The notes under the pieces were generated by a model. That model did no database searches. It had not been told where the DNA came from and was given only the letters and a program-made list of their open reading frames with translations. 39,481 bases of DNA from Spirochaetales bacterium (lineage in GTDB: Bacteria; Spirochaetota; Spirochaetia; Sphaerochaetales; Sphaerochaetaceae), in NCBI GenBank assembly GCA_022788185.1, contig JALEVV010000050.1:1-39481 (forward strand), given 5' to 3'. Within the stretch, counting starts at the first letter, position 1; each line of letters starts with the position of its first letter. Positions 1 to 39,481 of this stretch are shown here, piece by piece. The position numbers and the translations under genes were made by a program.

Positions 1-2
1 GT

Positions 3-56
3 GAGAACAGGGCCTATGATGATCAGGACTGGCTGAAGACAGAGGATCTGAGATAA
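3..56 (+). CDS. 3' end of an upstream gene (partial)
   Basis: Reading from base 3, an open frame gives 17 residues ending in DWLKTEDLR and then a TAA stop. The frame is open to the window edge and a clear rho-independent terminator follows 20 bases later, which is what the end of a real gene would look like. The fragment is too short to assign a family. It is acidic and polar, with no membrane segment. Confidence 0.5.
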   Translation, partial: ENRAYDDQDWLKTEDLR

Positions 57-76
57 TACCCGATTCATAATTCAGG

Positions 77-105
77 ACCCGGCGGAAGAATCTGCCGGGT
101 TTTTT
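77..105 (+). terminator. Rho-independent terminator
   Basis: A perfect 7-bp GC-rich stem (ACCCGGC pairing with GCCGGGT) encloses a 10-base loop and runs straight into six T residues. It ends the gene that enters from the left edge and separates it from azlC. Confidence 0.9.
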
Positions 106-165
106 GCATTTGCGGCGCATTTCCGTCGAACCTGATTTTCAAATATGATGTTTAAATTTATCCCA

Positions 166-171
166 TAAAGT
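166..171 (+). promoter_or_regulatory. Candidate -10 box of azlC (leaderless type)
   Basis: TAAAGT ends six bases before the ATG at 178, the spacing seen at several other operon starts in this window. No convincing -35 is visible, so this is one of the weaker members of the set. Confidence 0.4.
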
Positions 172-177
172 CTTATC

Positions 178-900
178 ATGTGGGCCATGCGTAAAGATCT
201 TAGAGAAAACTACCTCAGAGGTCTCAGAGGGGGACTTCCCATCGGTATCGGATACTTCGCAGTATCTTTTACACTGGGGATAGTTATGAGAAATGCAGGA
301 CTCACTGCCTGGGAAGGGGCACTGATGAGTCTTGTCAACAATACAAGTGCAGGTGAGGCGGCAGGAACGGCCATAATACAGAATGACGGTTCCTACTTCG
401 AGATGGCTCTTTCCCAGCTGGTCATCAACCTCCGATATCTTCTTATGAGTGCAGCCCTGATACTTCATGTGGACAGGAATCTGTCCGTGAAGCACAGGAT
501 GCTCATGTCCCTGGACATCACGGATGAGGTTTTCGCCCTTTCCGTACTCCAGCCTAAGCCGCTGTCTCCCTTCTTTTCCTATGGCGTGATGTGCTCCACC
601 ATACCGTTCTGGGCAGCCGGAACTGCACTGGGAATCGTCTTCGGCAACATCCTTTCAGCAGACATCGTCAGGGCACTTTCGATCGCACTCTATGCCATGT
701 TCGTAGCGGTCGTCATCCCGCCGTGCAGAAAGAACGTGAAGCTTCTTGCCGTGGTTGCTTCCAGCATGATCCTGAGCTTCATCGCATCCAGGGCGCCGTA
801 CATCTCATCCTTAAGTGAGGGAAACAGGATAATCATCCTGACCGTTGTCCTTGGCACGGTCTTTGCTTTACTGTTTCCGCCAAAGGAGGAAGAGCTTTGA
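178..900 (+). CDS. azlC: AzlC family branched-chain amino acid exporter, large subunit
   Basis: This 240-residue, strongly hydrophobic protein matches the AzlC family, the large subunit of a two-component exporter of branched-chain amino acids and analogues in the inner membrane. Family features are the N-terminal GLPIGIGYFAVSFTLG segment, the SAGEAAGTAI stretch and the conserved SQLVINLRYLLMS segment, followed by several membrane helices. The length is normal. The usual partner AzlD follows directly with a four-base TTGA overlap, which supports the call. The start at 178 is preferred over the in-frame ATG at 187 because a -10-like box ends six bases before 178. No Shine-Dalgarno is visible for either start. 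The transported substrate in this organism is inferred from the family only. Confidence 0.88.
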   Translation: MWAMRKDLRENYLRGLRGGLPIGIGYFAVSFTLGIVMRNAGLTAWEGALMSLVNNTSAGEAAGTAIIQNDGSYFEMALSQLVINLRYLLMSAALILHVDRNLSVKHRMLMSLDITDEVFALSVLQPKPLSPFFSYGVMCSTIPFWAAGTALGIVFGNILSADIVRALSIALYAMFVAVVIPPCRKNVKLLAVVASSMILSFIASRAPYISSLSEGNRIIILTVVLGTVFALLFPPKEEEL

Positions 901-1202
901 AACACAATGTTTACATCTACATATTCATAATGGCGGCAGTCACTTACGTGATAAGGGTACTGCCCCTTGCCGTGTTCAGAAAGCCGATAGAAAACAGGTT
1001 CATCCGCTCCTTTCTCTACTACGTTCCCTACGTGACGCTCTCGGTAATGACCTTTCCTGCAATTCTGGAAGCCACCGGAAGCTATACCCTGGGAGCAGTC
1101 GGTTTCATAGTCGCGATTCTCTTTTCCCTATATAAGGGATCGCTTCCGCTGGTGGCGGCCGTAAGCTGCCTCAGCGTCTACCTGCTGGAGTTTTTCCTTT
1201 GA
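897..1202 (+). CDS. azlD: AzlD family branched-chain amino acid exporter, small subunit
   Basis: This 101-residue hydrophobic protein has about four membrane segments and matches AzlD, the small partner of AzlC. The family signature TYVIRVLPLAVF lies near the N terminus. The start is a TTG overlapping the azlC stop as TTGA. It is chosen because AGGAGG lies about nine bases upstream inside azlC and no ATG lies nearby in frame. The stop codon at 1200-1202 overlaps the -35 element proposed for the next gene, so the azl operon ends here without an obvious terminator hairpin. Confidence 0.85.
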   Translation: MKHNVYIYIFIMAAVTYVIRVLPLAVFRKPIENRFIRSFLYYVPYVTLSVMTFPAILEATGSYTLGAVGFIVAILFSLYKGSLPLVAAVSCLSVYLLEFFL

Positions 1203-1226
1203 CGCATAACGGGAGTATGTTAAACT
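1199..1226 (+). promoter_or_regulatory. Promoter of the DegT-like/nadK/recN operon
   Basis: TTGACG at 1199-1204, a 16-base spacer and TAAACT at 1221-1226 form a good sigma-70-type promoter. The -10 box ends seven bases before the ATG at 1234, so transcription is expected to begin at or next to the start codon (leaderless mRNA). Confidence 0.65.
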
Positions 1227-1233
1227 TTCACAC

Positions 1234-2268
1234 ATGGCACTGATACGCTTTTACAAACCAACTCTAAGAAGAAAGGATATGGATGCAGTCCTCCAGACCA
1301 TGGTCGATGAGAAGATCGGGCCGGGAGACAGAAGGAAGCTTTTCCTAAGGTCGCTTTGTGAATATCTGGGCCTGAAGGACGGAATCGCACTGAGATCCTA
1401 TCCCGATGCGATCGGGACGGCCCTGTCCGTACTTAATGCGGAGCCAGGCTCGACCATTGCAGTATCTGTGCTTTCTCCTGAAATCTACAGGACCGTTATC
1501 ACTGAGAACGGCCTGAAGATGATGCTGCTTGACGTTTCTCCCGATACAGGGTGCATCTCTGCCGATGAGGCGAAGAGGGCTGAGAGCGAAGGCGCTGCTG
1601 CAATCCTGCTCCATGAGCCCCTCTCCCAGGTGCCATATGACCTGAAGGATCTGTCCCTTTCCATTCCGTTGATCGAGGACATCACCGAATCCTTCGCATC
1701 TTCCTTCGGTCCCTTCAGGGCAGGGTGCCTCGGGGACATTGTAATAGCCGCCTTTGAGGAGGAGTCCATCGTTTCCACTGGAGGCGGTGCCGCCGTGCTT
1801 TCCTCTAAGAGCGCATACATTGACAGCGTCAGGAAACATGCCAGAAGATACAATCCCTTTGCTGAGCTTCCTGACCTGAATGCGTCCCTTGGCGTCGTAC
1901 AGCTCTTAAACATCGACGAGAACCTTAAGAAGAGAAGGGAGCTTTTCAGACTGTTCTCACAGGCCGCCATGAAGAGTGACGTAAAACTCTTCGGGATAAG
2001 GAGCCTGGACTTCGAGCCCTCAGGCTTTCATTTTCCGATCATTGCCTCAGGCCGCCCCGATGAGGTAGTCTCCTTTGCGGCCAAATACACCGTTCCGGTG
2101 AAAAGATCGTTCACGAACAGCTGCGGGATAAACTATCAGGACAGATTCGATCTCTATCCCAATGCGGTCATCTCGCTCTCCAGGGGAGTTTCCTTCCCCT
2201 TATACCCATTCCTTCAGCCAAAGGAAACTGAGGCTGTCATCAAGGTGCTCTCGCACCTTCCGCAATAG
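1234..2268 (+). CDS. DegT/DnrJ/EryC1-like aminotransferase-fold protein lacking the PLP lysine
   Basis: This 344-residue protein follows the layout of the DegT/DnrJ/EryC1/StrS family of PLP-dependent sugar aminotransferases and dehydratases: an N-terminal region with GPGDRRKLF, a large-domain core, the acidic motif IEDITESF around residues 147-154 that would bind the PLP ring nitrogen, and the glycine-rich TGGGAAVL at 182-189. Family members carry the Schiff-base lysine four residues before that TG. Here the aligned stretch reads AFEEESIVSTGGG, so the lysine position is serine 178. A normal transaminase mechanism is therefore unlikely. It may be a non-catalytic or repurposed PLP-fold protein. 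It heads an operon with nadK and recN, and the start is fixed by a promoter seven bases upstream. The substrate is unknown. Confidence 0.7.
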   Translation: MALIRFYKPTLRRKDMDAVLQTMVDEKIGPGDRRKLFLRSLCEYLGLKDGIALRSYPDAIGTALSVLNAEPGSTIAVSVLSPEIYRTVITENGLKMMLLDVSPDTGCISADEAKRAESEGAAAILLHEPLSQVPYDLKDLSLSIPLIEDITESFASSFGPFRAGCLGDIVIAAFEEESIVSTGGGAAVLSSKSAYIDSVRKHARRYNPFAELPDLNASLGVVQLLNIDENLKKRRELFRLFSQAAMKSDVKLFGIRSLDFEPSGFHFPIIASGRPDEVVSFAAKYTVPVKRSFTNSCGINYQDRFDLYPNAVISLSRGVSFPLYPFLQPKETEAVIKVLSHLPQ

Positions 2269-2278
2269 GAGGCATCCC

Positions 2279-3130
2279 ATGGAACTTAAAAACGTAGTTG
2301 TTATCGCAAACGGCTCCAAGCCTGAGGCTGAGTCAATTGCAGAGGAAATCAGGAACTATCTGGCACTCCACGGGATTCTCACCGATGTCTATGTGACTAA
2401 GGACTCCGATGATGACATCCAGCTCTCGATAAAGAGCGATCTCGTTGTGTCCGTCGGAGGGGATGGAACCGTCCTTTACTGTGCCCGTCTCGTTCAGAAC
2501 CTGGGAATCCCCATTCTGGCGGTGAATCTCGGCACCTTCGGCTACATAACCGAAATAGGAAGAGGTGAGTGGCAGAGTGTCTTTGAGGACATCTTCGGGG
2601 ACAGGGAGCGGCTCTCAAGACGCCTCATGCTGAGAGTCAGTGTCATGAGAAAGGGTGTCAAGGTCTATCAGGCAACGGGCCTCAATGAGGCGGTTGTTTC
2701 CAGTGCGGGTATTTCAAAGGTCGTAAAGCTGGACCTTTCAATAAACAGCACCGTTGCCGGAAGATTCAAGAGTGACGGACTCATCATTGCGACTCCCACC
2801 GGTTCCACGGGATATTCCCTGGCGGCCGGAGGACCTATCGTTGACTGTGAGATGTCTGCCTTCATAATCACTCCGATATGCCCGTTCACGCTTTCGAACA
2901 GGCCTCTGGTCCTGGGAGGCAGTGAGGTGATAACGATGAATGTTCCCGAAGGCCAGAGGACCGATCTGATGCTGACCGTAGACGGACAGCAGACCTTCGA
3001 TCTTATGGAAGGCGATGACGTCATAGTCGAGAAGAGCCGTTCGCGTATACTTCTTGTCTCCTCGAACGTCAGAAATTATACGGAAGTGATCAGGGCAAAA
3101 CTGAACTGGACGGGTGAACTCCATGCTTGA
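2279..3130 (+). CDS. nadK: NAD kinase
   Basis: This cytosolic 283-residue enzyme phosphorylates NAD to NADP with ATP. The family signature GGDGT is at residues 60-64, the NE motif appears in LNEAVV, and the conserved GSTGYSLAAGGPI segment follows, so all the usual active-site elements are present. The start is the ATG at 2279, preceded by GGAGG with six-base spacing. A longer frame exists upstream but would run far into the preceding gene. The gene lies ten bases after the DegT-like gene and overlaps recN by eight bases, so the three are probably co-transcribed. A nadK-recN neighbourhood is common in bacteria. Confidence 0.95.
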   Translation: MELKNVVVIANGSKPEAESIAEEIRNYLALHGILTDVYVTKDSDDDIQLSIKSDLVVSVGGDGTVLYCARLVQNLGIPILAVNLGTFGYITEIGRGEWQSVFEDIFGDRERLSRRLMLRVSVMRKGVKVYQATGLNEAVVSSAGISKVVKLDLSINSTVAGRFKSDGLIIATPTGSTGYSLAAGGPIVDCEMSAFIITPICPFTLSNRPLVLGGSEVITMNVPEGQRTDLMLTVDGQQTFDLMEGDDVIVEKSRSRILLVSSNVRNYTEVIRAKLNWTGELHA

Positions 3131-4781
3131 ACAGCTTGACATCACCAACTATGTGCTGATCTCACATCTCTCGATCAGCTTCTCTTCCGGACTTTCCGTT
3201 TTAAGCGGAGAGACGGGAGCGGGTAAATCCGTGATACTCTCTGCAATTGCGCTCATCCTCGGGGAAAAGGCAAAGGCCGACGTGGTCAGGCGCGGTGAGT
3301 CGGAGGCCCACATCAATGCGGTCTTCTCCTATGGGGAGAAGGATGCCGGACTCAGGGCTTTTCTGGAAAGGGAGGACCTGACAGGTGAGGATGACACGAT
3401 CATCATTTCACGGACGATCAGGGCAGGGGGACGCTCCGTTAACCGCGTCAACTCCCGCATCGTCACCAGGGAGACACTTTCGGCGTTAGGAGCCTACCTT
3501 ATCGATATCTCATCCCAGGCAGCCCATCAGGGACTTCTGAAAAACGACGTTCAGAGAGTCCTCCTGGACAGGTTCAGCGATGTCCATGCGGAACTTGAAG
3601 CTTATGAAAAGGCGTTCAGGGCGTATCAGGCCGCTGAGAGCGAGCTGAATGAGCTTAAGGAAAAGAGCGAGAGGGCAAGGCGGGATTACGATTACTTCTC
3701 CTTCTGCCTTGAGGAGCTTGATAAGGCCGATCTGAAGGAAGGAGAGGATGATGTGCTTGGTGCCGAACTGAAGAGGATAAGTCTCAGCGAGGCACTCACC
3801 GAGGAGGTGTCTGCCTCCTACTCAATACTTAAGGGAGACATCGGGGAAGGTGCGCTCACGCTGCTTTCCCATGCCCTTTCATCCCTGAACAGGGCATCGT
3901 CCAGGGATCCCGGGCTTGATGAGCTGGCCAGACGCCTGGAGTCCTGTGAAATAGAGGCCGAGGACATTGCCGCATCCCTTCGTGACTACCTGTCCTCGCT
4001 TACATTCAGCGAACGGGAGCTGGAGGAGAAGAACGCCAGAATGTCCCTTCTGCAGCGCATGAAGAAGAAGTACGGTCCATCCCTTTCCGATGCAATCAAA
4101 AAGCGTGAGGAGTTCCGTGAAGCCCTGCTTGCCGTGGACAACGCTGATGAACTTCTCTCTGAAAAGGAAAAGCAGCTGGCAAAGTGCGCATCAGAACTTG
4201 AAAGGTGTGCCTCTGCCCTTACTGAAAAAAGAAGAAAGGGTGCTTCGAGACTGGAGGAAAAGACCATTTCCATCCTTAAGAAGCTTTCCATGCAGAGTGC
4301 GGAGCTTTCCGTGATGCTTGAGAAGATCCCATACTGTCAGCATGGTCAGGACAAGGTGGAATTCCTAATCAGGGCCAATAAGGGTGAGAAGAGGGGTGCC
4401 ATCAGGGATGTGGCATCGGGCGGTGAGCTCTCCAGAATCCTTCTGGCCCTCAAGGCGGCCCTCAGTGAGGAGGATGAGACCGGAACACTCATATTCGATG
4501 AGGTGGACAGCGGAATAGGCGGAGCCGTCGCCACCGCAGTCGGCGAGGAGATTTCCGCTCTTTCGAAGAGCCATCAGGTGCTTGTCATAACCCATTCTGC
4601 CCAGATAGCTGCCAGGGCGGATGTCCACTTCCTCGTTTCAAAGAGGGAGGAGGGTGAGAGAACCTTCTCCGAAGTCAGAAAAATCGACGGTGAGGGGCGC
4701 ATAAAGGAAATCGCCCGTCTCCTTTCCGGAAAGACGAGCGACAGTGCACTGGTTCATGCCAGGGAATTACTTGAAGTTTAA
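3123..4781 (+). CDS. recN: DNA repair protein RecN
   Basis: RecN is an SMC-like ATPase that acts in double-strand break repair. The 552-residue product has the Walker A motif GETGAGKS at residues 29-36, a central region rich in Glu/Lys/Leu heptads typical of coiled coils, the ABC signature ASGGELSRILLALK, and the Walker B motif LIFDEVDSGIGG near the C terminus. Length is normal. ATG 3123 is chosen because the mature N terminus MLEQLDITNYVLI matches the family; an in-frame GTG lies three codons earlier. It overlaps nadK by eight bases. Its 3' end overlaps the convergent GH57 gene by 15 bases, with no room for an intergenic terminator. Confidence 0.95.
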   Translation: MLEQLDITNYVLISHLSISFSSGLSVLSGETGAGKSVILSAIALILGEKAKADVVRRGESEAHINAVFSYGEKDAGLRAFLEREDLTGEDDTIIISRTIRAGGRSVNRVNSRIVTRETLSALGAYLIDISSQAAHQGLLKNDVQRVLLDRFSDVHAELEAYEKAFRAYQAAESELNELKEKSERARRDYDYFSFCLEELDKADLKEGEDDVLGAELKRISLSEALTEEVSASYSILKGDIGEGALTLLSHALSSLNRASSRDPGLDELARRLESCEIEAEDIAASLRDYLSSLTFSERELEEKNARMSLLQRMKKKYGPSLSDAIKKREEFREALLAVDNADELLSEKEKQLAKCASELERCASALTEKRRKGASRLEEKTISILKKLSMQSAELSVMLEKIPYCQHGQDKVEFLIRANKGEKRGAIRDVASGGELSRILLALKAALSEEDETGTLIFDEVDSGIGGAVATAVGEEISALSKSHQVLVITHSAQIAARADVHFLVSKREEGERTFSEVRKIDGEGRIKEIARLLSGKTSDSALVHARELLEV

Positions 4782-7082
4782 AGTATCGTAGATCTTTTTC
4801 TTCTTCTCTTCACTGACTGCTGACTGCTTCCTGCCTGAGTAGTACTCATAGACCTCATTCTGCAGCGTCTTGCTCTCAGGCTCGAAGCCGAAGCTCCTTA
4901 CCATATTGAAGAACTCCGTGATGAGATCGGCGAGAGTGTCATCGAGTCCGTTATTCCTAAGATCGTATGCGATTTTGGTTACATCCCTGTTAAGAATCTC
5001 AAGAACCGCATTGGTCTCGTTAACACGTCCGTACTTCCTGATGAAGTCCAGAAGGACGGTGAAGTACATTTTCTTTTCTTCCCAGGTGATACTGTCCGGA
5101 TGGATGGTTGAAAGTGCCTTGAATATCTTCATGGCCAGTCCCAGGTTCTCAAGTATCATCGTCTTCATCGGCAGATACTTGCTGCTCTTAGTGAGAATTG
5201 AGAAGTTGTAAAGGGAGTTCACCACCACCTTGATGTCCGACAGCTGGAGTGATGAGGTTGCCCTGTCAACCCAGTTGTCACAGAGACTCAGAACGAGAAG
5301 CGGAATGTCCTCCGTCGTGATTTTATATCTCTGACGTGATTCATTGTTTGAACAGAGATAGAGGTTAAGTCCTCCTGACACCGTGGAAGAGGAGAGTATG
5401 GTGAAATCATATCTGATCTGGGAGATGACATCGTGGAAGATGATTCTTGCGTTGTCACTGCATTCACTCACGTAGCTGTCAAGGACGAAGCGTCCGTACT
5501 TTTTCTCCCAGTCGCTTTCAATGGCAACCACATGGTTGATGTAGAAGAAGATTGAGGCCTCGCACTCTCCGGAAAGGGCCTTGAGCTCTGCCTGGGCAAT
5601 GCTCATGCCGTCTCCCTGTGCCCTGATGTTGCTCTTTGCCTTCCTGAGCTCGCTGAGGAAGGGCAGCAGCAGGTCTTCCTCGCTGTAGCTCTGGAACATT
5701 TTCATGGCATAGAGGGCATAACGGATGTTCTGCCTCGGCTCGATGCCTGAAATGTCATTGAAGAAGAAGCCGCAGCTCGTGAAGGAGAAGTGTCTGTTCT
5801 GGATACCGAGAAGCAGTGATGCAACCTCCGTGTCGAAAGCGGGATCAAAGGAATACTTTTCATGGAGGTGGGAAATCAGGGTGGGCATGTCCTCTTTTCC
5901 GATGAAGACGGGTGCCACCTCATCGAGTATCATGTCAGGCGTTACCGATGAGCCGAAGATCCTGGTGCACTCGGCGGCGAATATGTCATCTAGCTTTGCC
6001 GAGAGATCGGACAGCGCCTTTCTGAGAGGAGTCCTCCACTTCTGGTTCCAGCCTTCCTCTCCTCCGGTGTGGCAGCCGCAGTCCTTGTACCACCTTGATA
6101 CGCCGTGGGAACAGGACCAGGAGGTTCCCTTTCCCTCCTCACCGCGGTGAAGCACTGCCCTGAGCGTGGGCCGGTGATCGGCAAGATACCTTCCGTAGTT
6201 GGTGAATTCGAAATCGTTTCTTTCCTCAACCTTCTTAATGAGTGCGGCCAGTGCCATGTCACCGAAGGGTTCATGGTGGCCGTAGATCTCACCGTCCGTG
6301 GCTGTATGAATGAGAGGCTGTCTGTCCGTATTCCTGATATCAAGCAGCATGTCGTAAAGAGAGTCGGCATTTCTCAGCGCATGGCCGAAGCTGATGCTTG
6401 AGGCCAGACCCGGGTGGTAGAAGAATCCGGCTATTTCCCGCCCTGTTGTTCCCGAGAGAATGTATGGTTCGGCATACGGGGCAGGGGAGGGTCCCAGCTC
6501 ATCCATCTGATGAGTCGTCGGGTTCTCAACGGCCCTGCACTGCCATGGGGAGAGGACCACGAACTTTATTCCGCTCTCAGAGAGAATGTCAATGACATCA
6601 CTGTTGATGGCGGCTTCCGGCAGCCACATGCCCTCAGGCATTCTGCCGAAGCGGTAGATGAAGTCCTCAATTCCCCATTCGATCTGGCGCTTTGCGTCGC
6701 TGACCCTGTCGAGGGGGAGGATCGTGTGGTTGTACCCCATGGCCATGCCGTTACCGTGGCCGAGACGCCTGACGCTTTCCCTGTCAGCTTCCACTATCAT
6801 GTCGTGGAAAATGGGGTGCTTGTCCTTGAGCCACGTCATGATCGTGTGTCCGAAGTTGAAGGAAAGATAACTGTAGTTGTTGGTCAGGCTTTCGATCCGT
6901 CCGTCCGGTCCGAGATATCTGGAAAAGGCGTTTGCGCCGTAACATTCATGGCAGATGCGCTCATTCCAGTTGTCAAAGGGAGCAGCGCTCGGCTGCTTTT
7001 CGATTATTCCTGTATATGGGTTTTCCCTGGGGGGCTGATAAAAGTGTCCATGTAGGATCAGTGAGGTTTTTGTAGATTCCAT
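4767..7082 (-). CDS. Glycoside hydrolase family 57 protein with DUF3536 domain
   Basis: This 771-residue protein starts with the GH57 motif HGHFYQP (residues 11-17), followed by GMAMGYNH near 112-119, WLPEAA with the predicted nucleophile Glu156, and TDGEIYGHH with the predicted acid/base Asp263. The long C-terminal half matches the DUF3536 type and is mostly helical. GH57 enzymes act on alpha-glucans as amylases, glucanotransferases or branching enzymes. The exact reaction of the DUF3536 branch is not known to me. The start is the ATG at 7082: a promoter with a -10 ending eight bases upstream leaves no room for the longer frame. No signal peptide is seen, so the protein is probably cytoplasmic. 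It diverges from a DUF4912-GH57 operon. Confidence 0.88.
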   Translation of the reverse strand: MESTKTSLILHGHFYQPPRENPYTGIIEKQPSAAPFDNWNERICHECYGANAFSRYLGPDGRIESLTNNYSYLSFNFGHTIMTWLKDKHPIFHDMIVEADRESVRRLGHGNGMAMGYNHTILPLDRVSDAKRQIEWGIEDFIYRFGRMPEGMWLPEAAINSDVIDILSESGIKFVVLSPWQCRAVENPTTHQMDELGPSPAPYAEPYILSGTTGREIAGFFYHPGLASSISFGHALRNADSLYDMLLDIRNTDRQPLIHTATDGEIYGHHEPFGDMALAALIKKVEERNDFEFTNYGRYLADHRPTLRAVLHRGEEGKGTSWSCSHGVSRWYKDCGCHTGGEEGWNQKWRTPLRKALSDLSAKLDDIFAAECTRIFGSSVTPDMILDEVAPVFIGKEDMPTLISHLHEKYSFDPAFDTEVASLLLGIQNRHFSFTSCGFFFNDISGIEPRQNIRYALYAMKMFQSYSEEDLLLPFLSELRKAKSNIRAQGDGMSIAQAELKALSGECEASIFFYINHVVAIESDWEKKYGRFVLDSYVSECSDNARIIFHDVISQIRYDFTILSSSTVSGGLNLYLCSNNESRQRYKITTEDIPLLVLSLCDNWVDRATSSLQLSDIKVVVNSLYNFSILTKSSKYLPMKTMILENLGLAMKIFKALSTIHPDSITWEEKKMYFTVLLDFIRKYGRVNETNAVLEILNRDVTKIAYDLRNNGLDDTLADLITEFFNMVRSFGFEPESKTLQNEVYEYYSGRKQSAVSEEKKKKIYDTLNFK

Positions 7083-7090
7083 AGACAGAA

Positions 7091-7119
7091 ATTTTAACAG
7101 AGGGGACACCCACACTCAA
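7091..7119 (-). promoter_or_regulatory. Promoter of the GH57-DUF3536 gene (leaderless type)
   Basis: On the minus strand TTGAGT (7119-7114), a 17-base spacer and TAAAAT (7096-7091) precede the ATG at 7082 by eight bases. The initiation point should fall at the start codon. Confidence 0.7.
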
Positions 7120-7127
7120 GAAAATTC

Positions 7128-7164
7128 TGAAAATTGTTTTCAATTTAACTGAAAACTATTTTCA
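7128..7164. promoter_or_regulatory. Two identical-arm 15-bp palindromes (candidate operators)
   Basis: TGAAAA-N3-TTTTCA occurs twice, at 7128-7142 (spacer TTG) and 7150-7164 (spacer CTA). Both are perfect inverted repeats and their centres are 22 bp apart, two helical turns, so dimers would sit on the same DNA face. They lie just upstream of the -35 of the GH57-DUF3536 promoter and also upstream of the divergent DUF4912 promoters. The regulator is unknown. Confidence 0.6.
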
Positions 7165-7183
7165 TTTCCATCGGTGAACCTGC

Positions 7184-7212
7184 CTGCCGTCAGGGAGACA
7201 TGCATATATAAT
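7184..7212 (+). promoter_or_regulatory. Possible upstream promoter of the DUF4912 operon
   Basis: CTGCCG, a 17-base spacer and a perfect TATAAT at 7207-7212 could form a second, distal promoter for the DUF4912-GH57 operon. It would give a leader of about 115 bases. Confidence 0.4.
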
Positions 7213-7285
7213 GATTAATGACGAAAAATAGTGATATTTCAGTGCATATTTTTGGGCTTTGCCCCTGCCCGGCCGATCCCTTAGG

Positions 7286-7314
7286 TTGACTATTTTTTAA
7301 TATTTCTTTAATTT
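7286..7314 (+). promoter_or_regulatory. Proximal promoter of the DUF4912 operon
   Basis: TTGACT, a 17-base spacer and TAATTT are followed by a short leader containing AAGGGG six bases before the ATG at 7336. This unit is therefore led by a Shine-Dalgarno sequence, unlike its divergent neighbour. Confidence 0.65.
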
Positions 7315-7335
7315 TTAGTGGTTAAGGGGTTGCAC

Positions 7336-8058
7336 ATGGTTTTGATCAAGATTGATTCCCTCTCCCAGAAAGAGCTTGAATACATAGCCGGACAGGAAGG
7401 GATCGAGGACTTTGACACGCTCTCACGGGATGAGCTCATAGAGGTTCTTAAGGATATCTATGAAGATGAGGATTCGGATACTCCGAATGTTACCGGTGAA
7501 AACGTGAACAAGAGATATGTGGCAGGGCTCAGTGACTACCGCGGTGATGTGGACGAGAATGTCCCCAGTCTTCCCGGTGTTGAAGATCTTCCATTGCTCT
7601 ATCCCGAAACAAGCGTACACATTCTTTCCAAGAACGCATCATGGCTTTACTGCTACTGGTCCGTCGCACCTTCCGATCTTGATCAGTATGATCAGAAGTT
7701 CGGTCAGTACGAACTCCTGCTGAGTGTAAACGTCACCGGAAACACTGGCATCGAGAAGTACGAAATCGAAATCGGCCGCGAGGACTCGGAGTGGAACATC
7801 AACGTACCTCACACCAACGGAAGCGTTAAGGTCTGCCTCATGCTCAGGAAGGGGGATGCCGCATACCTTCTTGCCGAGAGTGAAACCCTCCCGCTTGTTG
7901 ACTGCTACTGGCTTAACAATCCCGTAAGGATTCCTGCCGATGAGGGAATCTTCAGAAGATTCCTTGCTCCGATCACGAACAGGGATGGATACCTCATCCC
8001 CAGCGAGATCGTTGAGGAGATTATCAACAACGTCAGTAAAGAGGTGGAAAAGATATGA
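7336..8058 (+). CDS. DUF4912 domain protein
   Basis: The 240-residue protein has an N-terminal stretch (about 1-45) resembling the small helical Rho-N/SAP-type fold, an acidic linker (EDEDSD), and a DUF4912-like domain from about residue 85, recognised by its HILSKNASWLYCYWSV segment and beta-rich composition. The biochemical role of DUF4912 is not known to me. Here the gene overlaps a GH57 branching-enzyme gene by ATGA and diverges from a second GH57 gene, so a role in storage-glucan synthesis or its control is a reasonable inference. The start is the ATG at 7336 with AAGGGG six bases upstream. The alternative GTG at 7318 lies at the predicted transcription start and is unlikely. Confidence 0.75.
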   Translation: MVLIKIDSLSQKELEYIAGQEGIEDFDTLSRDELIEVLKDIYEDEDSDTPNVTGENVNKRYVAGLSDYRGDVDENVPSLPGVEDLPLLYPETSVHILSKNASWLYCYWSVAPSDLDQYDQKFGQYELLLSVNVTGNTGIEKYEIEIGREDSEWNINVPHTNGSVKVCLMLRKGDAAYLLAESETLPLVDCYWLNNPVRIPADEGIFRRFLAPITNRDGYLIPSEIVEEIINNVSKEVEKI

Positions 8059-9656
8059 TATCGACAGCTAAGGTTAATCTGCTTCTTCATGCGCATCTTC
8101 CCTATGTAAGGCACCTTGAATATCCCAGCTTCCTCGAGGAGGACTGGCTGTTCGAGGCACTTCATGAAACTTATATTCCCCTGCTGAGAATCCTTGAGGA
8201 TCTGGACAGAAGCGGACATGATTTCCGTCTCAGCATCTGCTTTTCACCGACCTTCACGACGATGTGTCTCGATGAACCCCTCCAAGAGAGGTTCGTCACA
8301 TACCTGAATTCCAGGATCGAACTGGGGGAAAAGGAAGTCGTCAGGGCGAAAAAGGAAGCACCCGAAGTCCTCAAGATCGCAACATTCTACCTGGAGCAGG
8401 CAAAGAGCAATCTTGCTTTCTATGAGAACTACGGAAGGAACATCCTGACCGGCTACAGAAAGCTTTCGGAAAAGGGCAGGGTTGAGCTTGTCGCAACAGC
8501 CGCAACCAACGCCTATTTCCCGCTCTACAGAAACTATGAGACTGCCATCAGGGCTCAGATCGAGCTCGGTGTAAAGAGCCATATCAGGGTTTTCGGCGAA
8601 GCACCCAGAGGCTTCTGGCTTCCCGAGTGCGGCTATTACCCCGGAGTCGAGAACATTCTCTCCGAGTATGGAATCAAGTGGATTCAGCTTCCTTCCCAGT
8701 CGGTCATCACGGCCAAGAACAGGCTTGAAAAGGCCGATCACGCACCGACTCTCGTGGGTGACTCACAGATCACAAGCTTCATCCGTGACTGGTCACTTAC
8801 GAATCTGGTCTGGTCCGATGCCTACGGCTACCCCTGCGATCCCGATTACAGGGAGTTCTACCGCGATATCGGTTACGACCTTCCCATGAGCTACATCCAG
8901 CCCTACATCCACGATGACATCAGGGTTTTCACGGGATACAAGTACTGGGCGATCACAAGCCAGACTGCGGTGGAGAAGAAGGTCTATGACTTCACCCGTG
9001 CCGAGGCTAAGGTTCAGCTCCATGCCGAGAACTTCCTCTACCACATCCGCCGCCGCGGCATCGCGCTTACCAGCGAGACCGGTGACGAGCCCGTATATAC
9101 GATCTGCTTCGATGCGGACCTTTTCGGACACAGATGGTTTGAGGGACTCTCCTTCATCAGGCAGATCCTGCTCTCAGATTCCTCTAAGACCGGCATTTCC
9201 TTCACGACTCCTTCCGAGTGCCTTGGATACTTCGTCCCGACCGAGCGCGGTTATTTCAATGAGTGCTCCTGGGGTAAGGGCGGATTTTCCGATGTCTGGC
9301 TTGACGGCTCCAACGCCTGGATCTACCGCCACACCCATAAGGCAATCGAGAGGATGCAGGAGCTGAGCTTCCGCTTCCCGGCCCAGTCCTCCCTCAAGGC
9401 CCGCTTCCTGAATCAGGCTGCCCGTGAGGTGCTGCTGGCAATGGCTTCCGACTGGCCGTACATCATGTATGACAAAACCAGCGTGAACTATGCGGAAAAG
9501 AGACTGCGCAACCATTTGGGATCCTTCAACGTGGTCTACTCCAACATGTGCAAGAACGCGGTCAACACGGAGTGGCTGATCAAGGCTGAAAAGCGTAACG
9601 CCATCTTCCCCGAGATCGATTACAACATCTTCATTCCGAAGGGAAAGAAGAAATAA
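8055..9656 (+). CDS. GH57 1,4-alpha-glucan branching enzyme-type protein (DUF1957)
   Basis: The 533-residue protein carries the GH57 branching-enzyme pattern: HAHLPYVRH at residues 12-20, GFWLPECGY with predicted nucleophile Glu191, and FDADLFGHRWFEG with predicted acid/base Asp353. The C-terminal helical domain of the DUF1957 type contains NECSWGKGG and the closing AAREVLLAMASDWPYIMY segment. The family builds alpha-1,6 branches in glycogen-like polymers in the cytosol. The acid/base motif reads DADLFGH where DAELFGH is usual, a conservative change. ATG 8055 overlaps the DUF4912 stop as ATGA and has GAGGTGG upstream, so the two genes are translationally coupled. A terminator follows. Confidence 0.88.
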   Translation: MISTAKVNLLLHAHLPYVRHLEYPSFLEEDWLFEALHETYIPLLRILEDLDRSGHDFRLSICFSPTFTTMCLDEPLQERFVTYLNSRIELGEKEVVRAKKEAPEVLKIATFYLEQAKSNLAFYENYGRNILTGYRKLSEKGRVELVATAATNAYFPLYRNYETAIRAQIELGVKSHIRVFGEAPRGFWLPECGYYPGVENILSEYGIKWIQLPSQSVITAKNRLEKADHAPTLVGDSQITSFIRDWSLTNLVWSDAYGYPCDPDYREFYRDIGYDLPMSYIQPYIHDDIRVFTGYKYWAITSQTAVEKKVYDFTRAEAKVQLHAENFLYHIRRRGIALTSETGDEPVYTICFDADLFGHRWFEGLSFIRQILLSDSSKTGISFTTPSECLGYFVPTERGYFNECSWGKGGFSDVWLDGSNAWIYRHTHKAIERMQELSFRFPAQSSLKARFLNQAAREVLLAMASDWPYIMYDKTSVNYAEKRLRNHLGSFNVVYSNMCKNAVNTEWLIKAEKRNAIFPEIDYNIFIPKGKKK

Positions 9657-9677
9657 TTCAATTTTTCTTACCTAATG

Positions 9678-9712
9678 AAACCACCTAATTAATTTTAGGT
9701 GGTTTTTCGTTT
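9678..9712 (+). terminator. Rho-independent terminator after the GH57 operon
   Basis: An 11-bp perfect stem (AAACCACCTAA with TTAGGTGGTTT) is followed by a T-rich tract. It separates the glucan operon from the division cluster. Confidence 0.9.
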
Positions 9713-9758
9713 TTATTACAAAGTGTCCATGATTATCACCGGCATAATCCCCCAAAAG

Positions 9759-9794
9759 GTGGGGAATGTGGGCTAGAATGTGGGAAAAAGTGGG
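9759..9794 (+). promoter_or_regulatory. Four GTGGG repeats: candidate MraZ operator, overlapping the mraZ promoter
   Basis: GTGGG occurs at 9759, 9768, 9780 and 9790, with periods of 9, 12 and 10 bases. MraZ is known to bind arrays of TGGG-type direct repeats with about 10-bp period upstream of its own gene. A candidate -10, TAGAAT at 9774-9779, lies inside the array, so binding would cover the promoter. No clear -35 is visible. Confidence 0.7.
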
Positions 9795-9821
9795 TCAAAA
9801 TCCCAAATTGTGGTGAATCTA

Positions 9822-10277
9822 ATGCTTCTGACCGGTGAGTACATCTGCAAAGTCGATGAGAAGGGGCGTCTTTCGATCCCCTCAAGGCTTCGCACGCTCC
9901 TCGGCACCTCCCAGGTAGTCGTTACCAAGGGCTTTGACGGTCAGTGCCTTTCGATGTTCACCCCAGAGTTCTTTGAGAAAACGGTGACGAGTGCAATAAG
10001 CGGTGATGACGGTCTTGAGATCCTCAGCCCGGTTGCAAGGAAGTTCACCAGAAAGTTCGTTTCCCCGTCCCAGACACTGGACCTTGATGCGGCAGGCAGG
10101 ATCAACATCCCGCAGTCGCTGCGTGAATATGCGGATCTTTCGCTTAAGAGCGAGATCCTTGTGGTCGGAATGGGTAAGTTCGTTGAACTCTGGAACAGGG
10201 AACGTTATGAGGACCTTGACGGGGACGAGTCGATCTCCGAGCTTGCAGAGCAGCTTAACAGATCCAGAAGGAGCTGA
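9822..10277 (+). CDS. mraZ: Transcriptional regulator MraZ
   Basis: MraZ is a DNA-binding protein of the SpoVT-AbrB fold that binds repeats ahead of the division cluster and usually represses it. The 151-residue product opens with LLTGEYICKVDEKGRLSIPSR, the conserved first half-repeat, and contains a second one near LDLDAAGRINIPQSLREYA. The length matches the family. The ATG at 9822 is preferred over earlier in-frame starts because GGTGA lies five bases upstream and family members begin a few residues before the GEY motif. It is the first gene of the operon and ends two bases before rsmH. Confidence 0.95.
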   Translation: MLLTGEYICKVDEKGRLSIPSRLRTLLGTSQVVVTKGFDGQCLSMFTPEFFEKTVTSAISGDDGLEILSPVARKFTRKFVSPSQTLDLDAAGRINIPQSLREYADLSLKSEILVVGMGKFVELWNRERYEDLDGDESISELAEQLNRSRRS

Positions 10278-10279
10278 AT

Positions 10280-11164
10280 GTGGAAATATGTCACTATCCG
10301 GTGCTTCATGAGGAAGTCCTTGAATATCTGAAACCGGTTTCCGACACACCTGTACTTATTGACTGCACCACAGGAGAGGGCGGTCATACCTCACTCTTCC
10401 TGGAGCGTTATGAGAACCTTACCGTCATAGGACTTGACCGGGACAGGGAGATTCAGAAGAAGGCCATAGAGCGCCTGGCCCCCTACGGGGAGAGATTTCA
10501 GCCCGTTAACTGCTGGTTCAACGAATACCTCAGGGACCGGGAAAGCGAGAGTGCCGACATGATCCTCTTCGATCTCGGAATCAGTGTTTTCCACTATGTG
10601 GAGAGCGAGCGAGGCTTTTCCTTTGCCGCCGACGAGAGACTGGACATGAGGCTAAATGCCGAGCAGGAGCTCAGTGCGGAGGATGTGATAAACATCTATC
10701 CGGAAACGGAGCTTGCCGACATCATCTACCGCTACGGTGAGGAGCGCTACAGCCGCAGGATCGCGGAGCGTATCTGCCGGGAACGCCAGGTGAGGAGAAT
10801 AACAACGGCAAGGCAGCTTGCCGACATAGTAGCTGCGGCAGTGCCCGCAGCCTACCGCCATGGAAGGCTTAACCCCGCCACAAGGACCTTCCAGGCGATA
10901 AGGATAGAAGTGAACAGGGAGCTGGACCGCATCGAACCGGCCCTGAAGGAGGCCGTAAGGGTCCTTAAGAAGGGCGGAAGGGTAGGTGTCATCACCTTCC
11001 ACTCCCTGGAAGACAGAAAGGTGAAGTGGTTCTTCAAGGGCAGGGCCGATGAGGAGGGAGACATAACCATCCTTACAAAAAAGCCCATCTGCCCCTCGGA
11101 GAAGGAGACCGGAGAAAATGCTCCGAGCAGGAGCGCAAAGCTGAGAGTTTCGCAGAAGAGGTAG
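10280..11164 (+). CDS. rsmH: 16S rRNA (cytosine-1402-N4)-methyltransferase RsmH
   Basis: RsmH (MraW) methylates N4 of C1402 in 16S rRNA using S-adenosylmethionine. The 294-residue protein has the SAM-binding segment DCTTGEGGHTS (GEGG at 32-35), GLDRDREI, FDLGIS, and the conserved LNPATRTFQAIRIEVN and GVITFHSLEDRKVK segments. It starts with GTG at 10280: AGAAGGAG lies upstream at the right distance, and the nearby ATGs at 10278 and 10288 are out of frame. Its place directly after mraZ is the standard division-cluster order. Confidence 0.96.
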   Translation: MEICHYPVLHEEVLEYLKPVSDTPVLIDCTTGEGGHTSLFLERYENLTVIGLDRDREIQKKAIERLAPYGERFQPVNCWFNEYLRDRESESADMILFDLGISVFHYVESERGFSFAADERLDMRLNAEQELSAEDVINIYPETELADIIYRYGEERYSRRIAERICRERQVRRITTARQLADIVAAAVPAAYRHGRLNPATRTFQAIRIEVNRELDRIEPALKEAVRVLKKGGRVGVITFHSLEDRKVKWFFKGRADEEGDITILTKKPICPSEKETGENAPSRSAKLRVSQKR

Positions 11165-11168
11165 TGAA

Positions 11169-11483
11169 ATGACAGGTGAGAAGGATATCGGAAGATGGTT
11201 CACCAAGGCAAACAAGGTTCTGACTCTTTTCATCATACTGTTCATCTTTGTATCCGTTTTCGTGCCGCTTTTTCAGACGGCGGAAAAACACTCTCTTGAG
11301 AACAGTATCCGAATGAGTGAGGACCGGGTGGTGATGCTCGAGGAAAGGACGAGGATCCTTGAAAGCGAGATCGCCAGCGCAAAGAGTCCTGAAGCGCTCA
11401 TCAACAGATCCGTGGTGAAATCAGTAAATTATGAAGAGATCGACCACTCCTCGATCGTGCTTGCGAAAGGGGATGCCGTATGA
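11169..11483 (+). CDS. ftsL: FtsL-like division protein
   Basis: This 104-residue protein has a short cytoplasmic N terminus, one membrane helix at about 20-37 (VLTLFIILFIFVSVFVPLF) and a periplasmic coiled coil (LENSIRMSEDRVVMLEERTRILESEI). Sequence conservation in FtsL is low, so the call rests on this architecture and on its place between rsmH and murF. FtsL works with FtsQ and FtsB to recruit and activate the septal synthase FtsWI. It overlaps murF by four bases. No separate FtsB candidate is seen in the window. Confidence 0.75.
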   Translation: MTGEKDIGRWFTKANKVLTLFIILFIFVSVFVPLFQTAEKHSLENSIRMSEDRVVMLEERTRILESEIASAKSPEALINRSVVKSVNYEEIDHSSIVLAKGDAV

Positions 11484-12823
11484 TCTTCAGTGCAAAGGCC
11501 TTCGCGGAAGCTGAAGGCCTTACGTGTTTCGGTGACGGCAGGATCGAACGGGCCGTCTTCGATTCCCGTCAGGTCACGCCGCACACAATGTTCATCGCCA
11601 TCAGGGGAAAGACCTCTGACGGTGCGCTCTACGTGTCCTCTGCACTGAAACTGGGTGCATCCTGCATCCTGACGACGGAAGACCACCGGGATCTGGCAGG
11701 TCTGGTGAAAGCCGCAGGGGCTGCCCTGATTCTCTCTCCGGATCCGCTTTCTTCCCTATGCTCCTTCGTCAAAAAGAAGAAAAACTCCATTTCCGGCCTC
11801 ATTACCGCAGGTGTCACCGGCAGCTGCGGCAAAACGACCACAAAGGAAATGCTCTCCTCGATCCTCTCGGTTCGAGGGGAGTGCGTCAGTACACCCGGTA
11901 ACCTGAACAGCGAATTCGGACTTCCCTTAAGCATGCTGGGGCTTACCGATACATGCCGCTACTCCGTTTTCGAGTGCGGCGTGGACCATGTGGGTGAAAT
12001 GGACCGGATGGCAGACATCCTCTCACCGGACCTGACGATAGTCACCAACATCTCAAACAGCCACCTTGAATCCTTCGGCTCGCGCAGTGTCACTGCCAGG
12101 GAGAAGGGTAAGCTCGTTAAGGCGGCCGGCTGTGCATTTGTTCCGGCCGACTCTGAATACCTCGATTACTTCAGAACCCTATGCAAAAACGTGGTTCCTG
12201 TTAAGAATCCCTTTACCGACGTTACGGTCCATCCCCTCGAGGGCTTTACGGTCACGCTTGGCCGTGAGCGCTTCACCATACCGGTAATCGGAAGGGCAAA
12301 ACTCATTGATGCCGCCCTTGCCGCCGCAGCTGCAGGAAGCCTTGGCTTCAGGGATTGCGAGATTGCGGAGGGGCTTTCACGGATGAAATCCCTCTTCGGC
12401 CGCGGCCGGATAGTGAGGGAGGGCTCCCTATCGATCATTGAGGACTGCTACAACGCCAATATCTCAAGTTCGATCGATGCCATCGACACCCTGAGTTCGA
12501 TTGAGACCGAACACAGCAAACACATCGTGCTTGCCGACATGAGGGAGCTGGGAAGTGAGAGCGAGGCCTCCCACAGACAGATTGCCTCAGCCCTGAGCCG
12601 TGCCGATGTGGACGACATACTTCTCTACGGAAGGGAAGTGAAGACTACCTATGACACGCTCCTCAGCCTCGGTCTTAAGGACAAGGTGTTCTACACCCAT
12701 GACTTCGATTCCCTCTCCAGGGAGGTGGGACGAAGGGCCCGCGGAGGCGATTACTTCCTTCTGAAGGGAAGCCGCGTCATGGCCCTTGAACGCCTCTATC
12801 CCGCATTCAGGGAGGTGTGCTGA
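11480..12823 (+). CDS. murF: UDP-N-acetylmuramoyl-tripeptide--D-alanyl-D-alanine ligase MurF
   Basis: MurF adds D-Ala-D-Ala to the UDP-MurNAc tripeptide with ATP in the cytosol. The 447-residue protein has an N-terminal uridine-binding domain (FDSRQVTPHTMFIAIRG), the ATP-binding motif GVTGSCGKTT at 111-120, GNLNSEFGLPLSML, FECGVDHVGEM, NISNSHLESFGS, and the YNAN motif in EDCYNANISS, typical of MurF. The start overlaps ftsL as ATGA with AAAGGGG upstream. ftsI and murE, which often lie between ftsL and murF, are absent here. Confidence 0.95.
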   Translation: MIFSAKAFAEAEGLTCFGDGRIERAVFDSRQVTPHTMFIAIRGKTSDGALYVSSALKLGASCILTTEDHRDLAGLVKAAGAALILSPDPLSSLCSFVKKKKNSISGLITAGVTGSCGKTTTKEMLSSILSVRGECVSTPGNLNSEFGLPLSMLGLTDTCRYSVFECGVDHVGEMDRMADILSPDLTIVTNISNSHLESFGSRSVTAREKGKLVKAAGCAFVPADSEYLDYFRTLCKNVVPVKNPFTDVTVHPLEGFTVTLGRERFTIPVIGRAKLIDAALAAAAAGSLGFRDCEIAEGLSRMKSLFGRGRIVREGSLSIIEDCYNANISSSIDAIDTLSSIETEHSKHIVLADMRELGSESEASHRQIASALSRADVDDILLYGREVKTTYDTLLSLGLKDKVFYTHDFDSLSREVGRRARGGDYFLLKGSRVMALERLYPAFREVC

Positions 12824-13720
12824 TTGCTGCCTGTTTTCATCAGCTTCGCATCATCCTTTCTGCTGGTTCCCTGTTTCACCAGGGCCGCACAGAGATACAC
12901 ATCCCCGATGAAGCCTGAACTTGAGGAGCACTCCTTTAAGGCAGGAACCCCCTCATCGGGTTCCTTTGCGATTCTCATCGCCGTGCTTTTTTCCGCCCTT
13001 TTCATGAAGTCATCACCATACAGGGGCGTATATGTTCTTGCCGCACTGCTGTTTTCGGCAGTGGGGATAAGCGATGATGTGCTCAAGGTTGTAAGAAAGA
13101 GCCCTGACGGACTGAAGAGCCTCACCAAGCTTTTCTTTCAGATTGCCGCTTCAGCAGCGGTTCTTTACCTCATTAAGGAACGGCTTGCCCTCTATCCGGA
13201 AGTCCCTTCCCTGATCTGGTACCCGGCCGCACTATTGTACATGCTCCTTTTCACCAACGGAGTGAACATCACGGACGGCCTCGATTCCCTTGCCGTGAAG
13301 TGCTCGCTTCCGTTGCTTTTCATGAGTGCATTCCTCTTTGCCTCAGTCAGGGAGGAAGCTCTGGTACTTGCTGCCGCGCTCCTCGGTTTTCTCTGGTACA
13401 ACGCACCGAGGGCCTCAGTCTTCATGGGGGACGGGGGAAGTCATCTCACCGGAGGTCTCATCGCATTGATCGGGCTGCTTTCAGGCCGTCCCGAAGTAAT
13501 ACTGACGGCAGGACTCATCTTCATTGCCGAGCTCCTGTCCTCCTTCATTCAGATATTCTCCATCCGGGTTTTCAGAAGAAAGGTGTTCCCGATAGCACCC
13601 CTGCATCACTGCTTTCAGAAGCAGGGGATGGGAGAGGAAAAAATTACCGACAGGGCAATGATCATATCCTTCCTGTTCGCTCTTCTTTCTGTTACTCTAG
13701 TGAAAGGAAGGGTGGTGTGA
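12824..13720 (+). CDS. mraY: Phospho-N-acetylmuramoyl-pentapeptide transferase MraY (short form)
   Basis: MraY transfers phospho-MurNAc-pentapeptide to undecaprenyl phosphate, making lipid I. The 298-residue membrane protein retains the key motifs: HSFKAGTPSSGS, the DD pair in GISDDVLKVV, NGVNITDGLDSLA, PRASVFMGDGGSH, and FPIAPLHHCFQKQGMGEEK. It is shorter than the common 320-360 residues and begins almost at the conserved HxxKxGTP region, so the N-terminal part is reduced. The start is the TTG directly after the murF stop; GGGAGG lies eight bases upstream and an in-frame stop blocks any earlier start. The HHCF form replaces the more usual HHHFE. Confidence 0.92.
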   Translation: MLPVFISFASSFLLVPCFTRAAQRYTSPMKPELEEHSFKAGTPSSGSFAILIAVLFSALFMKSSPYRGVYVLAALLFSAVGISDDVLKVVRKSPDGLKSLTKLFFQIAASAAVLYLIKERLALYPEVPSLIWYPAALLYMLLFTNGVNITDGLDSLAVKCSLPLLFMSAFLFASVREEALVLAAALLGFLWYNAPRASVFMGDGGSHLTGGLIALIGLLSGRPEVILTAGLIFIAELLSSFIQIFSIRVFRRKVFPIAPLHHCFQKQGMGEEKITDRAMIISFLFALLSVTLVKGRVV

Positions 13721-14898
13721 TGAGAGAAGAAAGAATTGCGGATTACAGTGACTACAGGGCTTCGCTTGAACTGAACAGGGACAGAAACGACGGATCGCTT
13801 TCTCCCTTCACGTTCATATGCGTCGTTCTTATCCTTACGCTCATGGGAGCGATAACGCTGTACTCGGCAAGCTACCCGGAAGCGATCATGAACGGTCTTC
13901 CCCACTGGTACTACATAGCAAGGCAGGGCATGTTTGCCGTCCTTGGACTCATCGTCGCCGTAATCATCGTGATCATTCCGGAAAAGTGGATCAGGCTTTC
14001 ATCCTATCCGCTGCTTGTCATCTCCCTGTCATCCCTGCTTTTAACGCTCTTCTCTCCATACGGCGTCACCGTGCTCGGGGCTCGAAGGTGGCTTGATCTT
14101 CCGCTTCTTCCCCAGTTCCAGCCCAGTGAGATCGTGAAGATCAGCGTCATTATCTTCCTTTCCCACTTCTTCAGTGAGCCCAAGTACAGAAAATACCTTG
14201 GCTGGTATTTCGTCATACCCATTCTCATCGTGCTGCTCTTTGCCGCGCTGATCCTTCTTCAGAAGGCATACACTACCACGATCCTATTCCTGCTCACGGC
14301 CCTGGTGCTCTTTCTTGCCGGAGGCTATAAGCTCAGGTACATCATAACATTCTGTGCCTTTCTCATCGTGCCGGCACTCTGTTTTCTCTTCAGTGAGAGC
14401 TACAGGGTGAAGCGCATCGCATCGTTCATATTCCCCGATCTCGATCCCTCGGGGCTGAACTGGCAGATCAATATGTCCCTTGCCGCCATCAGGGAGGGCG
14501 GTATCTTCGGAAAGGGCCTCGGAAACGGATACTATAAGCTCGGTAGCCTTCCCGAGGTTCAGAATGACTTCATCTTCTCCTCCTTTGCAGAGGAGTGCGG
14601 ACTTGTCGGCGTCTTCATCATGCTGATCCTCTTCGGGCTTTTTGCCCTCCTCGGCATCAGGGCAAGTCAGAGGGAAAGGATCAGGAATCCGTTCTACTCC
14701 AACCTGGCACTGGGGATAACCGCCATGATCGTGTTCCAGGTCATGATTAACGTAGCCGTCGTCACGGGGCTCCTGCCTCCGACGGGAATCCCGCTTCCCT
14801 TCTTTTCCCAGGGCGGCACCAATCTCTTTGTCGTGATAGCGGAGTGCGGCCTCCTTTACAAGGTGATAAGGCACTCCGTAAGGAGCAGAAATGGGTAA
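13720..14898 (+). CDS. ftsW: Septal peptidoglycan polymerase FtsW
   Basis: FtsW is a SEDS-family glycosyltransferase that polymerises lipid II at the septum. The 392-residue protein has about ten membrane helices and the family motifs GARRWL with FQPSE, GKGLGNGYYKLGSLPEVQNDFIFSSF with its EECG, and PPTGIPLPFFSQGG. The ATG at 13720 overlaps the mraY stop (TGATG) and AAGGAAGGG lies upstream. A longer open frame reaching into mraY is rejected because this start gives the expected short cytoplasmic N terminus. Confidence 0.94.
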   Translation: MREERIADYSDYRASLELNRDRNDGSLSPFTFICVVLILTLMGAITLYSASYPEAIMNGLPHWYYIARQGMFAVLGLIVAVIIVIIPEKWIRLSSYPLLVISLSSLLLTLFSPYGVTVLGARRWLDLPLLPQFQPSEIVKISVIIFLSHFFSEPKYRKYLGWYFVIPILIVLLFAALILLQKAYTTTILFLLTALVLFLAGGYKLRYIITFCAFLIVPALCFLFSESYRVKRIASFIFPDLDPSGLNWQINMSLAAIREGGIFGKGLGNGYYKLGSLPEVQNDFIFSSFAEECGLVGVFIMLILFGLFALLGIRASQRERIRNPFYSNLALGITAMIVFQVMINVAVVTGLLPPTGIPLPFFSQGGTNLFVVIAECGLLYKVIRHSVRSRNG

Positions 14899-15670
14899 GA
14901 GCAGGGCGATGTCGGCACTCATCACACTGCTCGTCCTCTCGCTCCTCATGCTCCTTCTGATGTATTCGCTTTCATACATCCCGCTTTTCACCATCACGTC
15001 CATCAGGGTGTACGGAGCCGAGGCGATCAGCGATGCACTCTCAGATGAGATTTCATCGATGTACGGATCAAACCGGTTCTCAGTTGATCTCGGAAGGAAG
15101 GAAAGGGTGATCGAATCCTACTCACAGGTGAAAAGCGCCGCACTGAAGTGGAACTTCCCCGATGAGGTGGACGTGTACATCACCGAAACCGATCAGAAGT
15201 GTCTCCTGTCCGACGGTACCTCATGCTATCTGATCGAGGACGGAGTCATAACCAGGGTTGATAAGGCAGAGGAAAAGTTTCTTTCCTCCCGCATGACCGT
15301 GATAGAGATCCTCCCCGAATATGCATCGTACATGATGAACTACGGCATAAGGGACGAGATTGAGGAGGTCATCTCCCTGGCGGGGCTTGTCAGGGATGAA
15401 CACGGTCAATTGATAACCCGGATAAAGTATGATAATAACAATGGTGACGGTTTCGGTCAGATGACCCTTTACCTGGACACTCTGTCGGCTCAACTTTTTG
15501 TCAAAGAGAGAGTGTCAAAAAACCGTATTAGTGATAGTATTAAAGTGATTGCAAAGGAGGCCGAGAGCGAAGTGACCAGATATACGCGCTCTGATATAAT
15601 TCGTTATGACTTATACAAAGATGCGCTGGTGAAAAGAACCTCGGCAGGAGAATTGGATTATGGCAAATGA
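14891..15670 (+). CDS. ftsQ: FtsQ/DivIB-like cell division protein
   Basis: The 259-residue protein has a short cytoplasmic start, one membrane helix at about 8-30, and a periplasmic POTRA-like stretch (TITSIRVYGAEAISDALSDEI), followed by a beta-rich region. FtsQ/DivIB diverges strongly between phyla, so the call relies on this architecture and on its place between ftsW and ftsA. The start has AGGAG upstream inside ftsW. It overlaps ftsW by eight bases and ftsA by eleven. Confidence 0.82.
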   Translation: MGKSRAMSALITLLVLSLLMLLLMYSLSYIPLFTITSIRVYGAEAISDALSDEISSMYGSNRFSVDLGRKERVIESYSQVKSAALKWNFPDEVDVYITETDQKCLLSDGTSCYLIEDGVITRVDKAEEKFLSSRMTVIEILPEYASYMMNYGIRDEIEEVISLAGLVRDEHGQLITRIKYDNNNGDGFGQMTLYLDTLSAQLFVKERVSKNRISDSIKVIAKEAESEVTRYTRSDIIRYDLYKDALVKRTSAGELDYGK

Positions 15671-16892
15671 CAGGATAATGATGGGACTCGATATCGGGTC
15701 AAGCTGGACCAGGGCGGTCATAGGTTCCGTGGGCAGGGAAGGGAACCTCATGATCGACGCTCTCTGCGAGAAGCCCACCGAAGGCGTCAGGAGCGGATCC
15801 ATAGTCAATATCGAGCAGACCCTCAAGACAATCAATTCAGTCATAAGTGATGCGGAACTCCAGGCAGGCTGTGAGGTCCACTCGGCAATACTCGGCGTCG
15901 GCGGTGACCACATTCAGGGTATGCAGTCAGTCGGAGTCGTCGGCATAAACAGCAAGGAACAGGAAATCAGGAAGGATGACATCTACCGCTCCCTTGACGT
16001 GGCCCGTGCCCGCGAGCTGCCCCAGGACAGGGAGTTCCTCCACACCCTGGTACAGGATTTCCAGGTGGACAGCAGAAGCGGCATCAAGGATCCGATCGAC
16101 ATGCTCGGCCGCCGTCTGGAGAGCAGGGTGCTCCTGATCACGGGCTCATCCTCCATCTGCCAGAACCAGAGGAAGTGCGTGCAGAGGGCAGGCCTTCAGG
16201 TTCAGCGTCTCATGCTCCAGTCCGTTGCCGACAGTGAGGTAGTGCTCTCATCGGAAGACAAGGAGATGGGCACGATAATAATCAACATCGGCTATGGAAC
16301 TACCAATATGATCGCATACTCAGGCGGAAGTCCGATTTACGCGGGAGGCGTGGCCTTCGGCGGGGACTCGATCACGAGCGATCTTTCATACATACTCAAC
16401 AAGCCAAAGCAGGTTGCAGAGCAGATAAAGTGCCAGTCAGGCTCATGCTATGTCCCTTCGGTCAACCCTGAGGACATGGTTATAATCCCTCAGGTCGGAG
16501 GGCTTCCTTCCATAAGGATGCCCAAGAAGGCCCTGGCCGAGATCATTGAGCCCCGCATGGCAGAGATCTTCACCCTGCTTTCGATGGAGCTTGAGAAGTG
16601 TGAGACCAAGGGAAATTACGGCGGCGGAATCGTGCTGGTCGGAGGAGGCGCCCTGCTTTCAGGCGTCACCGACCTTGCCAGTGAAATCTTCCGCATGCCT
16701 GCGAGAATAGGTTTCCCGGAGGCAATCGGAGGTCTCGACCGCACCTTCATCGATCCGAGGTATTCAACGGTGCTCGGCCTTATTAAGAGTGAGGCGAAGA
16801 AGATCAACAACGCCTCATCCCAGAGCGGCAGGAAGGAGGAGAAATCCTCTCTCGGACAGAAGCTCAGGGGTTTCTTCGGTAAGTTATTTTAG
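15660..16892 (+). CDS. ftsA: Cell division protein FtsA
   Basis: FtsA is an actin-like ATPase that tethers FtsZ to the membrane. The 410-residue protein has the phosphate-1 motif GLDIGSSWTRAVIG, the phosphate-2 region IINIGYGTTNMIAYSGG, the adenosine motif GIVLVGGGALLSG, and a C-terminal amphipathic segment (LGQKLRGFFGKLF) that fits the membrane-targeting helix. A flexible linker rich in Ser, Lys and Glu precedes that helix. The ATG at 15660 has AGGAG upstream and lies inside the end of ftsQ. ftsZ follows after ten bases. Confidence 0.95.
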   Translation: MANDRIMMGLDIGSSWTRAVIGSVGREGNLMIDALCEKPTEGVRSGSIVNIEQTLKTINSVISDAELQAGCEVHSAILGVGGDHIQGMQSVGVVGINSKEQEIRKDDIYRSLDVARARELPQDREFLHTLVQDFQVDSRSGIKDPIDMLGRRLESRVLLITGSSSICQNQRKCVQRAGLQVQRLMLQSVADSEVVLSSEDKEMGTIIINIGYGTTNMIAYSGGSPIYAGGVAFGGDSITSDLSYILNKPKQVAEQIKCQSGSCYVPSVNPEDMVIIPQVGGLPSIRMPKKALAEIIEPRMAEIFTLLSMELEKCETKGNYGGGIVLVGGGALLSGVTDLASEIFRMPARIGFPEAIGGLDRTFIDPRYSTVLGLIKSEAKKINNASSQSGRKEEKSSLGQKLRGFFGKLF

Positions 16893-16902
16893 GAGATAGG
16901 AT

Positions 16903-18165
16903 ATGGGATTCGGAATTTTTGACATTGAAGACACCACAACAGGGGAACAGGCCGTACCGACCATCATCAAGGTCGTGGGAGTCGGCGGTGCAGGCGGAAA
17001 TGCCGTCAACAGGATGATAGCATCGGGTCTTAAGAAGGTTTCCTTCGTTGCCCTCAATACGGACGTGCAGGCCCTTCAGAGGTCAAATGCCCAGACCCGT
17101 ATCGCAATCGGTAAGGAGCTCACCGGAGGCCTCGGGGCAGGCGGACAGCCTGAAATCGGTGAGAAGGCCGCAATCGAATCGAAGGAAGAAATCAAGGCCG
17201 AGCTTGAGAATACCGACATGGTGTTCATCACTGCAGGAATGGGCGGCGGTACCGGTACCGGAGCTGCCGCAGTCGTTGCCGAGATCGCAAAGAGCTGCAA
17301 TGCCCTTACCGTTGCAGTCGTTACCACACCCTTTGCCTTTGAGGGCAAGAAGAAGTTCATGCTCGCCCAGGCCGGTATAGAAAAGCTAAGAAAGCAGGTT
17401 GATACCCTCATCCTCATCCCGAACCAGTACCTGCTCAAGGTCGTTGAGAACAACACTCCCATCAAGCAGGCCTTCCTCATTGCCGATGACGTTCTCTATC
17501 AGGGCGTGCAGGGCATCAGCGAACTCATCACCGAACCCGGTGAGATCAACATCGACTTTGCCGATGTCAAGACAGTCATGAAGGGTAAGGGTGATGCACT
17601 CATGGGAATCGGCTTCGGTGAGGGTGCCAACAGGGCCATCGATGCCGCCAAGGAGGCGATCAGCAATCCGCTGCTTGAGAATGCATCCATCGACGGTGCA
17701 AAGAGCGTGCTTGTCAACCTGGCAGGCAGTGACAACCTCACCCTCCAGGAGTATCAGGACGTTGTCGAGCTCATCACGGAAAACTGTGCCGAGGATGCCC
17801 TCATCATCGCAGGTCAGGCGTTCAATCCTGAGCTCGGTGACAGGATCAAGGTCACGGTCGTCGCAACGGGCTTTGAGCCCAAAACCGACGTGGTCGGAGC
17901 AGAGGCTGACACTGAGTCCGCCGTCAGACGCTTCGTCAATAACAGCGAGACCCCGAGGGAGAGTGCCCATATCGACATCAGACAGCCCCAGAAGGAAGCT
18001 GTCCAGCAGCCCAAGCCGCAGGCTCCCGCAACCGATGCGGAGGCCATCACGGTCAACAGATGGCAGGATCTCCAGCAGCAGCTCGGAAAGCGCGGTGTCC
18101 AGCCCAATGACTACAGCATCCCTGCAGTCATGAGATACCGTCAGGGTGATGATGACCAGAAGTGA
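16903..18165 (+). CDS. ftsZ: Cell division protein FtsZ
   Basis: FtsZ is the tubulin-like GTPase that forms the division ring. The 420-residue protein has [14 protein letters not shown], the tubulin signature GGGTGTG at 114-120, a complete GTPase core to about residue 330, a variable linker rich in Gln, Pro and Ala, and a C-terminal conserved peptide [12 protein letters not shown] for FtsA binding. AGGAG lies upstream of the ATG. The 3' end overlaps the next gene, a tyrosine recombinase, by 14 bases, so the recombinase is tied to division-gene expression. Confidence 0.98.
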
Positions 18166-19102
18166 GCTTTCACCCACGTCCCGCTTCCTGATAAGGGACT
18201 ATCTCGATTACCTTGAAAACGAGAGACAGCTGGAAGAAAAGAGCAGGGAGGTATACTCAAGGGAGGTAGCCTCCCTGCTTTGTTATGTTCAGGAGAAGTC
18301 ACTGGATGTCTCTGACCTCACGATCAGGGAGCTGGAAGCCTTCATGGAGGAGCATACCGCAGGGATGAGGAGCCGTACCAAGGCCAAGGTCTCTTCCGCC
18401 ATGAGATCCTTTTTCCGCTATCTCGTCAGGGAAAAGATCAGGGATGATGATCCCTCGATCCTGCTGGAGCGGGCAAAGAAGGAGGACTACCTGCCCCACG
18501 TGCTTTCTGAAGAGATGGTGGATGAAATCATCAGCGCCTTCAGAAACGAGGAGGGTGATGAACTGCTCAGCTTAAGGGATTATGCCTTCTTTGAGCTCAT
18601 TTACTCCTGCGGACTGAGAATCAGCGAGGCAGTGTCCCTTCCGTTATCCGCCTATGACAGGGAAGAAAAGACACTTAGGGTGCTCGGTAAGAGAAACAAG
18701 GAAAGGATAACCTTCGTGGGCAGCGTTGCCGAAGCAGCCCTCAGCGAATATCTTGACAAGGTCAGGCCCGTCCTGGCTTCGAGAAGGAAGAAGGAATCCG
18801 ACAGAAGGGTTTCCAGAAACCGGGAGAGTGAGGATGCGCTCTTTCTGGGGCGCCGCGGCTACATGCTGACCCGTCAGGCCATGCATAAGCGTTACCATGA
18901 AGTCGTTGAGAGGTACGGCATCGAAGCAACCGTGCACACACTTCGCCACAGCTTTGCAACCCACCTCCTGGCCCATGGGGCCAACATCAGGGAGGTCCAG
19001 ACCCTGCTCGGACACAGCGACATAAGAACGACCCAGATCTACACCCATCTTGACAGGGATGATCTGTTGTCCGTCTTCGATGAGTTTTCACCCCTCTCAT
19101 GA
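18152..19102 (+). CDS. Tyrosine recombinase XerC/XerD family (first copy)
   Basis: The 316-residue protein has an N-terminal SAM-like core-binding domain (about 10-100) and a C-terminal catalytic domain with all six tyrosine-recombinase residues: Arg156 (GLRISE), Lys180, His262 and Arg265 ([11 protein letters not shown]), His288 (LLGHSD) and the nucleophile Tyr297 (TQIYTH). Xer recombinases resolve chromosome dimers at dif. The ATG at 18152 is chosen over the ATG three bases earlier because AGGG sits five bases upstream. It overlaps ftsZ and is followed by a terminator, so it closes the division operon. Whether it is XerC or XerD cannot be told by eye. Confidence 0.92.
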
Positions 19103-19111
19103 GATAACAGG

Positions 19112-19140
19112 CGGAAAAACATGCGTTTTCCGTTTATTAT
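19112..19140 (+). terminator. Terminator-like hairpin after the first xer gene
   Basis: CGGAAAA pairs perfectly with TTTTCCG across a 7-base loop and is followed by TTTATTAT. The stem is AT-rich and the T tract is broken, so termination may be partial. It ends the division operon and overlaps an otherwise possible upstream ATG (19121) of the next gene. Confidence 0.6.
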
Positions 19141-19159
19141 ATGTATGAGAGATACAGTG

Positions 19160-19873
19160 ATGGCACCATGCAATTACCGGCTTTGCTACAATGATCAGTG
19201 GAAGCGGGGATACCGCTTCCTTGAGAAGGGAGACAGTGCCTTTCCCTTTGCCGGGGAGTGCCCGGCCCCCGTCTTCATGGGAGTAGGCGAGAGCGTAAGA
19301 AGCCATATTGTCCTGGCAGGCGGACCATTTCCCGAGAAGGAGATGATACGGACGATCTCGGATTTCGCTTCCGAAGCCTCCCTCAATGGCTTTGCCCTGA
19401 CGGTCCGCTCCGTCTTCGGCAGTGAACGGGCAGTCATCGAGGGCGTGCTCAGGACTGATGGAAGGGTAAGGGTCGTGCTCACATCGGGCCTGGACGTGTT
19501 CATGTGCTCCTATGGGAACCTGCTTTCAAGGATACTCATCTCGGGCGGCGAAGTGCTTTCTCCCTTTGAACCCGGTGTCAGACCGACTCCTGAGTCAAAG
19601 GCCTTTACCGACTCCCTTGTCGCCTTTACCGGGGACATGATTGCCTTCGGCATGTCGAAGAGGGAGAGAAACTGTGCGGTCGAGACCCTGGACCGGGGAG
19701 GCGATGTCTTTCTCCACAGAAGCGCGCTCTCATCCGCATACGGGCGGCGCCTTGCCGCGGAGGGGGCTCCCGTAATCGACTCCTTCACTGCCTACATGAC
19801 ACTGAAGGGCATTACACCGGAGGGGTATCTTTTCCGGGACGCTGAAGGCCGGCTTTCTTTTCTTAAGCTCTGA
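19160..19873 (+). CDS. Divergent DprA/Smf-like protein
   Basis: The 237-residue product resembles the Rossmann-like core of DprA, the loader of RecA onto incoming single-stranded DNA. Recognisable remnants are TSGLDVFMCSYGNLLSRILISGGEVLSPFEPG, which parallels the GLD-YP-N-L-GG-SE segment of DprA, and RGGDVFLHRSALSSAYGRRLAAEGAP, parallel to the family's final GR-VFAVPG-GA segment. The hallmark SGxARGxD and RNR motifs are not present, and both the N-terminal helical and C-terminal winged-helix domains are missing. A DprA gene near ftsZ, xer and hslVU fits the order I recall for treponemes. The start is uncertain (ATG 19145 or 19160). It could be a decayed or repurposed copy. Confidence 0.55.
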   Translation: MAPCNYRLCYNDQWKRGYRFLEKGDSAFPFAGECPAPVFMGVGESVRSHIVLAGGPFPEKEMIRTISDFASEASLNGFALTVRSVFGSERAVIEGVLRTDGRVRVVLTSGLDVFMCSYGNLLSRILISGGEVLSPFEPGVRPTPESKAFTDSLVAFTGDMIAFGMSKRERNCAVETLDRGGDVFLHRSALSSAYGRRLAAEGAPVIDSFTAYMTLKGITPEGYLFRDAEGRLSFLKL

Positions 19874-19880
19874 TTTGGTG

Positions 19881-19886
19881 TAGGAT
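19881..19886 (+). promoter_or_regulatory. Candidate -10 box of the second xer gene (leaderless type)
   Basis: TAGGAT ends six bases before the ATG at 19893, and no Shine-Dalgarno is visible. The -35 position holds TTTTCT at 17 bases, a weak match that is also found at secA. Confidence 0.45.
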
Positions 19887-19892
19887 TCAGAC

Positions 19893-20774
19893 ATGGATAA
19901 ACGGGATGATTACCTTAAATATCTCAGGGAGGTAAGGGCACTTTCCGAAAACACCCTCACCGCATACGGTGAGGATCTCGATGAGTACTATGCCTACCTG
20001 AAGGAGAGGAATCTTGACGAGATGGATGTGACGGTTCACGATGCCCGTGATTACGTCAGGTACCTGAAGGAACGTTATGCCGAGCGGAGCGTGCTGAGGA
20101 AGGTCACGAGCGCAAGGACCTATTACACCTATCTTGCCAAACGGGAACTCGTACGGCATAATGTCTTTTCCGACATTTCCCTCAGGGAAAAGGGACTGCA
20201 CCTGCCGTCCTTCCTGACTGAGGAGGAAGTGAAGAGGCTTCTTTCAATCCCGAGAGAAGACTTTTCCGATGAGAGGGATCACATCCTGTTTCTCTTCATC
20301 TACAACAGCGGAGCCCGTATCAGCGAGGCTCTCAGCGTGGATGTGAACCAGCTTGATTTCAGGAAGAGAAGGATATTGATACAGGGTAAGGGGAAGAAGC
20401 TCCGCTACCTTTTCTTCAGTGAAAGCACCGCTTCCGAGCTTCGCTCCTATCTGGAAAAAAGGGAAGTGTTTCTCGCAACAAAAGGTAAAAGCGCTGAGAA
20501 GGCACTCTTTGTTTCCGAGCGGGGAAACAGGTTGCCATTCAGTTCGGCCCATATTATCTTTGAAAAGTATGCCGCCCTCTGCGGCTTCGATAAGGAATTC
20601 ACGCCGCACACCCTGCGGCACAGTTTCGCGACCCACCTTCTGGAAAGGGGCGCGGACATAAGGGTGGTACAGGAGCTGCTCGGACATGAAAGCATCGCCA
20701 CCACCCAGATATACACGCATGTGACGAAGTCGCGTCTCCATGAGACGTATGACAGGGCTCACCCCCATGCGTGA
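19893..20774 (+). CDS. Tyrosine recombinase XerC/XerD/CodV family (second copy)
   Basis: This 293-residue protein has the N-terminal core-binding domain and the full catalytic set: Arg142 (GARISE), Lys166 (QGKGKKLR), His239 and Arg242 ([11 protein letters not shown]), His265 (LLGHES) and Tyr274 (TQIYTH). Its place just before hslVU is the same as that of codV/xerC in many bacteria. It shares only family motifs with the first copy, so the two are more likely a XerC/XerD pair than a recent duplication. There is no Shine-Dalgarno; a -10 box six bases upstream suggests leaderless transcription. hslV follows after 15 bases. Confidence 0.92.
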   Translation: MDKRDDYLKYLREVRALSENTLTAYGEDLDEYYAYLKERNLDEMDVTVHDARDYVRYLKERYAERSVLRKVTSARTYYTYLAKRELVRHNVFSDISLREKGLHLPSFLTEEEVKRLLSIPREDFSDERDHILFLFIYNSGARISEALSVDVNQLDFRKRRILIQGKGKKLRYLFFSESTASELRSYLEKREVFLATKGKSAEKALFVSERGNRLPFSSAHIIFEKYAALCGFDKEFTPHTLRHSFATHLLERGADIRVVQELLGHESIATTQIYTHVTKSRLHETYDRAHPHA

Positions 20775-20789
20775 CAAAGGAGTTTTACT

Positions 20790-21317
20790 ATGAACGGAAC
20801 CACAATCTGCTGTGTCAGGAAGGATGGACACATAGCAATCGCCGGGGACGGCCAGGTTACTCAGGGCAACACGGTCGTCAAGGGTAATGCCAGAAAGGTA
20901 AGGCGTCTGTATGACAATAAGGTCATTATCGGATTCGCAGGTTCAACTGCGGATGCATTCACCCTCTATGAACTCTTCGAGTCAAAGCTCAAGACCTACG
21001 GCGGAGACCTGACCAGGGCCGCGGTAGAGCTGGCAAAGCAGTGGAGGATGGACAAGCAGCTCAGGAATCTTGAGGCGATGATGATCGCATCCGACGGAGT
21101 GAAGATGTTCCTCATCTCCGGTGTGGGCGATGTGCTCGAGCCGGAAGGTGACACGCTTGCCATCGGATCGGGCGGAGACTTTGCCAGATCGGCTGCCGAG
21201 GCTTACCTCGACAGCAAGGCAGATCTCTCTGCCGAGGAGATTGCGAGACGCAGCGTGAAGATCGCATCCAACATCTGCATCTACACGAATTCAAACATCA
21301 TAACAGAGGTCATCTGA
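20790..21317 (+). CDS. hslV: ATP-dependent protease subunit HslV
   Basis: HslV is the proteolytic subunit of the HslUV complex, a proteasome-like threonine protease. The 175-residue protein begins [13 protein letters not shown]; removing MNG exposes Thr4 as the catalytic N-terminal threonine, in line with the TTI start of mature HslV. The family segments [38 protein letters not shown] and [12 protein letters not shown] are intact. AAAGGAG lies upstream at a good distance. hslU follows after 29 bases. Confidence 0.96.
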
Positions 21318-21346
21318 GACCAATACCCCGAAAGAGGAGTTTACCA

Positions 21347-22687
21347 ATGAAGAAGAAACTGGACGAGATGTTTCCGCGTGAAATAGTGGAAGCACTTGAT
21401 GAATACATTATCGGTCAGAAGGAAGCGAAGAAGATGATCGCCATCGCGATCCGAAACCGCTCGAGAAGGAAGATGCTTGCGGACGGTATCCGTGAGGAAG
21501 TCTCCCCCAAGAACATCATGATGATAGGTCCCACCGGTGTCGGTAAGACCGAGATCGCAAGAAGGATCGCGAAGCTTGCAAATGCTCCCTTCATCAAGAT
21601 CGAGGCCACGAAGTACACCGAAGTGGGTTATGTCGGACGTGACGTGGAATCAATGGTAAGGGACCTTATGGCCACATCCCTTCAGATGGTCCGTGACGAG
21701 ATGGCCGCCAGCAAGGAAGAAGAGGTGACGGAGCGTGTGAACACCCGTCTTCTCGATCTCCTGCTTCCCCAGGTCGACCCGGCGGAAGGCCTCATGGAGG
21801 AGAGCGTTAACCAGACCAGGGAAAAGTTCAGGGACCTGCTGCTGCGCGGTGTGTTCGATGAGAAGGAAGTGGAGATGAAGGTCAACCCTTCAGCCCGCGT
21901 CGAAATCGGCGTCATGGGCAGCGGCAACAGCATGGATGACCTGCAGGAAGCGATGAACAGCATCGGCAATCTCTTCCAGAAGCCCAAGACCAGAAAGGTC
22001 AAGATCAAGAGGGCCCGTGAGATTATCAGGGAAGAGGAGATGGACAGGGCCGTCGATCCCGAAAAGGCCGTCGACGAGGCCAAGGTGAGATGCGAGGAGA
22101 TGGGTATCATCTTCATCGATGAAATCGACAAGATCGCCCAGAGGGGAAATACCGACGGACGCGGCGAGGTATCACGTGAGGGTGTGCAGCGTGACATCCT
22201 GCCGATCGTCGAGGGAACCAAGGTCTCGACGAAGTGGGGTGCCATCGACACGACCAACATCCTCTTCATCGCGGCAGGTGCGTTCTCCCTTTCAAAGCCC
22301 TCCGACCTCATTCCCGAGCTTCAGGGTCGTTTCCCGATCAGGGTTGAGCTCGCAGACCTCAGTGCCGATGATTTCTACAGAATACTGACTGAGCCCAACA
22401 ATGCGATCACGAAGCAGTATGCCGCCCTGATCGCAACCGAGGGCGTGAAGCTGGAATTCACCGAAGGGGGACTTAAGCGCATTGCCGAGCTTGCCCATGA
22501 GGTCAATCAGACCAATGAGAACATCGGTGCACGCCGTCTCCAGACAGTGATGGAAAAACTCCTGGAAGAGGTCAGCTTCTCGGCTGACCAGCTGGTCGGA
22601 CAGACAGTCACGATCACACCGGAGTATGTCGATGAGCGTCTTAAGGACATTGCTCAGAGTCAGGATCTTTCCCGCTACATCCTGTAG
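21347..22687 (+). CDS. hslU: ATP-dependent unfoldase HslU
   Basis: HslU is the AAA+ unfoldase that feeds substrates to HslV. The 446-residue protein has the Walker A motif GPTGVGKT at 61-68, the pore loop GYVG at 94-97, an intermediate helical insertion (about 110-235) with charged stretches, Walker B IIFIDEIDKI, and the C-terminal segment ending DLSRYIL, which inserts into HslV. Length and motif order are normal. AAGAGGAG precedes the ATG. Confidence 0.97.
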   Translation: MKKKLDEMFPREIVEALDEYIIGQKEAKKMIAIAIRNRSRRKMLADGIREEVSPKNIMMIGPTGVGKTEIARRIAKLANAPFIKIEATKYTEVGYVGRDVESMVRDLMATSLQMVRDEMAASKEEEVTERVNTRLLDLLLPQVDPAEGLMEESVNQTREKFRDLLLRGVFDEKEVEMKVNPSARVEIGVMGSGNSMDDLQEAMNSIGNLFQKPKTRKVKIKRAREIIREEEMDRAVDPEKAVDEAKVRCEEMGIIFIDEIDKIAQRGNTDGRGEVSREGVQRDILPIVEGTKVSTKWGAIDTTNILFIAAGAFSLSKPSDLIPELQGRFPIRVELADLSADDFYRILTEPNNAITKQYAALIATEGVKLEFTEGGLKRIAELAHEVNQTNENIGARRLQTVMEKLLEEVSFSADQLVGQTVTITPEYVDERLKDIAQSQDLSRYIL

Positions 22688-22701
22688 CGAAGGGAGGGTG
22701 T

Positions 22702-23790
22702 ATGGAATACATCACCATTACGGGTGACTCCTATGAAAGTGCAGTCGATGAGGCAAAGAAGAAATACGGCGAGAGGGTGAGGATTCACTCCCGCCGGGAC
22801 TTTACCGTCGGGGGCGGACTCTTCACCAGAAAGAGAAACCGCTGTGAGATAGTGTGCTACCTGGCTTCAGGCGGAAATACTTCCCAGGAGGCTGTGAGTG
22901 ACCGGGACCTGCGCGAGTTTGAGAAGGAAGCCCGGACACCCGATCCCTCATCGCTGACTCTTGAGGAAAAGCTTGAGACCGATCTGACAAGAAGAACGAG
23001 GGAAGCGGAGAAAACCGTTGACGCCCTCCTGGAGGAAAATGACATCAAGGGTCCCTTCAGGGATAAGGTCACGGATGACTTCAACTACGATGCCCCCGAT
23101 ATTGCCCTGGAGCTTTCCGACAGGATCATATCGGCTGTCTCCATAGACCATCTTTCCCAGGCCCATCCGAAGAAGTACATGGTCTTCATCGGTCCCACCG
23201 GGTCCGGTAAGACCACGACTCTTGCCAAGATCGCATATCTGTACAAGAATGTCGGACGCCGGGTGGCGATCATAACCCTGGACAGCTACCGGGTAGGGGC
23301 CATAGAGCAGGTGAAGGCATATGGCGATGCCTTCTCCATCCCCGTCCTTCCCGTCTCCGGTGAGGATGAGGTCATCCTGGCCCAGGACCGTCTCAGGGAC
23401 TTTGATCTCGTCCTTGTCGACACAATGGGAGTAAGCCCCGAGGACGGTGCTCTTAACCTGAAGCTCAAGGGCCTGCTGTCCCTGTTTTCTGAAAAGGAAA
23501 CTGCCTTCGTGCTCACCCTGGCCGCCAACTTAAAGAGCGAGGACATGATGAAGCAGTACAGGAGCTACGGGGCTTACCCCATTTCCTCACTGATATGCAC
23601 AAAGCTCGATGAGACTGAATCGATCGGATCGTTTTTAACCTTCCAGTACAGGGCTGGTAAGCCTGTAAGCTTCGTCACCTGCGGACAGAAGGTGCCCCAG
23701 GACCTGAAAAAGGCATCCACCACGGTGGTGCTGGAATACTTGAAGGGATTTGGAATAGACGTGAAGCGCCTTGCCGCTCAGTTGAGCTGA
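22702..23790 (+). CDS. flhF: FlhF-type SRP family GTPase
   Basis: The 362-residue protein has an FlhF-like N-terminal region (ITGDSYESAVDEAKKKYG), a charged middle part and an SRP-type NG domain: G1 GPTGSGKT at 164-171, the FlhF/SRP segment TLDSYRVGAIEQVKAYGD, G3 as DTMG in place of DTAG, G4 TKLDE and the closing GQKVPQDL. FlhF positions polar flagella in many bacteria and normally lies in a flhA-flhF-flhG cluster. Here no flagellar gene is in view and the gene follows hslU by 14 bases with AGGGAGGG upstream. FtsY and Ffh are less likely because the N-terminal region is of FlhF type. Its 3' end overlaps the convergent PBP gene by 13 bases. Confidence 0.85.
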   Translation: MEYITITGDSYESAVDEAKKKYGERVRIHSRRDFTVGGGLFTRKRNRCEIVCYLASGGNTSQEAVSDRDLREFEKEARTPDPSSLTLEEKLETDLTRRTREAEKTVDALLEENDIKGPFRDKVTDDFNYDAPDIALELSDRIISAVSIDHLSQAHPKKYMVFIGPTGSGKTTTLAKIAYLYKNVGRRVAIITLDSYRVGAIEQVKAYGDAFSIPVLPVSGEDEVILAQDRLRDFDLVLVDTMGVSPEDGALNLKLKGLLSLFSEKETAFVLTLAANLKSEDMMKQYRSYGAYPISSLICTKLDETESIGSFLTFQYRAGKPVSFVTCGQKVPQDLKKASTTVVLEYLKGFGIDVKRLAAQLS

Positions 23791-25436
23791 ACGACGGTCT
23801 GCTTTTCACTTCTTATCTTCCCCTGATTTACAAGACCGTTTATCACGGCAGCACATGAGGGAGCCGCCACATTGGCTCCCCAGATGCTGTCTCCCCTGGG
23901 GGCTGAGACGGCAAAATAAATAATGTACTTTGGATCATCTGCAGGAACCAGCGCGATGGTGGAGGCAAGGGAGGTCCCGTCCTCATAGCTCTTTGAAACC
24001 GGGTTTATGATCTGGGCCGTTCCGGTCTTGGCAGCAACACTGACGCCTTCACATCCAGCCAGCTTTGCAGTCCCGCTTTTTACCGCTTCCTCCATATACG
24101 ATCTTACGAGTGCGGCAGTTTCCGCAGACATTACCTGATACTCTTTCTTTTCACTTAGATCTGTTACTTTCCCGTCATGGGTCTGCACTGCCTTTACAAG
24201 GGAAGGCGTCACAAGCTTTCCGTCATTGGCCAGTGCGGTTGCCGCCGTCACGGTCTGAAGCGCGTTCACGCTTATCTCCTGACCGAAGGCAATCGTTGCC
24301 TGGGACCTGTGGGACCAGAGGGAGACGGGTGAAAGATACCCCGCTGTCACTCCGGGAAGGGAAACATCATACTTTTTCGTGAAGCCCAGTGAAGTGAGAT
24401 ACTCCCTGAACGCTTCAGGGTCACTCTGGAGTACCCAGTATGCGATTGCACCGTTACAGCTCTTCGCGATCATCCCCGCTGCATCAACCTCCCCATGCTC
24501 CTCATGACAGGTTATGGTGAATGACTTTCCGTCCACGGTAAATGTCTCCTCCCCGTCACAGATGAAGGGGGTGGAGGTATCGATACCCTGCTCGATGCAC
24601 CAGGCCAGGGTGAAGATCTTGAAGACACTTCCCGGTTCGTAGGTGTAGCTGAGGCACCTGTTCATCCTCTCGTCCTCGCTTGATGAAGAGTACCTGTTCA
24701 GGTCATACCAGGGGTATGAGGACATGGCATAAACCTCCCCGTCCTTTGCTCCCATGACCATGGCCATGATGTAGTCCGGATGGTGTGTCTCACTTATTTC
24801 CTGCACCTGCACATCCACAAGATACTGGATATCAAGATCAAGGGTGAGCATGATGTCATCCCCGTATGTGATCTCACTGCCGAGTCCGGGGTATGGAAGG
24901 AGGGTGCTGTCAAAGGACAGCTCTGCACCCTCAAGTCCCTTGTTCTCACTGTTCACGAACCCGATGACCTGGGATGCGTGGAAGGTGGAGGGGTAGGTCC
25001 TGCCGTCGTAGCGCTCAAGATAAATCTTACCCCTGTAAGGTGATGCGTTGATAACCTCCTGAAGCTTTTCAGCTTCCTCCTGTGACAGTCCTCTCCTTAT
25101 TAACGCAATGGAAGTGTAAGCGGAAGCACTGTCAAGGATATCTGCCTGGGTGACACCCAGATAGGGGGCGATGAAGAGGGCTGCCTCGTTTATGTCCGGG
25201 ATTTCCTTAAGCCTGAAATAGAGGTTGTACCTTACAGTCTGGATTGCAAGGATCTTTGAGTTCCTGTCCAGAATCTCACCCCTCACCACCATGGGTGAGA
25301 CCTCCGGGTCATCATAGGTTTTGGACTTGCCGCCTCCTATGACCAGGACTGAGATATGGACGAAAAGCAGTACGAAACCCAGAATCGTTATCAGTAACAG
25401 GTAAAAAGAAACGTTCTTGTTGGTATTGGAACTCAT
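23778..25436 (-). CDS. Class B penicillin-binding protein (FtsI-like transpeptidase)
   Basis: The 552-residue protein has a short cytoplasmic start, one membrane anchor at about 12-34, a pedestal domain (RGEILDRNSKILA) and a transpeptidase domain with the three active-site motifs: SVFK at 270-273 with the catalytic serine, SCN at 326-328 and KTG at 470-472. No glycosyltransferase domain is present, so it is class B and would act with a SEDS polymerase such as FtsW. ftsI is missing from the division cluster in this window, so this is the natural candidate, although PBP2 of the elongasome cannot be excluded. The ATG at 25436 is fixed by a near-consensus promoter whose -10 ends eight bases upstream. 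Confidence 0.9.
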   Translation of the reverse strand: MSSNTNKNVSFYLLLITILGFVLLFVHISVLVIGGGKSKTYDDPEVSPMVVRGEILDRNSKILAIQTVRYNLYFRLKEIPDINEAALFIAPYLGVTQADILDSASAYTSIALIRRGLSQEEAEKLQEVINASPYRGKIYLERYDGRTYPSTFHASQVIGFVNSENKGLEGAELSFDSTLLPYPGLGSEITYGDDIMLTLDLDIQYLVDVQVQEISETHHPDYIMAMVMGAKDGEVYAMSSYPWYDLNRYSSSSEDERMNRCLSYTYEPGSVFKIFTLAWCIEQGIDTSTPFICDGEETFTVDGKSFTITCHEEHGEVDAAGMIAKSCNGAIAYWVLQSDPEAFREYLTSLGFTKKYDVSLPGVTAGYLSPVSLWSHRSQATIAFGQEISVNALQTVTAATALANDGKLVTPSLVKAVQTHDGKVTDLSEKKEYQVMSAETAALVRSYMEEAVKSGTAKLAGCEGVSVAAKTGTAQIINPVSKSYEDGTSLASTIALVPADDPKYIIYFAVSAPRGDSIWGANVAAPSCAAVINGLVNQGKIRSEKQTVVQLN

Positions 25437-25449
25437 CAAAAAGTATATT
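25420..25449 (+). promoter_or_regulatory. Promoter of the NlpD-like gene
   Basis: TTGGTA, an 18-base spacer and TATATT at 25444-25449 point rightward, giving a leader of roughly 25 bases before the ATG at 25480. The -10 shares five bases with the opposing -10 of the PBP promoter. Confidence 0.5.
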
Positions 25450-25473
25450 ATTCTTAATACAGAGGTTTGTCAA
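25445..25473 (-). promoter_or_regulatory. Promoter of the class B PBP gene (leaderless type)
   Basis: A perfect TTGACA (25473-25468), a 17-base spacer and TAATAT (25450-25445) on the minus strand precede the ATG at 25436 by eight bases. This is the best promoter match in the window. Its -10 overlaps, on the opposite strand, the proposed -10 of the divergent gene. Confidence 0.8.
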
Positions 25474-25479
25474 AAACAA

Positions 25480-26553
25480 ATGGGCAGAGATAGTTACGAT
25501 GATATGATCAGTCCCGATCCCCGGGGCAGGAGAAACTCAGGATCCTCAAAGGTAGGACTCATAGCGGCATTCTGCGTGCTGCTGTGTCTTGTCGCAGTCG
25601 TACTGTACCTGCTGTTTGCTCCTCCCCGTGAAACAACGGTCAAAGAAGCAAAGACTCATGAACCGATAAGTGTTGAGGTTAAGGAGCCCGTCAGAACCGT
25701 GGCTGAGGAACCGGCAGTTCCCCAGGAGCCTGAAGAGCCGGAACCTGCAGTCAGCGTACAGCCGGTCGTAAAGGAAAGTGCACCTGCCGACACGGCAGCC
25801 CGGGAAATCTCTCAGGCAATAAAGACACAGAGCGCACCTCAGAGCGGCAGACTCTTCTTCACCGATTACATCGTTCAGGAAGGGGAGTCCCTACTGGACA
25901 TTGCAACCAAACACGGTCTCAAGCCTGAGACCCTCATAAGCGTCAATAAGATCAGGAACGTGGCGGCAGTGACCGCCGGTGTTAAGCTCTCGATCCCTGA
26001 CAGGGACGGAGTCTACTACACCGTCAAGGACGGTGACATGCTCAGTACCATCGTCCGCCGTTTCGAACTCGACATGTCGTGGAAGGAGCTTCAGGAGCTG
26101 AACGGACTCAAGAGTGAGAACATCAGAGTCGGTCAGGAACTCTTCATCCCCGATCCGGTTCAGACAGTCGGAGCCGTATCCGCATCAAGCGTCAGCTTCT
26201 CATCCCCTCTTAAGGGTTCAGTTACCGCATCCTATGGACAGTCCAAGGACGGAGTCAACCTCAAGGGAATCTGGATCGGTGCTGCCGCAGGCACACCGGT
26301 AACAGCCGCAGCAGGCGGTGCAGTGGTCGATGCCGGAGTCAGCGACGAGCTCGGACGCTTCATCGTCATAAGCCATGATGAAGGCTACAAGACCACATAT
26401 GCATATCTCGAGAGAGTCGAAGTAAAGGTCGGAAGCGAAGTGGAAAAGGGCGACATCATCGCCTCAGTGGGCCTCTCATCCCTCGTCCCCTCAACCCTCT
26501 ACTTCCTCATCGAGCAGAGCGGAATAACACTTAACCCCGAATTATTCATCTGA
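25480..26553 (+). CDS. LysM / degenerate M23 envelope protein, NlpD-like
   Basis: The 357-residue protein has one membrane anchor (about 25-47), a Pro/Glu/Val-rich spacer (about 50-125), two LysM domains (about 129-172 and 179-224) that would bind peptidoglycan, and a C-terminal LytM/M23 fold (about 240-352). The zinc and catalytic residues of M23 are gone: the HxGxD region reads LKGIW, YAH has become YAY, and the HLHF region reads LYFLIE. This matches NlpD/EnvC-type proteins, which do not cut peptidoglycan but activate amidases at the septum. It diverges from an FtsI-like PBP, which fits a division role. The ATG at 25480 follows a good promoter but has no well-spaced Shine-Dalgarno. A terminator follows. 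Confidence 0.85.
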   Translation: MGRDSYDDMISPDPRGRRNSGSSKVGLIAAFCVLLCLVAVVLYLLFAPPRETTVKEAKTHEPISVEVKEPVRTVAEEPAVPQEPEEPEPAVSVQPVVKESAPADTAAREISQAIKTQSAPQSGRLFFTDYIVQEGESLLDIATKHGLKPETLISVNKIRNVAAVTAGVKLSIPDRDGVYYTVKDGDMLSTIVRRFELDMSWKELQELNGLKSENIRVGQELFIPDPVQTVGAVSASSVSFSSPLKGSVTASYGQSKDGVNLKGIWIGAAAGTPVTAAAGGAVVDAGVSDELGRFIVISHDEGYKTTYAYLERVEVKVGSEVEKGDIIASVGLSSLVPSTLYFLIEQSGITLNPELFI

Positions 26554-26565
26554 CATCAAACCACG

Positions 26566-26598
26566 AAGGAGCTGCAAGCGTGCAGCTCCTTTGTGTTA
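26566..26598 (+). terminator. Terminator-like hairpin after the NlpD-like gene
   Basis: An 11-bp perfect stem (AAGGAGCTGCA with TGCAGCTCCTT) with a 4-base loop is followed by a weakly T-rich tract, TGTGTTAT. It lies 13 bases after the stop codon. Confidence 0.75.
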
Positions 26599-26838
26599 TA
26601 TGCCAATAGACCATAACGGAGTGTGTAATATTGCACCGTCCTATGCTCATACTCACACGAGATTATCTGAATACGCTGCATGCAATGCTCAGGGCACACA
26701 ATGGACTCAATCTGTCTTCTGCTGATCCATTGTAAGAGGTCAGGATTCAGATGTTTCCAGCAAGATGAAATGCTGAGTGTGTGTCTTTGGGGTATTATAT
26801 GTTATATTATGAGTATATATGTAAAGGAGGTGCTTCTT
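26599..26838 (+). other. Gene-free AT-rich stretch before the DUF4160 gene
   Basis: I see no convincing gene here. An 8-bp inverted repeat (ACAATGGA at 26698 with TCCATTGT at 26726) encloses about 20 bases. The last 50 bases are very AT-rich with several TATATT/TATTAT boxes and probably hold the promoter of the DUF4160 gene, but no single -35/-10 pair stands out. Composition shifts to AT-rich from here to about 27540. Confidence 0.4.
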
Positions 26839-27093
26839 TTGCCAGAGATTGCTAGATTTTATGGAATCATAATCAAAATGTTTTTTAAACCAAAAGAGCA
26901 TGAACCAAGTCATGTTCACGCCTTGTATGGAGAGTATGTAGGTACATTCAATATCGTTACCGGAGAAATGATTGAAGGAGATCTTCCATTAAAAGCTCAA
27001 AATCTTGTCAGGGAATGGCTGTCACTTTACTCTTCAGAGCTTCAGAGGATGTGGAAAGATCAGGTTATCACAAAACTCCCTCCTCTTGTGTGA
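26839..27093 (+). CDS. DUF4160 family protein
   Basis: This 84-residue protein matches DUF4160: it starts PEIARFYGIIIKMFF and contains the family's histidine-bearing segment EHEPSHVHALYGEYVGTFNI. DUF4160 genes usually sit next to DUF2442 genes in small mobile pairs often suspected to be toxin-antitoxin modules, but no activity is proven to my knowledge. The start is a TTG at 26839, chosen because AAAGGAGG lies eight bases upstream and family members begin MPEI. Codon use is clearly more AT-rich than in the surrounding genes, which suggests recent acquisition. The DUF2442 gene follows after seven bases. Confidence 0.82.
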   Translation: MPEIARFYGIIIKMFFKPKEHEPSHVHALYGEYVGTFNIVTGEMIEGDLPLKAQNLVREWLSLYSSELQRMWKDQVITKLPPLV

Positions 27094-27100
27094 GGTTATA

Positions 27101-27352
27101 ATGATTCCTAGAATAAAAAAACTACAGCCCAAAGAAGGCTTCAGACTATTGGTTGAATTTGATGATGGGAAAAGAGTCATATATGATGTCAATTCAGATA
27201 TTAATGATATTCCCTCTTATCAGGATTTAAGAACAATTAATGGTTTATTCAATTCTGTTCAACTCGATGCTTCCAGAACCTGCGTCTTTTGGACGGATGA
27301 TATAGATTTACCAAGTGACATTATCTACGAATATGGTGAATCGTTGAACTAA
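27101..27352 (+). CDS. DUF2442 family protein
   Basis: This 83-residue protein matches DUF2442, with the pattern PRIKKLQPKEGFRLLVEFDDGKRVIYDV and the closing RTCVFWTDDIDLPSDIIYEYG. It is the usual partner of DUF4160, and the two genes are seven bases apart and share AT-rich codon use. GAGG lies six bases before the ATG at 27101; the longer frame further upstream would overlap the DUF4160 gene without a ribosome binding site. Whether the pair acts as toxin-antitoxin is unknown. No terminator is obvious directly after the stop. Confidence 0.82.
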   Translation: MIPRIKKLQPKEGFRLLVEFDDGKRVIYDVNSDINDIPSYQDLRTINGLFNSVQLDASRTCVFWTDDIDLPSDIIYEYGESLN

Positions 27353-27510
27353 GCCACACTGCCAAGCTTGACGGGATTCACGTGTCAGTATCCTTCACCA
27401 CCTTGTTCTTTGAGCCTTTCGGTTATGTTTGTCAAAAGTGAATAGGAGAAAAGAAATCAGGAAATCAGTTTTTCTGTCGAGGTTGTCAAGAATTGTGTGC
27501 TTATCCCACA

Positions 27511-27542
27511 GTGATGCCCACCGGAATTCCGATGGGCATCAC
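27511..27542. repeat. 32-bp near-perfect palindrome
   Basis: GTGATGCCCA and TGGGCATCAC flank the inner palindrome CGGAATTCCG with a single mismatched pair (C27521/A27532). It lies just beyond the 3' end of galM. Neither strand has a T run after it, so it is not a classical terminator. It may stabilise the galM mRNA end or be a dispersed repeat. Confidence 0.6.
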
Positions 27543-27547
27543 TTTCA

Positions 27548-28468
27548 TCACTTAAGCTTCAGATTGTAGGTCGTCTTAGTCTGCCACACTTCTCCGGGAA
27601 GAAGGTACTTGCCTTTGAGGTCCGGACAGTTGGGAAAGTCGGGACAGAACTCGGTTTCCAGGGCAAAGCCTGAGAATGGACCGAGGGTTCGTCCATCGGG
27701 GCTCTTCTCAGTTCTGTGCATCGATGATGCGGTGTAGAACTGCACACCCGGAAGATCGGTGGTGCAGGTGAGTGTCATCGAAGGTGATTCAGCGACTATG
27801 GTGCTGTTTTCATTGAGCATGAAGCAGTGATCAAAATAACCGTCACGCTTATCACCTGTCCTGATGGGTTTTCTCAGGTCAAAGTCGGTATCGTCAACGG
27901 AAATTATTCCCTTGGGGATTCCTTCGCTGTCAGTGTCAACATAGCTGTCAGCGGGAATCATGATCGTAATGTTCCTGCTGTCATTTTCCTCTAGGGTAAA
28001 GTAAACATGGTTAGTCACATTGACTGGAGTCTTCTTATCACTTGTCATAGTGTAGAGAAGCTCAAGATTGCCATCTTCAGTTACAGTGTACTTCAGACTT
28101 ACATCGATATTGCCTGGAAAGCCGGAGCTTTCAGGGGAGTGGAGGGTGAGTGTTACTGAGTCTTCACTCTGGCTCTTCAGTGACCATTCATGCTTTCCGA
28201 AGTTCCTTGCCCCCGAGTGAATAGAGTGAGCACCTCTGTTCCTTTCAACATCGTACCTTACTCCGTCCATGACGAATGATGCATTTCTTATTCTGTTTGC
28301 AAATGGACCTACGACCTGGGAGAAGAAACCATTGGTCTTCTCAACCGTGTCATACTCTTCCAGTGTCAGAACACAGTTCCTGCCGTCAACGCTGAATGTC
28401 TTTATCATGGCACCGTAGCTGAGGATGACAGCTTCGGTCCTGCCGCTTCTTATAGTGTATTCCTTCAT
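27548..28468 (-). CDS. galM: Aldose 1-epimerase (galactose mutarotase)
   Basis: Aldose 1-epimerase interconverts alpha and beta anomers of hexoses such as galactose and glucose. The 306-residue protein has the family's beta-rich pattern with FANRIRNASF and GAHSIHSG near the N terminus, the catalytic histidine motif VTNHVYF, FDHCF, and the catalytic glutamate in FALETEFCPDFPN. The length is slightly below the common 340. No other galactose gene is in the window, so it is a stand-alone mutarotase gene. A promoter and AAGGA lie directly upstream on the minus strand. Specificity for a given sugar cannot be told. Confidence 0.9.
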   Translation of the reverse strand: MKEYTIRSGRTEAVILSYGAMIKTFSVDGRNCVLTLEEYDTVEKTNGFFSQVVGPFANRIRNASFVMDGVRYDVERNRGAHSIHSGARNFGKHEWSLKSQSEDSVTLTLHSPESSGFPGNIDVSLKYTVTEDGNLELLYTMTSDKKTPVNVTNHVYFTLEENDSRNITIMIPADSYVDTDSEGIPKGIISVDDTDFDLRKPIRTGDKRDGYFDHCFMLNENSTIVAESPSMTLTCTTDLPGVQFYTASSMHRTEKSPDGRTLGPFSGFALETEFCPDFPNCPDLKGKYLLPGEVWQTKTTYNLKLK

Positions 28469-28488
28469 GATTGTTCCTTTTGGGAGTA

Positions 28489-28517
28489 ATCATCTCACAG
28501 CAGGTTTTTTCAATCAA
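28489..28517 (-). promoter_or_regulatory. Promoter of galM
   Basis: TTGATT (28517-28512), a 17-base spacer and GATGAT (28494-28489) on the minus strand give a short leader with AAGGA a few bases before the ATG. Confidence 0.5.
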
Positions 28518-28528
28518 CCTTTTAGTAA

Positions 28529-28534
28529 TACAAT
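28529..28534 (+). promoter_or_regulatory. Candidate -10 box of the 62-residue gene (leaderless type)
   Basis: TACAAT ends seven bases before the ATG at 28542. The -35 is poor (a T-rich stretch). The box lies between the divergent galM promoter and the small gene. Confidence 0.45.
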
Positions 28535-28541
28535 TCTGGTC

Positions 28542-28730
28542 ATGGAATACGCAATGGAAGAGCTTCTGGAGGCTGAAAGGCAGATAGAGTCTACAATATA
28601 TAAGCTGGAAGCAACGGTCATTACTTTTGAGTCTAAGGACAATGTTTCACGCTGCAAGTCACAGATCATACTGGCAAAGGCATTTACCATTGCCTTGGAG
28701 CTTATAAGAGAAAAACTGCATGGCATTTAA
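28542..28730 (+). CDS. Small helical protein of unknown function (62 residues)
   Basis: I do not recognise this protein. It is 62 residues, rich in Glu, Leu, Ile, Lys and Ala, and looks like two amphipathic helices (MEELLEAERQIESTIYKLEATV and CKSQIILAKAFTIALELIREKL). It has no membrane segment or signal peptide. The start is set by a -10 box seven bases before ATG 28542. Its stop codon lies in the loop of the hairpin that terminates the convergent secA gene. The layout resembles small regulatory or antitoxin-like proteins, but nothing here proves that. Confidence 0.5.
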   Translation: MEYAMEELLEAERQIESTIYKLEATVITFESKDNVSRCKSQIILAKAFTIALELIREKLHGI

Positions 28731-28738
28731 CCATGCAG
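28711..28738 (-). terminator. Rho-independent terminator of secA
   Basis: Read on the minus strand, CTGCATGG pairs with CCATGCAG across a 7-base loop and is followed by five T residues, 13 bases after the secA stop. On the plus strand it overlaps the stop codon of the small gene and lacks a T run. Confidence 0.85.
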
Positions 28739-28750
28739 TCTTATGTGTTA

Positions 28751-31498
28751 TCAGAAGTTCCTTCCGCAGCAGTTCTTGTACTTCTTTCCGCTGCCGCAGG
28801 GGCAGGGATCGTTTCTTCCGATCTTCTGAGTGGTCCTCACGATCGTGTTGTTCTGCTGTGCCTGAGCTGTTATGTGCTCCTCGCGCTTTCTGGGACCGAG
28901 TGTGATCTGGGGGCCCTGGGAACGCTGGGGAGTGCGGAGCGTAAACTTTACGGCAATTGCCATGCGGCATATGTTCTCCGTGATCTCATTGAGCATCCTG
29001 TCATAGGCATCTCCCGCCTCGTTTTTGTACTCAACAAGCGGATTCTTCTGGGCATAGCTCCTAAGGGAGGCTGCATCCTTAATGTCCTCGAGGGCATCGA
29101 GATGGTCGATCCACCTCCTGTCGATGTTCTTGAGGTACATCTGGCGGAGGAACTGGTTGAAGAGCTCCTTCGTGATCTGGTCTTCCTTTGTGTGGATTAT
29201 TGCGGCGGCTCGCTCATTGATTATATCCGTGACATCGGGCTTTGAGAGCTCTTCTTCCGTAAGGGAGAAGTCTGTTGTAAACTCCCTTAAGAGGGCATCC
29301 CTGAGACCGCTGGGATTCTTCTCATTTTCCTTTACGAGGCTGCCCACCAGATCGGAGATGTTCTCAAGCACGCGGGATGAAAGATCCGTATCGGCAAGAA
29401 TCTCATCACGCTGCTCATAGATGTAGTTCCTCTGTTCGTTAAGGACGTTGTCGTAGTCAAGCAGGCGTTTTCTGATTTCGAAGTTTCTTTCCTCAACCCT
29501 GAGCTGAGCCTTTTCGATGGCACCGGTGAGCATCTTGTTTTCAAGGGGTTCTCCGTCCGCCATGCCGAGCTTGCCGACCATGTTCCTGACCGCATCCGAA
29601 GCAAAGAGCCTCATCAGCGTGTCATCGAGGGAGACGTAGAAACGGGATGTACCGGGATCTCCCTGACGGCCTGAACGACCTCTCAGCTGGTTGTCGATAC
29701 GTCTTGATTCATGTCTTTCAGAACCGATGATGTAGAGACCTCCGAGACGCTTTACCTCGTCGTTGGCCTTCTCCCACTCGGGTCTGAGCTCATCCATGGC
29801 CTTCTTAAGTTCCTCGGGAGATGCTTCGGTACCGACCTTTTTCAGTGCCAGATGTTCCAGTGATCCACCGAGCTTGATATCGGTACCGCGGCCTGCCATG
29901 TTGGTTGAGATGGTGACTGCACCCTTGCTTCCGGCTTCACCGATGATGAAGGCTTCCCTTGCATGGTTCTTTGCATTGAGGACCTCATGCTTTATTCCGG
30001 CCCTTCTGAAGAGGGCGGAAAGCACTTCAGACTTCTCAATCGATACGGTACCGATCAGGACGGGCTGTCCGGTTGCATGGATCTTCTTAACTTCCTCGGC
30101 GATTGCCAGGAACTTCTGCTTTTCGTCGTAGTAGATGAGATCGGGTAGGTCGACTCTCTTCACAGGTCTGTTAGTGGGAACCACCACGACATCAAGGTCG
30201 TAAATCTGCTTGAACTCATTTGCCTCGGTATCGGCGGTACCTGTCATGCCTGAAAGCTTGTCATACATCCTGAAGAAGTTCTGGAACGTGATCGTGGCGA
30301 AGGTCTTGCTCTGTGCCTGGATCCTTACGCCTTCCTTGGCTTCAATTGCCTGATGAAGACCGTTGTTGTACCTTCTTCCCGGAAGAATACGGCCGGTGAA
30401 CTGATCGACGATCTGGACTTCACCGTCCTTCACTACGTAATCGACATCCTTCTCAAAAAGCTTATGGGCGATGACAGCCTCAGTGACATAGTGAATGTAC
30501 TCGAAGTTTCCGTCATCATAGATGCTTGTGGTGTCTTCACCGTTTTCATCTTTGCTCGTGATCAGGAGGCCCTGCTGCCTCAGAATCCTTTCCAGGTTGG
30601 TTATGCCCTGCTTCGTGAAGGTGATGTTCTTGCTCTTTTCATCAATGCGGTAGTCACCCTTTTCATCGAAGGCGGCAACCGCATCCTTATCCATCATCTC
30701 AAACTTGGAAAGCTCGTAGTAATCACCGGTTGCGGGATCCTTCTCGCACTCCTTGAGGAAGGGTACTATGCCGTCCGCAGTGCGGACGCTCTTTGAGTCA
30801 TCCTCAGCCTGACCGGAGATGATGAGAGGCGTTCTTGCCTCATCGATGAGGATCGAGTCGATCTCATCGACGATACAGAAGTGATGTTTGGGCTGGATCT
30901 TGTCCTCAAGCCGCCACTTCATGTTGTCACGCAGGTAGTCGAAACCGAATTCGTTATTCGTGCCGTATGTGATGTCGCATGCGTAAGCCTGACGCTTCCT
31001 TTCATTGTCCTGGGTGGAAAGGATGACACCGACTGTCAGACCGAGGTATTCATATACGGGTCCCATCCAGTCGCGGTCACGCTCCGCAAGATAGTCGTTG
31101 ACCGTGACGATGTGAACGCCTTCGCCTGAGAGGGCGTTGAGATAAGCCGCCGGAACGCAGGTAAGGGTCTTTCCTTCACCTGTCTTGAGTTCCAGGATCG
31201 AGCCCTGATGCAGTACGATCGCACCCATGATCTGGACATCGTAGTGACGTTCCCCGAGAACTCGCCATGCCGCCTCGCGGGCAATTGCGAAGGCCTTGGG
31301 AAGGAGCTGGTCAAGGGTTGTCTTTCCGCTTCTTACCTCTTCCTTCCACTCTGACGTCAGAGCCTTCATCTCATCCTGGGAAAGGCCTTTGGCCCAGTCC
31401 GAGTTCTTATTCACGCTCTCGACTATGGGTCTGAGGCGCTTCATGTCTTTATCCTGTTTAGTGCCACCGAAAAGGGCAGCCAATAATCTGTTTGCCAT
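28751..31498 (-). CDS. secA: Protein translocase ATPase SecA
   Basis: SecA drives export of unfolded preproteins through SecYEG. The 915-residue protein has the Walker A region LKTGEGKTLTCVPAA, the DEAD-type box VDEIDSILIDEARTPLIISG, the second nucleotide-binding fold with TNMAGRGTDIKLGG and QLRGRSGRQGDPG, the scaffold and wing regions, and a C-terminal zinc finger CPCGSGKKYKNCC. The start is the ATG at 31498 (MANRLLAALFGG), not the longer frame, because a TATTAT box ends seven bases upstream. It is transcribed alone, ending in a strong terminator. Confidence 0.97.
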   Translation of the reverse strand: MANRLLAALFGGTKQDKDMKRLRPIVESVNKNSDWAKGLSQDEMKALTSEWKEEVRSGKTTLDQLLPKAFAIAREAAWRVLGERHYDVQIMGAIVLHQGSILELKTGEGKTLTCVPAAYLNALSGEGVHIVTVNDYLAERDRDWMGPVYEYLGLTVGVILSTQDNERKRQAYACDITYGTNNEFGFDYLRDNMKWRLEDKIQPKHHFCIVDEIDSILIDEARTPLIISGQAEDDSKSVRTADGIVPFLKECEKDPATGDYYELSKFEMMDKDAVAAFDEKGDYRIDEKSKNITFTKQGITNLERILRQQGLLITSKDENGEDTTSIYDDGNFEYIHYVTEAVIAHKLFEKDVDYVVKDGEVQIVDQFTGRILPGRRYNNGLHQAIEAKEGVRIQAQSKTFATITFQNFFRMYDKLSGMTGTADTEANEFKQIYDLDVVVVPTNRPVKRVDLPDLIYYDEKQKFLAIAEEVKKIHATGQPVLIGTVSIEKSEVLSALFRRAGIKHEVLNAKNHAREAFIIGEAGSKGAVTISTNMAGRGTDIKLGGSLEHLALKKVGTEASPEELKKAMDELRPEWEKANDEVKRLGGLYIIGSERHESRRIDNQLRGRSGRQGDPGTSRFYVSLDDTLMRLFASDAVRNMVGKLGMADGEPLENKMLTGAIEKAQLRVEERNFEIRKRLLDYDNVLNEQRNYIYEQRDEILADTDLSSRVLENISDLVGSLVKENEKNPSGLRDALLREFTTDFSLTEEELSKPDVTDIINERAAAIIHTKEDQITKELFNQFLRQMYLKNIDRRWIDHLDALEDIKDAASLRSYAQKNPLVEYKNEAGDAYDRMLNEITENICRMAIAVKFTLRTPQRSQGPQITLGPRKREEHITAQAQQNNTIVRTTQKIGRNDPCPCGSGKKYKNCCGRNF

Positions 31499-31505
31499 AG
31501 GCTTA

Positions 31506-31534
31506 ATAATACAAAAGATTTCCCTACGAGAAAA
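31506..31534 (-). promoter_or_regulatory. Promoter of secA (leaderless type)
   Basis: TATTAT (31511-31506) ends seven bases before the secA ATG on the minus strand. The -35 at 17 bases is TTTTCT, a poor match to TTGACA. Confidence 0.55.
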
Positions 31535-31559
31535 GACAGGGATAGAAAGACGTGTCAAA

Positions 31560-31577
31560 AAGAAACAGTTGTTTCTT
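31560..31577. promoter_or_regulatory. 18-bp perfect palindrome next to the murG promoter (candidate operator)
   Basis: AAGAAACA-GT-TGTTTCTT is a perfect 8-2-8 inverted repeat ending two bases before the murG -35. It lies between the divergent secA and murG promoters. There is no T run or coding role, so a protein-binding site is the simplest reading. Confidence 0.5.
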
Positions 31578-31578
31578 C

Positions 31579-31607
31579 TTGACTCACACCTTTGACGGGC
31601 CTATATT
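31579..31607 (+). promoter_or_regulatory. Promoter of the murG-dinG operon (leaderless type)
   Basis: TTGACT, a 17-base spacer and TATATT at 31602-31607 precede the murG ATG by seven bases. Confidence 0.75.
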
Positions 31608-31614
31608 TGTTTTC

Positions 31615-32646
31615 ATGAAGATTGCCCTGACAGGGGGCGGGACGCTAGGTCACGTCATCCCGGCCCTTACCGTTATGGAAAAAATAAGAGAAGAGGACAA
31701 AGATGCCGATTTCCTTTTCATAGGAAGCACGAAGGAAAAGGAAAAAAGTGCGGTCCTCTCCCATGGGATAAGGTTTTATCCCGTTTCCTCAGGTAAGCTC
31801 AGACGCTACTTCTCATTTGAAAACCTCACTGACATCTTCAGGATCATGAGGGGCTTCTTCCAGGCCCGGAAGATACTGAAGAAGGAAAGGCCGGACGTCC
31901 TCTTCTCAAAAGGGGGCTTTGTGTCCGTACCCGTTGTTGCCGCGGCCCACACTCTGGGAATAAGGTGCATTACCCATGAGTCGGACATGACACTGGGGCT
32001 TGCCAACAGGATCAATGCGAAATTCTCAGAGTATGTGTGTCTTGGATTCGATACCGGTGTTTATAAGGACAGCAGGTACATCTTCACCGGAAATCCGGTG
32101 AGAAAGGAACTGACCGGGATAAAAAGGATTAAGGGTGAGAGAAAGCTCATCCTGGTCCTTGGTGGCTCCCAGGGGGCAGTGGAGATAAACCGCCTCATAT
32201 ATGACAGCCTTGATGAAATCCTTCCCCTGGCCGATGTCTACCATCAGGCGGGAATTCATGGGGACTTTTCAGTAAAGAGGGAAGGGTACACTCAGGTGGA
32301 ATTCATAGGTGATGAGCTTCCATCGCTCTTTTCCCGTGCGACGCTATGCATCTCCCGTGCGGGAGCCGGAGCCGTTTCCGAGCTTGGAGGAGCCGGAGTC
32401 CCCATGTTCCTCATCCCGCTCGGACGCGGGGCCAGCCGCGGGGACCAGATAGACAATGCTGCCTATGCGGAGGCTTTGGGTAAGGCCTGGGTGCTGAAGG
32501 AGGGGAGCTCCTTCATTTCCCAGCTTTCTGATATACTGACTGATGATGAGAGGCTTCTGAAAATGGAAGCTTCCCCCTGGCCGATGGACGGGGATCGAAG
32601 CGCAGCGGCCATAGCTGCCCTCATAATGAATAAGGAGAAGAAGTAA
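31615..32646 (+). CDS. murG: UDP-GlcNAc:undecaprenyl-pyrophosphoryl-MurNAc-pentapeptide transferase MurG
   Basis: MurG adds GlcNAc to lipid I to make lipid II on the inner face of the membrane. The 343-residue protein has the glycine-rich loop GGGTLGH at 8-14, SKGGFVSVPVVAAA, the HES/D segment THESDMTLGLANR, TGNPVR, GGSQGA in the donor-binding region, and SRAGAGAVSELGG. The ATG at 31615 is chosen because a near-consensus promoter ends seven bases upstream; a longer frame would begin before the promoter. It heads a six-gene operon with overlapping junctions, away from the main division cluster. Confidence 0.95.
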   Translation: MKIALTGGGTLGHVIPALTVMEKIREEDKDADFLFIGSTKEKEKSAVLSHGIRFYPVSSGKLRRYFSFENLTDIFRIMRGFFQARKILKKERPDVLFSKGGFVSVPVVAAAHTLGIRCITHESDMTLGLANRINAKFSEYVCLGFDTGVYKDSRYIFTGNPVRKELTGIKRIKGERKLILVLGGSQGAVEINRLIYDSLDEILPLADVYHQAGIHGDFSVKREGYTQVEFIGDELPSLFSRATLCISRAGAGAVSELGGAGVPMFLIPLGRGASRGDQIDNAAYAEALGKAWVLKEGSSFISQLSDILTDDERLLKMEASPWPMDGDRSAAAIAALIMNKEKK

Positions 32647-33170
32647 TGAATACGGTAATACAGATAGGACAGTACTCGATAGGAATAGTTGATCTCGTGA
32701 TCTTCGCCATCTGCATGATAAGTGCTGTAGTTAGCTGCATCAGGGGTTTTGTGACCGAGTTCTCCCACCTCGGCGGCCTTATCGCAGGCTTTCTCGTGGG
32801 AATAATGTTCACATCCACCCTGACCGTAAGACTTGCGGAGGTCATCACCGTCGATCTGCCGCTCTGGGTGCTTGCCCTGATGGCCTTCGTCATCCTCACG
32901 CTCATCGGATATCTTGTCATAAGACTGCTGGGAAATGCGGTGGAGACGATAGTCGACAGCTTCCATCTGGGTGCAATCGACAACATCCTCGGTTTCTTCT
33001 GGGGTCTGCTTTCAGCGCTCTTCTTCCTTTCTGTAATCACATACGTGCTCTCATTGCAGACGGTCTTCGACCTTTCCGGGCTGTTCTCCTCTTCCGTCTT
33101 CATCACAAGGGTCATCGAGCCCATGCTGCCTGAAACCATCTCCGCACTGGAGAGTGTACTCGTCCTATGA
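32646..33170 (+). CDS. CvpA family membrane protein
   Basis: The 174-residue protein has four membrane helices and matches the CvpA family (IVDLVIFAICMISAVVSCIRGFVTEF near the start and LGAIDNILGFFWGLLSALF near residue 110). CvpA was named for colicin V production and is linked to envelope homeostasis, but its mechanism is unclear. AAGGAG lies upstream, and the ATG overlaps the murG stop (TAATG). The stop overlaps the next start as ATGA, so the three genes are coupled. Confidence 0.85.
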   Translation: MNTVIQIGQYSIGIVDLVIFAICMISAVVSCIRGFVTEFSHLGGLIAGFLVGIMFTSTLTVRLAEVITVDLPLWVLALMAFVILTLIGYLVIRLLGNAVETIVDSFHLGAIDNILGFFWGLLSALFFLSVITYVLSLQTVFDLSGLFSSSVFITRVIEPMLPETISALESVLVL

Positions 33171-34291
33171 GTTTTTCACACCTGATGCTCACACAGCCCG
33201 AAGTGGCCGGGCGCCTTTCCAGGGAAGCTGAAAAGGGCATGATCCCGCAGTCCGTCATGATACTGGGAAGTGACTACTCATCCAGAATGACGGCGGCAGT
33301 CGAGCTTGCCCTGACCTTCCTTTCGGAGGAGGATGCATATCAGAATCTTGATGTTCAGGATCTCGTTATTCTCTCCAACAGGAATTCCCAGCTCAGAATA
33401 AGGGCGCTGCTTTCTGTCTTCAGAAGGTCAAGAAACAGGCGAAGCTGGCTCATGCTGCTTCATGAGACCAGAATCCTGCTGCTTTCATACCATGCCGCGC
33501 TGAATGAAAGCGGGGACAAGGAAGCATTCAGGTGTGCCGGAGAGCTTGGGGAACTCATCTACTCCTACAGGGATGATTTCAGTGAGAATGAACTGGATAA
33601 GTTCATCCAGAGCTTTGAGAAGCTCTCAGGCAATCTTTTTTCCTCGATGAAGAAGCGCTCCCCGTTTTCAATTGATCAGGTGAGGGACATTCAGGCCTTC
33701 CTCCAGCTGGAAAGCGACAGGGGTAAGGCCGTCATCCTCGAAAACATCGAGGATGTCACCGCAGGTGCGATGAACAGCCTTCTCAAGATCCTTGAGGAGC
33801 CGCCTAAGGGCGCTCACATCATTCTTGTGAGCCGCGATCCCTCAAGGATTCTGGACACGATTCTCTCAAGAGTGAGAAAGTATGAGCTTCCTCCCATAAG
33901 TCAGGAGCTCACCAGACGCTTCATCCTCGATACCTTCACGAAAGAGTGGAACGGAACTCTTGAGGAGTACTTCTATGAGGAAGCCGGATTCGACGGTGAA
34001 AAGCTCAAAGCGCTTGCCGCCGGATTTGTCCAGAGATCCTTCGTAAGGAAGGAAAAGCCTTCCTATGAGGAGCTTAATGAGCTAACGGCCTTTCTTGATG
34101 AATTTGACACATATCAGCTCTTCATGAAGGCTCTTTATGAGGAGCTGATGAAAATTGCAGTCACCGGCAGAAAGCCCTCTGCCATGAGGGCCGCCGGTAC
34201 GATAGTATCACTCTGGAGGGATTCTGCGGTCTACAACCAGAACCGTAAGATAATGATTGACAGGGCGGAAAGGGGAATCAGAAATGAGTAA
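33167..34291 (+). CDS. holB: DNA polymerase III delta'-like clamp loader subunit
   Basis: The 374-residue protein resembles the AAA+ clamp-loader delta' subunit: VILENIEDVTAGAMNSLLKILEEPPKGAHIILVSRDP and the sensor segment ILDTILSRVRKYELP match the family. The P-loop region is degenerate (LGSDYSSRMTAAVELA) and the four-cysteine zinc module is absent, so it should not hydrolyse ATP, as is normal for delta'. An insertion of about 70 residues (LLHETRILLLSYHAALNESGD onwards) lies between the P-loop region and Walker B. ATG 33167 overlaps the cvpA stop and ntrB starts inside its 3' end. Confidence 0.82.
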   Translation: MSFSHLMLTQPEVAGRLSREAEKGMIPQSVMILGSDYSSRMTAAVELALTFLSEEDAYQNLDVQDLVILSNRNSQLRIRALLSVFRRSRNRRSWLMLLHETRILLLSYHAALNESGDKEAFRCAGELGELIYSYRDDFSENELDKFIQSFEKLSGNLFSSMKKRSPFSIDQVRDIQAFLQLESDRGKAVILENIEDVTAGAMNSLLKILEEPPKGAHIILVSRDPSRILDTILSRVRKYELPPISQELTRRFILDTFTKEWNGTLEEYFYEEAGFDGEKLKALAAGFVQRSFVRKEKPSYEELNELTAFLDEFDTYQLFMKALYEELMKIAVTGRKPSAMRAAGTIVSLWRDSAVYNQNRKIMIDRAERGIRNE

Positions 34292-35459
34292 CAGGCTTTT
34301 GAAGAGGGCACTCAACAGGATTGACCAGGTGCCGAAGAAGGAAGTTGAGAAACTCGTGCGCATGCAGATCGCCGAAGCGGACATGCTTGATGCGATTCTT
34401 GAGGAGAGTCCCGTGGGACATCTCCTGGTCAGAAATGGGGTTATAAGGTACGTCAATACATCATTCTGCACCCTGATACCCACCGACCGGCGCTACCTCA
34501 GCAAGAATGCAGAGGGGAAGCACATCAAGACCCTTGTCACCGATAAGGAGGTCCTCGATTACCTTCTCACCCTCCCATCCCGGGACCGGGATGAGGAGAA
34601 GGAGTTCTGCTTCCAGGTGGGATCCGAGGTCAGGACCATCCTCGTCATGCACCGCAGCGTGGAGACGGAGGAGGGGGACTATCTCGACATCAACTGCCGT
34701 GACATTACTGAGGAGAAGCGGAAGGAAGCCAGGCTCAGGAGAAGCGAGTCATTGGCCAGCATGACGACGATGGCGGCGGGAATCGCCCATGAGATAAAAA
34801 ACCCCCTTGCCGCCATGCAGATTCATCTCCAGCTGCTTCATAAGGCGTTCCAGAAGAAGGGCTCGCTGACCGAGGATGATGCCGAGCGCTATCTTTCCGT
34901 GCTTGAGGAGGAGATAGAGCGGCTCAACCGGATAGCAGTCGACTTCCTCTTCGCGGTCCGCCCGATGAACATCGATCTGAAGCTCATCTCACCGGAGAGC
35001 GTGCTTTCAGGGCTATATGAATTCATCAGGCCCGAGATCGAGAGCCACGGAATAGAGCTTACCTGGAACGTGGAGCGTTTCCTGCCGAAGCTGAGGCTGG
35101 ACAGACAGCACATCAATCAGGCGCTTCTGAACATAATCCAGAATGCGATCCATGCAATGGAGAACGGAGGACACCTGGACGTGAACGTGAAGTGTGACGG
35201 GGACTTTGTGCTCTTCTCAGTCTCCGATACCGGGTGCGGAATCAGCGAGGAGAATCTCTCAAAGATCTTCGAGCCATACTTCACCACCAAGGCAACCGGA
35301 ACCGGGCTTGGGCTCACAGTGGTATATAAGATAATAAAGGAACACGGCGGGGACATCTCCGTCGAGAGCACGGTGGGTAAGGGGACTACCTTCCGCATAA
35401 GGATTCCCGTGCCCTCCACGGAAAGGGTCCAGCTTGACCATGTTGAGGAGGAGAGCTGA
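34284..35459 (+). CDS. NtrB-like sensor histidine kinase
   Basis: The 391-residue protein has no membrane segment. It has a PAS domain (about 37-145), a HisKA dimerisation domain with the phospho-acceptor His169 in GIAHEIKNPLAAM, and an HATPase domain with the N box NIIQNAIHAM, G1 DTGCGIS, F box FEPYFTTK and G2 GTGLGL. This is the NtrB/AtoS type, normally paired with a sigma-54 activator, which is the next gene. The ATG at 34284 lies eight bases inside holB with AAAGGGG upstream. The sensed signal is unknown. Confidence 0.9.
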   Translation: MSNRLLKRALNRIDQVPKKEVEKLVRMQIAEADMLDAILEESPVGHLLVRNGVIRYVNTSFCTLIPTDRRYLSKNAEGKHIKTLVTDKEVLDYLLTLPSRDRDEEKEFCFQVGSEVRTILVMHRSVETEEGDYLDINCRDITEEKRKEARLRRSESLASMTTMAAGIAHEIKNPLAAMQIHLQLLHKAFQKKGSLTEDDAERYLSVLEEEIERLNRIAVDFLFAVRPMNIDLKLISPESVLSGLYEFIRPEIESHGIELTWNVERFLPKLRLDRQHINQALLNIIQNAIHAMENGGHLDVNVKCDGDFVLFSVSDTGCGISEENLSKIFEPYFTTKATGTGLGLTVVYKIIKEHGGDISVESTVGKGTTFRIRIPVPSTERVQLDHVEEES

Positions 35460-36823
35460 TGGCAACCGTACTGATAGTAGATGACGAGAGAAATATCCGT
35501 TCCGGGCTTTCCATAGCCTTCGAGGATGAGGATTTCGACACGCTGGAAGCCGAAAACGGCGAGGTGGCGTGGAATATCATAAACAAAAAGAGCGTTGATC
35601 TCGTGATCACCGATCTCAGGATGCCGGTGCTTTCCGGCTATGACCTGTTAAAGCGCATCTCCTCCACATTCCCGACCCTGCCTGTCATAGTGCTCACCGG
35701 TCATGGCACGATCGAGGATGCGGTTAAGGCAATGCAGGATGGGGCGATAGACTTCTTCACGAAGCCAGTCGATCTGGACCACATCATCCTTACCGCCAGA
35801 AAGGCCCTGCAGAACAGTAAGATACTGGAGCAGAACAGAAGGCTTACCGAAGAGATAACCACCCTGAAGCAGAAGGTTCAGGCCCGGGGTACGATTATAG
35901 GAAAGAGTGAGAAGCTCACCAAGATGATGAGCCTCATCGAACAGGTGGCCCCGACCAGGGCCTCGGTGCTCGTTACCGGTGAGTCGGGAGTGGGCAAGGA
36001 GCTGGTTGCCGATGCACTCCACCGTCTTTCGGACAGAAAGGACGGTCCCTTCATCAAGGTTCACTGTGCCTCACTTTCCTCGAACCTGCTGGAAAGCGAA
36101 CTCTTCGGACATGAGAAGGGAGCCTTTACAGGCGCCGTTTCCCAGAAGAAGGGACGCTTCGAGCTTGCTGACGGAGGAACTATCTTCCTCGATGAGATCG
36201 GTGAAATCGACAGTGCAACCCAGGTAAAGATCCTCAGGGTCCTGCAGGAAAGGGAGTTTGAGCGTGTCGGCGGAACCGAGACCGTAAAGGTGGATGTCAG
36301 GATAGTTGCCGCCACCAACCGCGATCTTCTTGAAGAGGTGAAAAAGGGTAATTTCCGGGAGGATCTATATTACCGTCTCAACGTCGTCCACATCGAAGTG
36401 CCGCCTCTCAGGGAGCGCAGGGAGGATATCCCACTGTTGATGAGCTCCTTCCTGGAGGAGTTCAACAGGGAGGACAAGAGGGCCATTGAGGGCTTCTCTC
36501 CTGCTGCCAGAAAGGCCATGTATGCCTACTCCTGGCCCGGAAACATCCGTCAGCTCAGGAATACGATCGAGTCTGCGGTGGTTACCTGCCGTGGCAAGGT
36601 CATCGACACGGGGGACCTTCCCGAACAGATCGTTGCCGAGAACAGGGCAGGGGAGGTTTCCATCAGGCTGGGTGTCACTCTCAGTGAGGCCGAAAGGACC
36701 GTGATTATGAGTACCCTCGACTTCTGCGAGGGCAACAAGACAAAGGCCAGCGAGATGCTGGGCATCGGCAGAAAGACCCTCCACAGGAAGCTGGAGGAGT
36801 ACAACGTGGAAGATAAGACGTGA
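35459..36823 (+). CDS. NtrC-family sigma-54-dependent response regulator
   Basis: The 454-residue protein has a receiver domain with phospho-acceptor Asp52 (TDLRMP), a coiled linker, an AAA+ domain with Walker A GESGVGKE (174-181) and the sigma-54 contact loop GAFTGA (221-226), and a C-terminal Fis-type helix-turn-helix (NKTKASEMLGIGRKTLHRKL). It should activate sigma-54 promoters when phosphorylated by the kinase before it, so the organism is expected to carry rpoN. The ATG overlaps the kinase stop (TGATG) with GAGGAGGAG upstream. I found no sigma-54 promoter in the intergenic regions here, so its targets lie elsewhere. Confidence 0.94.
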   Translation: MATVLIVDDERNIRSGLSIAFEDEDFDTLEAENGEVAWNIINKKSVDLVITDLRMPVLSGYDLLKRISSTFPTLPVIVLTGHGTIEDAVKAMQDGAIDFFTKPVDLDHIILTARKALQNSKILEQNRRLTEEITTLKQKVQARGTIIGKSEKLTKMMSLIEQVAPTRASVLVTGESGVGKELVADALHRLSDRKDGPFIKVHCASLSSNLLESELFGHEKGAFTGAVSQKKGRFELADGGTIFLDEIGEIDSATQVKILRVLQEREFERVGGTETVKVDVRIVAATNRDLLEEVKKGNFREDLYYRLNVVHIEVPPLRERREDIPLLMSSFLEEFNREDKRAIEGFSPAARKAMYAYSWPGNIRQLRNTIESAVVTCRGKVIDTGDLPEQIVAENRAGEVSIRLGVTLSEAERTVIMSTLDFCEGNKTKASEMLGIGRKTLHRKLEEYNVEDKT

Positions 36824-38892
36824 GTCATGATACCCAGATAGAGGACATTCTCGCAGCCGGAGGACTGCTGGAGCAGTACTTCGGCACCTATGAGGAGCGT
36901 CCCGACCAGATAGAGATGTCCCGTCTCGTTATGCGGGCCTTTGATGAGGATGAGGCAGAGGTAATCGAGGCCGGAACCGGAATCGGAAAGAGTTTTGCCT
37001 ACCTGGCGCCCGCCATCCTGCATTATATGGAAACGGGTGAGAAGACCGTTATCGCCACAAGCACGATAACACTTCAGAAGCAGCTGGTGGACAAGGACAT
37101 CCCGACCCTGCTTGCCGCCCTCCATGCCGATGTGCGCCATGCCCTTCTGATGGGAAGGTCAAACTACCTGTGCCTCAGAAGATACTACGACAACTCCGTC
37201 TCCCAGTCCCTCTTTCAGAGCCTGCCGGACAGTGAGGAAGGAAAACTTGCCGAGTGGGTCCGTACCACGGAGGAAGGCGTTCTGGATGAGCTTACTTCCC
37301 TTCCGAAGGAGGTGTCGAGAAGCGACATCGCATGTGACTATGAGCTCTGCTCCGGTTCCAAGTGCCCTTACAACGCAAAGTGCTTCTTCTTCTCCAGCAG
37401 GAGAAAGGCTGAAAGCGCCGGTCTCATCGTCACTAACCATCACCTTCTGTTCATGGATGCCAGGAAGAGATTCGAAAACGATGAGGACTACAGTGAGAAG
37501 GCGCTGCTTCCTCCCTACGGAAGACTCATCATCGATGAGTGTCACAACAGCGACCGGAATGCGACCAGTCTCTTTACAGTGGAGTTCTCATACAGTGCGT
37601 TCTTCTGGGAGTACAGGAAGCTTCTCCAGGTAAAGCACGGAGTGAACGGAAGCACCCTCATAGCCCTTGCCGCCGCCAGGGGAAATGAGAGTGAGGTACT
37701 GCCGCTTACCCGGGAGCTGGAGGAAGCGGAGAAGCTGATCAGTGAGCTGAACCGTCAGCTCACACTTTCCCTGAGGGGCAGTGAGCAGAGGGTGGATAAG
37801 GGAAACTACGCCCTTTTCATGGGTAAGTACTCCACGCCGCTGCTTGCGATCAAGACGAGCCTCGATGACATTTCCCGGAGACTTGACCGCCTGATCAGGG
37901 GTGTTGCCTTCGGCGATGATGAAATCCACATCCAGCAGGGAATCCTTTCCTCAGTCAATGCGTTTTCCTCCATGTCCGACGTGATCAGGGACTTCACGTC
38001 CATAAAGGAGTGGAAGGACCGGGTATTCTTCCTTTCCCGGGAAAGAAACCGGGTGAGGGAGGATGTGAAGCTATGCATCGCCCCGATTGAGATCGCGGGA
38101 ATTCTGAGAGAGTCCCTCTTCTCGAAGCTTCCCACCATAGTATGTCTTTCGGCAACACTGAAGGTTGACAGCGAATTCGACTTCTTCCGCCGTCAGGTCG
38201 GCCTCGATGAGCGGGATGTGCTCAGCGCCTGCTACGAGTCCCCCTTCGACTACAGGAGAAACCTCCTGCTTTTAATCGATCAGGGGAGCGTGCTCTACCG
38301 CAATGATCAGGAGGAGGCCTACTTCGCCTATGCCACCGAGAGGATAATAAGGGCAGTGGAGGCAAGCGGGGGAGGAGCGCTTGTGCTCTTTACTTCATAT
38401 AAAATGCTTTCCTATGTGAGCGAGCGGGCGCTGGAACGCCTTAAAGACTTTGACATTCTCATCCAGGACGGAAAACTCAGCCGCTCCCAGCTGCTGAGAA
38501 GATTCAGGGATGAGCGGGACAGCGTCCTTTTCGCGACGCAGTCGTTCTGGGAGGGGGTGGACATCCCCGGGGATTCCCTCCGCCTGGTCATCCTGACGAA
38601 GCTCCCTTACCCTCAGGTAAACGAGCCCCTCTTCAAAAGCCGCTGCGAGAAGCTGGAGAGTGAAGGTCAGAACTCCTTCATGATGCTCTCCGTGCCCAGC
38701 ATGCTCATGAAGCTTAAGCAGGGGCTCGGCCGTCTCATCAGGAGTAAGGATGACAAGGGAGTTGCCTACATCCTGGACGGCAGGATGAACCGCAGCCGCG
38801 ATTACTTCCTCTCCCAGCTTCCCGAGTGCAACTGCCCCGAGGACTTCACCGATGAGGCCCTGGAGAGGAAAATCGAGGATTTCCTCTACTGA
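36820..38892 (+). CDS. dinG: DinG/XPD-type ATP-dependent DNA helicase
   Basis: The 690-residue protein is a superfamily 2 helicase of the DinG/Rad3 type: Walker A AGTGIGKS (about 51-58), the DEAH-type box IIDECHN, SATLKVDSEFDFF, and the motif VI region QGLGRLIRS. Four cysteines (NYLCLRR, then CDYELCSGSKCPYNAKC) form the likely iron-sulphur cluster site. DinG unwinds R-loops and other blocking structures. No exonuclease domain is fused. The start is a GTG that overlaps the ntrC stop as GTGA; the nearby ATG at 36827 is out of frame. Confidence 0.9.
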   Translation: MSHDTQIEDILAAGGLLEQYFGTYEERPDQIEMSRLVMRAFDEDEAEVIEAGTGIGKSFAYLAPAILHYMETGEKTVIATSTITLQKQLVDKDIPTLLAALHADVRHALLMGRSNYLCLRRYYDNSVSQSLFQSLPDSEEGKLAEWVRTTEEGVLDELTSLPKEVSRSDIACDYELCSGSKCPYNAKCFFFSSRRKAESAGLIVTNHHLLFMDARKRFENDEDYSEKALLPPYGRLIIDECHNSDRNATSLFTVEFSYSAFFWEYRKLLQVKHGVNGSTLIALAAARGNESEVLPLTRELEEAEKLISELNRQLTLSLRGSEQRVDKGNYALFMGKYSTPLLAIKTSLDDISRRLDRLIRGVAFGDDEIHIQQGILSSVNAFSSMSDVIRDFTSIKEWKDRVFFLSRERNRVREDVKLCIAPIEIAGILRESLFSKLPTIVCLSATLKVDSEFDFFRRQVGLDERDVLSACYESPFDYRRNLLLLIDQGSVLYRNDQEEAYFAYATERIIRAVEASGGGALVLFTSYKMLSYVSERALERLKDFDILIQDGKLSRSQLLRRFRDERDSVLFATQSFWEGVDIPGDSLRLVILTKLPYPQVNEPLFKSRCEKLESEGQNSFMMLSVPSMLMKLKQGLGRLIRSKDDKGVAYILDGRMNRSRDYFLSQLPECNCPEDFTDEALERKIEDFLY

Positions 38893-38900
38893 GAGGGCAC

Positions 38901-38932
38901 AAAAAATCCGGAGGTGCCGTGCACTTCCGGAT
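38901..38932 (-). terminator. Rho-independent terminator of groES
   Basis: On the minus strand a 12-bp stem (ATCCGGAAGTGC with GCACCTCCGGAT, one mismatch) closes a 3-base loop and is followed by six T residues. It also lies just after the dinG stop on the other strand, where no T run follows. Confidence 0.85.
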
Positions 38933-38953
38933 AAATCAAAAGAGCTTTAAGCC

Positions 38954-39217
38954 TTACTCGACGATGGCAAGGATGTCAGAAGCAGCAAGGATGAGATAAT
39001 CCTCTCCGTCAACCTTGACACTTGTTCCTGCATACTTGTCGTGAAGGACCTTGTCGCCGACCTTGACCTTGATTGCCTCATCATCACCGACAGCCTCAAC
39101 GACTGCGATCTGGGTCTTTTCCTGACTGGTCTGCGGGATGAAAAGTCCGCTTGCTGTCTTCTCTTCAGTGACAGTGCTCTTCACGAGTACCCTGTCGTTC
39201 AAAGGAATGATTTTCAT
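38954..39217 (-). CDS. groES: Co-chaperonin GroES
   Basis: GroES is the lid of the GroEL folding chamber. The 87-residue protein starts MKIIPLNDRVLVK and has the mobile-loop region TVTEEKTASGLFIPQ, VGDKVLHDKYAGTSVKVDGEDYLILAASDILAIVE, all typical. The ATG at 39217 is chosen over the longer frame because AAGGAG lies upstream and the family starts here. It is transcribed alone: a terminator follows and no groEL is adjacent, an arrangement I recall from treponemes. No CIRCE element (the HrcA operator) is visible in its leader. Confidence 0.95.
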   Translation of the reverse strand: MKIIPLNDRVLVKSTVTEEKTASGLFIPQTSQEKTQIAVVEAVGDDEAIKVKVGDKVLHDKYAGTSVKVDGEDYLILAASDILAIVE

Positions 39218-39262
39218 CTTATGTATATCTCCTTGTTTATTATGATCTGAACTGCATTGCTT

Positions 39263-39291
39263 AATATACTCAAGACCAGTCAAATCGGCAA
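39263..39291 (-). promoter_or_regulatory. Promoter of groES
   Basis: TTGCCG (39291-39286), a 17-base spacer and TATATT (39268-39263) on the minus strand give a leader of about 40 bases with AAGGAG. Unlike many starts in this window it is not leaderless. Confidence 0.6.
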
Positions 39292-39307
39292 GGGGAAAAG
39301 GCGGGGT

Positions 39308-39340
39308 GGGAAAAAATCACACACCGTGAGTTTTTTTCCC
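39308..39340. terminator. A-tract/T-tract hairpin between divergent promoters
   Basis: GGGAAAAAA pairs with TTTTTTCCC around an inner TCAC/GTGA stem, giving a terminator-like shape on both strands. It lies between the groES promoter and the rightward promoter at 39349, so nothing seen in this window needs terminating here. It may insulate the two units. Confidence 0.45.
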
Positions 39341-39348
39341 GTTTCCTG

Positions 39349-39376
39349 TTGCCGATACGGCAATTGGTATTATATT
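39349..39376 (+). promoter_or_regulatory. Rightward promoter overlapped by a 15-bp perfect palindrome
   Basis: TTGCCG, a 16-base spacer and TATATT at 39371-39376 form a promoter. The -35 is the left arm of TTGCCG-ATA-CGGCAA (39349-39363), a perfect 6-3-6 palindrome, so a bound repressor would block the polymerase. The transcript would begin near 39383. Confidence 0.6.
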
Positions 39377-39382
39377 AGTCTT

Positions 39383-39481
39383 TATAGAGTCTGATACATA
39401 TCAATCACCCACGGGGGAGAGCCCCGGGGTTTGGCGGAAGCTGAACCCTGATTGATTAGCCCCAGTGCCTCGCGCACTACG
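39383..39481 (+). ncRNA. Structured RNA or leader of unknown type (partial, cut by the window end)
   Basis: The predicted transcript folds into a three-way junction. P1 is ATCAATCA (39400-39407) with TGATTGAT (39449-39456). Inside are hairpin A, CGGGG/CCCCG (39412-39416/39422-39426), and hairpin B, a 9-bp stem (39427-39435 with 39440-39448) capped by GGAA. A further hairpin, AGTGC/GCACT, lies at 39464-39478. Hairpin B contains two G-U pairs that become A-C mismatches on the other strand, so the plus strand is the RNA strand. I could not match it to tmRNA, SRP RNA, RNase P RNA or a riboswitch I know. It could be a small RNA or the leader of a gene beyond the edge. Confidence 0.5.

Follow-up and report, generated by a model that had tools for sequence, protein, structure and literature searches.

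Leaderless gene starts are of a known kind that was previously reported in other spirochaetes. In Leptospira interrogans, leaderless mRNAs were mapped by differential RNA-seq (dRNA-seq), with about 440 transcripts starting 10 nt or less from a start codon and 184 starting exactly at the start codon at 30 °C (PMC5243855). For Borrelia burgdorferi, leaderless mRNAs are described as frequent (PMC10618245). A survey from 2011 listed 6 of 18 spirochaete genomes as carrying predicted TA-led genes, at 1.8–6.9% of genes; such genes have a TANNNT whose first T lies about 12 bp upstream of the start codon (PMC3160421). A first-pass annotation of the DNA examined here had assumed that leaderless mRNAs are not known from spirochaetes, which these reports contradict.

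Here we analyzed a window of 39,481 nucleotides, namely contig JALEVV010000050.1 of a Spirochaetales bacterium, together with 40 further stretches of the same genome. This sample comprises 787 kb, or 35% of 2,266,925 bases; stretch L163 was left out of the count. Start codons were assigned by a signal-blind caller based on coding potential only, with a coding-score threshold of 15. From the 650 called genes, 71 were dropped before counting because they lay at stretch edges, were divergent within 20 bases or had same-strand gaps of 40–70. The ATG sets counted comprise 272 first genes and 240 inner-operon genes. Inner genes with GTG or TTG starts (36) were omitted, and first genes with such starts were tallied apart (3 boxes at gap 6–9 among 31). 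We refer to a first gene as tagged when a TANNNT box ends 6–8 nt upstream of its ATG.

In the sample, the box-to-ATG layout is far above chance. Among the 272 first-gene ATGs, 66 are tagged, compared with 20.5 expected from the background at gaps 27–59 (p = 1.5e-17), and 100 mononucleotide shuffles gave a mean of 24.9 and a maximum of 36. Enrichment over shuffled controls, a check that the first-pass annotation had proposed, is present in this sample. By position, there were 28 boxes at gap 6, 23 at gap 7 and 15 at gap 8, against a background of about 7 per position. Neighboring gaps showed no raised level, and we therefore reject an effect of base composition. Inner-operon ATGs had a box at gap 6–8 in only 15 of 240 cases, with a small bump at gaps 6 and 7 (8 and 6 of 240). 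When we additionally required a −35 hexamer matching at no fewer than four of six positions or a TGn before the box, 45 of 272 first genes qualified at gap 6–8 and at most 14 in every other 3-nt window. When any in-frame ATG up to 45 nt away was accepted as the start and position −1 had to be a pyrimidine, 53 of 303 qualified, compared with 0–11 elsewhere. The window supplies 4 of the 66 tagged genes, and 62 of 263 first genes are tagged without it. Biased contig choice can be rejected since the tagged rate was similar in contigs picked blind to the motif (12/53) and in the other contigs (50/210; window, 4/9). The identical code found 0 of 76 in E. coli and 10 of 35 on Thermus pTT27.

The boxes of tagged genes behave as sigma-70 promoters, a conclusion supported by two observations. 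TTGACA-like hexamers peak at a spacer of 17 bp (23 of 66), with 0–7 at each other spacer from 10 to 25, and an extended −10 (TGn) precedes 20 of 66 boxes, compared with 15 of 129 boxes located 27–44 nt upstream. The latter boxes also show a −35 peak at 17, although a weaker one (20/129), indicating that other first genes have leadered promoters. A pyrimidine occupies position −1 in 61 of 66 tagged genes, 67 of 106 first genes with a Shine-Dalgarno (SD) site and 107 of 240 inner genes. Taken together with the peak at gap 6–7, this places the A of the ATG, in most tagged genes, where a transcript would preferably start. SD sites were absent from all 66 tagged genes but present in 106 of 206 untagged first genes, a difference that the geometry itself partly forces, since the box sits where an SD site would be; of 31 first genes with TANNNT at 20–22 nt, 19 have an SD site. 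In each of four relatives, one tagged gene has an SD site (1/18, 1/9, 1/9 and 1/12). Most inner-operon genes have an SD site (143/240 by a strict 5-mer rule), as previously noted, and the tagged layout, which is genome-wide, coexists with SD-led initiation. Tagged genes showed no significant A-richness after the ATG (p = 0.26 and 0.25), leading us to reject a distinct A-rich stretch at their starts; folding at the 5′ end was weaker in them, but at p = 0.03 only. Loss of ribosomal protein S1 was likewise rejected as a cause, given an rpsA-family match in the genome that covers positions 5–516 of 516 and scores 574.5 bits, slightly short of the 577 cut-off.

By box position, promoter features, absence of SD sites (partly forced) and operon-first position, these genes fit the TA-led class. 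A gap of 6 nt here corresponds to −12 in the survey, and SD-led genes occur elsewhere in the genome, as in the surveyed genomes (PMC3160421). The present genus differs in being uncultured. Of the 650 genes called in our sample, 45 qualify under the composite rule, which is at the upper end of the spirochaete range, bearing in mind that the methods differ. L. interrogans belongs to the same phylum, but its leaderless starts were mapped experimentally, whereas ours are predicted from sequence. No general promoter motif besides sigma-54 was described there (PMC5243855), in contrast to the −35, −10 and extended −10 of our tagged set. The position peak is shared with Thermus and Deinococcus, which represent another phylum with higher G+C and, in a small sample, a higher share of such genes. 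Predicted leaderless initiation is thereby extended from two spirochaete genera, in which it was mapped or cited, to uncultured relatives.

In the window, eight starts of transcription units had been proposed to carry a box. All eight have TANNNT 6–8 bases before the ATG, and the four good −35 hexamers reported among them are present, but not all eight are transcription-unit starts. Five genes stand out. A DegT/DnrJ/EryC1 family aminotransferase (1234..2268, plus strand; Pfam PF01041), predicted to be leaderless, is preceded by TTGACG (1199..1204) and, after a spacer of 16, TAAACT (1221..1226), which ends 7 nt before the ATG at 1234. Its genus homologues matched at full length align from residues 1–3, and all 15 genus copies, its own included, have TANNNT at 6–9 nt. 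On the minus strand, a DUF3536/glycosyl hydrolase 57 protein (4767..7082; PF12055 and PF03065), also predicted leaderless, has TTGAGT (7114..7119), a spacer of 17 and TAAAAT (7091..7096) 8 nt before the ATG at 7082, with a box in 15/15 genus copies. A transpeptidase of the PBP2/SpoVD type (23778..25436, minus strand; PF00905 and PF03717, with NCBIfam TIGR02214 and TIGR03423 matching below their cut-offs) has TTGACA (25468..25473), a spacer of 17 and TAATAT (25445..25450) 8 nt before the ATG at 25436, conserved in 13/13 copies. We predict it to be leaderless or near-leaderless, since no more than 2 of the 13 genus copies carry a pyrimidine at −1 and a leader of 1–3 nt is therefore possible. The secA gene (28751..31498, minus strand; NF009538 and TIGR00963 above cut-off), whose N terminus is supported by homologues, has TATTAT (31506..31511) 7 nt before the ATG at 31498 and a weak −35 (3/6), and is predicted to be leaderless. 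Its box lies at 6–9 nt in 12 of 15 genus copies and at 6–11 nt in all 15. Divergent from secA, the predicted leaderless murG (31615..32646, plus strand; PF03033 and PF04101) has TTGACT (31579..31584), a spacer of 17 and TATATT (31602..31607) 7 nt before the ATG at 31615, with a box at 6–7 nt in 15/15 genus copies. MurG-family models match below cut-off (TIGR01133, 225 bits against 250.25; NF009102, 256 bits against 339). Across the sample, boxes on both sides of divergent pairs showed no significant co-occurrence (10/71, 7.5 expected, p = 0.21).

For these five genes together, TANNNT lies at 6–9 nt in 70 of 73 genus copies, or 65 of 68 when the window's copies are set aside. The count was made without G013 (no secA or PBP2 could be found and DegT was truncated), without G003 and G006 for PBP2 (partial matches of 33–35% only) and without G007 for DUF3536 (N terminus cut). 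The 45 bases upstream are only 33–40% identical across the copies, and other 4-nt windows contain TANNNT in 0–4 of 13–15 copies. At the same loci, a divergent M23 gene has a box at 6–9 nt in only 1 of 13 copies, with boxes at 22–29 nt instead. The predicted absence of a leader at secA, murG, PBP2, DegT and DUF3536 thus persists over long divergence within one genus.

The remaining three sites are weak. TAAAGT (166..171, plus strand), 6 nt before the ATG of azlC at 178, is a weak candidate: of 12 genus orthologues, only L339 and the two closest ones, L329 and L330, have TANNNT at 6–7 nt, and the other 9 lack it at 0–15 nt. TAGGAT (19881..19886, plus strand), 6 nt before the ATG of a xerC-like gene at 19893, is probably no promoter: the gene starts 19 bases past an upstream same-strand gene and is not first in its operon, and the AGGA inside the box reads as an SD site. 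TACAAT (28529..28534, plus strand) is found 7 nt before the ATG at 28542 of an orphan ORF of 62 amino acids, an unconfirmed gene with a coding score of 11.2, under the threshold, and no relative in 24 related genomes except for one match at E = 0.7.

A whole-genome TTGAC pattern gave more boxes at 5–8 nt than at 15–18 nt in 39 of 41 genomes, including our own (42 versus 25), the exceptions being G006 (25 versus 26) and G021 (17 versus 17). All 15 spirochaete genomes reached via the named loci show the excess (805 versus 401), although in 4 of them, taken singly, it is not significant; one Firmicute showed none (21 versus 25). The signal-blind count was not significant in the small samples of Treponema ruminis (3/47, p = 0.84; 160 kb only), G031 (4/37, p = 0.10) and G053 (8/55, p = 0.085), in which the TTGAC pattern nevertheless favors 5–8 nt (45 versus 24, 50 versus 21 and 97 versus 41).

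The geometry, statistics, promoter features and conservation of the layout are observed, whereas the point at which transcription begins, the lack of a leader and the way in which the message is translated are inferred. Very probably, and as the best explanation of the layout, housekeeping promoters of the sigma-70 type abut the ATG and the messages are leaderless. With a −10 box ending 6–9 nt upstream of the ATG, RNA polymerase would begin the transcript with the A of the ATG itself or no more than about 3 nt away, leaving no room for an SD site on the mRNA, and the ribosome would recognize the 5′-terminal AUG. The remaining first genes and most inner genes use SD sites. About one in six operon-first genes, including secA, murG and a PBP2, appears to be leaderless.

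The most serious alternative, which we regard as possible but rather unlikely, retains the promoters and posits very short leaders (about 2–10 nt) or several nearby start sites. Some transcripts may indeed carry a leader of a few nucleotides, because 8 of the 15 genus copies of secA have the box at 9–11 nt only and the PBP2 gene rarely has a pyrimidine at −1; the peak at gap 6–7 and the C or T at −1 of nearly all tagged genes argue against this as the general case. We consider it improbable that the main promoter lies further upstream and that a leadered mRNA is the one translated. One gene may have several promoters, and first genes do have TANNNT boxes at 20–25 and 40–44 nt, but tagged genes lack SD sites and the box keeps a near-fixed distance among genus copies while other upstream positions seldom hold one.

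Even less probable is a T/A-rich translation element, such as a site for ribosomal protein S1 or an unstructured region, in place of a promoter. The nearly complete rpsA-family match would permit it, and PMC5397173 cautions that S1 binding could underlie an AT-rich bias at −20 to −10; the −35 peak at 17 bp, the TGn enrichment and the concentration of boxes in first rather than inner genes instead point to promoters. TANNNT is a loose motif, expected in 7.5% of genes at three positions, and chance probably explains 19893 and perhaps 28542 and 178. As a source of the whole set, chance is rejected by the position profile, the shuffles and the E. coli control, and together with wrong start codons it can be virtually dismissed in view of the enrichment obtained with signal-blind starts and of N termini that line up with homologues.

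Beyond the preferred reading of promoters abutting the ATG, there is roughly an even chance that this fusion of promoter and start codon, seen in roughly every sixth transcription unit, arose early in the class Spirochaetia and has been maintained by selection. At the five genes, the box-to-ATG distance is kept while other upstream DNA turns over. Promoter logos and orthologue sets make the predicted leaderless starts testable. They also bear on annotation, since gene finders that rely on SD sites, or on nothing but coding potential, can put such starts in the wrong place: the signal-blind caller shifted the DegT start from 1234 to 1279, which is why DegT is missing from the 66 tagged genes.

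Operon-first genes of this spirochaete are enriched in TANNNT boxes ending 6-8 nt before the ATG, the layout from which the first-pass annotation had proposed leaderless mRNAs. We sampled the window and 40 other stretches (786,610 bases) and called genes purely by hexamer coding score, ignoring start signals. The 650 calls comprised 303 operon-first genes (over 20 bases from a divergent neighbour, or over 70 bases downstream of a gene on the same strand) and 276 inner genes (less than 40 bases); 71 were dropped. Among ATG-start first genes, 66 of 272 (24.3%) had the box at a gap of 6-8 nt and are here called tagged, whereas the rate at gaps 27-59 predicts 20.5 (p = 1.5e-17). The excess corresponds to about 18% of first genes. 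The proposed comparison with shuffled controls likewise bore out the enrichment (n = 100; mean 24.9, maximum 36). Inner-gene ATGs had the box in 15 of 240 cases, with a small bump at gaps 6 and 7 (8 and 6). The sampled stretches were mostly from long contigs with an earlier pattern match; the tagged rate was 12/53 in ten stretches from contigs C1-C11 chosen regardless of matches, 4/9 in the window and 50/210 in the remainder. The same code, applied to 200 kb each of E. coli K-12 and a Thermus megaplasmid, found the box in 0/76 and 10/35 first genes, matching expectation for organisms of the leadered and the leaderless type, respectively.

The boxes of tagged genes behave like promoters, and the ATG behind them like a transcription start site. 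Hexamers that match TTGACA in 4 or more of 6 positions are most frequent at spacer 17 (23 of 66 tagged genes); every other spacer in the range 10-25 has 0-7. The spacer-17 peak is present but weaker for boxes at 27-44 nt (20/129), which would fit promoters of leadered genes. TGn precedes the box in 20/66 tagged genes versus 15/129 boxes at 27-44 nt, and a pyrimidine occupies position -1 in 61/66 tagged, 67/106 Shine-Dalgarno (SD)-led first and 107/240 inner genes. None of the 66 tagged genes has an SD site, versus 106 of 206 untagged first genes, a zero that is partly forced because the box occupies the SD position; where the box lies at 20-22 nt, 19 of 31 genes carry one, and four relatives each have one tagged gene with an SD site. 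Boxes accompanied by a -35 or TGn number 45/272 at gap 6-8 and at most 14 in other 3-nt windows. When the start was allowed to move within 45 nt and a pyrimidine was required at -1, the count was 53/303 versus 0-11 elsewhere. These two counts suggest that roughly one in six operon-first genes is leaderless by layout.

The box position is conserved across the genus. For five of the eight genes originally named, orthologues were counted in each genus-mate that had a usable copy. With the own copy included, TANNNT lies at 6-9 nt in 12/15 copies of secA (15/15 at 6-11 nt), 15/15 of murG, 13/13 of PBP2, 15/15 of DUF3536 and 15/15 of DegT, or 70/73 pooled and 65/68 when the window's own copies are left out. 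In the other 4-nt windows it occurs in 0-4 of 13-15 copies, and the 45 bases upstream have a median ungapped identity of 0.33-0.40. In these loci, the M23 gene that diverges from PBP2 has a box at 6-9 nt in 1/13.

In the usual sigma-70 geometry, a box that ends 6-8 nt before an ATG directs transcription to begin on or next to the A of that ATG. Direct use of a 5'-terminal AUG is established for leaderless messages elsewhere (PMC5397173). Messages of tagged genes would thus have the A of the ATG at or next to their 5' end and be translated from that AUG without a leader. We infer both the predicted transcript starts and leaderless translation from sequence. Some transcripts are likely to carry a 1-5 nt leader, since only 2/13 PBP2 copies have a pyrimidine at -1 and secA gaps reach 11 nt in genus copies. 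Most inner genes have SD sites (143/240 ATGs), as the annotation had stated, and an rpsA-family match in the own genome spans 5-516 of 516 profile positions, slightly below the curated cut-off; nothing seen therefore suggests a defect in the canonical pathway.

The premise that leaderless messages are unfamiliar in spirochaetes does not hold: a 2011 survey predicted that 1.8-6.9% of genes are leaderless in 6 of 18 spirochaete genomes (PMC3160421), a Leptospira start-site map found about 440 transcripts that begin no more than 10 nt from the start codon (PMC5243855), and a Borrelia ribosome paper states that leaderless transcripts reportedly occur at high frequency there (PMC10618245). The matches listed include no start-site map for any other spirochaete, which is no proof of absence. 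The leaderless layout here is well supported and is not a new phenomenon.

All eight boxes are present in the window at the distance originally described. They precede azlC (ATG 178, plus strand), a DegT-family aminotransferase (1234, plus), a DUF3536/GH57 protein (7082, minus), a XerC/XerD-like recombinase (19893, plus), a PBP2/SpoVD-type transpeptidase (25436, minus), a 62-aa ORF (28542-28730, plus; a clean TACAAT), secA (31498, minus) and murG (31615, plus). Their description as transcription-unit starts fails for the recombinase gene, most plausibly an SD-led member of an operon, because only 19 bases separate it from the gene upstream and AGGA lies within the supposed box. The 62-aa ORF has a coding score of 11.2 versus the gene-calling threshold of 15, and its only match in 24 related genomes had an E of 0.7. 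For azlC, 3/12 genus orthologues (two nearest relatives and genus-mate locus L339) have TANNNT at 6-7 nt, and the remaining 9/12 have none at 0-15 nt. In several genus-mates (loci L331-L338), an apparent GC-rich hairpin or repeat with a T run, noticed by eye about 20-30 nt upstream of the azlC ATG, looks like a candidate terminator or attenuator.

Among relatives, we compared gaps of 5-8 and 15-18 in a stricter pattern, TTGAC-N(16-19)-TANNNT-gap-ATG; the control gap includes real leadered promoters, which makes the comparison conservative. The shorter gap prevailed in 39 of 41 genus, family and class genomes, own included, with one tie and one lower (genus 446 versus 270; family 359 versus 234; class 1015 versus 497). 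Spirochaete genomes reached via named loci favoured it in 15/15 (805 versus 401; 4/15 not significant alone), and the excess was lacking in the one Firmicute (21 versus 25). Signal-blind gene calls gave boxes in 18/77 and 9/44 first genes of two genus-mates, 9/63 in another genus of the family, 12/62, 4/37 and 13/58 in class members G029, G031 and G027, 8/55 in genome G053 and 3/47 in Treponema ruminis. Taken singly, the signal-blind counts of T. ruminis, G031 and G053 do not reach significance. The own genome, 94.9% complete, totals 2,266,925 bases over 90 contigs, of which the window is C52. The SecA encoded in the window is 74% identical to that of the closest named record, an uncultured Spirochaetales MAG; identity falls to 64-67% for other uncultured Spirochaetaceae/Spirochaetales, 54-57% for Sphaerochaetaceae and 52-55% for treponemes, which places the host among the spirochaetes, in the class containing these groups.

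Close divergent pairs (20-99 bp) in the own genome, for example L096 1226-1272, have boxes on both sides in 7/24 cases; co-occurrence is not significant over all 71 pairs. PBP2 and the M23 peptidase gene diverge from a 43-bp interval (25437-25479), and the PBP2 -10 region reads TATTAT on the opposite strand. Since M23 boxes lie at 22-25 nt in 10/13 loci and at 26-29 nt in 9/13, both genes may share a single symmetric -10. The secA/murG intergenic region (31499-31614) contains, by eye, an imperfect palindrome, GAAACAGTTGTTTC in the own genome and TGTGTCTAATTGACACA-like in several genus-mates, where it overlaps the murG -35; it is a possible candidate operator.
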